Part shown: positions 1 to 64,000 of the stretch, in pieces
How positions within the stretch are numbered: position 1 is the first letter of the stretch
How the letters are laid out: each line of letters begins with the position of its first letter
The notes under the pieces: generated by a model
Seen by the model: the letters and a program-made list of their open reading frames with translations, nothing else
Told to the model about the DNA's origin: nothing
Databases searched by the model: none
Position numbers and translations under genes: made by a program
Assembly (NCBI RefSeq): GCF_021134715.1
Contig: NC_060021.1
Coordinates: 1,550,001-1,614,000 of the forward strand
Length of the DNA: 64,000 nt
From: Daphnia pulex
Lineage: Eukaryota; Arthropoda; Branchiopoda; Diplostraca; Daphniidae
Direction: 5' to 3'

Positions 1-1400
1 TCTTATTTCCCCAAAAATAAGTGAGTCATTTTATTCTTGTTCGAAATAAACACCAAAAAAGAGCAAATCGATACGTAACGTCCAATAATAGTCTGAATGA
101 TTTCGACAGCAACGCCCCGGTTGAGATCTCCACCCGAATAATCGAACAAATCAGAATGGTATAAGTCATTCACTGCTTATGTCATTTCGAATTAAACCAC
201 CCAAAACAGAAAAGTGTATATAGGTAACAACCGTTCCCGCGAAAATACTTCGTTCTTTTTTTTTAAATTCGACCTTTTAAATTATTTCGTGATTGAGATT
301 TAATCAAAGATGAAGCGCTAAGAAATTTGAAAAAAAAAAAAAACTCAAAAACTTGTCGATAGGAATTTTGGAAAAGGAATTCGGTTGAGAAATAGACGAT
401 AATTAAGCGAGAAAAACCTGTTTGATCGCATTTGAATGTTACGGATGATGAAGGTTATAAAGCAATGCTGGAAAAGGGGCTAGCTGCAAACGTTGAAATA
501 TGTCCCTGCTGGTCATTGGCATCTGGCGGCTGCCAGGAAATAAGATTGTTTCGTTATCAAGGTTCGTGAGAGCTCTACAGCAGATCATGCGTGCCATTGT
601 GTGAAAGAATTTTTGTGTTAAAGCGCTTATTAAAGAGAAAAGAGAACAACGTTCTGTTTAATGGGGGGAATAAAAAAGAGTATACACGTAACGACTATCT
701 TGATGAAATCTTTTCAATTCCAATTCTTGGCAACAGGTCTGTGTCAATTGACATTAGCGTTTGCGAGTGCCTGCTGTAGTTAGTTGATCATAGGGAATTT
801 TCAAATAAAATCTACAAACGAGTTTTTGGTCATTTTTAAAACAATTTCAACCTGTTTAAAATTACGCTGTAGTGTTTCCCTGATCTTATTATGTTTTACA
901 ACAGGTCGACGGTCTTATCTCTTATGAAACAAAATAATTTTGGTGGGCTTAACATGAATACAAAAAGAATTACGTAATTGAACTCAGTTAATTCTTTTTG
1001 TTTCCTCAACTTTTAATCTAAATTACGGGAGCAGCAATTTACTAGCAAGGTATACTAGAAGTAACGCAAGGTATACTAGAAGTAATGCATTAACATGAAA
1101 ATTAATTAATTGAAAATTCAAATGGAATAAGAACCGATGAAATTTACTTTCGTCCGATGTCGATTTCCACCGCGATGGTCGACTATGCTGTGAGCGATAG
1201 CCCAGACATATTAACTATTGCCTTTGGCTATCAACCAGACTATATATATATAATGCCTAATGCATGAGATGAAATATTTACCATTCTTTTGAAATCGCCC
1301 CACCAGCATTGAGGCGCGTTGCACTTTGTGCGAGCGTGTTGTTGTCCAGTCACGCTTGTTCACTCGCAACGCATTCTTTTTTTAGACCGACACATTGGCC
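1..1400. other. Intergenic, no gene recognised
   Basis: AT-rich sequence with homopolymer runs. The longest open frame (591-779, plus, 62 codons) has no recognisable domain, no splice context and ordinary chance length. The last ~150 bases (from about 1245, a TATA-rich stretch, to the ATG at 1401) must contain the promoter and 5' UTR of the next gene, but I could not fix a TATA-initiator pair at normal spacing. Confidence 0.6.
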
Positions 1401-2956
1401 ATGAAGAACCGCCTTTCCACCATCTGCGCACTGCAGGTATAATATTAATGACATATCGATTTTTTTAAAATTTAATCATTTCTGTTAATTATATTATTAG
1501 CCCATTTTTTATTGTCTAGATTTTTAAAAATTACATTTCTTTTTAAATCAACAAAATTTGGATCATTCATTTGTTGAATTTATGTAGGTCATGGCCGCCT
1601 ATTTGCTTCCTCTGGCCAGCACTGCCAGGATCTCCAAAGCAACTTCTTCTTTCTCACCGTTCCAGTCATACTACAATGGAATTCCCAGCAACGGTTATTA
1701 GGCTGAGCCAAACAATTTCAAACAACTTTCAATCATTTAAATTTTCAGTAACAAAAAAATTAAATAATAATTTAAGAAACCAACTTGATAGAATTAATTT
1801 AACATTTTTTCCCCGTGTGGAATGACCCATTTCATGCACCTAAGAAAGAAATTCTTTTAGATTGAAATTGATTTTTTTTTCTTAGCTTTGAAGTTTCTAT
1901 TAAATCTTTAATGATATACTATATTACCTTTAGATAATTCCTATTTGGTGAGTTATTTCTATACGACACCCGTGATCATTCATGCAGAATACCAGCAGCC
2001 ATTAGGGCCGTTCTTTGGATATTTCCCAAATTTGTTGACGTCGCCGTGCAGCCCGTGTCCACTATGTCCCGCTGCTCCCGACTGTCCCTCAACGCCACCA
2101 ACGTGCCCTGAAACAACCACTGCAAATCCAACAACTTCCACAACAACCACAGCAGAGACAACTACAACAACTCCTACAACTACTACCACAACCACCGCTG
2201 CTCCCGCCACATGCCCGACATGCCCCAGCTGCACGACATGTCCTGCAACTACTACCCCAACAACTTGCCCAACTACCACCACCACTACCACCGCTGCCCC
2301 TCCTACCTGTCCCACCTGTCCCACCTGCCTGACGTGTCCTGAAACTACTACCCCAACAACTTGTCCAACTACTACCACCGCTACCACCGCTGCTCCCCCT
2401 ACCTGTCCCACCTGCGCCAGTTGCATAGCATGTCCTGTGCCACCCCCATCGCCAATCGTCACAGGTCTAAGACTCATCATTTTTTATTGCAATAAATTTT
2501 CAAATTTCTTATATAATAATCGATAATAATTGGGTACAGCTTGTGACAACGCATTGAATGCCTATGCGTCAGCTGCACCGAACGGGACCATCTCGGTAAA
2601 TCTTCCCACCGCCAATACGAATTTTAATTGCCAGTACAGTTTTGTGGCTTATCCGCCGACGACTAGAATTGTAGTGAGATGCAGCAGTATCTCTGCCGGC
2701 GCCAGATTCAGGGTAATGAACAGCCTACATATAACAGAATAATTAACTAATCAAATTATTATTTATTCGCCAATAATTCAATCATTCTTTTTTTTCCCAT
2801 TTTTGTGTGGGTTAGCTTTCTCCGGCAACTCCTCAAACCGCTGGAGTGCTAGGCGTCGACTACACTTCGATGGGGACCTACTTGATTATGACAGCAAATA
2901 ACCTTTTAAGCAATGTAAATGGAATACAATTGAGCTGCACTTGGCAAGCCGTTTGA
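1401..2956 (+). CDS. Secreted mucin-like protein with C-terminal CUB-like domain (5 exons)
   Basis: Five exons join in one frame: 1401-1436, 1588-1693, 1934-2464, 2540-2712 and 2816-2956. The introns use GT-AG and the product is 328 residues. Residues 1-25 form a signal peptide (MKNRLSTICALQ, then a hydrophobic stretch). Residues ~70-225 are a Thr/Pro/Cys-rich stalk with three imperfect ~38-residue repeats of CPTCP-type clusters followed by Thr runs, as expected for an O-glycosylated mucin segment. Residues 226-328 look like a CUB domain: four cysteines in the pattern expected for two disulfides, ending in a conserved C-T-W. It is probably secreted to the cuticle, gut lining or haemolymph. 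The donor after exon 2 (GTTATT) is weak, so that junction is the least certain. The last exon has a broken copy at 38,526-38,666. The exact ligand and role are unknown. Confidence 0.75.
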
Positions 2957-3782
2957 AAAATTTGAATATAGTACAAATCACGGAAATGTCTTCATCATAT
3001 CATTGGAAAGTGAAAAATTTTTGCGAATAGAGTAGATTAGAGTAGATTTTTTTTAAATTGGACGTAAAACCAGTAGGGATCACAGTTTCATCGAACTGGC
3101 AACTTCGGACGTTAGCCAACTCTATAAATGATTATTTTTGCGTAATTTATTTATTTTTCGTATAATTAATTTAATAATAATAAGCGTTAATTAATCAATT
3201 AATTAATAGACGATTTGCTGTTTATTGATTTTTTAATTTCGTTTTCAAAATTAATTTTCATTCATAGTTTATATTGATTTTATTAGTAATAGAATCAGTT
3301 TTGACTGTTGACTCAATTATGTAAAGGATTTTAAAATATTAAAAATGAATTTTTAATTATTAAAGATGAAATGTTTAAAATTCATTAAAATAGAATAAAC
3401 AAAAAAAAGTAATTAAAAAAACATTTAATTTGTTTTTTTTGGCGCAATTTTCAAAAAATTGCGAATTTTAATCACGAATTTAACATATAAAAAATTGCCT
3501 AATCTTGATGAATTAGGTATTTAAGGTTAGGGAATCACATAAAGCTTAAACTAAATCAATTTCTGGACACATTGATTGGTAATTTTACAGATAACGAACG
3601 AAAACCCCCAATTTTTACTATACCCTCGAGAGGCGAGGGAACTACTATACTAGCGAACCTGACGGGGAATCTTGGGACCCTTTACTGAATAGATGTTATT
3701 CCAATGAAAAAGTAGTAGACATGCCAAAAATTCGTGCGCAGTTTACGCCGATGCGCACCACAGCGGCCGATAGCAGAACTAA
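2957..3782. other. 3' flank of mucin/CUB gene, no further gene
   Basis: AT-rich sequence with TTAATTAATT-type runs. The first ~90 bases resemble the sequence after the orphan exon near 38.7 kb, so they belong to the 3' UTR or flank of the CUB gene. No open frame of interest was seen. Confidence 0.6.
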
Positions 3783-3888
3783 GATTGTTATTACGCTTGA
3801 CACCCAATGTAGGCCCAATCCTTTGTCCGAGAACCGTTCTCGAACAAAGAATTGGGCCTACATAGGGTGTCAAGCGTAAAAAACAATC
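3783..3888. repeat. Hairpin-forming inverted repeat (106 bp)
   Basis: Two ~50-base arms are near-perfect reverse complements with almost no loop. The left arm begins GATTGTTATTACGCTTGAC and the right arm ends GTCAAGCGTAAAAAACAATC, with only a few mismatches. This is the form of a short fold-back MITE. The open frame on the minus strand here is a by-product of the palindrome. Confidence 0.8.
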
Positions 3889-4321
3889 TCTACAATCACA
3901 GATGATCCATCCATTTTGCTTTCACCAAGAAGAAGTGGATCAACGCCACTGTTGTCAATTACCTTACTCTCGAGGAACCAATTACTCATAGAATCTGCAG
4001 GGGGTACACTCCTATATTCCACCGAGAAGAATTATGTCAAAATTTTCATTTTCACAGAGGTATCATTCTAATTGATTGGACAACTACACATACCTTCCCT
4101 TTCGATGCACATGCTTCTGTATTTTTGACGAAGATTCTCATCAACCATTGTCGCCCGTTATTCCTCGACAACGGGGTCAGCATGCATAACTTGCAAAACA
4201 TTTTCCAGAACCACACCGTTTGTCTGGGTTTCAAAGTCCCATGAAAGTTTGCTTAAAACGAACAAAAGTGGTAATACGTCTAAAAATATCTAAAAGCTTT
4301 TTATTACGACTTTTATTCGGA

Positions 4322-4600
4322 AATGTAGTATGAAATCTTACCAGGTACTTTGGCGACGTAGTAAAACTACTTGGTTGACTTATTCCAATTACAATATTGT
4401 GTTACCAGGTTGGCAATGATAAACGATGAGTTCCGCCAACAAGAACAATCCGTAAACGGTTGTATCTGGAATTTCCTCAAACAATATGTTTCTATGGAGG
4501 TGTTTGCAACGGCTGCACTCATGAAATTCCCCATAAATTTAACTTTCTGTGGACTACCAGGAAAGTTGAAGCCATTAAATGGGGGTCATCCCAACAAAAA
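4322..4600. repeat. Degraded duplicated segment (copy 1 of 2)
   Basis: This segment aligns throughout with 10,735-10,990, sharing stretches such as GACTACCAGGAAAGTTGAAG and GGACTACCAGG. On the minus strand both copies keep short identical peptide stretches (PFNGFNFPGSPQ, DTTVYGL) but in broken frames, so they look like relics of one coding sequence or transposon that I do not recognise. The 3889-4321 interval before it and 4601-5029 after it show nothing identifiable. Confidence 0.5.
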
Positions 4601-5029
4601 TTGCAGGTTAACTGCAAACCGTTCTCTTCAAGTTTTCTCTCGTGTTCTTGTGTGTGAAAGTTGCAGTCCCACACATCTTCCGTGAAACCACCAGCTGCAG
4701 CCATCACCGGCTTGGCATTTCGTTAGATAATACTGCATATCGAGCTCTCTAAATATAATTTTAAGTAATTTAGAATTCAATTAGCATTTTGTTTTAATTG
4801 GGTCACTTCAACTAAATTTTATATCTATGGTGTGTCGTTTCGGCACACCAACACAGAAAAATTAGATTTTCAAACATCGTTAAGTAACCCCTAAGAATGG
4901 TATGTAGGTATGCCACTGCCGCAGGTCGATATCCATACATCGGCGAATTTTCGATATCAGTTTCATCGAATCACTTGCTTTGACAACAGTTTCTTCTGTT
5001 TCGAAGATCGACTTTATATGGATTTAAAA

Positions 5030-5067
5030 ATGTGGCAATAGAAATACATGTATTTCTATTGCCACAT
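5030..5067. repeat. Perfect 38-bp palindrome
   Basis: Arms 5030-5048 and 5049-5067 are exact reverse complements (ATGTGGCAATAGAAATACA and its complement) with no spacer. It is followed by degenerate CATGCCACATGCC repeats. It may be a MITE terminus or a cruciform-prone site. Confidence 0.85.
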
Positions 5068-5390
5068 GCCGCATGTCACATGCCACATGCCAAATAAATT
5101 CAGTTAATAACCTCATAAATCATTTAAAATTATGGCTGAAAGTTTTTATACGTTTCTCATTCCATGTTGGAATCATCTGCTGGTTAAAACGACGTTCTTG
5201 AAAATGCCTACTACATAGGAGAAAATCAACAGATCGAATGGAGTTTATTATGAATTAAGAGAAGAATAAATAATAGGAGCCACAAAAAACTCAGTAGTTG
5301 TTGCCAGGCCAGTTGGAATATGTAACATTTTAAACAACACATCCGCCAAAGGCCATGCAGAAAAATTTATTCGGATCATTTACAACTAGT

Positions 5391-5912
5391 TCATCTAATG
5401 CAGAGGACTGTAGTGGTATTGCAAATATATTTGCGGTTCTCAAATACTTTTTCCCTATTTAAAAATCTCCTCTTTTCGTTTTTGATGATGTTATAGATTA
5501 ATGTTACAGATTTATCGTTGAGCATAACACAAGAGTTTTTAGTGTCGCACGATACGAACCAATTTTCAAGACTTAGTTTCCCATACTGTATAATTATTCC
5601 TTTCTGGGAAAGAAAGGTGGACGAAAGTAGACCCTTTACGTGAACGTTAGCAAGTATTGGGTGATTCTTTTTTGTTTTCTTAATGGAAAAGGGCAAGATT
5701 TTTTTAAATTCGTGATAGCGTCGAACAACCTGCTCAAGTGTTTTCCCGCAATGTTTTAGTAGATGTTTTAGTTTCTGTAAGAAATTTTCAAAGGGAAAAG
5801 CTGAGAAATTATCTGCACAACCAAATTTTAAAACATCTACCGGTAGATGAACTTAGTTGTGCACATCATAAACAACAAATTTTTTACCAAACAATGTAAG
5901 CCGATCAGTTCG
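5391..5912 (-). pseudogene. Transposase C-terminal fragment, 'IDGLPL' family (relic A)
   Basis: Reading on the minus strand from about 5912, the sequence encodes the C-terminal part of the same transposase seen at 7857-9712. A V-H-L-P-V-D-V motif leads into an F-S-A-F-P-F-E-N-F-L core, a K-x-L-E-Q-V-V-R-R helix, and a ~100-residue tail ending at the stop at 5391. One stop lies just before VHLPVDV (at C-T-T/HN), so the fragment is not intact. The family is the animal transposase-domain group that I place near CMC/EnSpm (Transposase_21-like) elements from its motifs; that placement is from memory. The same C-terminal piece recurs at 44,094-44,356 and 51,604-51,870. Confidence 0.7.
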
Positions 5913-7856
5913 TTTTGTAAAAACTCCGCCTCCCAAGTCGCAATGACAAGAATAAGGATAAGGAAAAAATTCAAATCTTTGCTTTGAAAAAAAGATGTGA
6001 CAGTGCGCAGTCCGGAAACACGCACGAAAATTGGAAAATTGTTGCAAGTTGCATCCATCGGTGGGGGGTGAAAGAAGAAGACGCACGTGTTCCACACGGC
6101 ATCCACGGAGTGTACTTACTTTTCTACGCTATTTCAATCCAAACTGAAAACGTAGCCGAAAACCATCGACGTCAATCGTAATAGATGTACCGGTACGTTA
6201 TTGCACAATATCAAATAAGATCGAGTTGCCGTCTCTTTTACGCAAAAATTACTCTGGTTTGACGAATTGAACTAAAAATAAATGTCAGTTGCCTCCTACC
6301 TGAAATCCCGGGATTCCAGATGCTTCTCTCCAGATCACGAAGACGATGGGTTCAGCAAGAAAAAGGAAGGAAGGACGTCCTCGTGAATACACTCGCCTTC
6401 TCACGAATGTACACAAGAACATAAGGTTTAAAGAAATGTAAAAAAGGGAAATGAGAAGCCAGACTTCAATTCAATCTGCTGCAATCAGCTGTTCACCTAT
6501 ATAAAACAAAAACAAAAATTGGTCACTAATATACAGAAGAAGAAATCTAATTTTGAACACATTCATTCATAGGCAAAGATAGGTACACACAACAAGCAAA
6601 GTCTTCTTTTGGTAATACCCTGCCAGCATCAAAATCAACTACAGAGTCGCTACACTGACGAGAAGAAAGCCACATTACAAAAAGTCTGATGGAAAATGTC
6701 TACATGGAATGCATTAAGACTAGGAGGCATACTAGGCATACTAGGAGGTATTATTTATGAAAAGATACAAAAACGAAGGTCTAAAAAAATTTGGACAACT
6801 CTACTCTTCTTAATTGAAGCCCCCATTCCCCCACTATTTATCACAGATATAGTGAAAAAGATTTAAGATTTATTATCAATCTGTTTTCTATCGTTACAAA
6901 ATCGAACCATTGAATTCCCTTTTTTCTGAAAACAGACAAGAAGCAACGGGATCGAACGGATCTCATTTGGCTTTGTGAATGGAAGCAAATTCTATAGGCA
7001 TTTTCAATATCGTGACACAAGCCAGTCGTCGGTATTTTCCCCCTTTATTTTCCACAGTCAAATGTTCTGCTCTTCCACAAGAAAAAAAATGTGAGACAGG
7101 CAACACACGCCGATCAGTTCCAGTAGCGTGGAAATGACCGTTTTTAATTGGTGGTTGTAATAACGTTTTTCATCTTTGGCCACAAGGAAAGAAAAGAAAA
7201 AAGTGGTAGCCCCTTTCTTAAATTTTCGGTTGGTTAGTCGATTCTTTGGATGCAAATGAAGCTTCCTCATCAAAATGGCAAAGGCAAAAGCCCCAAAAAG
7301 CTGTCTGGTTGTTGATGGCACGAGCGGCAGTCTCTTCATCACGGTTGATGGCCGTCGTATATCTTCCTAGCACTAACAAATTTCCTAACAATTTCCATCT
7401 ATCTATCTATTTATTTAAGCCTCATAATGTTTACTTTGATTCCACTCGACATCTCGTCTGATGGTGACCTTCTGATCCATAGTGGGTGAGTTGCCTGACC
7501 ATTTTTCGTTTGGAAACATTGGCCAGTAATTGAACGTGAGTGGGAACAAAAGGGACTTACCAGTTATGGGCCAATCGTCGCTGGTTTGAGTGACGTCCGA
7601 AATTAGTATTTTCGTTTCTTTCCCAGAATTTATGACCAACAACTTCATTTTTTGACTAGTGGGGGGTTTATTTTACGTTCTCACTCGAGCTCTTCTCTCT
7701 GTGAGCTGTTCCGTTTTGATGGGCTAGACGCAATCGACTCGGGTTTTACGTTGGCGATAGCGATTGGACATTGGCAAGTTGGGCAAAGCAACACCTATAG
7801 CCGATGTGCCGTTTGCTAAACAAAACAACACAAAAAAATTGCAACACAAAAAAAAC
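5913..7856. other. Unassigned interval
   Basis: Several short open frames occur on both strands, but none has a recognisable motif. A stretch near 7276 on the plus strand reads MAKAKAPKSCLVVDGTSG in a short frame and could be an isolated exon; I could not connect it to anything. The right edge is the truncation point of the next transposase relic. Confidence 0.4.
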
Positions 7857-9712
7857 AAGAAATTTTCAAAGGAAAAAGCTGAGAAATTATCTAAACAACC
7901 AAATTTTAAAACATCCACCGGTAGATGAACTAAGTTGTGCACATTATAAACAAAAATTTTTTTACCAAACAATGTTATGGAGTCTCTTACAAATTTAATT
8001 AAGAGCTGATTGGCGTATTATTTAGCATATTGTTTACACAATATTGGATTTACCAGAAGCTTCATAGCAACGTGAAAATACAAGAAACGCTCTGATAAAT
8101 TTGAGGGGAAAGAAAATCTTTGAATGCTACGGGAATTATGAACAACATGTGAAGTCTGAATTCAGTAGCCTAATAATACGCAAAGTCATTAATGGTTCTA
8201 GTTGTTCTTGCAAAATCATCCGGGATGAATTGTTTAATGTAAGAAAGGTATATAGAAATAGCGGTTGTGAATTCAGCTGAAAATTTATGTGATCCCTTTA
8301 TCCAGTCTTTAATAATTTTTTTGGTGACCCCAAGGCAAGTTAAATGCATGTAAATCCAGGGGTATGTTTACAATCATATCAAGTCTGCAAAGTCTAAGAT
8401 TTTTTCAATTATCGATATATTTTTTTTGTTGTTATCAAAATATTTTTTATATTCAACTGCACTACTATTTCGAAAATTAAAGTCCTCTCTAATCGGAGAA
8501 AATCAATCAGGATACACAATTCTACCACCCCTTTTATTTTGATTTTTTAAGTATTCCCCCCTAACGACACATTTGTGGCAGGCATAGTAACTGTTGTGGG
8601 GTACCACGCTGGTAAGAAAACTCCTAGCTGAAGCATCACAAACAAATCCTTTAGTTCCTACAAAAAAAGCTTTCCATTAAAATAAACCTCTTTAGTGCTA
8701 AGCTCAATAAGTTCATCTACGAACAATTTAAAGTAATCATTTATATCAGATGGTTTTTGACATCCGGAGTACAACCCATGCAATTATTATGTCAGCATTT
8801 TTAAAATTTGATATTCTCCCTATAATAGGCCAAAAAATTGACGAACTACTTTTGGTCAAGGGAATTCCGTCGATATTCCAGATCAATTCAAATATTTCGG
8901 GAAAATTGCTTAGCAGGAGGGATTTTGCAATGATGGAAATTGCAATACCGAAGTTGTAGTAACGGCCAGGTCTAATATCAGTAGTTTGAACTTTGGTGCG
9001 AAGAGAGCCAAGTAGTGTCCTGGCATCTAGCGGTAGAAATTTCAGTCCGGCTTCATGGTGTAATATTTTCAGCAGAGAACTGGCATGAGAAACAGGAACT
9101 CTGTTTTCAATAATCCACTCTGGTATGCTAGATTTCAAGTTTTCTTCTTGCTGATTGTCCAATGATTCTACTTCAATGCTTTCAATGAACTCATGTGTGT
9201 TTTGTAACAACATCATTAAATTTAAGGCATAACGTGCAAATCAGCAATCACACTCATAAATACATTCATGCTGCATTCAGATAACGGTTCTTGTTCTTCA
9301 TTCTCATCATGTGATTTCTGCTGAGACTCCTCGCTTGATGTGTCGATTACATTGAAGTTGTTATCGCCATTAGCCGTATTATTATCAGGATATTTGAGGC
9401 ATGAACTGCTGTCAACATTGCTATAATTTTCGAACAGATCTGCTGTAAATTTTTTTTTAATTTGTACTTTCGTCAGTTTATTATGAATATTATCTTTATC
9501 TAAGCTTACTGTTAATTGAAGATTCAACGACTGGCGAAGGCATATCATTATTTAATTCAGCAATTGGTACTGTGCCATTTATAATAGCAATACTTTCTTG
9601 TAAATTGATGAGACCGTCGTTGTTGTCCATTAACGAATCTCGAATATTTTGAATACGGTAGTACACTTGCCTTTCGTTGACTACCTTTTTTCTATAACGT
9701 TATTTTGAGTAA
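7857..9712 (-). pseudogene. Near-complete but broken transposase, 'IDGLPL' family (relic B)
   Basis: Read from 9712 down, the minus strand shows the family order. An N-terminal basic segment (V-N-E-R-Q-V-Y) is followed by an acidic linker (9222-9548) and the core: L-P-L-D-A-R-T-L-L-G, then G-R-Y-Y-N-F-G, then W-N-I-D-G-I-P-L-T-K-S-S and F-W-P-I-I. A C-D-A-S-A-R motif follows with H-x9-C-x2-C (8560-8660), then Y-M-H-L-T-C-L-G (~8320), A-T-E-F-R-L-H-M (~8130), and the C-terminal V-H-L-P-V-D-V / F-S-A-F-S-F-E-N-F-L block (7858-7960). Frameshifts near 8755, 8670 and 8390, plus several stops, break it. The sequence after FENFL is unrelated to the family, so the element is truncated at about 7857. 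It would have acted as a DNA-transposon transposase in the nucleus; it is now dead. Compare the intact C-terminus in relic A. Confidence 0.8.
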
Positions 9713-10045
9713 TTATAAATAACAATGTGAATCTAGATAGGGAAAAAACTTTTAAGTATATTCATCATTACAATCACAAAATTACACAATGAAAAAATAG
9801 TAAAATTCCCTATTTACATTGGCGATATATGAGACGAAAACTGACAGTTCATATGCAACACAAAATATCGACTAACGATTAAAACTTCTATTGGCGTGTT
9901 AAAGCTGTTAGAGGTAAATAATGAAAAGGCGCGTCTTTGTTAATGGTTAAAAAATTTCTTTTATTCAAATTTCTATATATTATATTTTTTAGTCGATGTT
10001 AAAATCATGAGATTTTGATGCAAAAGGATATTTATATAACGAAAA

Positions 10046-10485
10046 TGGGAACACATCCATCAAAGATTAATAAAGGTCATGTTATGGCTATCTATGCTTG
10101 GACCTGACTTAGGCGACAAGAACACATCCATAACGGATTAATTAAGGCCATCTTAAGGCTATCCATTCTGGACCAAACTTAGATTATAGGTGAAAATATC
10201 CGAATAATAAATGCCATCTTTATGGCTGTCTTTTCTGTACCTAACTTAGACATCCTTAATGAATGAATATAGGTCATCTTTTGGCTGTCTTTTTTGTACC
10301 CAACTTCGACGAGAGAAACACATCCGTAATGGATAAAAAAGGGCCATCTTTTGGCTGTCTTTTCTGTACCTAGCTTAGACAAGCGGGACACATCCGTAAT
10401 GGATAAAAAAGGGCCATCTTTTGGCTATCTTTTTTGTAACCAACTTAGACAAGCGGGACACATCCAAAAGATAGAATTATAGGTT
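10046..10485. repeat. 70-bp minisatellite (about 6-7 units)
   Basis: CATCC anchors recur at 10,054, 10,125, 10,251, 10,321, 10,391 and 10,461, with a degraded one near 10,197, giving a period of 70-71 bases. The core reads GGCCATCTTTTGGCTGTCTT followed by TTCTGTACCTA-CTTAGAC. The left units are more diverged than the right ones, so the youngest units are on the right. The 9713-10,045 stretch before it is AT-rich with nothing recognised. Confidence 0.85.
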
Positions 10486-10734
10486 CTAAACTGCATGGAC
10501 GGGGTTTGGACGTATCTACGTCCGATGGATGAAAACTGGACGGGCTTTGCTAGCAGGGACAAAGAGTCTTTGGGGATTCCACGCGAAAAGAGTCCTTCGA
10601 TGAATTGCTACTGTGAATATGAGAGTGAGTGTGAGAAAAACGAAAAAATTTGTAGTAACAACATTACAGTTTTATACAAAAAGAGTACTTCATGTTCAAG
10701 ATATTTGGACATGTGATAACGATTGAAAATGTAA

Positions 10735-10990
10735 TGAAATCTTACTAGGTACTTTGGTGACGTAGTAAAGCTACTTGATTGACTCATTCCAATTACGATG
10801 TTATCACCAGGATAGTAATAATATATAAATAATGAATTCCGCCAACAAGTACAATCCGTAGACGGTTGTATCTGAAGTTATATCAAACATTGTTTCTACG
10901 GAGGAGTTTACAGTGACACCTTTATTCATGAAAATCACCATAAATTAAATATTCTGTGGACTACCAGGAAAGTTGAAGCCATTAAATGGG
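10735..10990. repeat. Degraded duplicated segment (copy 2 of 2)
   Basis: Counterpart of 4322-4600. The two copies have diverged by substitutions and small indels and neither keeps an open frame across its length. See copy 1 for details. Confidence 0.5.
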
Positions 10991-12575
10991 TCAGGATTTT
11001 GTAATGTAACAACAGTTATTAAATGTTACACGACTTTATTAAATAAGTTGAACTTACTCTTGACATTGTTCAATCGAGGTTCTCAGGTTAAAAAAATATC
11101 ATCCCATGATACTGGTTCCTTGCCACCAGATAATCTTGTACACAGGAAAACTAGGGTTGATGGTTTCCTAAGTGTCTCTTGCCTCAAGGAAGAAATTCTG
11201 CAGATGGTGGAATGACTGTTTTCAAGGTAGTACCTATACAATTAGGACGTCTATAGTGCCGATACTATCACCAAAATGAATTCTCGAAACGTACATTTCG
11301 CAATGGAACAATATGGACCATTAACTACTGGCAGTTTTTTTATTTGTGACAGGAACTTCGGACTTTTTTAGAATATTTCCACGAATATTTCCATAATACC
11401 ATGGATTGGGCTTACTTGCCTAAAAAAAGTCATTTAGATTAATTTAACAAAAAAATCATTTCGAAATTAAATACCACTTTAGATTTCCAACTACTTTTCG
11501 TAACGGAAATTTCTCTCTATTTACAGAGAACGCTGGATTAATCAACGCATGATGGATCCACATTCACAGCCAATCTTCATTAAAAGTTTCTCCATTTATG
11601 TTGCAATTTTTAATTTGCTTAAATAAGGCAACGTTTTGTAGTAGCGACGGATCACATTCTGATCACACAGTACTTTTACTGCGTGTTGATGTTGTGGGCT
11701 CAACAAGAGAATTTTCAATTTTTGCACATGTAATCAATCCTACAAATAAAAGGTGAATGTCATTAATAATTTCAACTACAAACATGTAATCGGGTGCTAC
11801 ATTTTCAACTTATATCGCATTCTGCTTCAATTTTCTTTCATCAATGCTGTTCCAAAATTTCTCAAATCTCTTTGAATCAGCTTGTTTATAATTCGGTTTA
11901 TACTTTTTACGGTCATTTTTCTCATTTACACTACGCAGTAATGGCATACTGATTAAGGAATTCATTGGATATCAAAAAAAATTTCTTTGTGAAATTAGTT
12001 GTAGAACGTCCAAAGTCAGTTTATGAGCGAACTGATAAGGAAGTTTGTTGCGATAATTCATCACCAGTTCAAATGCCCCCCCCCCAACTTCCCGGAGGAA
12101 CCCGACTGTCCATGGTTTTTTTTCCATCACCAACTTTTATTGCATATCATTGGTTTTCTGATTCTCCTTGGATCATGCAATTTTGGATCAGGATTTTTGG
12201 AATGATGATCGCGATTACGTTTCGCATTAAAGATTGTGTTGCATCCGGCGACTGCGCACTAGAATTTTGCACCCTCATGAATTGATCGTTGATTTTAATT
12301 AAGCCTACATCTATTAGAGTAATGATGATGGGCATTTGTCACACTCTTGAAACAAATTTCTTCCTTGTTTCCCTTCTCCAAAAATACTTCTTCTTCCGAA
12401 TTCCGCTCCATGACAAGTTTTTCTAGCCTGCCCACTTGGATGCATTCTAGTAGCGGCAACCTTGACACAAAGGCTTCTTTGGGAACTTTTCGTCGCTTGT
12501 CGTTATTTGATATCGTGATATCGCAATCGTTGGAGGCTTCGCACGTTGTCATTGTATTCTGTAATGAAATTATAG
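10991..12575. other. Unassigned interval with one weak minus-strand ORF
   Basis: No family was recognised. A minus-strand frame from an ATG at 12,552 to a stop at 12,295 (85 codons) gives a charged peptide (KRRKVPKEAF..., then an acidic EEEVFLEKGNKEE stretch). It lies just downstream, on that strand, of the LTR-like sequence at 12,580-12,937, whose TATA box points toward it. Whether it is a gene is unclear. Confidence 0.3.
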
Positions 12576-12579
12576 AACC

Positions 12580-12937
12580 TGTGATGATACACAATAACAA
12601 ATTATAAGACTTGTAGAAGTGTTGTATTTGCCGAGAGATGTTGAGGGATACAGCTGCCGGAGACGACTCTGCCGGGAATATGCAGGCGTCGGGCTTTTAT
12701 ACTCGGGAAAGACAAAGAGAAACTCAGGGAAACATATTGCAATACAAACAAAAGTTATAGTCCAAAAAAGAATAACGAAGGAGGGATGTTCGGTCCACTG
12801 GTTCGTTACGGCCAACGCCAACGAGGTGTTGGGGAACATTCACCAGCTTTCCTAGTGGAAGCGTGAAGAAGAGTCAAGCAACCTCGCGGTTGCTTAGATT
12901 TGGAAAGCACATATGGGAGATGGGGCGAGTCAGTACA
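12580..12937 (-). mobile_element. LTR-like sequence, copy 1 (358 bp)
   Basis: On the minus strand it begins TGTACTGACTCG and ends TATCATCACA, the TG...CA form of a long terminal repeat. It contains a canonical TATAAAAG followed by GC-rich sequence, the layout of U3-R-U5. A second copy of the same length and orientation is at 36,581-36,939. On the low-coordinate side it is flanked by AACC (12,576-12,579) and on the high side by AAAC (12,938-12,941). No internal retrotransposon domains (gag, protease, RT, integrase) are seen next to it, so it behaves like a solo LTR. It sits inside a transposase pseudogene on its high side only. Confidence 0.75.
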
Positions 12938-12941
12938 AAAC

Positions 12942-13930
12942 TATGAATATTGTAAGCAATGAATTTCGGCCTGTAAAGTTTCACTGCATCTTTTACAAAT
13001 GTGTGTTTCTGCATATAGAGCATACTTAATACAGTATTAATCATTCACCAAAATTTTCATCGCGACAAGGAAAAGCATAATTTGTTGTACAGCTATGGGT
13101 CTAAGACTTTAAAAATGACAAGGGCAACATAATTCATATGGAGTCTATATTCGGTTGCTTTCATGGGGTAGGTCGTTAAGCGTTCTTGTTTTTTTTTGGA
13201 AATCACAAGCAATAGCAATTAAGTTTGCTAACAAATGATCTACCACTTCTTTAGAAAGTTCAGTCCGTTCAGATCCTCCCTTTACCCATGCTGACATTAT
13301 TTTTTTCATTGTACCCAGGCAAGTCAGGTGCATATAGTTTAATGGTACATTTTTGACATTATCAGGCAAAATTTGTTTTAAAGAAGACCTTTCTTTGTTA
13401 CTGTCATGATGGTTTTTGTACACCCTTTTTTTAAATGAATCATCAGTACGCAATGGTGCGGAAGTTACGGGGTTATGTAACTCTCCCCCGCAAGCAACGT
13501 GCCGGTGCATCACATACCAAACCCACAATAGAGATTCTAATTTTCTTTCCTTCTACGCAAATCCCATCGGAAATCATGTCTTCAGCTTCACGAATTAGAT
13601 TAATAAGATAAATATTCACATTGTCAGGTTTCCTGTACCCGCGATAAATCCCAATTCCGAATAGAAATCCGCCATCTTCACCACATGTTCTGGCCAAAAT
13701 AGGCCAAAACTGACTTCCACGGATTTTTTCTACTGGAAGGCCATCCACGCTAATGACAATTTTGATAACATCCGGGAGATGAGCAACATCAGTTTTAAGC
13801 AAAGTGGCAGAATTATCCCATTAGCCAATCCAAGGTAAACATACTGAACAGGTGGAACATCACGAAAGATAAGTTTACCACGGGGCAATTGGGTTACATG
13901 TGAAACACGTGCAAAGATATAAATGAGGCA
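12942..13930 (-). pseudogene. Transposase fragment, 'IDGLPL' family (relic C, N-terminal/middle)
   Basis: Read down from ~13,930 on the minus strand: V-T-Q-L-P-R-G (equivalent to the RTLL region), then V-I-S-V-D-G-L-P-V-E-K, then S-Q-F-W-P-I-L-A, G-Y-R-K-P, and V-C-D-A-P-A-R. The zinc-ligand (H...C-x2-C) segment is largely deleted. After a frame change come A-P-L-R-T-D-D-S-F, L-N-Y-M-H-L-T-C-L-G and A-T-E-Y-R-L-H-M-N, and the frame ends in A-Y-N-I-H-S exactly where the LTR at 12,580-12,937 interrupts it. The missing next residues (I-H-L-P-G-D-V) are found at the far LTR copy, at 36,576. At least two frameshifts and several stops make it inactive. Confidence 0.8.
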
Positions 13931-14002
13931 GAAATTCTATGTTTTATATTGTGTATTTCAAATGTTTGTTTCATCAAAAATATATTTTTTATTTATTCAT
14001 AG

Positions 14003-15242
14003 GATGGGACATTCTTGGTTGTTGATTTGGAAACCAGCACAGGAGTTGGAGTAGTCATCGTGCCAGATTTCTGGTTTTCTTCCAACTCTTGTCGCTATCC
14101 ACCACTAAGTAGAAAAGGCACTCGTGCAATTACATCCAGAGAAAAACAAGAAGATGATTGGTTAAACTACCCTGCAATTTGCAGAGGGACATTTGGTTTG
14201 TGCATTGCGCTGCAGATTTATTGATATTTCACAACATTTTAAATGTGCTCTTTTGCATTACAGGTTTATATAAGGAAGCAAGAATAAGGAAGCTTGCAGT
14301 AGCAGAGATTGTGTCGGACATTAACATTCCATCATTGAAGTGGTCAATCTTGGAAGAGGAAAACGCACAAGAGGCCCAGAGTTACGTATTCACCAGGAAA
14401 TTCAAGTACAGATGAGGAGGCAACAACTCTGTCCACTCCCCTAGTACCACAAAATCTTTTAGTACGCCAGTCACCAAGTAAGTTTGAAAGTTATGCTATC
14501 ACTATTATTCAAACACATTTTAATAATTACAATTATTTTGAAAAGCTTTTGATCACAAAATATTCTTCCTAGTGGATCGTTTGTCTCGAACAACAATATT
14601 GCAAACAATTCATCAACTGAATCTGGGCCGACCGTTTGGTTATGGCAACACAGGATCTCTAACTTCTCATGGCCATATCGGTTCATCTGTCAATACCTTG
14701 TATGAATATGGTCCGTCTGTTCAGTATGCTCACCCGGGATCATCGAATGGTTTTAGCCAGATTAGTCCATCTGAGAATAAGTCGGCTGAACATGGGTTGA
14801 CTGTTGCGTATTGCGAACCAGGATCGTTAACTTCTTATAGGAATTTTTGTGAATCAAGGAATCTGTCGACCGAAAATAGTGCGTCGCTTAGACATTGATA
14901 CACTGGATCGTCAGTTTCTTTTGGTTATCTTTTTTTCTCCGCCTGTGAATTCACCAACTGACATGTTATGTCTGTGGACCATGATGAGTTGCAATACGGT
15001 AATCTTGGATCCTTAACGTCATTTGCCCATCCTGGATTGTCACCTTCCATTGCCCGACCACAGTCGTCAGCTTCCACTGACCGTTCTAGATCGTCATTTT
15101 TCATGGAACGTCTTGGATCGCCAGATTCCATTGTCCATCCTGGATCGTCAGTTTCCGTAGGCACACCAGAGTCATGCGGTTCTATTGACCGTCTGGTTCG
15201 TCAGGATCAATCGCTCGACCTGGATCGTCAATATCCCAAATA
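14003..15242 (+). pseudogene. Companion gene of the transposase element, with Ser/Gly repeat tail
   Basis: Divergently arranged with relic C, sharing the ~70 bp between them. Exon 1 (14,003 to ~14,195) reads F-L-V-V-D-L-E, V-I-V-P-D-F-W and C-R-Y-P-P-L, ending at a GT donor. Exon 2 starts after the CAG at 14,261 (L-Y-K-E-A-R-I-R-K-L-A-V-A-E) and runs through one frameshift to a GTAAGT donor at ~14,478. Exon 3 starts about 14,571. The 'VVEF...VP..W...YWPP...Y..A..K' pattern is one I associate with the second gene of these elements (from memory, not searched). Exon 3 and beyond consist of ~30-bp degenerate repeats around GGATCGTC, giving Ser/Gly-rich peptide (H-P-G-S-S) in shifting frames, so the tail is decayed. 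Confidence 0.5.
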
Positions 15243-15782
15243 GACTCTTGCTTCAGCGGAGAACATTGACCATGGTATAGGATTGCATGGTACGCGTAGA
15301 TGAGAGGTGCAAATGGACCGAAAACTGGAATCTTCAAAATCGGCAACTCTGGCCGGGTGCGTAACTAGAGGGCCCATTTTAACATGGGGCCTTATGGGAC
15401 TAACTATTTTGAAGCCCTGCATTTCTGTGTTAATTTTTTTTCAACTTGTAACATTTTTTTTTGTGTGTAGAATAAATTTTTTTACAAAGTTCATTTATTT
15501 TATTTTAAATAAAAAATGTCTATATAATAAAAAAAAAATAAAAATGGTCCAAGAATTTCTGACACTCTTGGACTTTCCACTTCTGTAAGACTGTTCCACA
15601 TTGTATATTAAAAGTGGAATTTGTTCTTTGTAAGTGATTGCCATGGTGTTTGTTTTCTGCTCTGTTTACTCATGTATGGCTTGTCAAAGTTTGTAATGCT
15701 GTACGTTATTGTTTAGCTAACAAAACTATAATTAGCTACCGTTTCAAGCCAATGTAATTTAGATTGTGCCGTTTTATGCACC

Positions 15783-18700
15783 ATGCCTGCAAAATGTTGT
15801 GTCCCTAATTGCAAAACTGGATATAGCAGTACCTACAAAGAAAATGCAGATGCAGCCAAGGAATGTCTTATCCTTTTTTCTACTTCAAATAAAGAGTTGC
15901 TTGCTAAGTGGTCTAAAGCAGTTCCTCGTGAAGATTACGTTTTCACAAAGCATTCTAAGGTGTGTATTAAACATTTTGAAGATACTGATGTTCTGAAAGG
16001 ATATACACACTATGTTCATGGCAAGCCAATCTTTACACCATACAAAAGATTTCGACTAAAACCTGATGCTGTTCCCTGCATTTTCCCAAGTAAGAAAGAC
16101 AATTACTTTTATATAGCTTACTGTTATTTCATCAAGGATATGTTGTTAGACTGCCCTGTTTATCTGTCCAAGAATGTAAGAAAAAGGAAATCTCCAACAG
16201 AACGATGTGATGTACCACAGAAAGTTAAACAGCCAAGACTGGATAAAATTTCAGTACCAATATCTCTTAGTGATTCGTTAAATTAAATGAGGATGAAGTT
16301 CAAGAAAATACTGAAATAACCAAAACCACAAATCAAGAAAGCACTACTGACTGGGGAATGGAATTGAAAAAGATTAATCTCCCACAGATGCTGATGTACC
16401 AGGATATGAGAGAACAGTTATTTTCTTTTTTTAAAAACAGATAATGTTGAAATGGAAAATCAATGTAGTAAAAGGAATAACACTTAACAAAAACGCTCTT
16501 ACCTACTGCATCAATGGAGAAAGTTGTACGCCAAAAGATTTACCCAACAGTGTCCTAACAGTTACAGAATTGGAACAAGTAATTGAAACACTTGAAAACG
16601 CCAAGATGTGCAAAGGTGTTTGAATTGCGGATAATTTTTAAAATTCCTCGCAAAATTTTCGCGTCAGATACATGCTATAATGAAGAGAAAAGCAGAAACA
16701 TTTGGAAGTCTTACAAGTGCGAAAACCTCCTCAATTATACAATACAAGATAATTCAAAATCAGTGGAAAGATTCTGCTACTGTGTGAAGTTAAAGGCTTA
16801 TGTGTCAAAATTGCTGTGGAAAGAAAAAAATCAAAGCATTGGGAAAATGGCACAATGCAGAAGGGTTATCAGAAATTCAAAAAAAATAATTGCACGCAAA
16901 CTAAAAAAATTACAGGTCAGTGTAAATGGAATAAGTGAAACAGGTTATTTAAAGTTGAATATAAAAATATTTATTTTAATATTTGCTTTTTGTTATTTAG
17001 GGACTGAAATCTGAGATTACTTCCCTTCAAAAATCAGCAAAGGTAAAATCGAAAAAGGCTTTTGAGGAATACTTATCAAAATTGGACGAAAAACGGTAAC
17101 TATGCTTCCTTTTTAAATCGCAAACTGTTTCCAAACTTCAAACTGGTTTCTCGTTATAAGTGTTTCAATTTTTACAAAATGACATTTATGTTTTGTGATG
17201 AGTATGAAGAGAGGACTTTTCTTATGATGACTGTGACATTATGACTACTCTTCAATTGAAACTATATCCTTGATGACGCGTCTCCATTATATGACTAGAC
17301 TTATGAGAAATACAAAAAGGAATTAATTTAAAAAACTATATTGTTACAAAACACCTACATATGTAGTTGATTCACTTATGCTTCCTGACACATTTCTTTA
17401 ATTGATTAAATATAGGAGCAGCTAGTTATTCAGGCTATTATAACGAAGGCTGAAAGCTCATCAATGAAAGGCATACGTGAACAAGCAAATTGGTTATTTG
17501 AATTCGTCATTTTACGACTGAAAAGCCCCAAAGCTTATGACCATTTACGGCAGGGTTTGTTACCATTACCACACCCAGATACTCTTCGAAGACTAATCCG
17601 GGGAATTCCTGGAACATTTGGACTGAACAAATTTTCGATAGAGTCGATCGGAAAAAAACCTGCATGGAAAATCAAGATGTTTTAGGAGGAGATCTCTTGT
17701 CTGGGATGAAATGACAGTTAAAAAGGCAGTGAATTTCAACAGACAAAAGATGAAATTTGATGGATTCCCTGATTACGGAGAGGACGTGGAACCAGAAAAG
17801 AGGGGAAAGCTTGCTGACCATGCACTTGTGCTTATGTTTCGTCCATACGGGGCCAAATGGGTCCAGCCAATTGGCGTCTATGCAACGAGTGGGGCTGCTA
17901 GTTCTTCTATGCTTCAGAATCTTGTGATTAGAGCCATTGCAGCTCTTCAAACTGTCGGCGCTATCGTCTCTACGTAACGTTTGATGGTCACCAAACAAAT
18001 AATAGGGTGTTCGCAGTCTCTTCGGGATTAGCAGCAAGATGAACAATGTATTTTCATGGATTGATCATCCTACTGAACCAAACGAAAAAATGCATTTCAT
18101 GTTCGATATTCCCAATATTTTCAAGTGCATAAGAAATAATATGATAAAAGTCAAGCATTTTCAAGTAAGTTTAAAGTAATTCAATTTGTTAGATTATTAA
18201 AAGAAAATTACCAATATTCTATACAGTTCGGTGGAGATAACATCGATTGCGATCTTTTTAAGCTGTTTATTTAAACAGAAGAAGAGTTTGCCCTAAACTT
18301 ACACTCTCTCACATTCACCCTGACAATTGGCAAAATATGAATGTAAAATTAGCTACTCAAGTAATGATTTTTAACTTACATTAATATATTTCTTCTGTTA
18401 GCTATTTTCTCATAGCGTGTGGTCGGGATTCAAGTATTTAAGGGAAGAATGCAACCTTACTCAGTTTGCCGGAACTGAACCAATCACGGATATGGTAAAA
18501 CTTCTAAATGATGCTTTTGATGTCCTAAATGAAAGATGTCCTCAAGAGAGCATTAATAATGGAAATTTCGATGATAAAACTGCTGTATGTCAATATAGAT
18601 ACAGTTAAACATTTAAATTTTACTTCATCATACACTTGTGCAGCATCTATTTCATTTATTGGAAAAAATGGATTCGAACGAAGTGTTCCTGAAAACAGAA

Positions 18701-19778
18701 AATCGAACGTCGTTTATATCGCAAACATCCCTGGACGCCCTACGACTCACAATCAGAAGCATTTTAAATTTAACGAAGGATCTACTAGACAATGATTTTA
18801 ATTTTGTGCTAACAGGCAAATTTAACCAAGACTGCATCGAGGTAAATTTACCGGTAATAAATAACAAAATATAGTTTATCTTTAGTTATACCTTTTCTGT
18901 AGAGATTTTTTGGACTTGTCAGAAGTGCCTGTGGGGAAAATGACCATCCATCGATTTCAACATTTCTCCAACTTTTCAGACTACTCAGCATTGTTTTCCA
19001 ATTTAAAGATGCGGTGAGGTCGGAGAATATAGATAAGGGTGAGAGACTATGCCTATTAACGACCTACAAAGACTGCCTTCGTGAAAAGTGTAAGGCAACG
19101 ACACAACAAGCAAGCGATTTGAGGGAGGCGATGAAGGATGATATACTTGAGGCTCTATGCCTAAAAAGAAAACCAGAAGAACTACCTACAACATCAGAAG
19201 ATGCTCAAGTTTGTATTGACATTTCGGTCATTACTTACCCAACAATGGAAGAGCTGGAAAACATGCCATCACCAACACAAGAAGTGGACATCGACAAAAT
19301 CCTGCTAGAAGAAAGAGTGACAAAGGACACAGTATATGAAATATGTGGATACTTACTGTACACGCGAAGGAGGTTGCTGAAATGCAAAGAATGTCTTTCA
19401 ACATTGCAAACCACGGAAGAGCTCCTGCCAGCAGACTTTTACCACCACTGCCTGACCGATATAAAAACAAAAGGTGGATTGAAGTACTGCAAACCACCAA
19501 TGTTTAATTTTTTTCACGCAGTTGAAACAATTTACAAAAAAGAAGTCAATCAAAACAATTTAAGTATCGGAAATTGGTTTCAAAGAGTGATGTCCAAGTT
19601 GTGCAAAGGGAAAATCAATATTGAGTTTTGTTGCAATGAGCAACATAAACTAGAATTGATTCGTGATCTCGTTATGGAATACTTTGTCATTAGGAATCAC
19701 TTTGAAACAAAAACTTGGAAGAGGAACGATGACAACTGTGCAAAAGCAAAGTCAATAAGGAATTTGCTCGATATTTAG
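15783..19778 (+). pseudogene. P-element/THAP9-like transposase gene (copy 1), multi-exon, frameshifted
   Basis: The first exon (15,783-16,089) encodes a THAP zinc-finger: C-x4-C, W, C-I-K-H-F and a D-A-V-P-C-I-F-P box. A 60-base intron (16,090-16,149) joins it in frame to NCPVYLSK. A Lys-rich coiled-coil region lies around 16,840-17,095. The catalytic part runs 17,410-18,860: L-P-L-P-H-P-D-T-L-R-R-L-I-R, V-W-D-E-M, H-A-L-V-L-M-F-R-P-Y and L-T-G-K-F-N-Q-D. It ends with an intact 254-codon exon (19,014-19,778) matching the family's C-terminal region, including C-x2-C (KCKEC). Frameshifts at ~16,285 (after SLSDSLN), ~17,660 (in an A run) and ~18,600 break it. It would bind element ends through the THAP domain and cut and paste DNA in the nucleus. 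I could not find its terminal inverted repeats. Confidence 0.8.
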
Positions 19779-20069
19779 CAAAATTTACTTGATTAATTGA
19801 TACAAAATTGTTCAAACAAATAGTAATGGTGCCAACCGGTCGACCCTCATAGCTTTCTCATACTTTGCTATTCACATACCCCGCCATTGGCGATTGATTT
19901 GATTTGTTGCGTTGTTATTATTTCCTCATTGTTTAGCGTTGAAGTGATTTTACAGAGTTTAGAGTTGTCCATAGCTTATGGTGACTAAGCATAGTTGTTT
20001 TGTTCTTCTTTTTAAATCCCTTTTTCCTCTCTTGCATGTGTACTATTTGTGCTTGTTCGGAACCTGAAT

Positions 20070-22207
20070 CTTCATCTGTTACCGAATGATCTGGTACTAA
20101 AAATCTGCTGTGTAAGTGAAATAACAATCTCAGATGTGTTTACCCTGATGCTCACCTGTAAGCGTTAATACTTTTTGCTAAGAGGATCAAACCAGTTATG
20201 GAAAATGAAGCTGTTTGACGCGTAATCAATTCCTTTTCTAATCGAAATCACTTTGTATATAATAAGTAGCATTTTGATGTCTACAGGTGGCCCTGTTGTA
20301 ATTTGCAAATTAAGGGACAGGATCAAAAGAACTGGTATTGAAGAATAATGGGGACGCAAGGAGTTCAGCTTGGAAAGTGCTTGATCAGAAACATGCCATT
20401 TCTGTGTTACCCACGCAGCCAAATTCCTTGCTCTGTAGTCAGTGATCTGCTTGTTGGAGAGTTTCCGTTCCAGCAAGCCATTTCCCACACACTGAAGAAA
20501 AGTTCAGAGAACGAGTAAGAATCATGACATATCTTTAAGATGAAATCAATTTCTGAATTTTCATTAGTTCTTAGTAGTGAAAGTCTGACAACCAGATATT
20601 ATGCAAGTCTGCTGCTCTGCAAGATGAGAGCTCAATCAGCAAAGATTAAAGTAAGAAACTATCTTGGACCAAAAATCAGAACACAAAATTATTTTCTTAA
20701 AATTGCGGTGCAGTTCGCCTTATGGTTTAAAATGGAGCACACCCAGCAACCTTGTGTGAGAAGCGTGGAAAGCACCATTGAAACCATAAATTATCAAGTA
20801 CGCGACATCTTTATGTCAAGAATCAGAACTGAAATCTGTGATTCACAAGAAGAGTTCGAAAGAACTAGAGACTTGATAAATTTGATTTCTTATGTCATGT
20901 TTGAGGAACTCGGATACAAAGTCGAACATTTGAGCGTCGAAATGCAAATGGACAAGTTTTATGCAATCGAAGAAGTATTTTTGTTTGTAGATGAAATATA
21001 TTTTTTTTATTTTAGTAGGTCTTGCTAAGAAAACGGGGTCCGCCCATAATCGTCTCTATTATATTTAAAGAGATTGCCAGTAATTTCGGAATTGATTTCG
21101 AAATGATCTTGTACGGTGAACCTAGAACTAACTGATGCAAAGGGAAGTACTTCTCAGGTGGATACCGTTTCCAAGGCATTAAATATGACAAAAGTATATT
21201 TGTATTTCTCTAAAATTTTCTAATATAAAAGGCATGGGATACTTGATGACGTATACCTCGTGAACGTAAACGATGGTGGAATCTTAGTCTCTGAAAACCA
21301 ATATCAACCTCCTGTCAATATCGCAAGCTCAAGTGCTCAAGAAGTGGCGGTGCAAGTAATGCGAGAGATGTCAGCTCGTGTGAGAATGCTAGGATCATTT
21401 CACAACTCTGCCGATTGCGTTGATGGCAACAAAAAACAGCTACTGTACAGGTTGGCACACGTAATTTCGCCAAAAGATCCTGATGATGCGAAACAGTATG
21501 CTCAGCAATGCTTGAACCTTGGGTTAGATTTCAATGATGCCATAAAGACGCTACAGGTACACGGACAACCTGTTTCATGAATGGTCAACCATATCTTAAC
21601 ATTTTAAATACAGGAATCCAATGTTTTAGAAAATCCTCTTAAAAAAGACTGCATTAACCGAATGTTGAAAGAGAACAATGAAACTATTGCCGAATTAAGT
21701 AAAGATTGAATATTTTTTAATGGACCAGTAAAATATTTTATTTCTTTAGAGAGCACCCCGCCAGCGAGATCAATTTGTTATATTTGCCGTCGGCATGTCG
21801 ATGAATTACAAACATCAAGCAGAATACGAGCGCAGTAGACCATGTGTAATTGTGTCTTTGTATTTCAATTACATCCCTCCTGAAAAATGGAAGAAGATTC
21901 CTGCCTTGAATGTAAGAGAGAACCAGGCGTGTATTACAAGATCATTGTAAAAAATTCTTCTGTTGGATTTTTTGGCTTTTACGTTTCTCAAGGTAAATGA
22001 GAAAGCAATAAATTTCATTCTGTTTTCCATAACATTTTTCTTATGTCATTAGATCGCCTTGAAGTACACGCAGACCCTGCCCAGGCATATCCTCACTTAA
22101 AGAATATATTTGAGCTGGGGGGCTTTTTTGAAAAGTTTGATAGCCACTGCTTTGTCCCTAATGCGGCTATTATTCACGGTATCCAGATGAAAATGCCGCT
22201 GCCCTAG
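20070..22207 (+). pseudogene. FBXO21-like gene (SirB1-type and YccV-like domains), broken
   Basis: A possible F-box start L-P-N-D-L-V-L-K-I-C lies at 20,076-20,111 before a GTAAGT donor. The main part is exon 20,540-20,974, joined through a 44-base intron to 21,019 (L-L-R-K-R-G-P-P-I-I-V-S-I-I), the SirB1-like core of F-box only protein 21. Exon ~21,232-21,556 carries V-N-D-G-G-I-L-V. Exons around 21,614, 21,750-21,992 and 22,053-22,207 give the YccV/hemimethylated-DNA-binding-like end (F-A-V-G-M-S-M-N-Y-K-H, then C-F-V-P-N-A). FBXO21 is known as an SCF ubiquitin-ligase substrate receptor. Frame breaks at ~21,115 (before the expected RW motif) and at an A run near 21,886, and a weak N-terminal half, suggest a decaying paralogue. 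A minus-strand open frame (20,165-20,488) overlaps its upstream part and is unexplained. Confidence 0.65.
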
Positions 22208-23262
22208 CTTTAGTTCCATAATTGGACCAATCCATTTCAAAGAAACCCAGTCCGAACGTATTTAGCTACTCTAGAGTAGAATTTGTCTTAAAAAGAAAAA
22301 TTCGAAACGCGTAATAATTCTTTGCAATTTAAAGTAACTCTGTAACGTTGGGCAAAAAAAATCGCTCGAAACAAAGTATGTGTAGGAAAAAGAATTGTGC
22401 ATAAATCTGCGCATTACAACTCAAGCATCGGTAGAATAACCAATTAAGTTGACAATTTTTGCCAGTGGGCATCTTAAAAAAACGTTAAAAATAGCTGAAA
22501 ATAAAATCTGGACGCGGAGAATGAGAAGAACGAGGAACATCACTCCAGCATAAGCCCCTACAGAAAGAAGTGAAGACACCAGTGTACCCTACTAAAAAGT
22601 TGCCAGATTTCTGGAACTGGACCTGAGACTCCACATTGCCAGTTCTAAGAAACGATGTTTTGGTGAAAGCATAGATAAAGAAGACTGGTTTCGCATGTGC
22701 TATCCTTTTAGCCCTATCACTACTTACCCCGAGTTTCTGTCTTGCTTGTCCTGCCCTAAGCGGATAAACTGCTGTACTGCACCGAGGCTACGAAGGGTGT
22801 TGCAGACGAAGATTATTTTCCTTCTGTCTTGGTAAAATTATTTGCTGACGTTTAAAAGTCCTAGGTAATTTTGTCATACAAATTTGTATTGAGAAGTCAT
22901 ATTGTATTTAATAATGACGTTTGTCAATTGCAAAATCAGAGAAATCAATTGAATCATTGCAATTGACTAGAAATAAGCAGAGTGTAGAAAACAAAACGTA
23001 CTCTAAAGGGCAGGACAAGAAAGACAGAATCATGCTATAATAGAAGTAACCAGAGTGTGGTTACTTAGAAGAAAGACAGAATCGGGAAAATCGGAGGAAG
23101 GGTAGTAAGAATGCTGGCGACAGTTGCCCATGTTAATTCTCTTATGAAGAGAATAAACCAGTGGTCTTTATCTGTGGTGAAAGTGCCGCCGTAAAACAAT
23201 GGTTACATGACGACATCTGCTGTGTGATGTACGAAGCATGATTTTTAATGTTATTGTCACGC
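22041..23262. repeat. Segmental duplication, copy A left half
   Basis: Begins 12 bases before the last exon of the FBXO21-like gene and is nearly identical to 31,468-32,689. It stops at the P-element insertion (23,263). The other half of copy A resumes at 28,447. Between 22,208 and 23,262 there is no gene. Confidence 0.9.
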
Positions 23263-23645
23263 CAGTGTAATAGAGAGGATGGTGGCGTCGCCCTGTCGAA
23301 ATTCTCCATAAGGCTATGTCCGAGCCGACTCCCTTAAAAAGGGTGACACCTTGCGTATTTTTCCAAGAACTAAACTGAAATTTCCCCGCGAGTCCGTAAA
23401 ATAAGATTACAACATGCTGTCTGTAAAGCAACAAATCTCAAATGTAAAGTTACACTTAAATTATACTACAAATTATACCATAATGCAAATAGTTGATGAT
23501 TTATAAATATTTTTCCTTTTTTCATGAAATGAAATAAATATCAAACTTTAAGTTTTATCCGTTGTATTTGCTGTTTCTTTTTCTTTGACTTTTTCACATT
23601 GAATTTCAGCACTTTTTGGGATTCTTGACAATTTTTTGTTAGTTT

Positions 23646-26600
23646 TCATTTGCGTTCGATCACTAGACAGATGTATGTTTCGAAATCGCTTAGACTCTGT
23701 GTGAAAACGAATATGTACATATTATATATTAAATAGGGCAAGGAATCTTCGTGTTTATCACAGCAAACATTCAAAACATTGAGTTTACATAACTCTGACA
23801 TGACTTCCTCATAGAAATTAGTTACATAAATATGAGCATCGTTATCAAAAAAATTGGTTACCACATTTTCAACATTTTGAATTATTTAAAAAAAATTGAC
23901 AGTTAAGAAGGTTAAACCCCCGTGATTTCTTTCAGCAGTGTACTCGGCGGACAAGAACGTTGGAGGCAAGTCTTCATATTTTGTGATAAGACCTTTTTTG
24001 CAATCATCACAGTTAGTCCAGACGGTATCACGAGTTTTTCAGAACATAACCGCACATATCATAAATCATTTCATCTTTGGTTTCGTCAGTAGACATTTCG
24101 TCTTCCGTAACATTCACGTAGCGAACAGAAAGCTCTTCCAGAAATAGCTGCTTGAATGATGCTCTTATTTCAGCTGCTTCTTTTTTGCAAGCCTTAAACT
24201 TATTCACAAGGCATTCCTCATAAGAAACTAAAATACGCAAATTGTCTCCGTTATCAACGTGTCCACGTTCAACGTGCATCTTAGTAGGATTATAAAGTGA
24301 AAGTATTCGAAAAATCTGTAACCAAGAGTAAGCGGTCGGTGTGTCATCAATTCCTCTTACGATTCCGAAAAAACGCTAAAAAAGATTTCGAAAGAATTAC
24401 AAAAAAAGAACACATAATCTTAGTAAAATCATGTTACCTCAAGAGGGTCTTGGTTCAGCTTTCCAGTTAGAACTGTAATGTAGTTTGCATTAAATTGCTC
24501 CTCTGCTAAAGCAATGCCATTCAGCACGGAAATTCGCCAGGCTTGCAAAGTAGTCTCCGATACAAACATGTTGAGAGGAATATTGGGATCATTTTTTTCT
24601 CTTGACCGGTGAGACTCCTCGGTAATATAAAAAAATTTCAGGAAAATGTCTAGCTTTTCCTTCTTCTTACACCAATTAGAAATATTGATCCCTTGTTTCA
24701 CGCAACGTCCATTCATTATGTCAAAAACATCAATTTTGTAAATTTCTCGGTGCTCTCAGATTCTTTAAAAAGATACCCGAATGTTCTGTGGGCTCGGTAA
24801 TGCCGGATTGCATGAACAACAGAGTCGGAAAGAAGCTGGGAAGCTTTGCGAACGTTCATCTTCTCAAAATTAGTTGGGTTGATGTGAGACTCAGTAAGTT
24901 TAAACGCCCTCCGAAAATGATTTTTTTTTCCAGTTTATGTAAAAGTTTGTAGTAAATAAAACGTGCAGTTGAACCACCATACTAATGAGAAAAAAAGTTA
25001 AATTTTGCAATTTTTGAACACGTTTAACATTAAAAGTATTTACCTGAACCTCTTTATGTGTTAGAATTTGATATCTTGTACACTTTAAAAGATGCGGTGC
25101 GTCAAACAACCAATAAATTTTGATAGATGGATCCATTGGATGTTTCATGAAATAAGAATTGTCTTTTTTAACCTTTTCCCTTGACTTTTTTCCATGAATA
25201 CCAAATAAAGTCATGGCGGCTTTATTCAAGGAACACCCATCACACACGAGGTTCTTGACGATGGCATTATTGTTATGAAGTAGAACAATACCTTTCACAA
25301 TAACTTCGTGAAGTATTGTGAAGCTGGCAGCGTTTTTAGATGCGAAACAAGCAAAGGGGTGCACCCAATTGCCTCTGTATGGGCGAAACATTAACACTAA
25401 GGCATGTGTAGCAATTCCACTCTTCACGGCTCCCTTAATATCTTCACCGAAGTCCACAATACCGTGCCATTCCAATCTAGACGAATGCCAAGTGAGATCT
25501 TTCTTCAGCGAAACCTCGTCCCACATAATACTACCCCAACGTTCAGATTCTGGTAGATTTGCCATAGCTTTCTTGATGTTTTCCAGTGCTAGTTCGTTGA
25601 AACCAAATTTGCATTCCGATGAACTAAGCCGCCGACGAATCGTTGATGGACTAGGAAGGGGCAGAATTTTGTTTTTTCTCAGATGGTTATAGGTGGAGCT
25701 GCTTTTCAACTTTAGAAGCAGGCACTGCATCAAGAATCCAGCATCGTATTTCGTACCGTAAGCTCTTCCAGTATCAGCCTTAAGCTCAGCTTTGCCCTTC
25801 ATGATGAAGTTGTTGATGATGAATCTTTCCTAAAAATTGAAATTGCTTGTTAAAAGACTTGACGCATGCAACTGTTTCAAAAATTGTCTTATATTTTGGT
25901 CATCAAAGTCGATACATTTCAAAGGATAATAGTCAAATATTATAAAGTTATTATGAAGTCAATAAGTAATTATGAAAATTAAAATAAAATTTTATCATTT
26001 TGTAGCTTTTCCATATTTCCGTAAGTTCCAAAGTAGAGAATTAAAAATGTTTCATCTAAACAACTCACAAAAAGTAAAAGATTTTAAATTACAATTAATT
26101 TACATTTTTTACTCATAAACAGTTCCTTCATAGAGATAGAAATGGGCAACTTACTCCGTGAGTTAGATGCTTAATTTTCTCGTCCAGTTGATTTTCGGTA
26201 AGGGTTGCAACGTCATCCTTTAACTTAGAGATGGTTTCTATACGCAATCCTAATGAATGACGTAAAGGGTTTGTAAATATTTTGCTATTGAATGTACTCA
26301 TTATTTAATAATAGATAAATATTTACCACCGCATACTGACACATTCTCGCCAATTGTTTGGATGACGCATTCAGTTTTTTGTCCTTTTCCTTCAATTTAC
26401 ATTTTAGTTTTTCTAAGTCAACCTGTCGCTTTAACTTGATAACTCCTCACAATCAGTTGTTTGTCCTTTTCCTGTACAAACATCTTTAGTTCCCTTATCT
26501 GACATGGTGCACACTTCCCCTTTATTTCTTTATGGCATTCGCAGTAAGTTGGTGCCTTTATTCGATAAACTCTTAAAGGCTTTTTCCCCCGGACAGTTGG

Positions 26601-28227
26601 GGCACCAACTATTTCTGCATCCGTAGTTTCATTTGCTGTAGTTACATCTGAGCTGTGAGTAGTTTCTGTGGCTTCTGGTGGTAAAGACAACAATTCATTG
26701 GAATGAGGAACAGGAAAGCTAACAAATAATGCTATGGAAAATTAAAACAGGCATTAAACAAAAATTTAATAAAAATACAAAAAAAAATTTGTAAACCTTG
26801 GACAGCTTGAAGGTTTGTTGTTTTGTAGGTAATTATTTCTGTTTCCGGATCTTGTTGTGTCGGTGAAGCAACCAATTGAAATGGAGTAGTAGTAGGCCTA
26901 TTACAACTAGCAGTGTCTCGTGTGGTTTCAGTCTCAATGAGAAACTTAAAAGGCTCACCAGTCTCCATCAGATCAATGCCACCAATGATTTCTGTTTCTG
27001 GATGTTGTAGGGTTGGTGAAGCAACCGATTGAAATGCAGTAGTAGTTTCACAACTAGCAATGTCTTCTTCTACTGTGGTTTATCTGTCATTGAACAACTC
27101 AAAAGACTCACCCGTTTCTTGTTTGGCAAATTTAAATGCTCACCAGTCTCCATTAGATCCCTGCCAGCAATTATTTCTGATTCTGGATCTTGTTGTGGCA
27201 GTAGAGCAACCGATTTAGATGTAGTAGTAGTATCACAACTGACAGTTTCTTCTTCTACTGTGGTTTCAGCCTCAATTGGCAAATTAAAATGCTCACCAGT
27301 CTCCATTACCTCACTACCACCAATGATTTCTGTTTCAGGATGTTGTAGGATGGGTGAATCAACCGATTTAGATGTAGTAATATTATCACAACTGACAGTG
27401 TCTTCTTCTACTGTGGTTAGAGTCTCAATTGGCAAATTAAAAGGCTCATCAGTCTCCATCAGATCAATGCCACCAATGATTTCTGTTTCTGGATGTTGTA
27501 GGGTTGGTAAAGCAACCGATTGAAATGGAGTATTGCTTTTAGAAACACGACTAGGTGCTTGGTGGCCTGCAATGACATTTAATTTGAAAAATACAAATAT
27601 AGTTACTAAAAACCGATTGAAATATATAACAACTTACTTATAAGTTTCAATTTTTTGTTATGTTGGTTAGGTGGTGTATTCTCGGTACCAACAGTTCTTT
27701 TTAATAGTTTGTGTCTGTTTGCTCCATTACCCAGAGGTGATGGTAGGTTTTGGTGATTGTTGGACATAGAATGAACACTAGAAATTTTAGCTTGTATAAC
27801 ATCACGTTTCTTCTGTTGTGTGTTGACTGAAAACAGTTGTTTCAGAGGAGTACGTTTGACTACTTTGGAAGAAGCTTCCTTTACACCTGTTTCAAGTAAC
27901 GTTAGAACTTACTACAAGTTTTACAGCGCAATAATATTAATTATACGCAAGAAATGTTTAGGAACAGCAGAAATACTTAATCTCCATCTTCCATAGGGAT
28001 GATACACTGTGCCATCTGTAAATCCTTTTAACATCTGACTCATCAAAATGCTTTTCATACAGTAACGATGATTGCTTCAGCTCTGGAATGATTAATTGCC
28101 AACTAGAAAACTTGTTCTTAGGTACACCAAAAATACCAATTCTTTTGTTTTCATCCTGATAATTGACACCACAAAAGAAGCAAGTTTTTCTTGAAGATTT
28201 ACATTTCAACGAATTTGAAAGAGACAT
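23646..28227 (-). pseudogene. P-element transposase gene with THAP domain (inside copy 2)
   Basis: The start ATG at 28,227 opens a THAP exon (C-F-F-C, W, E-K-H-F, then G-T-V-Y-H-P-Y-G-R-W-R-L-S-I-S-A-V-P). A Lys-rich exon (27,650-27,890) and a repeat-bearing exon (~26,730-27,560) follow. Next come a Cys-rich/coiled-coil exon (~26,340-26,700) and the long catalytic exon (to 25,802 and below: L-P-L-P-S-P-S-T-I-R-R-R-L, M-W-D-E-V, H-A-L-V-L-M-F-R-P-Y, V-C-D-G-C). It ends with L-T-G-K-L-N-Q-D, an intron at ~24,375-24,437, and the C-terminal exon with T-N-C-D-D-C. Frame breaks sit at ~28,030, in an A run near 24,920, near 24,735 and in a T run near 23,895. The expected Cys of the THAP C-x2-H pair is Tyr (S-L-L-Y-E-K-H-F). 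It is mostly open but probably inactive as sequenced. Confidence 0.8.
26826..27540. repeat. ~150-bp intragenic tandem repeat, 5 units
   Basis: Units are anchored by CCAATGATTTCTGTTTC-type sequence at about 26,830, 26,975, 27,160, 27,310 and 27,465. On the minus strand the two central units stay in one frame as a ~49-residue acidic/Thr repeat (M-E-T-G-E-H-F-N-L-P-I-E ... P-E-S-E-I-I). It lies between the THAP and catalytic parts of the P transposase, so copy number would change the linker length. Confidence 0.8.
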
Positions 28228-28446
28228 TCCCTTGAATATTACCAGCCATGGGGAAAAAATCGTGGAATGGAATGAAGAATGATTTTCTAGCTTATATTGA
28301 CTGAAGGCTACGCGTGGCGGCGCTGCGTTTAAGGGAGAGCTATTCTGTAACGTCCGCCAAACAATTGAAAAAATATTGAAAAACCTCGGACATAGCCTTA
28401 TGGAGAATTTCGACAGGGCGACGCCACCATCTCCTCTATTACTCTG

Positions 28447-29276
28447 GTCACGCTGCAAAAAAAATATTTCGAAATTACCGTTAAGTGTGCAGTTCCAACG
28501 TGCCTGTCGTCTAAAGGAAGTAGACGTTTTGTTAAGAATCATGTTTCATATTTCTCAACCCCAAAAGATCCAATGCTGTTCACTGAATGGGAAAGTAACC
28601 TTCACCTTTTGGATGGTCAACATCTTTCATCTAAATCGAAAATTTGCAAGCATTTCTCACAAAGTGATATTATTAACAAGCGATCCACGACTCAAGTAGA
28701 CCGAATTCCCGGAGCTGCTTTCCAGATCTAAATCCGGAAAAGGCGTTAAAAATATTAATGTTCGCCTCTCCATGCCGGATTTACCTGCGGTCGCAGAAAT
28801 CAAAATTTTCACCCGTTTAGGAGTTATTTAGCTGTAAGATTCGAGGGCTTTTTTATTTTGCCATAAAATGGGGGGGGGGGGGGACTTTTCAATCTTTTTC
28901 GGAAAAGCGGGGCATCTATATAAAAAACTAATTTTATAAAAAGGTTCATTGCTATCCCAACCACCAAAATCCAAAAGAAATTTCCTATCCGAATTTTATT
29001 GGTTGAGATATGGTCATTTTAGTGAACGCAAAAAACGCAAAAAATTGCTTATCATAGCCCCTTTTTGGGACGAACACGAGAGTAACGCTACGCGTGGTGG
29101 CAGCACCATTTATCGAAGTAGAGGACTTTGAAAAATTAGCAGAAAAACCGAGGATCTAGTCTTATGAAAAATTTATACAAGCTAGTCTTTCATCTTTAGC
29201 ATTTAAAATCTGACTGATCTTTCCATTCCCTTTTGAAAATCACCTAATTTGCCTAAATAAATTTGATATATGTATC
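28447..29276. repeat. Segmental duplication, copy A right half
   Basis: Continues copy A after the P element and matches 32,683-33,531, diverging after TATATGTATCT. It begins with the second target-site duplication and contains the broken THAP frame annotated separately. Confidence 0.9.
28459..28731 (+). pseudogene. THAP-domain fragment, damaged copy
   Basis: Same reading as the THAP ORF at 32,665-32,970 (C-A-V-P-T-C, W-E-S-N-L, I-I-N-K-R-S-T-T-Q). A three-base deletion turns the zinc-ligand C-K-L-H into C-K-H, so the C-x2-H spacing is lost. The P element at 23,263-28,446 inserted just upstream and separates this copy from the ATG used by the intact copy. Ends at the TAA at 28,731. Confidence 0.7.
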
Positions 29277-30220
29277 TTCTACTGGTGGCGATATACAAAA
29301 CTCCTTATTTTTCCCTCTTGGGTCCACTCTCTTCATCACTCAAAACCAAGAAGACGGCGTTCATCCAGTTCCATCTCCTTCACCTGTCTCTGTTGGGGTG
29401 GCACGCGTTTTTATGCGCCAAAGGCAAAGCGACCGCCACCGCCCAGAATATCGATGACCAAGTACTGTTGTGAGTGATCAAGGATGAGAACGTGAAAGAC
29501 CCGATCGGATTTTTGCCCACTGCGATGTCTAATGGTGACATCCAAAAAGTCATCAACATCAGAAACAATACGGCCCATCTAAATCTAAATTCCATAGATC
29601 AGACGGGGATGACTGATCTACCGGCACTGGTCCTTCTGAATCGCAGCGTCATCCAACCTGATGTAGCAGATGAAATCCAGAGGATAATCAACGAAATGTC
29701 GGCCGGGAACCTCGACGGCCTGGTGACCTTCTCTTTTTCATTCACGCCAGCGTTTAATTTTGAAAAAGCCTTTGGCCTATCACAAATTGTATACAGGGTT
29801 ATACTCGAGTACCTAGCAGATGTACTTATGACTCTGTCGAAACTAAATCTTGCAAACATCACTATTGATGTTTTTGCTAACCTCAAGTATATCATGGACC
29901 AGGTCAACACCAACCAGGACTACCTCGCCCCTGGGGGCGGCACCAGAGGCGATGCCTAACTCCTCGCAATCGTTTTTGACACTAGAAATGACAATTCACA
30001 TAATGCATTCCTTCGGTTAAGTACTGATTGGCATCTGCAATTGGATTCCGTTCACGACATCCTGGACGTAATGAACCATCAAGCAGAAGTAGTAGAAGTT
30101 TAGAAGATTATCGATCATCTCGCCACATTAGAAGCGGAAGGCGGTACGGTTACCCAAGAAGATTTAAAATTTTTTGAGTAGAGGATTCAAGGCGTTAGAA
30201 AAGCTATTTTGGCGTAAGAA
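29270..30220 (+). pseudogene. Hypothetical protein relic with HEPN-like R-N-x3-H motif
   Basis: An open frame from 29,474 (GTG) to 29,959 gives 161 residues. Near its start it has V-I-N-I-R-N-N-T-A-H-L-N-L-N (R30 to H35 of that frame), matching the R-[NDH]-x3-H signature of HEPN ribonuclease-fold proteins. Helix-rich sequence follows (D-E-I-Q-R-I-I-N-E-M, V-L-M-T-L-S-K-L-N). The same frame continues upstream through one TGA (29,471) to an ATG at 29,270, and downstream with three stops (29,957, ~30,101, ~30,178), suggesting a longer gene that has decayed. The HEPN call is inference from a short motif; DZIP3-like HEPN proteins are a possible source. Confidence 0.35.
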
Positions 30221-31026
30221 GAGTGTCTCTGTCTCGGTTGAAAATGGTTGTGATTAGACCAGCTGGGGTCTCGCATCTTGTCAAAATAGATGTGATCATC
30301 ATTCTATTCCGCCAGATGAAATACAGGAGAGGAGATTTGTTAACTTTGAGCGGGACAGTGGTCCAATTGGAGTCCCTCGAAAATGGGATAATGAAAGTAT
30401 AGCTCCCAGGGTGAAGTATGTCGAAGTAGCCCTTTTTCTCTTTTCTTTTTGCTTTTTTCTTTTATTTTCAATTTTTTCTTCAATTTTTTTTGTCTCAAGC
30501 GTCACGCTGCGTGATTGTACAGAAAAAATTTCGTAAAATAAAAATACTCTACTTGTTGTATCATTCATTGCCGATAATATGTTTTCATGTCATCTGTTTC
30601 GACAGCGATCACAGATTTTAGACACTGTAACAGTTGAACAAACAAATTCAAACTAACTGGGACAAAAGTTCCTACGCTTTTTGGGTAAGAATTATATAAA
30701 AGAAAGTGGATATAATTATATCCGCTATCGAAAAGAAGAAATAAGGGGTTAAAAATAAAATCAAGATCCAAAAATGGGTCTGATGCAAAAATCAAAGTGA
30801 GTGAAAATAAAAAAAAAAAACATTCGGCCGCAATCACAACGGTTGAAGCAGAGCCACGGATTGAACGAAAATTTGTCGGTTAGACTTTTTTTTAATGTTC
30901 GAGGTTTGAACAATCTGCAATCTCTAAAAGGGCGACAATCTATACTGTGACTAATTATACAAGTCACATTGATTTGTCAAAATAAATAATCTGACAAGAT
31001 TCCAATCGGATTCAAAGTCTAATTTA
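30221..31026. other. Intergenic, low-complexity rich
   Basis: Contains pyrimidine-rich runs (near 30,430-30,500) and no recognisable gene. Two overlapping minus-strand frames at 30,565-30,967 are hydrophobic Phe/Leu-rich by base composition and are not convincing. Confidence 0.5.
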
Positions 31027-31440
31027 CTATAAACCATTGCGAGGAAATGAACCAAATGAATAAGACTTTTTCCCTCCCTTCTGCTCTAACCATTTACATA
31101 TTACAGTACTAATGTCGTAAACATCCTTTTGACTAAGGTTGGGAACAAACACAATATAAACTGCTCCTGTTCTATCAAAAAAACAAAAACAAAGATGAAT
31201 GCTTGCTCCGACTATTCTCAATTTGGAATACCCAAAAATGAATAAGGGCAAGTCAAATGAGTATCGGGTACTAAATCGGGTATAAGCTGACTTGCACATA
31301 GAAATTGCCGAGTCAAAAAAATGTTGATCGTTTCCCGGCTGTCGATAAGAAACGAAGCAAAGGAATAAATTCAGATAATTATCGGAGACATTTCGCCGTG
31401 TCTCCAGTTTATTGCAGATAATAGGGGCTACCATTTGCAT
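31027..31440 (-). CDS. Unrecognised ORF, 137 codons
   Basis: Uninterrupted minus-strand frame with balanced composition: an N-terminal charged part, then D-L-P-L-F-I-F-G-Y-S-K-L-R-I-V-G, then a C-terminal helix (V-Y-D-I-S-T-V-I-C-K-W-L-E-Q-K) and a basic tail. No family is recognised and no signal peptide or membrane helix is clear. It ends just before the segmental-duplication boundary at 31,468. It could be the last exon of a larger gene or transposon protein. Its length is somewhat above chance for this base composition. Confidence 0.3.
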   Translation of the reverse strand: MQMVAPIICNKLETRRNVSDNYLNLFLCFVSYRQPGNDQHFFDSAISMCKSAYTRFSTRYSFDLPLFIFGYSKLRIVGASIHLCFCFFDRTGAVYIVFVPNLSQKDVYDISTVICKWLEQKGGKKSYSFGSFPRNGL

Positions 31441-31479
31441 TTGGCTGCTTTCACCGCACCGAGCAATTTATGTCATTAG

Positions 31480-31634
31480 ATCGCCTTGAAGTACACGCAG
31501 ACCCTGCCCAGGCATATCCTCACTTAAAGAATAAATTCAAGCTGGGGGGCTTTTTTGAAAAGTTTGATAGCCACTGCTTTGTCCCTTATGCGGCTATTTT
31601 TCACGGTATCCAGATGAAAATGCCGCTGCCCTAG
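31480..31634 (+). pseudogene. Orphan copy of FBXO21-like last exon
   Basis: Duplicate of 22,053-22,207 with the same TTAG acceptor and TAG stop and a few substitutions (K-N-K-F-K-L for K-N-I-F-E-L). No upstream FBXO21 exons are present, so it cannot be expressed as part of that protein. Confidence 0.8.
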
Positions 31635-32664
31635 CTTTTGTTCCATAATTGGACCAATCCATTTCAAAGAAACCCACTCCGAACGTATTTAGCTACTCTA
31701 GAGTAGAATTTGTCTTAAAAAGAAAAATTCGAAACGCGTAATAATTCTTTGCAATTTAAAGTAACTCTGTAACGTTGGGCAAAAAAAATCGCTCGAAACA
31801 AAGTATGTGTAGGAAAAAGAATTGCGCATAAATCTGCGCATTACAACTCAAGCGTCGGTAAAATAACCAATTAAGTTGACAATTTTTGCCAGTGGGCATC
31901 TTAAAAAAACGTTAAAAATAGCTGAAAATAAAATCTGGACGCGGAGAATGAGAAGAACGAGGAACATCACTCCAGCATAAGCCCATACAGAAAGAAGTGA
32001 AGACACCAGTGTACCCTACTAAAAAATTGCCAGATTTCTGGAACTGGACCTGAGACTCCACATTGCCAGTTCTAAAAAACGACGTTTTGGTGAAAGTATA
32101 GATAAAGAAGACTGGTTTCGCATGTGCTATCCTTTTAGCCCTATCACTACTTACCCCGAGTTTCTGTCTTGCTTGTCCTGCCCTAAGCGGATAAACTGCT
32201 GTACTGCACCGAGGCTACGAAGGGTGTTGCAGACGAAGATTATTTTCTTCTGTCTTGGTAAAATTATTTGCTGACGTTTAAAAGTCCTAGGTAATTTTGT
32301 CATACAAATTTGTATTAAGAAGTCGTACTGTATTTAATAATGACGTTTGTCAATTGCAAAATCAGATAAATCAATTGAATCACTGCAATTGACTAGAAAT
32401 AAGCAGAGTGTAGAAAACAAAACGTACTCTAAAGGGCAGGACAAGAAAGACAGAATCATGCTATAATAGAAGTAACCAGAGTGTGGTTACTTAGAAGAAA
32501 GACAGAATCGGGAAAATCGGAGGAAGGGTAGTAAGAATGCTGGCGACAGTTGCCCATGTTAATTCTCTTATGAAGAGAATAAAACCAGTGGTCTTTATCT
32601 CTGGTGAAAGTGCCGCCGTAAAACAATGGTTACATGACGACATCTGCTGTGTGATGTACGAAAC

Positions 32665-32970
32665 ATGATTTTTAATGTTATTGTCACGCTGCAAAAAAAA
32701 GATTTCGAAATTACCGTTAAGTGTGCAGTTCCAACGTGCTCGTCGTCTAAAGGAAGTAGACGTTTTGTTAAGAATCATGTTTCATATTTCTCAACCCCAA
32801 AAGATCCAATGCTGTTCACTGAATGGGAAAGTAACCTTCACCTTTTGGATGGTCAACATCTTTCATCTAAATCGAAAATTTGCAAATTGCATTTCTCAGA
32901 AAGTGATATTATTAACAAGCGATCCACGACTCAAGTAGACCGAATTCCCGGAGCTGCTTTCCAGATCTAA
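32665..32970 (+). CDS. Small THAP-domain ORF, 101 residues
   Basis: Starts M-I-F-N-V-I and continues into C-A-V-P-T-C-S-S-S (C-x4-C), a central W (T-E-W-E-S-N-L), C-K-L-H-F (C-x2-H), and a terminal P-G-A-A-F that could be a degenerate AVPTIF box. All four zinc ligands of a THAP finger are present. THAP domains bind DNA and occur in P-element transposases and host regulators. Here the domain stands alone and could be the first exon of a lost transposase or gene. No splice partner was identified downstream. The damaged copy is at 28,459-28,731. Confidence 0.55.
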   Translation: MIFNVIVTLQKKDFEITVKCAVPTCSSSKGSRRFVKNHVSYFSTPKDPMLFTEWESNLHLLDGQHLSSKSKICKLHFSESDIINKRSTTQVDRIPGAAFQI

Positions 32971-33528
32971 ATCCGGAAAAGGCGTTAAAAATATAAAAAA
33001 AAATATTCATGTTCGCCTCTGCATGCCGGATTTACCTGCGTTTGCAGAAATATGAAATTTTCCCCCGTTTAGGAGTTATTTAGCTGTAAGATATTCGAGG
33101 TTTTTTTTATTTTGCCAGAAAATGGGGGGGGGACTTTTTAAACGCTTTTTGGAAAAGCGGGGCATCTATATAAAAAACTAATTTTATAAAAAGGTTCATT
33201 GCTATCCCAACCACCAAAATCCAAAAGAAATTTCCTATCCGAATTTTATTGGTTGAGATATGGCCATTATATTGAACGCAATAAAACGCAAAAAAATTGC
33301 TTATCATAACCCCTTTTTGGGACGAACACGAGAGTAATGCTACGCGTGGTGGCAGCACCATTTATCGAAGCAAAGGACTTTGAAAAATTAGCAGAAAAAC
33401 CGATGATCTAGTCTTATGTAAAATTTATATAAGCTAGTCTTTCATCTTAAGCATTTAAAATCTGACTAAGCTTTCCATTCCCTTTTGAAAATCACCTAAT
33501 TTGCCTAAATAAATTTGATATATGTATC

Positions 33529-33610
33529 TATATATAATAAAACAACAAGCTTTTGTGGGAGGGGCCTGTGTCTGTGTCAACAATGTGTCAACACAGGCTC
33601 CTTTCCCAAA
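33529..33610 (+). mobile_element. Helitron-like 5' terminus fragment
   Basis: TCTATATATAATAAAACAAC followed by AAGCTTTTGTGGGAGG is closely matched, in reverse complement, at 41,692-41,640 and its array copies. A TC start followed by TATATATAATAAA is typical of Helitron 5' ends; no Rep/helicase gene or 3' CTRR hairpin was found, so this is tentative. Confidence 0.35.
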
Positions 33611-36310
33611 ATGGAACATGCCCAAACATGCCCAAACAAATCACCACCAGTAATTAAATAATACAAATATTCAAAAAGAATTTTGTTTCCAATTAAAATT
33701 TATAATTTATAATAACAATTGATTCCTCACACACCACTCCCGACACCGGACTACCTTTGGCTTTGGTTTTGCTTTTTATAATTCTAGATTTAATCAATTT
33801 AATTGTTTCTGGTTTCTGCCAGAGTCCAGGCTTCTGAGAATGTCATCTGGAAGAATACTGCGTTCTTGTTTAAGTTTGTTTTTTGTTTTCGATACTCTCT
33901 TTTCGGTGGCAAAAAACCTCCATATCTTTGATTTTTCCGAATTTTTCTTTCCATTACATTCATTTTTCATCACCATAATAGGGGAGACCGGGGCTATGTG
34001 GGACACTTTTTTTCTTTTCTAAAAACTTTTTTTCTTAAGTAAATTATAATAATAAAAATAAGTTTATTTTTTCATTTATCATGTTTATTTAGAAAGGTAA
34101 GTTCTTAACGGATAAATAATGCTGCTGGTAAAAGAAGAAAAGTAAAAAGATGTATATTTAATCGAAGATACGTTAAGGTACGTCTACACTAGCAGTTTTT
34201 ACAGACATACAGACACCGAATTACGACCGTAACTTGTCTGTAAAAACGGCTATTGTAGACGCAGCATTAGATAGATATTAATACACAAGCTTTCATCTTT
34301 TTTGGATGAGAACTGTACGTACACCAAACATACTTCCGGTACATTCAGTGAATGTACTTGATGTATGTCCATTGTATATGTTTTTCATATACTGTTGGGA
34401 TCAAAGAATCTCTTTATTTTTTATCCATTTATGTACATACTGGTAGCGTACCCTGAACATCCACATGGGATGAGGGACGCCACCATTTTGTTGTACATAC
34501 CTGGGATATCGCTTGGATAGCGCGTCTTAGTAGGGAATGCGAGCCGAATCTTCCAAAAAATTCGTCTTTCCAATGTTTTTTCGGCGCCCAAAAAAATTTC
34601 CAAACTTTTCGGCGCCGAAATCGACGGAAAGCCGAAAGTCAAAAGCCGAAAACTGAACAGCCAATCACAGCGTTCCATTTTTGATGCGCAAATAATTTTT
34701 GATATTAGGGCAACATCAGCAATGCCAAATCTGTCTGCTGTCATTTTTTTCGTCATTCTTTTCTTATTTGTAGTGTGAATAGTCCAAGACGAAATCGAAA
34801 TTTTTCCGTCTTTCGGTTTTTATTTTTCGTCTTTCGGCTAGCCGAAAAGACCATAGTGTGAACGCGCCTTAAGGGAATGATAAATTAATTTTAGAAAAAA
34901 AATCGCGTCAAAATCGGACGACTCAGGTGGCAGCACCATCGATATTTCCGAACGCTAAAACCACCCTACTTTGAACTATGCGCTTGGGATGACGTCACAA
35001 GTTTTTCTAATTTTTATTCGATCATAATATAGTCCGATATACTTAGTTTAAGTATACAAAAGATGGTAATCCTAACTTAAGTAGAAAAATTGAAAAAATT
35101 CCATAAAATGCAAAAAGTGTCAAAATCACTCTTTTTTTAAAATTCATAGAAAAGGTGTTGACACTTTTTTTTGAAAATTCACATTGTATAGCTTAATATG
35201 TCTTCAAAAACATATCAAAAAATTTGGATGTGTGTTATTTTTGTTATTGAGTTATAACAGTTTTTCTGTGATATGGTGAAAATTAAAAGTTCGATGGGAT
35301 TTTCTATAGTAAAAAATTTAAAAAATATAACGTGGGACACGGGGCTTAAATGTACAGGGCAGTTTTAATATGTACAATTTGTTTAACATTTCTGAAATAA
35401 ATACAGCGTATTATAAATGATGTTTTTTTTTATCCCATAAACTTTTTTTATCCCTGAATTTCTGATTAATTCGGCGATTTTTATGGGAACTACAAAAAAA
35501 TTCGAATCGGAAAATTTTTTGAACTTTAGTTTACAATTTTTTTATACTTCTATAAATATTTTAAAATTCTATAAATATTTCTAATCTTCTATAAATATTG
35601 TAAAACCAGATAGCTATTTGATGCGTTTTCTTTCTAGTTTAAGGTGGTAGTTTTATTTTATAAAAAATGTGTTGATATAGATGAAAAATGAAGTATTTGA
35701 TAATTTAGTTTCTTTAATGTTGTTTGGGTCCAGGTTAAATGGTAAAGCCATCTGTTTCCAGGTAAACGACCAAAAAAGATCAAAAAAGGACATTTTTATT
35801 TTTTTTATTGTATCTCCACTGATACTCAAAAGAATGAATAAAATTACAGTACCTCTGAAAGAGAAATGAATTTCTTTTTCACTAGTGGGTCTTTTAATAA
35901 ATGTAATCGATCCCGGATGAACCATTTTCCTCCTGATTCTGTTCCGTTTAACAAAAAAAAAATTTTTTCTTCATTTTTTTCTCTTGATATTTAATTAATA
36001 ATAACTATTAGGCCTACATATGAAAGCCAGCTTTTACAAAAAAAGAAAAAACTAACCCAATGTAGAGAAGTGCATTAGAATCACTCCTATATAATTTTAT
36101 TAATTTTTCTATTTAAAAAATTGGTAGCGAAAAAAAAGTGTTCCATTGCCACATTTATCCATATACATATATTCCATATATGGGACACTTTTTTACGCTG
36201 TTATATAGCCCCGGCTACAATATTTTCAATAAGCAAAACTTTGCGATCATAAGTGAAAACGCAGTTGTCAGGAACCTTGATTGATATGGTCCATCTTCAG
36301 TATGCATTTT
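33611..36310. other. Repeat-rich interval without genes
   Basis: Starts a possible large TA-flanked repeat at 33,979 (GGGGAGACCGGGGCTATG) with a related CCCCGG inverted motif near 36,206. Includes AT-rich low-complexity sequence and a CGGC/GCCGAAA-rich stretch (34,570-34,850) containing TTCGGCTAGCCGAA. Short open frames here are composition artefacts. Confidence 0.45.
34186..34261. repeat. Short MITE-like hairpin
   Basis: Arms of about 26 bases (CGTCTACACTAGCAGTTTTT and onward, against GTCTGTAAAAACGGCTATTG and onward) pair with two mismatches around a ~27-base loop. Confidence 0.7.
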
Positions 36311-36576
36311 TTAAAACTGATCAACCATTCTATATCCAGTATCAAAGTCCCAGAATTGTGATAACAAACTAAGAGAGGTCAATTTATTCAAAACTGTGCT
36401 CTCCTTAACCCTTGTATGATGATCGTCTACTTTCCACATTCGATGAATAATCTGTTCCAATGGTTTGCCACCACGTCTGACCAAATTCTTCATTTTTTGC
36501 AGCTTGTTCTCAAAGGGGAATGAACTGAAGTTAATCCAATGGGCCATAGTTCACCACATCGCCAGGCAAATGAATC
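36311..36576 (-). pseudogene. Transposase C-terminal fragment, 'IDGLPL' family (relic D)
   Basis: Begins on the minus strand right at the LTR edge with I-H-L-P-G-D-V-V-N-Y-G-P-L-D. After a frame shift it continues F-S-S-F-P-F-E-N-K-L, R-R-G-G-K-P-L-E-Q-I-I-H-R. It is the exact continuation of relic C, which stops at A-Y-N-I-H-S beside the other LTR copy. It is truncated and frameshifted. Confidence 0.8.
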
Positions 36577-36580
36577 AAAT

Positions 36581-36939
36581 TGTGATGATACACAATAACA
36601 AATGATAAACTTGTAGAAGTGTTGTATTTACCGAGAGATGTTGAGGGATACAGCTGCCGGAGACGACTCTGCTGGGTTAAGACAGGCGTCGGGCTTTTAT
36701 ACTCGGGGAAGACAAAGAGAAACTCAGGGAAACATATTGCAATACAAACAATAGTTATGATCCACTAGAGAATAACAAAGGAGGGATGTTCGGTCCACTG
36801 GTTCGTCCCAGCCAACGCCAACGAGGTGTTGGGGAACATTCACCAGCTTTCCTAGTTGTGGAAGCGTGAAGAAGAGTCAAGCAACCTCACGTTGCTTAGA
36901 TTTGGAAAGAACATATGGGAGATGCGGCGAGTCATTACA
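36581..36939 (-). mobile_element. LTR-like sequence, copy 2 (359 bp)
   Basis: Same ends and TATAAAAG as copy 1 at 12,580-12,937, in the same orientation, with scattered substitutions and small indels. Flanked by AAAT (36,577-36,580) on the low side and AACC (36,940-36,943) on the high side. The flanks pair with those of copy 1 in swapped fashion; see findings. The 36,944-37,334 stretch beyond shows no gene. Confidence 0.75.
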
Positions 36940-37334
36940 AACCCATAATTTCTTAAAGGAAATCAAAGAAGGTTGAGAGAAAATTGGATTAAAGTTAATT
37001 TACATATGATGGTTCGTCTCAAAAAGCATATATGCAGCTTGCGCACGTGACAAGAGCCGTAATTGATACCCGAAGAAACATTGCAGCAGACGAAGCAAAG
37101 TTGTTTGAGATCGCCTTCGTCTTCGGAATTATTACTCTGCGTGTAAAATAGAAATTGTTTTTTTTAGACAACACGGCAACCCATTAAAACAGAAGAAAAC
37201 TGTGTAAATCTCAATCGATGCTTATAAATAAACAAAAGGTCGCACACAAGTGATCGACAAAACACCCTAAATAGTGTTTTGGTAAACTATCGACAAAAAA
37301 TTTCATTTTGGGCCCAGATTGTTGTGAATTAGTT

Positions 37335-37487
37335 ATGATTTATTTAAAATAGAAGTTAGCCCTATCCTTTAACATGGGACAACAGTTCTAGAAGAGGTAG
37401 TGGCCAAGGGATATGCGTCTTGGGAGTTGCGCAAGGGGAGATCCTCTGTTAAAGGATAGGGCTAACTTCTAATTTTAAATAAATCAT
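37335..37487. repeat. MITE-like element with ~40-bp inverted repeats
   Basis: The left arm starts ATGATTTATTTAAAATAGAA and the right arm (37,448-37,487) is its near-exact reverse complement. Between them lie ~75 bases including GTAGTGGCCAAGGG, somewhat like a tRNA A box, so a tRNA-derived origin is possible but not shown. The 37,488-38,454 stretch after it is AT-rich with G/C runs and ends near 38,432 in CACTCTCCCCTA, resembling the TA-flanked MITE terminus at 44,088. Confidence 0.75.
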
Positions 37488-38454
37488 GTGATAAAAAATT
37501 GCAAGTAGGCTGGGGGGGGGGAATTGGCCAAATGAGCCTTTTACTATAGATTGCTAATAACTCGGCCAATCAAATCCGGAAAAAGAATTTCTTTTGGATT
37601 TGCATTTAGGGGTGGCCGAGCAATCTTTTGGGAGAATTAGTTTTTTTTTGGTTCGCTTTTTCCCATAAGCGATACGAACTGGATAAAAAAAAACCCCTCC
37701 CCCTCAAATTGTCAAATTTCGAAAAAAAAAAACAAATTTTAACATGAAATATCTCCTGAGCGACAGGGAATATTTGACTTCTGAAAACACAGCCGAGTCC
37801 AGAGTAAAAAACTGAATAGGTCCGTATTTTTCCAGATTTTTACGTCCCATAGCGAAATGGGAAAAAATGGGGGTTCGAGATTTTGGTGTGCTTGAGTGGT
37901 GGATTGCTTGTTAAATACGAGATATTCAATAATATACTTTGAATTATTTTTTTTTTTACTTTGATCCCTTTGAATGGGGCGCATTTGCCACACAACGTCG
38001 GGGCTATTTGGCGTATATAAAGTTGCATATGACAGTAGTAAAATTATTTGTGTTCGAGTTTTTTCGTTTTTTTGGTCTACTACCATACTTATTTCACCCT
38101 TTTTATTGATATTCCGTTGGTGGGTTGCATTATTGGGTTACTTTTTTTATTTCGAGTTTTTACTGTCAGTCAATGGTTTTCCGTAAGAAATACAGGGGCC
38201 AAGAGACCCCGCCGGTTTGAGCTATCGACCCCCTATCTGGGGTCAGCTGTCCCTTATTTCTTTAAATCGTAAAATACCAAACATAGAAATTATTTGATCA
38301 GTTTAGAAAAAACACCAGTGTAATGGTGAATTATTCTCTTTTTTTAAGACTTGGTGGAACTTAATGCGTTACAAAATAAAAAAAATATAGCTTAAAGAAA
38401 AAAAGGAGAGCCAGTCACCCCACTCTCCCCTATGTGCAATTGAAAGAATTATAA

Positions 38455-38760
38455 ATTAATCAAATAATTATTTAAATACAAATAATTCATTCATTCTTTT
38501 TTTCCCCCATTTTTGTGTTGGTTAGCTTTCTCCGGCAACTCCTCAAACCGCTGGAGTGCTGGGCGTCAACTAGACTTCGAAGGGAACCTACTTGATTATG
38601 ACAGCCAATAACGTTTTGAGCAACGTAAATGGGATACAATTGAGCTGCACTTGGCAAGCCATTTGAAAAATTTGAAAAGTACAAATCTCGAAAATGTCTT
38701 AATCATATCATTGGAAAGTGAACAAATGTTTTGCGAATAAATGATTATTTTTGCGTAATT
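38455..38760 (+). pseudogene. Orphan last exon of the mucin/CUB gene, with premature stop
   Basis: Exon 38,526-38,666 has the same length (141) as exon 5 of the gene at 1401-2956. The acceptor and ~60 upstream intron bases are conserved, as is ~90 bases of 3' flank. A TAC-to-TAG change creates a stop at G-V-N-*; the final I-Q-L-S-C-T-W-Q-A is kept. No other exons of the gene are nearby, so this is a partial duplication about 36 kb from its source. Confidence 0.85.
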
Positions 38761-39039
38761 CATTTATTGTTCGCTAATTAATTTATTTTTTACGTTATTA
38801 ATTTATTTTTCATATAATTAATTAATTTTTTGCGTAATTAATTTAAATAATACGCGTAATTAATTACTAGACGATTTTCTATTTATAAATTTTTTTCGTT
38901 TTCAATTCATTTACATTCAGAGTCAATATTGACAGACACTATAAGTAGAATCAGTTTTGACTCAGTTATGTACTTGTATTTGTAGTATAGCAAAATATGG
39001 TCACATTCATCCGACATTCATGATTCATTGAATTGTTTT

Positions 39040-39530
39040 TTAAAAGAGGTAATGAAGAAAAATGACGATCAGTGATGACAAACAGGAAAAGCTTAACGAT
39101 ATCGGGTGTGAAGAAGAGCTTCGCACCATCCCCAGGATTGGGTTGTGGCTGCTGTCGTAATCAATTTCCCGGTAATCTTCCGGATTGTCAAAGTCATAGT
39201 CGATCAAATCGTCATTTGATGGCATGCCTTTCCCTGATCCAGTTGTCCCTAAAAAAATTAATTCAATAAAAAAAATTATTTAATTTAAAAAATTATTTAA
39301 TGAAATGTAAAATTATTAATGAAATTATTAAAAAAAAATTAAATGTCGAAAAATTGAGACCGCAGTAGGATTTTCGAAACAATTTTTAAAAAATACGATT
39401 GTATGTTAGTTTTACCTTCCGAGTGGTGCAGTCCAACTTGATCTTGTGCTGCGCAAGAAATCCTCCAATTCCAACAAATTGCCAATAGCAAACAGATCCC
39501 TAACTTTGACTGAAATTGGCTGTTACTCAT
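39040..39530 (-). CDS. Small secreted, possibly GPI-anchored acidic protein (2 exons)
   Basis: Exon 1 (39,530-39,416) and exon 2 (39,248-39,040) join in frame across a GT-AG intron to give 107 residues. Residues 1-27 form a signal peptide (L-G-I-C-L-L-L-A-I-C-W, cleavage near S-C-A-A). The middle is Asp/Tyr-rich (D-D-L-I-D-Y-D-F-D-N-P-E-D-Y). The last ~18 residues are hydrophobic (S-L-I-V-I-F-L-H-Y-L-F) and preceded by Ser residues, as in a GPI-attachment signal. I chose the ATG at 39,530 because it places the signal peptide at the N-terminus, although the frame stays open to 39,806. The family is unknown; no repeats or catalytic motifs are seen. Confidence 0.5.
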
Positions 39531-39950
39531 CGCGGGGAACTTGTTCAATAACGGGGATCGACGCAATAATGAATAATAATTCAACCACTTGGTGTAGGAG
39601 TTAAACGATTTGAAGTGAAAAGTTGCGACTTGCTTAGTAAGTGCGTGCATAACTCCAAAGTCCGTCAAGAGAAATGTGTAAGGCGTTGATTGTCGTGAAT
39701 GCCTTGACTGTTTGCTCTTCAGGAAATCTGAATTGCGGTTAAGAGCGATAAGGAGGGAATCGAACATCCTGTGATCCTGCGAGAAAAATATAGTTGAAAT
39801 ATTCATTTCTCAAACAGAGCGGAAGTCGGCGGAAGTCGATTGGTTACTCAAACTACGACACAGCTTGTTGTACGGCTTTGTGTGGTTTCCGCTTTTTCAG
39901 AAGTTGACTCAGATGTTTTCTGTAGCCAATTTTTTTTTCTTAAGCAACTA

Positions 39951-40465
39951 GGGATGAGGGGGGGGGGGCTAGTTGGCAGAAGGGGTAAAAGTGGCGTTTT
40001 GCTTGTTAGACCCCTTACAAACCAAAATAAATCAAGCCTTTTACACCAAATATGAAAGACAACACCCAGATTGCTCATACAAAATTTCAAAAGTATACGA
40101 CTTCCCCAACAGGATTTATAGCAAAAAGAAAAAAAACGGCAAAAAGTTTTGTTTGAGCCTCTCAGCACTTTTTATTTTTCTCATAGTATAAAACTCTAAA
40201 AGTGTCAGAAAACCCAAGCAAAAAAGAATTAATATTTCTTATTTTTAAAAGAAACCCGACAGTTCTACATTAAAAAGTTATTTAGTTATCAATTTATTTG
40301 TTCGAAAAGCACCCTGTGGGGTTAGTTGTCAAAAATTTTGAGGGGCATGTTGCCATACAGATTTCTCACCACATGCTGAGTTGCAAGTTTTCAAAATTCG
40401 AACTAGAAATTTTTGAGCAATGCAGAATCGTCAGCAATCAACTTACCCCGTATGTGGGGTCAACT
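39951..40465 (-). mobile_element. TA-flanked MITE, truncated copy (inverted)
   Basis: Reverse-complement match to the MITE at 43,384-44,088. Starts after TA at 39,949-39,950 with GGGATGAGGGGG and runs to about 40,462, where it is cut by the left edge of the 7.5-kb array. Confidence 0.8.
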
Positions 40466-40466
40466 A

Positions 40467-40780
40467 CCAAAATCACCCTTTTCGTACTGCCTACGGCTGA
40501 ATACAACACTCTTTCGCCCTTAGGGCCTTAACGCGAAATACGAAAAGGGTGATTTTGGTGAGCGTCGTCTACAAATTCATCACAAATTAAGCACCACCCA
40601 TCAAAAATGACTGAGACCCAGTTTTGAAATGGGAGGCGCTTACTTGAACTTTGAACTAGAAATACGCAAAGTTAGGTTCATTTTAAAAATATTTAAAAAA
40701 TACCACGAGAATCAGCGTAAAAAACTGATTCTAACCAGGTATGTTTAAAACAAATCGAAATTTCATGCAACGACCCTATT
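40467..40780. repeat. Fold-back repeat, right arm only
   Basis: Copy of the right half of the 535-bp palindrome seen whole at 47,756-48,290. The left arm is missing because the array begins here. Confidence 0.85.
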
Positions 40781-40960
40781 AAAAAATAAATACATAAATA
40801 AGACTGGCGTGGTTCGGATACGTGGTTATAGGACTAAAAGATGTGTCAAAGGATGTTGTTTCACCAGAGCATCCCGCCGCGGATGGCGCTAGTATAAAAA
40901 ATCACGTTTTTGTTTAATTACAATTAAACGTGAAAATCAATCAAATCAAAACAAAATGTT

Positions 40961-41032
40961 TTCCCATACCGGGAATCGAACCCGAGCCTCTTGGGTGAAA
41001 GCCAAGTATCCTAGCCACTAGACCATATGGGA
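40961..41032 (-). tRNA. tRNA-Glu(TTC), unit 1
   Basis: Minus strand folds with acceptor TCCCATA/TATGGGA, D-loop GTCTAGTGGCTAGGAT, anticodon loop CTTTCAC (TTC), T-arm GGTTCGATTCC and discriminator A. 72 nt, no intron. Confidence 0.95.
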
Positions 41033-41040
41033 TTAACTCT

Positions 41041-41113
41041 TGCCGAAACCCGGGATCGAACCAGGGACCTTTAGATCTTCAGTCTAACGCTCTCCCAACT
41101 GAGCTATTTCGGC
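41041..41113 (-). tRNA. tRNA-Phe(GAA), unit 1
   Basis: Acceptor GCCGAAA/TTTCGGC, TAGCTCAGTTGGGAGAGC D-arm, anticodon loop CTGAAGA (GAA), T-arm GGTTCGATCC, discriminator A. 73 nt; 8 bases from tRNA-Glu. Confidence 0.96.
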
Positions 41114-41520
41114 ATACAGTATATTTATTATTTTGGAATACAGATCGCCTTTAAAAAGAAAAAAGGACAAAACGCAAATATCTCATCGAGGGATCGTCAA
41201 AATGTCAGCAAAACAAAAGCAAAATTGCTTTAACTATCTTATAGACCTACGAGTAACCTGAGCCCCGGTCAAATCTGGGGAACTTTTGTCTAGCGTAAAG
41301 TCGGATTGTTTTGCTATTCGCTTTTCTGTAGCTTAATCATCTGCCCGTAATAGATTTTATCGTGAGAAATCTGCCCAGTACCTTACTTGAAGATTTCGTC
41401 ATCACGGCGATGCTATAGACATCTGGTGGTGTTGCTGGTTGTTGCGTCATCAAAGATTGCATCATCACGGCGATGCTATAGACATCTGGTGGTGATTTGC
41501 GACTGACCAATCACAGCGTT

Positions 41521-41692
41521 CTTATTGCGACATGAATAAGCTCCTCCCCCAAATGTCCGTGACAGACACAGGCTCCTCCCCCAAAGGCTTTTGGGGGAGG
41601 AGCCTGTTTTGACACATTATCCGTGACATGAATAAGCTCCTCCCCCAAAAGCTTGTTCTTTTATTATATATAGACGAGTAACCTGAGCCCCA
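41521..41692. repeat. Hairpin with Helitron-like edge, unit 1
   Basis: Contains a palindrome at 41,569-41,606 (CAGGCTCCTCCCCC / GGGGGAGGAGCCTG) flanked by AAGCTCCTCCCCCAAA in both outer parts, and ends at TATATATAGA, the reverse complement of a TCTATATATAATAAAA terminus. Copies at 49,031 and 56,545. Just before it, a 62-bp motif with CATCACGGCGATGCTATAGA is duplicated (41,400-41,505). Confidence 0.6.
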
Positions 41693-42079
41693 GTCAAATC
41701 CGGGGAACTTTGGTCTTTTATTATATATATGGATTGGCGTGAATGGGTTAGGGTATGTGTAGTCTAGGTTCGGTACTGACGAAATATCGTGACGAAAATT
41801 TTTCATTAAAAAAACACGACACTGACGCACAACAATAAATTTCATTTGAAAGTGAATCGGTTTAATAGACGAAATTAGGTTATTGGTTATAGCGCTGGCA
41901 TGAAAATTATCATGGTTCAAGTCTCATTAAAGATTTACTTTTTTTAAGAATAAAAATTGTGTTTTGACCTATGCCCTTTGTTAACCATGACTGAAACAAG
42001 TCAAAATTTCGCGAGAAAATTTTTTTTTTAGAAAATTTCAGAGAAAAATCAGAGAATTTACAGAAAAAAACCTTAGGTG

Positions 42080-42252
42080 GCCATGCGTGAAAATCTATAC
42101 ACTAAAAATTTTTCCGCCGGAGGCAATTCGTGAATATCCTCTATCATGCAAATTTATCGCCAGTGGCAATGTTTGAATATCCTCTATACTGCAAATTTAC
42201 CGCACGAGGCAATACGTTAAAACCTCACGTTGGTAATTTTACCGCCGTAGGC
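42080..42252. repeat. 43-bp minisatellite, 4 units (unit 1)
   Basis: Units of the form GTGAAAATC...GCAAATTTACCGCCGGAGGCAAT repeat four times. Two further units of the same family occur at 46,640-46,742, 4.4 kb away in the same array unit. Both have array copies at +7.51 kb. Confidence 0.75.
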
Positions 42253-43383
42253 AATTGCACTTTTGCAAAGTTTGCATAAACAATGAGACTGTTGGTATAG
42301 TCTGAATTACTCGAGAAACAATAACAGGAGATTAAACGATAAAATGAGACCAACAGCCATTAAGTAACGGGCAGGATGAGAATGACGGACAGGGTGTTAA
42401 CGGGCAACAAAAATTAAATCGCTGTAGTAAGTCAAAAAGAAAATTTGCAGCAACACACAATGATGCCACGACGACCAATCATCAACAAATAACACAAATA
42501 ACTGCCCCTAACTTTGCCGATGCATGCGGCGGCCGCGGAGTGGATGCGCGGCTGAAGAGCGGTTTCCGCGTTGCATAGGTAACGTTGCCAAGTTATATTG
42601 TATTTTTTTACCCCAAACACTGTAGGCCCAAGGCAGATGAATAACAAGGAGGAAATTTTTGGCGCGGGCCTACGCAGGGGGCCCTTGACCGAAGTTGCAA
42701 ATCACTTACGAAATAAGAATATGCCGATACAAGCAGCTGTAACGCATAACTCACAAAGCAGATGCAACGTTGCCAACCAAAATTTCTTTTTCAGGTATGA
42801 CATTGAATGGTCAAGGAAAGTCTTTAGCCAAAAGTCCGAATTAGAACTAGGCCAACTAAGGACCGGCCTCAGAAGGGCTAAAATTTACTAGGTTGTGTCG
42901 TATCGTATCGATATACGTTGTTGCATAGGCAACGTTACCAAGCTAGAATATATTTTATTTACCCCAGACACTGTTTTATCAAGGTAGGTTATTGACAAGA
43001 GTGAATTTTTTTTATAATTGACATTGAAAACTTACGTTAGTACTGCACTAATAAGTGTAACCTCTTAAGCAGAAACAACGTTACAAGGAAATTGTTTTTC
43101 ATGTTAAAGACTGATTGCTCAAGGAAACTTATTTTTTTTTTATCCCTGAGGTATAGTTATATACGAAGGTCCTTAACAATTAGGGTGTGGAGTATAGAGG
43201 GTAGGGTAGTAGTAGCTAGTAGTGAAATTCAGAGGGTTTAATGTCTATTATGTTTTTGCATATACCTTTCTTCCCTGAATGACCAAATTCGAACCCCGAA
43301 CCATACGAGTGGCAGCCCGGATTTCTGACCATTAGACCAACATTGACATGAATATATAAGGGAAAGCGTGGGCCGGTTGGTGT

Positions 43384-44088
43384 GTAGGGGAGAGGGGGAT
43401 AGTTGGCAGGGTCACTTTTTGTGAATTTATTTGAATTTTTTGACCACACGTTTTGCAAATTGAATGATTGAATCAGATTCAGATTTCAATTCTCTATGAA
43501 TTGATCGTATTTTTTTACAATGTTCATTTACACGAAATTGTTAAATTGAGAAAAACTGCAAAAAAAAAGTCTGCCAACTTGCCCCACCTACGGGGTAAGT
43601 TGTTAAGTGACGATTCTCCATTGCTCCAAAATTTCTAGGTCGAATTTTGAAAACTTGCAACTCAGCATCTCGTCAGAAATCTGTATGCCAACATGCCCCT
43701 CAACATTTCTGCCAACTAACCCCACAGGGTGCTTTTCGAACAAATAAATTGATAACTAAATAACTTTTTAATGTAGAAATGTCGGGTTTATTCTAAAAAT
43801 AAGACAAATATTAATTCTTGTTTGCTTAGGTTTTCTGACTTTCTTAGATTTTTATACTATGAGAAAAATGAAAAGTGCTGAGAGGCCCAAAAAAACTTTT
43901 TGCCGTTTTTTTTTCTTTTTGCTATAACTCCTGTTGGGGAAGTCGTATACTTTTGAAATTTTGTATGAGCAATCTGGATGTTGTCTTTCATATTTGGTGT
44001 AAAAGGCTTGATTTGTTTTGGCTGTAAGGGGTCTAACTAGCAAAATTCCAACTTACCCCAACTGCCAACTAGCCCCCCTCTCCCCTAC
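43384..44088. mobile_element. TA-flanked MITE, full copy (unit 1)
   Basis: Starts TA-GGGGAGAGGGGGATAG and ends CTCTCCCC-TA; the terminal ~20 bases are inverted repeats (AGTTGGCAG / CTGCCAACT). About 705 bp with no transposase ORF. The TA flanks suggest mobilisation by a Tc1/mariner-type transposase. Copies at 50,894-51,600 and 58,406-59,114, and a truncated one at 39,951. Confidence 0.85.
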
Positions 44089-44093
44089 TGTGT

Positions 44094-44356
44094 AACTATT
44101 CCTTTCTGGGAAAGAAAGGTGGACGAAAGTGGACCGTTTACGTGAACGTTAGCAAGTATTAGGTGATTCTTTTTTGTTTAATTAATGGAAAAGTGCAAGA
44201 TTTTCTAAAATTCGTGATAGCGTCGAACAACCTGCTCAAGTGGTTTCCCGCAATGTTTAAGTAGATGTTTTAGTTTCTGTAAGAAATTTTCAAAGGGAAA
44301 AGCTCAGAAATTATCTACACAACCGAATTTTAAAACATCAACCGGTAGATGAACTT
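44094..44356 (-). pseudogene. Transposase C-terminal relic, unit 1
   Basis: Near-copy of 5580-5850: the minus strand retains the F-P-F-E-N-F-L and L-E-Q-V-V-R-R segments with frameshifts. It abuts the MITE end. Copy at 51,604-51,870. Confidence 0.65.
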
Positions 44357-44552
44357 ACGACTTCCTTAATACCCGAGATATATAAACGTAAGAAATGAAG
44401 TCCTAATTGTTTTTCTAAATCTTCGCAATCAGTTTATTCATGCATAATCTGTATTGTTAAAAAATTTAACGGGTTATGTAATTTGGACAGTTTGCAGACA
44501 AACAAAGAATGGGATCCATTGCATAACAATTAAGATCGTGGCATTAAGACGT

Positions 44553-44831
44553 TTATGTGAATTTCAAAGAAAGCCAACCACACAAGGAGAAAGGCTTATT
44601 GCTGGAGGCAAGATCGTTCGGGATTTTTTTCAAGTAGCAAGTACCTTGGTCACCAAATGGGTAAACTTGGTAGTTGAAAGCGTTGCAGCCTCCGTGGTCG
44701 GTACACTGCTTAAAGCACTCGACCTGTGTCACTTTGTCGACCTTCCCAATGTCGTAATCTATGAATTCGCAATCGTATGTCCATTTGATGCCGTCGTTGC
44801 CGATTTGCCAATTGCGTGCCTCTACCGACAT
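44553..44831 (-). CDS. PAN/apple-domain ORF, unit 1
   Basis: 92 codons with six cysteines in PAN/apple order: Y-D-C-E-F, E-C-F-K-Q-C, G-G-C-N-A-F-N-Y, G-T-C-Y-L-K-K and S-L-C-G-W. PAN domains bind proteins or glycans in secreted proteins. The ATG at 44,831 leaves no signal peptide. A signal-peptide-like frame (ATG at 44,896: V-F-V-E-L-V-I-L-S-L-L-I-L) leads into it but is two bases out of phase. It is therefore either a frameshifted pseudogene, or one exon of a gene whose other exons I cannot see. The near-identical copy is at 52,065-52,343. Confidence 0.5.
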   Translation of the reverse strand: MSVEARNWQIGNDGIKWTYDCEFIDYDIGKVDKVTQVECFKQCTDHGGCNAFNYQVYPFGDQGTCYLKKIPNDLASSNKPFSLCGWLSLKFT

Positions 44832-46817
44832 TGTAGAATCAATAACGACAGAATGACCAACTCGACAAAAACTTTCTCGATTTTGTGTGACACCATCGTG
44901 TTTCGCCTGATGTGTAATGCTAAATTACAACAACACATGAAAAAATAATTATTGAGCTATATGTGGTAAATAGTTTTAGTTTATGTTTTGTCTTGAATAA
45001 AAAAGTGATTCATTTACATTAGCAATTGTCACTATATAAACTACACAAAAGTTTAAAACATTTTAAAAAATCGCATGAAATCATATATGCAACTATATTA
45101 AATACTGTTGTTTATCAATTGATAGGATTCCTAATTTCCTATCATTATCACATAGTTTTATTACTTTAAAATGTGTATTCATTTTTAACAATTATTTCCT
45201 TTATTTCATAAGAAATTAATTTTTAATACTATTAAAAGACTTTTTGAGTTTTAACTGACTTGATGTGGAAATAATAAGTTGCTAGAAATGAATTTTAACT
45301 TTTTATTGAGTTACCTTATTCAACAGGATAGTTGGCCTTCGTTGGAAGCAATGGTGATTCTACGTGTGTAGAAGACAATTTATACTTGTATGAATGTAAG
45401 ATGGGCGGGACTCGAGTAGGAAGAGTCGATTCCTAATGGCTGATTTTTCTCATTATTTCACAAAAGCCCTTCTATATTCGTCCTTCGTGTGCAGCGCTTT
45501 TTTTACCGTTTTAAGGTGATTTCAAAATAAGTTCCTCCAGGCAAAAAATGAAAAAAACCTGTCGAAAACACGTTACATTACTCTGTATTTTTATGTTCGA
45601 ATTTTTGCCTTACTATCCTTTTCTCGATCGCTTGACGAAGAATAAGAATAACAAGTTGTTCTTGTATGCAGTTCCGATACAACATGTTTTTCCAAACATA
45701 TCTGAACTGGTAAAAAGATTGAATTGAGGTCTTACTTAAAACCAAAACAAATATACTAGGCAACCTTTTTATGTCCCATAATTTCTATTGACATGCTCGA
45801 CGATGTGGCGCATGTAGGATAATTTATTTGAGATTTCTTGACCGCAAATGTTTTACAGCAATACACTCGGCAAGAACTAGCTTCAATCGAAGTAATTTTG
45901 ATGCTCTACTCTGAAAAACGTGAATAAGTAATGAAAGGAAAATGCAACGAACAATATTAAATGAAAAATATTTTTGAAATTAAGTTTTTGTGAGTCATAA
46001 TGCATTTGGAATTAATGAAATTATTTATCAAAATGAACATCGTAGAAGAAAGTCCCTCTCCCACTAACAAAAATGTATTGAATTGATATGAAAATTTGCT
46101 AAGCCATTACGAAACAACGCATTATTGCCTTTTTTGGCTTTCATACTGCGCAATATCCGCATCTTAATAACTTTTTACTCCGACTTTGTTTTTTTTTAAT
46201 GCAGGGTTGTGTTCATATGTTTTCAAATTGACATATTCATTAGGCCTATATTATAAAAAATCCTAACACCCTTTCTTTAAAAAATCCGCATATTTTTGTG
46301 GTGGAACCAAATTATATGCAACCAGGTAGTTTTCTCAAAAGTGACAATGGCTTAATTGCCATTGCAATAAGAAAAACTTGAAAGCATTTAAATCTCAATT
46401 TTATGATCTTTGTCGATCAGAGATTGGATCACGTTGCCATTTTTAAGCTATCGAACTGTTCTCAACTAGACTGGATTTTCTCTCTCAAACAGGAAAAAAG
46501 AAGAATAAGTCGTTGCTAAAGCACGAAACACGTCTTCGGTTAGTTTGCGCTCTACATTTGGATTTTTTTTGCAACATAAAAAGGGGTGGGATAATATAAA
46601 AATTATGATACGGCCTCCATCGTTTTGTGTTTTTACAGAATCCTGACATGTCTATGCGTGAAAACCTCTGTCGTGCAAATTTACCGCCGGAGGCTATGCG
46701 TGAAAACCCTCTACCCTGCAAATATATCGCCGGAGGCCATTGCGTTCTTGCAAAAAGATTGGGCAACCAAATTAGTTGTCGGTGTAGTGACTATGGCTTT
46801 ACAATCGTGTGGCAAAG

Positions 46818-46955
46818 ATGGGTGGTTCAAGTCCACCGCCCACCAACATCGTTTATCGTGAACACGAGTACTATGACGATGGCTATGGAGGACACGGAAG
46901 GAATTACGGCGGCCGACACCACCAACATCATCATCACTCTCATGAAGTGTATTAG
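46818..46955 (+). CDS. His/Gly/Tyr-rich terminal exon, unit 1
   Basis: 46-codon frame ending at TAG. It reads P-P-P-T-N-I-V-Y-R-E-H-E-Y-Y-D-D-G-Y-G-G-H-G-R-N-Y-G-G, then a His run and H-E-V-Y. Such Gly/Tyr/His-rich tails are common in cuticle or secreted arthropod proteins. An AG lies directly before the ATG, so this may be a last exon whose upstream exons are missing. The same sequence occurs at 54,332-54,469. Confidence 0.35.
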   Translation: MGGSSPPPTNIVYREHEYYDDGYGGHGRNYGGRHHQHHHHSHEVY

Positions 46956-47199
46956 AATAATTATACGTCACAATGCCTGCTTTGTTCACATATAGGCTAT
47001 ATAGCCGTTAAACCTGCAGCAAGTATATAGAGCATCCATCTGTTGATTTCAGTTGCGACCAACTCGATTCTCACATTGAAACTATGCGAATATGTGCGCT
47101 CAAAAAATAAACCAACAATTTCAATGTTTTCTTATTGGTTGGCTGTTTAAACTAAATTATAAAACTGAAATTTGAAATTAACTTTTTAGTAATAATATG

Positions 47200-47270
47200 G
47201 AGGGTATAGCTCAGTGGTAGAGCATTCGACTGCAGATCGAAATGTCCCAGTTCAAACCTGGGTGCCCCCT
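47200..47270 (+). tRNA. tRNA-Cys(GCA), unit 1, first
   Basis: TAGCTCAGTGGTAGAGCA D-arm, TTCGA/TCGAA anticodon stem, loop CTGCAGA (GCA), CCCAG/CTGGG T-stem. The acceptor GAGGGTA/TGCCCCC has one A-C mismatch (position 2), so it may be weakened. Confidence 0.75.
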
Positions 47271-47483
47271 ATGATATAACTCATTCAACTGGATAATGAC
47301 GTAAGATTTGAGCGCAAGAAAAAAATGAAATATAGTAGCATGTTTTTTTAAACTGATAATTAAATTGCAATTATATTTTAATTCATTGCAGCTATGAGGG
47401 CGAAATGTCACCATCGAGAAATCGTTGTTCATATAATCTCATTATCTCAGTATTTGAAAAGGAACTCCCGCGTCGGTTAACAC

Positions 47484-47555
47484 GGGAGTATAGCTCAGTG
47501 GTAGAGCATTCGACTGCAGATCGAGAGGTCCCTAGTTCAAACCTGGGTGCTCCCT
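47484..47555 (+). tRNA. tRNA-Cys(GCA), unit 1, second
   Basis: All arms pair: acceptor GGGAGTA/TGCTCCC, anticodon loop CTGCAGA, T-arm AGTTCAAACCT, discriminator T. About 210 bases downstream of the first tRNA-Cys. Confidence 0.93.
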
Positions 47556-47755
47556 GATGATTTCATATTATATTATATTTGATAATCCTAATAGTCTATT
47601 TTATGTAATCAAAAAAATATGAAATTATCTATGTTTTTGTCTTGTTTTGATGAAATCATGTGACGTCGGCTCATCTTAACATATTTGCGCGATGGTATAG
47701 CGTTAGTTATGTTGCTGAACGGACATGTTATTTGAATCTGATTATCAAAACAGCG

Positions 47756-48290
47756 AATAGGGTCGTTGCATGAAATTTCGATTTGTTTTAAACATACCTG
47801 GTTATCATCAGTTTTTTACGCTGATTCTCGTGGTATTTTTTAAATATTTTAAAATGAACCTAACTTTGTTTATTTCTAGTTCAAAGTTCAAATAAGCGCC
47901 TCCCATTTCAAAACTGGGTCTCAGCCATTTTTGATGGGCGGTGCTTAATTTGTGATGAATTTGTAGACGAAACTCACCAAAATCACCCTTTTCGTACTGC
48001 CTACGGCTGAATACAACCCTCTTTCGCCCTTAGGGCCTTAAGGCGAAATACGAAAAGGGTGATTTTGGTGAGTGTCGTCTACAAATTCATCACAAATTAA
48101 GCACCACCCATCAAAAATGGCTGAGACCCAGTTTTGAAATGGGAGGCGCTTACTTGAACTTTGAACTAGAAATACGCAAAGTTAGGTTCATTTTAAAAAT
48201 ATTTAAAAAATACCACGAGAATCAGCGTAAAAAACTGATTCTAACCAGGTATGTTTAAAACAAATCGAAATTTCATGCAACGACCCTATT
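47756..48290. repeat. 535-bp fold-back palindrome between units 1 and 2
   Basis: Arms of ~250 bases from AATAGGGTCGTTGCATGAAA to its reverse complement ending TTTCATGCAACGACCCTATT, meeting at CGCCCTTAGGGCCTTAAGGCGA near 48,030. A few mismatches. Second complete copy at 55,270-55,804. Confidence 0.92.
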
Positions 48291-48470
48291 AAAAAATAAA
48301 TACATAAATAAGACTGGCGTGGTTCGGATACGTGGTTATAGGACTAAAAGATGTGTCAAAGGATGTTGTTTCACCAGAGCATCCCGCCGCGGATGGCGCT
48401 AGTATAAAAAATCACGTTTTTGTTTAATTACAATTAAACGTGAAAATCAATCAAATCAAACCAAAATGTT

Positions 48471-48542
48471 TTCCCATACCGGGAATCGAACCCGAGCCTC
48501 TTGGGTGAAAGCCAAGTATCCTAGCCACTAGACCATATGGGA
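48471..48542 (-). tRNA. tRNA-Glu(TTC), unit 2
   Basis: Identical in sequence to the unit 1 gene. Confidence 0.95.
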
Positions 48543-48550
48543 TTAACTCT

Positions 48551-48623
48551 TGCCTAAACCCGGGATCGAACCAGGGATCTTTAGATCTTCAGTCTAACGC
48601 TCTCCCAACTGAGCTATTTCGGC
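48551..48623 (-). tRNA. tRNA-Phe(GAA), unit 2, with acceptor mismatch
   Basis: Two substitutions versus units 1 and 3. The 3' acceptor strand is TTTAGGC instead of TTTCGGC, making a G4-A69 mismatch, and one variable-loop G is A. Anticodon and T-arm are intact. Confidence 0.75.
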
Positions 48624-50893
48624 ATACAGTATATTTATTATTTTGGAATACAGATCGCCTTTAAAAAGAAAAAAGGACAAAACGCAAATATCTCATCGAG
48701 GGATCGTCAAAATGTCAGCAAAACAAAAGCAAAATTGCTTTAACTATCTTATAGACCTACGAGTAACCTGAGCCCCGGTCAAATCTGGGGAACTTTTGTC
48801 TAGCGTAAAGTCGGATTGTTTTGCTATTCGCTTTTCTGTAGCTTAATCATCTGCCCGTAATAGATTTTATCGTGAGAAATCTGCCCAGTACCTTACTTGA
48901 AGATTTCGTCATCACGGCGATGCTATAGACATCTGGTGGTGTTGCTGGTTGTTGCGTCATCAAAGATTGCATCATCACGGCGATGCTATAGACATCTGGT
49001 GGTGATTTTCGACTGACCAATCACAGCGTTCTTATTGCGACATGAATAAGCTCCTCCCCCAAATGTCCGTGACAGACACAGGCTCCTCCCCCAAAGGCTT
49101 TTGGGGGAGGAGCCTGTTTTGACACATTATCCGTGACATGAATAAGCTCCTCCCCCAAAAGCTTGTTCTTTTATTATATATAGACGAGTAACCTGAGCCC
49201 CAGTCAAATCCGGGGAACTTTGGTCTTTTATTATATATATGGATTGGCGTGAATGGGTTAGGGTATGTGTAGTCTAGGTTCGGTACTGACGAAATATCGT
49301 GACGAAAATTTTTCATTAAAAAAACACGACACTGACGCACAACAATAAATTTCATTTGAAAGTGAATCGGTTTAATAGACGAAATTAGGTTATTGGTTAT
49401 AGCGCTGGCATGAAAATTATCATGTTTCAAGTCTCATTAAAGATTTACTTTTTTTAAGAATAAAAATTGTGTTTTGACCTATGCCCTTTGTTAACCATGA
49501 CTGAAACAAGTCAAAATTTCGCGAGAAAATTTTTTTTTTAGAAAATTTCAGAGAAAAATCAGAGAATTTACAGAAAAAAACCTTAGGTGGCCATGCGTGA
49601 AAATCTATACACTAAAAATTTTTCCGCCGGAGGCAATTCGTGAATATCCTCTATCATGCAAATTTATCGCCAGTGGCAATGTTTGAATATCCTCTATACT
49701 GCAAATTTACCGCACGAGGCAATACGTTAAAACCTCACGTTGGTAATTTTACCGCCGTAGGCAATTGCACTTTTGCAAAGTTTGCATAAACAATGAGACT
49801 GTTGGTATAGTCTGAATTACTCGAGAAACAATAACAGGAGATTAAACGATAAAATGAGACCAACAGCCATTAAGTAACGGGCAGGATGAGAATGACGGAC
49901 AGGGTGTTAACGGGCAACAAAAATTAAATCGCTGTAGTAAGTCAAAAAGAAAATTTGCAGCAACACACAATGATGCCACGACGACCAATCATCAACAAAT
50001 AACACAAATAACTGCCCCTAACTTTGCCGATGCATGCGGCGGCCGCGGAGTGGATGCGCGGCTGAAGAGCGGTTTCCGCGTTGCATAGGTAACGTTGCCA
50101 AGTTATATTGTATTTTTTTACCCCAAACACTGTAGGCCCAAGGCAGATGAATAACAAGGAGGAAATTTTTGGCGCGGGCCTACGCAGGGGGCCCTTGACC
50201 GAAGTTGCAAATCACTTACGAAATAAGAATATGCCGATACAAGCAGCTGTAACGCATAACTCACAAAGCAGATGCAACGTTGCCAACCAAAATTTCTTTT
50301 TCAGGTATGACATTGAATGGTCAAGGAAAGTCTTTAGCCAAAAGTCCGAATTAGAACTAGGCCAACTAAGGACCGGCCTCAGAAGGGCTAAAATTTACTA
50401 GGTTGTGTCGTATCGTATCGATATACGTTGTTGCATAGGCAACGTTACCAAGCTAGAATATATTTTATTTACCCCAGACACTGTTTTATCAAGGTAGGTT
50501 ATTGACAAGAGTGAATTTTTTTTATAATTGACATTGAAAACTTACGTTAGTACTGCACTAATAAGTGTAACCTCTTAAGCAGAAACAACGTTACAAGGAA
50601 ATTGTTTTTCATGTTAAAGACTGATTGCTCAAGGAAACTTATTTTTTTTTTATCCCTGAGGTATAGTTATATACGAAGGTCCTTAACAATTAGGGTGTGG
50701 AGTATAGAGGGTAGGGTAGTAGTAGCTAGTAGTGAAATTCAGAGGGTTTAATGTCTATTATGTTTTTGCATATACCTTTCTTCCCTGAATGACCAAATTC
50801 GAACCCCGAACCATACGAGTGGCAGCCCGGATTTCTGACCATTAGACCAACATTGACATGAATATATAAGGGAAAGCGTGGGCCGGTTGGTGT

Positions 50894-51600
50894 GTAGGGG
50901 AGAGGGGGATAGTTGGCAGGGTCACTTTTTGTGAATTTATTTGAATTTTTTGACCACACGTTTTGCAAATTGAATGATTGAATCAGATTCAGATTTCAAT
51001 TCTCTATGAATTGATCGTATTTTTTTACAATGTTCATTTACACGAAATTGTTAAATTGAGAAAAACTGCAAAAAAAAAGTCTGCCAACTTGCCCCACCTA
51101 CGGGGTAAGTTGTTAAGTGACGATTCTCCATTGCTCCAAAATTTCTAGGTCGAATTTTGAAAACTTGCAACTCAGCATCTCGTCAGAAATCTGTATGCCA
51201 ACATGCCCCTCAACATTTCTGCCAACTAACCCCACAGGGTGCTTTTCGAACAAATAAATTGATAACTAAATAACTTCTTAATGTAGAAATGTCGGGTTTA
51301 TTCTAAAAATAAGACAAATATTAATTCTTGTTTGCTTAGGTTTTCTGACTTTCTTAGATTTTTATACTATGAGAAAAATGAAAAGTGCTGAGAGGCCCAA
51401 AAAAAACTTTTTGCCGTTTTTTTTTCTTTTTGCTATAACTCCTGTTGGGGAAGTCGTATACTTTTGAAATTTTGTATGAGCAATCTGGATGTTGTCTTTC
51501 ATATTTGGTGTAAAAGGCTTGATTTGTTTTTGGCTGTAAGGGGTCTAACTAGCAAAATTCCAACTTACCCCAACTGCCAACTAGCCCCCCTCTCCCCTAC
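50894..51600. mobile_element. TA-flanked MITE, unit 2
   Basis: Array copy of 43,384-44,088, with extra bases in two homopolymers. Confidence 0.85.
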
Positions 51601-51603
51601 TGT

Positions 51604-51870
51604 GTAACTATTCCTTTCTGGGAAAGAAAGGTGGACGAAAGTGGACCGTTTACGTGAACGTTAGCAAGTATTAGGTGATTCTTTTTTGTTTAATTAATGG
51701 AAAAGTGCAAGATTTTTTAAAATTCGTGATAGCGTCGAACAACCTGCTCAAGTGGTTTCCCGCAATGTTTAAGTAGATGCTTTAGTTTCTGTAAGAAATT
51801 TTCAAAGGGAAAAGCTCAGAAATTATCTACACAACCGAATTTTAAAACATCAACCGGTAGATGAACTTAC
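51604..51870 (-). pseudogene. Transposase C-terminal relic, unit 2
   Basis: Array copy of 44,094-44,356. Confidence 0.65.
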
Positions 51871-52064
51871 GACTTCCTTAATACCCGAGATATATAAACG
51901 TAAGAAATGAAGTCCTAATTGTTTTTCTAAATCTTCGCAATCAGTTTATTCATGCATAATCTGTATTGTTAAAAAATTTAACGGGTTATGTAATTTGGAC
52001 AGTTTGCAGACAAACAAAGAATGGGATCCATTGCATAACAATTAAGATCGTGGCATTAAGACGT

Positions 52065-52343
52065 TTATGTGAATTTCAAAGAAAGCCAACCACACAAGGA
52101 GAAAGGCTTATTGCTGGAGGCAAGATCGTTCGGGATTTTTTTCAAGTAGCAAGTACCTTGGTCACCAAATGGGTAAACTTGGTAGTTGAAAGCGTTGCAG
52201 CCTCCGTGGTCGGTACACTGCTTAAAGCACTCGACCTGTGTCACTTTGTCGACCTTCCCAATGTCGTAATCTATGAATTCGCAATCGTATGTCCATTTGA
52301 TGCCGTCGTTGCCGATTTGCCAATTGCGTGCCTCTACCGACAT
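52065..52343 (-). CDS. PAN/apple-domain ORF, unit 2
   Basis: Identical protein to the unit 1 ORF (six-cysteine PAN pattern), with the same out-of-phase signal-peptide-like frame upstream. Two identical copies suggest recent duplication rather than selection on either. Confidence 0.5.
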   Translation of the reverse strand: MSVEARNWQIGNDGIKWTYDCEFIDYDIGKVDKVTQVECFKQCTDHGGCNAFNYQVYPFGDQGTCYLKKIPNDLASSNKPFSLCGWLSLKFT

Positions 52344-54331
52344 TGTAGAATCAATAACGACAGAATGACCAACTCGACAAAAACTTTCTCGATTTTGTGT
52401 GACACCATCGTGTTTCGCCTGATGTGTAATGCTAAATTACAACAACACATGAAAAAATAATTATTGAGCTATATGTGGTAAATAGTTTTAGTTTATGTTT
52501 TGTCTTGAATAAAAAAGTGATTCATTTACATTAGCAATTGTCACTATATAAACTACACAAAAGTTTAAAACATTTTTAAAAATCGCATGAAATCATATAT
52601 GCAACTATATTAAATACTGTTGTTTATCAATTGATAGGATTCCTAATTTCCTATCATTATCACATAGTTTTATTACTTTAAAATGTGTATTCATTTTTAA
52701 CAATTATTTCCTTTATTTCATAAGAAATTAATTTTTAATACTATTAAAAGACTTTTTGAGTTTTAACTGACTTGATGTGGAAATAATAAGTTGCTAGAAA
52801 TGAATTTTAACTTTTTATTGAGTTACCTTATTCAACAGGATAGTTGGCCTTCGTTGGAAGCAATGGTGATTCTACGTGTGTAGAAGACAATTTATACTTG
52901 TATGAATGTAAGATGGGCGGGACTCGAGTAGGAAGAGTCGATTCCTAATGGCTGATTTTTCTCATTATTTCACAAAAGCCCTTCTATATTCGTCCTTCGT
53001 GTGCAGCGCTTTTTTTTACCGTTTTAAGGTGATTTCAAAATAAGTTCCTCCAGGCAAAAAATGAAAAAAACCTGTCGAAAACACGTTACATTACTCTGTA
53101 TTTTTATGTTCGAATTTTTGCCTTACTATCCTTTTCTCGATCGCTTGACGAAGAATAAGAATAACAAGTTGTTCTTGTATGCAGTTCCGATACAACATGT
53201 TTTTCCAAACATATCTGAACTGGTAAAAAGATTGAATTGAGGTCTTACTTAAAACCAAAACAAATATACTAGGCAACCTTTTTATGTCCCATAATTTCTA
53301 TTGACATGCTCGACGATGTGGCGCATGTAGGATAATTTATTTGAGATTTCTTGACCGCAAATGTTTTACAGCAATACACTCGGCAAGAACTAGCTTCAAT
53401 CGAAGTAATTTTGATGCTCTACTCTGAAAAACGTGAATAAGTAATGAAAGGAAAATGCAACGAACAATATTAAATGAAAAATATTTTTGAAATTAAGTTT
53501 TTGTGAGTCATAATGCATTTGGAATTAATGAAATTATTTATCAAAATGAACATCGTAGAAGAAAGTCCCTCTCCCACTAACAAAAATGTATTGAATTGAT
53601 ATGAAAATTTGCTAAGCCATTACGAAACAACGCATTATTGCCTTTTTTGGCTTTCATACTGCGCAATATCCGCATCTTAATAACTTTTTACTCCGACTTT
53701 GTTTTTTTTTAATGCAGGGTTGTGTTCATATGTTTTCAAATTGACATATTCATTAGGCCTATATTATAAAAAATCCTAACACCCTTTCTTTAAAAAATCC
53801 GCATATTTTTGTGGTGGAACCAAATTATATGCAACCAGGTAGTTTTCTCAAAAGTGACAATGGCTTAATTGCCATTGCAATAAGAAAAACTTGAAAGCAT
53901 TTAAATCTCAATTTTATGATCTTTGTCGATCAGAGATTGGATCACGTTGCCATTTTTAAGCTATCGAACTGTTCTCAACTAGACTGGATTTTCTCTCTCA
54001 AACAGGAAAAAAGAAGAATAAGTCGTTGCTAAAGCACGAAACACGTCTTCGGTTAGTTTGCGCTCTACATTTGGATTTTTTTTTGCAACATAAAAAGGGG
54101 TGGGATAATATAAAAATTATGATACGGCCTCCATCGTTTTGTGTTTTTACAGAATCCTGACATGTCTATGCGTGAAAACCTCTGTCGTGCAAATTTACCG
54201 CCGGAGGCTATGCGTGAAAACCCTCTACCCTGCAAATATATCGCCGGAGGCCATTGCGTTCTTGCAAAAAGATTGGGCAACCAAATTAGTTGTCGGTGTA
54301 GTGACTATGGCTTTACAATCGTGTGGCAAAG

Positions 54332-54469
54332 ATGGGTGGTTCAAGTCCACCGCCCACCAACATCGTTTATCGTGAACACGAGTACTATGACGATGGCTAT
54401 GGAGGACACGGAAGGAATTACGGCGGCCGACACCACCAACATCATCATCACTCTCATGAAGTGTATTAG
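54332..54469 (+). CDS. His/Gly/Tyr-rich terminal exon, unit 2
   Basis: Array copy of 46,818-46,955 with the same frame. Confidence 0.35.
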   Translation: MGGSSPPPTNIVYREHEYYDDGYGGHGRNYGGRHHQHHHHSHEVY

Positions 54470-54713
54470 AATAATTATACGTCACAATGCCTGCTTTGTT
54501 CACATATAGGCTATATAGCCGTTAAACCTGCAGCAAGTATATAGAGCATCCATCTGTTGATTTCAGTTGCGACCAACTCGATTCTCACATTGAAACTATG
54601 CGAATATGTGCGCTCAAAAAATAAACCAACAATTTCAATGTTTTCTTATTGGTTGGCTGTTTAAACTAAATTATAAAACTGAAATTTGAAATTAACTTTT
54701 TAGTAATAATATG

Positions 54714-54784
54714 GAGGGTATAGCTCAGTGGTAGAGCATTCGACTGCAGATCGAAATGTCCCAGTTCAAACCTGGGTGCCCCCT
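54714..54784 (+). tRNA. tRNA-Cys(GCA), unit 2, first
   Basis: Array copy of 47,200-47,270, with the same acceptor mismatch. Confidence 0.75.
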
Positions 54785-54997
54785 ATGATATAACTCATTC
54801 AACTGGATAATGACGTAAGATTTGAGCGCAAGAAAAAAATGAAATATAGTAGCATGTTTTTTTAAACTGATAATTAAATTGCAATTATATTTTAATTCAT
54901 TGCAGCTATGAGGGCGAAATGTCACCATCGAGAAATCGTTGTTCATATAATCTCATTATCTCAGTATTTGAAAAGGAACTCCCGCGTCGGTTAACAC

Positions 54998-55069
54998 GGG
55001 AGTATAGCTCAGTGGTAGAGCATTCGACTGCAGATCGAGAGGTCCCTAGTTCAAACCTGGGTGCTCCCT
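54998..55069 (+). tRNA. tRNA-Cys(GCA), unit 2, second
   Basis: Array copy of 47,484-47,555, all stems intact. Confidence 0.93.
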
Positions 55070-55269
55070 GATGATTTCATATTATATTATATTTGATAAT
55101 CCTAATAGTCTATTTTATGTAATCAAAAAAATATGAAATTATCTATGTTTTTGTCTTGTTTTGATGAAATCATGTGACGTCGGCTCATCTTAACATATTT
55201 GCGCGATGGTATAGCGTTAGTTATGTTGCTGAACGGACATGTTATTTGAATCTGATTATCAAAACAGCG

Positions 55270-55804
55270 AATAGGGTCGTTGCATGAAATTTCGATTTGT
55301 TTTAAACATACCTGGTTATCATCAGTTTTTTACGCTGATTCTCGTGGTATTTTTTAAATATTTTAAAATGAACCTAACTTTGTTTATTTCTAGTTCAAAG
55401 TTCAAATAAGCGCCTCCCATTTCAAAACTGGGTCTCAGCCATTTTTGATGGGCGGTGCTTAATTTGTGATGAATTTGTAGACGAAACTCACCAAAATCAC
55501 CCTTTTCGTACTGCCTACGGCTGAATACAACCCTCTTTCGCCCTTAGGGCCTTAAGGCGAAATACGAAAAGGGTGATTTTGGTGAGTGTCGTCTACAAAT
55601 TCATCACAAATTAAGCACCACCCATCAAAAATGGCTGAGACCCAGTTTTGAAATGGGAGGCGCTTACTTGAACTTTGAACTAGAAATACGCAAAGTTAGG
55701 TTCATTTTAAAAATATTTAAAAAATACCACGAGAATCAGCGTAAAAAACTGATTCTAACCAGGTATGTTTAAAACAAATCGAAATTTCATGCAACGACCC
55801 TATT
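55270..55804. repeat. 535-bp fold-back palindrome between units 2 and 3
   Basis: Array copy of 47,756-48,290. Confidence 0.92.
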
Positions 55805-55984
55805 AAAAAATAAATACATAAATAAGACTGGCGTGGTTCGGATACGTGGTTATAGGACTAAAAGATGTGTCAAAGGATGTTGTTTCACCAGAGCATCCCG
55901 CCGCGGATGGCGCTAGTATAAAAAATCACGTTTTTGTTTAATTACAATTAAACGTGAAAATCAATCAAATCAAACCAAAATGTT

Positions 55985-56056
55985 TTCCCATACCGGGAAT
56001 CGAACCCGAGCCTCTTGGGTGAAAGCCAAGTATCCTAGCCACTAGACCATATGGGA
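55985..56056 (-). tRNA. tRNA-Glu(TTC), unit 3
   Basis: Same sequence as units 1 and 2. Confidence 0.95.
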
Positions 56057-56064
56057 TTAACTCT

Positions 56065-56137
56065 TGCCGAAACCCGGGATCGAACCAGGGACCTTTAGAT
56101 CTTCAGTCTAACGCTCTCCCAACTGAGCTATTTCGGC
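56065..56137 (-). tRNA. tRNA-Phe(GAA), unit 3
   Basis: Same as unit 1, with an intact acceptor stem. Confidence 0.96.
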
Positions 56138-58405
56138 ATACAGTATATTTATTATTTTGGAATACAGATCGCCTTTAAAAAGAAAAAAGAACAAAACGCA
56201 AATATCTCATCGAGGGATCGTCAAAATGTCAGCAAAACAAAAGCAAAATTGTTTTAACTATCTTATAGACCTACGAGTAACCTGAGCCCCGGTCAAATCT
56301 GGGGAACTTTTGTCTAGCGTAAAGTCGGATTGTTTTGCTATTCGCTTTTCTGTAGCTTAATCATCTGCCCGTAATAGATTTTATCGTGGGAAATCAGCCC
56401 AGTACCTTACTTGAAGATTTCGTCATCACGGCGATGCTATAGACATCTGGTGGTGTTGCTGGTTGTTGCGTCATCAAAGATTGCATCATCACGGCGATGC
56501 TATAGACATCTGGTGGTGATTTGCGACTGACCAATCACAGCGTTCTTATTGCGACATGAATAAGCTCCTCCCCCAAATGTCCGTGACAGACACAGGCTCC
56601 TCCCCCAAAGGCTTTTGGGGGAGGAGCCTGTTTTGACACATTATCCGTGACATGAATAAGCTCCTCCCCCAAAAGCTTGTTCTTTTATTATATATAGACG
56701 AGTAACCTGAGCCCCAGTCAAATCCGGGGAACTTTGGTCTTTTATTATATATATGGATTGGCGTGAATGGGTTAGGGTATGTGTAGTCTAGGTTCGGTAC
56801 TGACGAAATATCGTGACGAAAATTTTTCATTAAAAAAACACGACACTGACGCACAACAATCAATTTCATTTGAAAGTGAATCGGTTTAATAGACGAAATT
56901 AGGTTATTGGTTATAGCGCTGGCATGAAAATTATCATGGTTCAAGTCTCATTAAAGATTTACTTTTTTTAAGAATAAAAATAGTGTTTTGACCTATGCCC
57001 TTTGTTAACCATGACTGAAACAAGTCAAAATTTCGCGAGAACATTTTTTTTTCAGAAAATTTCAGAGAAAAATCAGAGAATTTACAGAAAAAAACCTTAG
57101 GTGGCCATGCGTGAAAATCTATACACTAAAAAATTTTCCGCCGGAGGCAATTCGTGAATATCCTCTATCATGCAAATTTATCGCCGGTGGCAATGTTTGA
57201 ATATCCTTTATACTGCAAATTTACCGCACGAGGCAATACGTTAAAACCTCACGTTGGTAATTTTACCGCCGTAGGCAATTGCACTTTTGCAAAGTTTGCA
57301 TAAACAATGAGACTGTTGGTATAGTCTGAATTACTCGAGAAACAATAACAGGAGATTAAACGATAAAATGAGACCAACAGCCATTAAGTAACGGGCAGGA
57401 TGAGAATGACGGGCAGGGTGTTAACGGGCAACAAAAATTAAATCGCTGTAGTAAGTCAAAAAGAAAATTTGCAGCAACATACAATGATGCCATGACGACC
57501 AATCATCAACAAATAACACAAATAACTGCCCCTAACTTTGCCGATGCATGCGGCGGCCGCGGAGTGGATGCGCGGCTAAAGAGCGGTTTCCGCGTTGCAT
57601 AGGTAACGTTGCCAAGTTATATTGTATTTTTTTACCCCAAACACTGTAGGCCCAAGGCAGATGAATAACAAGGAGGAAATTTTTGGCGCGGGCCTACGCA
57701 GGGGGCCCTTGACCGAAGTTGCAAATCACTTACGAAATAAGAATATGCCGATACAAGCAGCTGTAACGCATAACTCACAAAGCAGATGCAACGTTGCCAA
57801 CCAAAATTTCTTTTTCAGGTATGACATTGAATGGTCAAGGAAAGTCTTTAGCCAAAAGTCCGAATTAGAACTAGGCCAACTAAGGACCGGCCTCAGAAGG
57901 GCTAAAATTTACTAGGTTGTGTCGTATCGTATCGATATACGTTGTTGCATAGGCAACGTTACCAAGCTAGAATATATTTTTTTACCCCAGACACTGTTTT
58001 ATCAAGGTAGGTTATTGACAAGAGTGCATTTTTTTTTATAATTGACATTGAAAACTTACGTTAGTACTGCACTAATAAGTGTAACCTCTTAAGCAGAAAC
58101 AACGTTACAAGGAAATTGTTTTTCATGTTAAAGACTGATTGCTCAAGGAAACTTATTTTTTTTATCCCTGAGGTATAGTTATATACGAAAGTCCTTAACA
58201 ATTAGGGTGTGGGGTATAGAGGGTATGGTAGTAGTAGCTAGTAGTGAAATTCAGAGGGTTTAATGTCTATTATGTTTTTGCATATACCTTTCTTCCCTGA
58301 ATGACCAAATTCGAACCCCGAACCATACGAGTGGCAGCCCGGATTTCTGACCATTAGACCAACATTGACATGGATATATAAGGGAAAGCGTGGGCCGGTT
58401 GGTGT

Positions 58406-59114
58406 GTAGGGGAGAGGGGGATAGTTGGCAGGGTCACTTTTTGTGAATTTATTTGAATTTTTTGACCACACGTTTTGCAAATTGAATGATTGAATCAGAT
58501 TCAGATTTCAATTCTCTATGAATTGATCGTATTTTTTTACAATGTTCATATACACGAAATTGTTAAATTGAGAAAAACTGCAAAAAAAAAAGTCTGCCAA
58601 CTTGCCCCACCTACGGGGTAAGTTGTTAAGTGACGATTCTCCATTGCTCCAAAATTTCTAGGTCGAATTTTGAAAACTTGCAACTCAGCATCTCGTCAGA
58701 AATCTGTATGCCAACATGCCCCTCAACATTTCTGCCAACTAACCCCACAGGGTGCTTTTCGAACAAATAAATTGATAACTAAATAACTTTTTAATGTAGA
58801 AATGTCGGGTTTATTTTAAAAATAAGACAAACATTAATTCTTGTTTGCTTGGGTTTGCTGACACTCTTAGAGTTTTATACTATGAGAAAAATGAAAAGTG
58901 CTGAGAGGCCCAAAAAAAACTTTTTGCGGTTTTTTTTTTTCTTTTTGCTATAACTCCTGTTGGGGAAGTCGTATACTTTGAAATTTTGTATGAGTAATCT
59001 GGGTGTTGTCTTTCATATTTGGTGTAAAAGGCTTGATTTGTTTTGGTCTGTAAGGGGTCTAACTAGCAAAATGCCAATCTACCCCACCTGCCAACTAGCC
59101 CCCCTCTCCCCTAC
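58406..59114. mobile_element. TA-flanked MITE, unit 3 and array end
   Basis: Most diverged of the array copies in its right half. Its terminal CTCTCCCC-TA is the last array sequence; single-copy sequence follows. Confidence 0.85.
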
Positions 59115-59269
59115 AGATTATTAGTCAATTAGTTACAAAGAATCAATAATGAAAGAGAATAAAGGGAAACAGAATTTTCCAAACGTTATAGTAGGCTATG
59201 TTTTAATCTACTATAACCTTGATTTTCTGTCTCTTTAACGTTTAGAAAATTTACCGAAGGACATTATCG

Positions 59270-60880
59270 AACCGACATTCAATTAACCGAGGCGGGACTC
59301 GAACCCGCAATTTTCGGATGTCAAACATGCATAGAAGCCCGACGTCTTATCCATTAGGCCACACGGTCTGAAATCTATTGCATTCCAAGGCAATCGAATC
59401 ATTATTAGGCCTATTAAAACAACTACAAATTTTCTGTATAGAACTCTAAATGCGAATTTGCAGTTACTGCCTTACTGGTTTTTGTATTAAGCAACAATTT
59501 TGAAGCTTTCCTCTTATTTTTATTAAAACAATTGATCGCAATCTACTGGACATTTTAAGATTTTAACCTGTTATTTAGGTTATCCAGCATGAAACAAACC
59601 TGAGCAAATGCTGTATACCTTCGCCCTAGCTATATCACCCTATCATATATAACGTCAAATAAGTTTTTTATAGGCTCTGATGAAAGGCTCTATAGGCCCT
59701 CTATAGATTTAATGACATTTATTATAGCAAAAATAGCTCATTGATTCAAAAGCTACGCGAAGCTACGTGATGTCTAAAGGGTAACCCGGATAGTATATAA
59801 AAGCGGAATTAAATAATAATTCTTAACAAACCAAATAAAGCAACTGGGATGGGGATCTTCTTCGATCAAATTGTCGTTGGAGTTAATATTGACAGAGAAG
59901 AGAAGGGCATCATTCTTCCTATCTTCGCTCTTATTGCAGATGCCATGCCGAATTGAACAAAAAGACAATGTCCAGCAGATTTTCCCTGGCATAATTGCGA
60001 TGGCAGAGGAATAGGTGGGTACACCAAATGTATAGTCACAAAAACAATTCATCTGAAATTTATTATTACTCATTTTGAATAAGTGACTCAGTGAGCTATA
60101 TGTACCGCGCGAGTTTATCACAGCTACTTTCTTGAGAGTTTCACGAAGTCACCAGCATCAGCCCATTAACCCTTGACTCCATCACTTAACTCCAGCCAGA
60201 GATGTACCTACAGGATGGCAATGGGTCCGGAAATTTGTCCTTGTGTTGTGATTGAATCCTAGCAAAATCAAAGTTTCTTGAGAGCTAATAATAACCTCAG
60301 ATACCAAAGGCTTTTTGAACATAACGAAAAGAATCGTCGACATGCGATTAATAAGATTCAATGCAAACGCAAATTGCTGGAACGAGAAAAAAGAAAACTA
60401 ACAGAATTCATAATGTGACGCTTCTCAGAATCCGTTATTTCTGAAAAGAGAGATGGCAACTGAAAACTCACGTCGATGCCTCAACTCAACAAGTTGGTGC
60501 GCGGATGAGATTGGCAGATTCCCGCAGACGATTTATCGGATCTCAGCATCGTCGATCTCAGCCCAAAGTTGATATAGAGAGAAATCGGTTGACAAAGAAG
60601 ATGATGAGCCGGCTGATGCCCATCAAGAAAAGAACGAGGCAGTAGTGAACGAGTCTTTTTCGCTATCCGAATTTTGTATAGTTAAACCAACGGATGAGAC
60701 CCACACCGAGTCAACTGGCACCGTTGAAGCTCTTTCCGTTCCTAAAAAAAAAAAAAATAACGAATTCAACACATTTAAGGACTCCTATATGACTGTGTTG
60801 CGCTACTTATTCGCCCATGATACCAGAACCTGTTGGGTTGAAGTCAGAAGCAACAGGAGACCAAAGATAGGGAAATAAGT
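59270..60880. repeat. Diverged ~2-kb duplication, copy 1
   Basis: Aligns with 61,325-62,345 through the tRNA-Arg, a TTTCTTGAGAGTTTCACGAA block (60,131 and 61,711), an arginine/lysine-rich segment (E-K-N-R-x2-A-I, then L-L-E-R-E-K-R-K, ~60,320-60,415) and the GAGACCCACACCGAGTCAAC block (60,697 and 62,168). Copy 1 keeps an acidic open frame (D-E-P-A-D-A-H-Q-E-K-N-E then MNESFSLSEF, to 60,878), while copy 2 is broken there. It may be a decayed host gene; the product is not recognised. A minus-strand frame at 59,774-60,121 is also open but unassigned. Confidence 0.6.
59284..59368 (-). tRNA. tRNA-Arg(TCT) with 12-nt intron, copy 1
   Basis: GACCGTG acceptor, GGCCTAATGGATAAG D-arm, anticodon loop CTTCTA then intron TGCATGTTTGAC and A, T-arm GCGGGTTCGAGTCCCGC. 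The intron is at the usual 37/38 position. The acceptor pairs with CTCGGTT, giving one T-T mismatch and a G-T pair. Confidence 0.82.
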
Positions 60881-61324
60881 GATTCGACAAACTCGTTGTG
60901 GCGCTCATTTTCTGTTTCTCATTTTGTCAGCCATTAACGAAATTGTATTTATTTCCTTCTCCCAATTCAATAAATATGTGCTTTAATTATCTAAATATCT
61001 GCTTTCCGACAGAGTTCGTCGTTAGAGCAGCTTAGTGGTTAATGTTATACACTTAAACGATTACGCGATATTGCCCTTTTCTATAAGAATTGCGAAACTT
61101 TTAGCTTCATACATCGTCAGGAAATAAGGGGTATTGTTGGCCTCAATTTGGATGGCCGCAAAGAAACTGGTTTAAAGCTTTTCCACAACCGACGCCGTTT
61201 GCCATTGTACATACTTCACTTTGATGACATGGCCGGACATGGCATAGTAATAACATACCATTCCCTTCAGATGACTTTTCCTCGGTCTTATAAATTGTGT
61301 ATAAAATTTTACATTAATGTAGTA

Positions 61325-62345
61325 GGCCTATATTCATTTAACCGAGGCGGGACTCGAACCCGCAATTTTCGGATGTCATCCATTGATTAGAAGTCCGACG
61401 CCTTATCCATTAGGCCACACGGTCTTACATTTAAATTTTACTCGTCTAAAGGCAATCGAAATATTAACATTGAAAATTTTCTATGTGAGTTTGCAGTTAC
61501 TGGTTTTTGCATTAAGCACCGGTATTGACCTAGAAATGAAGGACATAACCATCATCGTTGTCCGTCGTTGTCAAGCAGATCGTCCCTGGGATAAAGGGTG
61601 ATGGCAGAGGAATAGGTATGCCAAATGTAGACATACCAAAAAAAGGGCATCTGAATTTATTGCTCATTTTAAAATAAGTGACTTAGTGAGCTACCGAGTT
61701 TATCAGGTACTTTCTTGAGAGTTTCACGAAGTCACCAGCATCGATATCAGCCATCACTGCTGACTCCAGCAGCCACAGACGACATGGACAGGACGGCGAT
61801 GTGTCCAGAAATTAGCCCTTGTTGCGTGGATTACCAAAATAAAAGTTTCTTGAGAGAGTCAATAAATAACCTCGGATACCAAAGGCCTCTCAACATAACG
61901 AAAAGAATCGTCAAAATGCGATTAAGATTCAATACGAAAAACGCGAATTGCTGGAACGAGAAAAAAGAAAAGGAACAAAATTCAGAATGTGACGTTTCTC
62001 TCAGAATCCGTTTCCTATAAAAGAGATGACAACTGAATTCACGACGATGCCTCAAGTTGCGCGGATTCCCAGGCGATTTGTCGGATCCCATCGTCGATCT
62101 CAGCCAAAAGCGCTCAAAAGTCGTAAAGTCGATTTCCGATTGATCGGTTATTCGATACTAACGCGGATGAGACCCACACCGAGTCAACTGGCATCGTTGA
62201 GGCTTAAATCCGGACACATTTAAGAACTCCTATGTGACTGTTAATTGCGCTATAGGCCCTACTTATTCGCCCATTCCCGAACCTGTTGGGTTGATGCCAG
62301 AAGCAACCGGAGACCAAGGAGACAATAAGCGATTCGACAAACTCG
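61325..62345. repeat. Diverged ~2-kb duplication, copy 2
   Basis: Shorter counterpart of 59,270-60,880 with several deletions; see copy 1. The region between the copies (60,881-61,324) and after copy 2 (62,346-62,830) has no recognisable gene. Confidence 0.6.
61339..61424 (-). tRNA. tRNA-Arg(TCT) with 13-nt intron, copy 2
   Basis: Same structure as copy 1, with a perfect anticodon stem TCGGA/TCCGA and intron ATCAATGGATGAC after CTTCTA. It shares the CTCGGTT acceptor variant with copy 1. Confidence 0.85.
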
Positions 62346-62839
62346 TTTCTCATTTTGTCAGCCATGAATGAAATTGTATCTCTTCTCTCAATTCCTTAAA
62401 TACAAATAATTTCGGACAAAATTTTTATTATTCTTTTAATATTTGTTATTAGTCATTTGATTGTTAACCATGAAATCTTATTCCATTATTTCGTTAAATT
62501 ACAAACTATTTCCGTATCTTCCGGTATCTTCCATTCATGCCGCAGCATTATTATGGTAATATAAGTCAAGGGGAATTCTGTTGGGGTGTGACTAAAATCG
62601 AGAAGGGTGAAAACGAATTCCTTTCAGCAATGCCTTATGTGTGTAAGGTTGACCTTGCTGCTAATTTTAAAAATAAACAAGTTGAAGCAGTTAGTAACAC
62701 AGTCTCTGGCTCGAAGCAAACTCGTTCGACAATTCACGACACACCCTTGTCCATCAGGGTGTGGTTGGTTGCAAATGCTTTTCTCGGCTACCTTGGGGGA
62801 TCAAGAGGGTGGGAGGGGGGTGCATGTTAGGTGGATGAC

Positions 62840-62847
62840 TATAAAAG
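62840..62847 (+). promoter_or_regulatory. TATA box of the cuticle gene
   Basis: TATAAAAG lies 74 bases before the ATG at 62,914. A TCAGT initiator-like motif is at 62,893-62,897, further than the usual ~30 bases; an alternative start lies around 62,868-62,872. Confidence 0.75.
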
Positions 62848-62913
62848 AGTCTGTTGGCAGTCCATTAACAGCATCCTCCTCGAGCTCTTCCTTCAGTCTT
62901 CACGAGAACGACA

Positions 62914-63801
62914 ATGAAGTCCACGGTAATAATTAATTTAAATTTCTTAAATCTTAATTCTTTAAAGTTAACATTTTGAATTTTCCATACGTAGATCGCC
63001 TGTGCGGCCTGTCTGTTGGTGTTGGCTGTTGCCGCCCAAGCCCAATTCTTCGGATATGGTGGATATGGCGGATACTACGGAAATTACGGTGCCTATCCAT
63101 TTGCTGGCGTCCGCGCCACCACGGCCTACACCGGAATCCCCGCAACTGCCGCCGTCCCCGCCGCCTATCCCGTCGCTTACGGCTACCCTTCTATCTCCGC
63201 CACCCAGTACCACGCCCAGGACGAGCTCGGCCAGGCCAGCTTCGGCTACGCTCACCCCGGACAGGCCGCCAGCAACCTCCGTGACGGTTTCGGCAACCAG
63301 ATCGGCAGCTACGCTTACTTCAACCCGGAAGGTAAGGAAGTCCGCGTCTCCTACACCGCCGACTCCCGAGGCTTCCGCGTCCAATCCAACAACTTGCCCG
63401 TCGCTCCCGTCGACAATTCAGTAGCACCCCTCCCGGTCCAGGACACTCCCGAAGTGGCCGCTGCCAAGGCCGATCACGCCGCCGCTGTCGCCGTTGCCAA
63501 GTCCGGAGTCGCCCCAGTCACTCCCGTTGCCACCACTGTCGCTCTTCCGGCCCAGGTCCAGGACACTCCCGAGGTGGCCGCTGCCAAGGCGGAATTCGCC
63601 GTTAAATTCGCCGCCGCTAAGGACGCCGCTATCCCAGCCATCCGTGCTAAGCGCCAAATCTATGGTGACGATGCAACTCCATTCGAATTTAGAGTGCCCA
63701 TTGCCTATTTTCCTGGTGGCTATATATTTTACCCACCCTCCCACTACACCGCCCCTGAGACCTCTTTGACCAACCCCACACCCGGCCAAGCAACCGCTTA
63801 A
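62914..63801 (+). CDS. Cuticular protein with R&R chitin-binding domain (2 exons)
   Basis: Exon 1 (62,914-62,925) encodes only MKST, then a 69-base GT-AG intron, then exon 2 (62,995-63,801); the product is 272 residues. A four-residue first exon splitting the signal peptide is typical of arthropod cuticle genes. The signal peptide is M-K-S-T-I-A-C-A-A-C-L-L-V-L-A-V-A-A. A Gly/Tyr-rich stretch (G-Y-G-G-Y-G-G-Y) follows. The chitin_bind_4 domain has G-Q-A-S-F-G-Y-A-H-P, G-N-Q-I-G-S-Y-A-Y-F-N-P-E-G-K and V-S-Y-T-A-D-S-R-G-F. Two Ala-rich repeats start V-Q-D-T-P-E-V-A-A-A-K-A. It would be secreted and bind chitin in the exoskeleton. GC-rich third codon positions contrast with the AT-rich surroundings and suggest high expression. 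Confidence 0.95.
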
Positions 63802-63868
63802 CGTTCGACCAAAGTTTGAACACCATTTCAAACCTTTTTCATTCTTCGCTCTGTCTTTATTTTTTCGA

Positions 63869-63874
63869 AATAAA
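63869..63874 (+). terminator. Poly(A) signal of the cuticle gene
   Basis: AATAAA 68 bases after the TAA stop, the first such hexamer downstream. Confidence 0.75.
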
Positions 63875-64000
63875 TTTGTAAGGAAAATCGAAATTAATTT
63901 CCTTTGTCATTGCGACCTTCTTATTTTTCATAAACCGGTTTTTCAAAATGAAACAATGCGTACGTTCAACATCAAACCAAATAATTTGTGCGGTTATCTA

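Follow-up and report, generated by a model that had tools for sequence, protein, structure and literature searches.

In cattle, Durkin reportedly described in 2012 a serial translocation through circular intermediates, in which circles re-enter chromosomes in a case that is said not to rest on LTRs. A cassette with the same architecture as the Daphnia locus presented here, including the exchange of target-site duplications, is the SVA-bounded lcr16a cassette of hominines (PMC9132208). As in the Daphnia block, a pair of transposable elements bounds the segment, the outer duplications come from one insertion site and the inner duplications from another, and parts of genes now lie at its opposite end, the order that a permuted circle would give. 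The element subfamilies of the hominine cassette show chimerism and its pre-integration sites are given, whereas no parent LTR copies are known for the Daphnia block; the Daphnia case further differs in that the transposable element is a solo LTR, the host is an arthropod, and the assembly yielded no second copy of the segment among the candidates scored. At the Galileo inversion 2z3 of Drosophila, too, ectopic recombination is shown by exchanged target duplications at two element copies; there, chimeric copies in opposite orientation bound an inversion (PMC2775673), whereas the two Daphnia LTRs are direct and bound a displaced block. In yeast, extrachromosomal circles form from LTRs (PMC4751563); that work shares with the circle proposed for our locus the involvement of LTRs, and differs in being about circle formation from Ty LTRs. 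Within the portions of the literature that our searches reached, no on-topic report was found that links Daphnia, extrachromosomal circular DNA and transposable elements, nor one on solo LTRs, circular DNA, swapped target-site duplications and ectopic recombination.

The window, by which we mean the whole stretch of 64,000 nucleotides of Daphnia pulex DNA that was analysed, contains two LTRs arranged as direct repeats of 358 and 359 bp (LTR1 at 12580-12937 and LTR2 at 36581-36939, both with the sense strand being minus), which enclose a displaced block of 23,643 bp at 12938-36580. LTR1 has TGT...ACA ends and a TATA-like box on the minus strand. The outer target-site duplications are identical (AACC at 12576-12579 and again at 36940-36943), and the inner ones, AAAC at 12938-12941 and AAAT at 36577-36580, differ by one mismatch. 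The inner AAAC adjoins the N part of a transposase pseudogene, and the inner AAAT adjoins its C part. An earlier note on this DNA had given these coordinates and flank letters, and both were confirmed by re-reading the sequence. Because both junctions lie exactly at a repeat, an assembly misjoin through the repeated LTR has to be considered; we regard it as very unlikely, as the repeat is only about 360 bp long, its copies differ at about 7% of positions, and the contig that carries the window spans 12.0 Mb in a searched genome of 133,188,837 bases and 13 contigs.

The nature of the LTRs is best seen from their relatives. Searching the genome with LTR1 yielded 22 matches, both window copies counted. 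The best other copy, C5:1003746-1004943, has two LTRs of 97.2% identity around a 491-bp inside and, on the sense strand, GTTG at both outer sides and TGT...ACA ends. It is the single family copy with both ends intact, and the 4-bp duplication is seen there. Immediately 5' of its 3' LTR lies a purine tract, GGGAAGGGGAG, which recurs, in places altered, before related LTRs at loci L077, L078, L082 and L083, and a primer-site-like sequence, AATTGGTGAACGTGCCAG, follows the LTRs at L083 and L084. The two-LTR copy with its TGT...ACA ends, the GTTG/GTTG duplication and the recurrent purine tract together identify the family of the window LTRs, as judged from sequence, as an LTR retrotransposon. For D. 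pulex, 251 of the intact LTR elements are reported to have TGT/ACA ends and 4-6 bp duplications (PMC2996953). The 491-bp inside has nine matching rows genome-wide, itself counted. As separate observations, an open stretch of about 90 codons runs on the sense strand within this inside (L003 1855-2345; C5:1004100-1004590), and at C12:2819000-2821800 (L083) and C12:2586000-2593500 (L077) related LTRs and inside pieces are chained, as if elements of the same family had recombined.

The inner sides of the window LTRs read TTCATAGTTT and ATTTGATTCATT, and neither a purine tract nor a primer-site-like sequence was found beside either LTR when the LTR flanks were inspected, for which reason both LTR1 and LTR2 are classified as solo LTRs. 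The same inner sides indicate that the two do not belong together as 5' and 3' LTR of a single element. An element inserted at AACC, with its inside replaced by nested insertions, would account for outer flanks that match at four of four positions; with inner sides that lack tract and primer-site-like sequence and inner ends that are two complementary parts of one gene, this history is largely refuted, and its probability is close to negligible.

LTR1 and LTR2 are 92.2% identical over 361 columns with gaps and 93.5% identical over 356 ungapped columns, and they are sister copies with a support of 0.995 in a tree of eight LTRs. Private differences fall in 16 columns of LTR1 and 11 of LTR2, with one ambiguous, and they show no clear switch point and no signal of a crossover within the LTRs. 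Neither parent LTR has a known independent copy. The sister relationship and the exact AACC duplication outside both LTRs could also suggest that a 24-kb cassette of LTR, block and LTR was inserted whole by the retrotransposon integrase, which would itself have made the AACC duplication, comparable to bacterial insertion sequences. If true, this would be a composite LTR transposition, in which host DNA was carried within an animal germ line to a target that held no LTR beforehand. We consider it extremely unlikely, since 6.5% of the ungapped columns differ between the LTRs, primer site and purine tract would be missing for the reverse transcription of such a unit, and a permuted or tandem state before the insertion would still be required.

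The four-base flanks deserve a cautious reading. In 200,000 random draws of window positions, the chance of a four-of-four flank match was 0.0059, that of a match at three or more of the four positions 0.063, and that of both together 0.0004. The flanks agree at seven of eight positions in trans versus five of eight in cis, and the flanks of LTR1 itself, AACC and AAAC, agree at three of four as well. The letters alone are thus weak evidence, favouring a swap only modestly, and it is the gene halves that carry the argument for the swap.

These halves belong to a decayed, probably DUF4218-type transposase encoded on the minus strand; stops and frame changes mark it as a pseudogene. Its N-side pieces (12938-13820) end in ...YNIHS at the border of LTR1, and its C-side pieces (36416-36580) start with LIHLPGDVVNYGPLD at the border of LTR2. 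Nine ways of joining the two were tried, with zero to eight nucleotides removed. Only the removal of four nucleotides restores YNIHS|LIHLPGDV codon-exactly; removing one nucleotide leaves one extra residue, removing seven leaves one residue fewer, and the remaining six joins are out of frame. An 81-aa query spanning the join gave 71 rows in the genome, of which three are the window transposase's own pieces; the best match among the others, C7:5699975-5700190, is 51% identical across the join. A subset of the 68 other rows from this joined-protein search, the 11 paralog loci L034-L044, was compared at the join point, and ten of them are gap-free there, L036 being the exception; the rows of L037 and L038 are identical, and L042 carries a stop at the join point.

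The tentative assignment to a family comes from the paralogs. The C-terminal frames of all three paralogs compared match PF13960 (DUF4218), one just above the curated cut-off and two below it, and the window's own transposase pieces matched no family in Pfam. We take DUF4218 to be tied to CACTA-like transposases. At the 3' limits of similarity between pairs of paralogs, no terminal repeat was recognised. A dispersed repeat (35333-36146), with copies of about 69-90% identity, overlaps or adjoins the transposase 3' end. At the DNA level, no match elsewhere in the genome was found for the N side (12938-15265) among the 40 of 78 candidates scored, nor for the C side (36148-36580) among the 40 of 123 scored, in a search that leaves out very common words. 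A finer DNA comparison of the halves with the paralogs gave weak matches of 34-74 nt at 72-82% identity at 10 of 17 loci, some of them being the same copy.

Had LTR1 been an ordinary insertion into the gene, the continuation LIHLPGDV would be predicted in its left flank, whereas it actually begins exactly at LTR2, and the joined-protein search listed no match between 7994 and 12579. Two further paralogs of the transposase family were observed farther left of LTR1 on the minus strand, at 5715-5909 and 7856-7993.

Two halves could also derive from different members of the transposase family, and the earlier note had named clearly different origins of the halves as evidence that would speak against its reading. 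We fitted each half onto a tree of 12 paralogs, the 15 that were aligned less three whose N parts were short. Branch 3 suits the N half best; on it the C half falls 1.42 lnL short of its own optimum (AU 0.55). Branch 4 suits the C half best; on it the N half falls 1.28 lnL short of its own optimum (AU 0.34). Each half's best branch is hence acceptable to the other, and a derivation from clearly different members is not supported. At AU below 0.05, the branches excluded number 10 of 21 for the N half and five of 21 for the C half, all five among the ten, leaving 11 of 21 acceptable to both. The placements are compatible and a common lineage is not rejected, in a test of limited power because the short C half rejects just five branches. 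A quick joint tree separated the halves, with node supports of 0.148, 0.061, 0.857 and 0.443 along the path, and the rank correlation between the identical-residue counts of the two halves over 14 of the 15 paralogs was null (rho -0.08, p 0.79); both results are given little weight, since the two rows share no columns and the aligned lengths vary.

The exact four-nucleotide join, the ten of 11 gap-free paralog loci, the compatible placements, and the finding of no second DNA copy among the candidates scored are strong evidence that the two transposase parts were one gene, which would once have been split by one LTR and now be permuted around the block. Two propositions of the earlier note are well supported by these data: that an LTR formerly lay inside the transposase gene, through the four-nucleotide join and the gap-free paralogs, and that the flanks were exchanged by recombination between LTRs, mainly through the gene halves at opposite inner ends.

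The N part extends inward from LTR1, whereas the C part emerges from the block at LTR2, so that the gene is circularly permuted with its break at the LTR. This order might have arisen in the following way. A solo LTR of a small LTR-retrotransposon family would have sat inside a DUF4218-type DNA transposase gene with the target duplication AAAC, and the region bearing the gene would have turned into a circle of about 24 kb. The LTR of the circle could then have undergone homologous recombination with another solo LTR from its own subfamily, resident at an AACC site, and a single crossover would have opened the circle within the LTR and placed the block in the chromosome. The expected outcome would be two chimeric LTRs, with the AACC copies outside, AAAC and AAAT inside, and the gene circularly permuted. 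We hold the recombination of an LTR-carrying circle into a second solo LTR at the AACC site to be the best explanation and a probable one. That the donor molecule was circular rather than tandem or inverted is plausible, and we infer both its origin and the chimeric state of the two LTRs from this model. The circle is the favoured route among several, since other histories of two steps explain the local arrangement just as well: two inversions in succession, or copying from a tandem array since lost, would produce the same picture at this locus.

In the first of these histories, the LTR in the gene and the LTR at the AACC site would once have stood in opposite orientation on one chromosome, where an ectopic crossover would have flipped the intervening segment and traded their duplications; a later, unrelated inversion would then have turned around the right flank together with the LTR and the C part, making the LTRs direct and 23.6 kb apart. 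Exchanged duplications at inversions mediated by transposable elements are documented for Galileo (PMC2775673), and the history involves two events, as many as the circle model, while requiring no extrachromosomal molecule. The second breakpoint, however, must happen to leave the junctions direct and only 23.6 kb apart, and no breakpoint of an inversion was recognised within the block in an analysis confined to this one genome; two inversions seem to us possible but rather unlikely.

The circle model and its rivals were also confronted with the rest of the genome. The block was searched in six pieces, 12938-15500, 15300-22040, 23325-28384, 29278-33529, 33530-34999 and 35000-36580, with 40 of 78, 40 of 82, 13 of 13, 40 of 262, 40 of 189 and 40 of 123 candidates scored, respectively. 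The rest of the block duplicates parts of 31468-33529, with 98% identity for 22041-23262 and 93% for 28447-29277. Among the candidates scored, only repeated sequences match parts of the block elsewhere in the genome, at 65% to 100% identity and highest in short pieces, and no collinear second copy of the whole block was found. The joined outer flanks were not found as a contiguous empty site elsewhere in the assembly; their search returned a single match at 79% identity, to the right flank, and five short matches to repeats. Together, the piecewise search and the flank search revealed no circle junction, donor locus or empty site in this assembly among the candidates scored.

These results bear on a tandem donor, in which the transposase region with its LTR would have been duplicated elsewhere and a break in the solo LTR at the AACC site repaired by copying from one LTR of the array to the LTR of the next unit. 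Tandem duplication does occur nearby, at 40462-59114, with a 7.5-kb unit in about 2.5 copies of 99.4% identity. Copying leaves the array in place, yet no second copy of the transposase halves was found in the assembly among the candidates scored, and we consider a tandem donor quite unlikely.

A further candidate, that the circle was a single transposon with abutting terminal repeats, was rejected on the best 25 of the 27 pairs of inverted repeats of at least 20 nt within 14500-36580. The only near-abutting pair among these 25, 34181-34207/34235-34261, is not the circle junction, because it lies within a 0.5-kb dispersed repeat with 97% copies elsewhere. This repeat (34036-34537), which thus contains a near-abutting internal inverted repeat, is matched elsewhere, among the candidates scored, at 97% identity by five copies of about 500 bp and a shorter one of 388 bp; one of the six lies on the same contig some 82 kb away (C5:1666794). 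The longest inverted-repeat pair within 14500-36580 bounds a separate element of 5.2 kb.

This 5.2-kb element (23262-28447) is framed by terminal inverted repeats of 63 bp (CCAG...CTGG), carries a TNP-like RNase H domain (PF21787) and is presumably P-element-like. It sits in one of two 2.05-kb direct repeats; the other, at 31468-33529, is its empty counterpart, in which TCACGC marks the join. A copy of the element's leftmost 494 bp inside the repeat, 97% identical, occurs at C1:12149-12643. On the plus strand at 15732-19778, a frame with a THAP domain is followed 2.6 kb on by a frame matching a TNP-like RNase H C-terminal domain, and the two perhaps represent a second TNP-like transposase within the block. 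Outside the block, the tandem array at 40462-59114 comprises about 2.5 units of 7.51 kb, and its two full units each contain a degraded paralog of the split transposase (44217-44363 and 51729-51875). A 0.5-kb sequence just left of the array (39963-40459) recurs inverted at 43582-44078, 51092-51590 and 58605-59104, and 5579-5855, left of LTR1, is 94% identical to 44081-44357 in the array. An insect-cuticle-protein domain lies at 62995-63801.

The reading of the Daphnia block as a product of LTR recombination is well supported. The block can be regarded as the fossil of a segment relocation, whose scar of two solo LTRs, traded 4-bp duplications and a permuted pseudogene names the repeat responsible. 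Exchanged duplications at solo LTRs, combined with inner flanks that fit together, provide a signature that can be scanned for in any assembly. As direct repeats, LTR1 and LTR2 should in some lineages have recombined with each other and restored AACC-LTR-AACC. If the arrangement is confirmed in Daphnia haplotypes, the re-entry of circles by recombination between transposable elements would extend from the SVAs of hominines to the LTRs of a crustacean.
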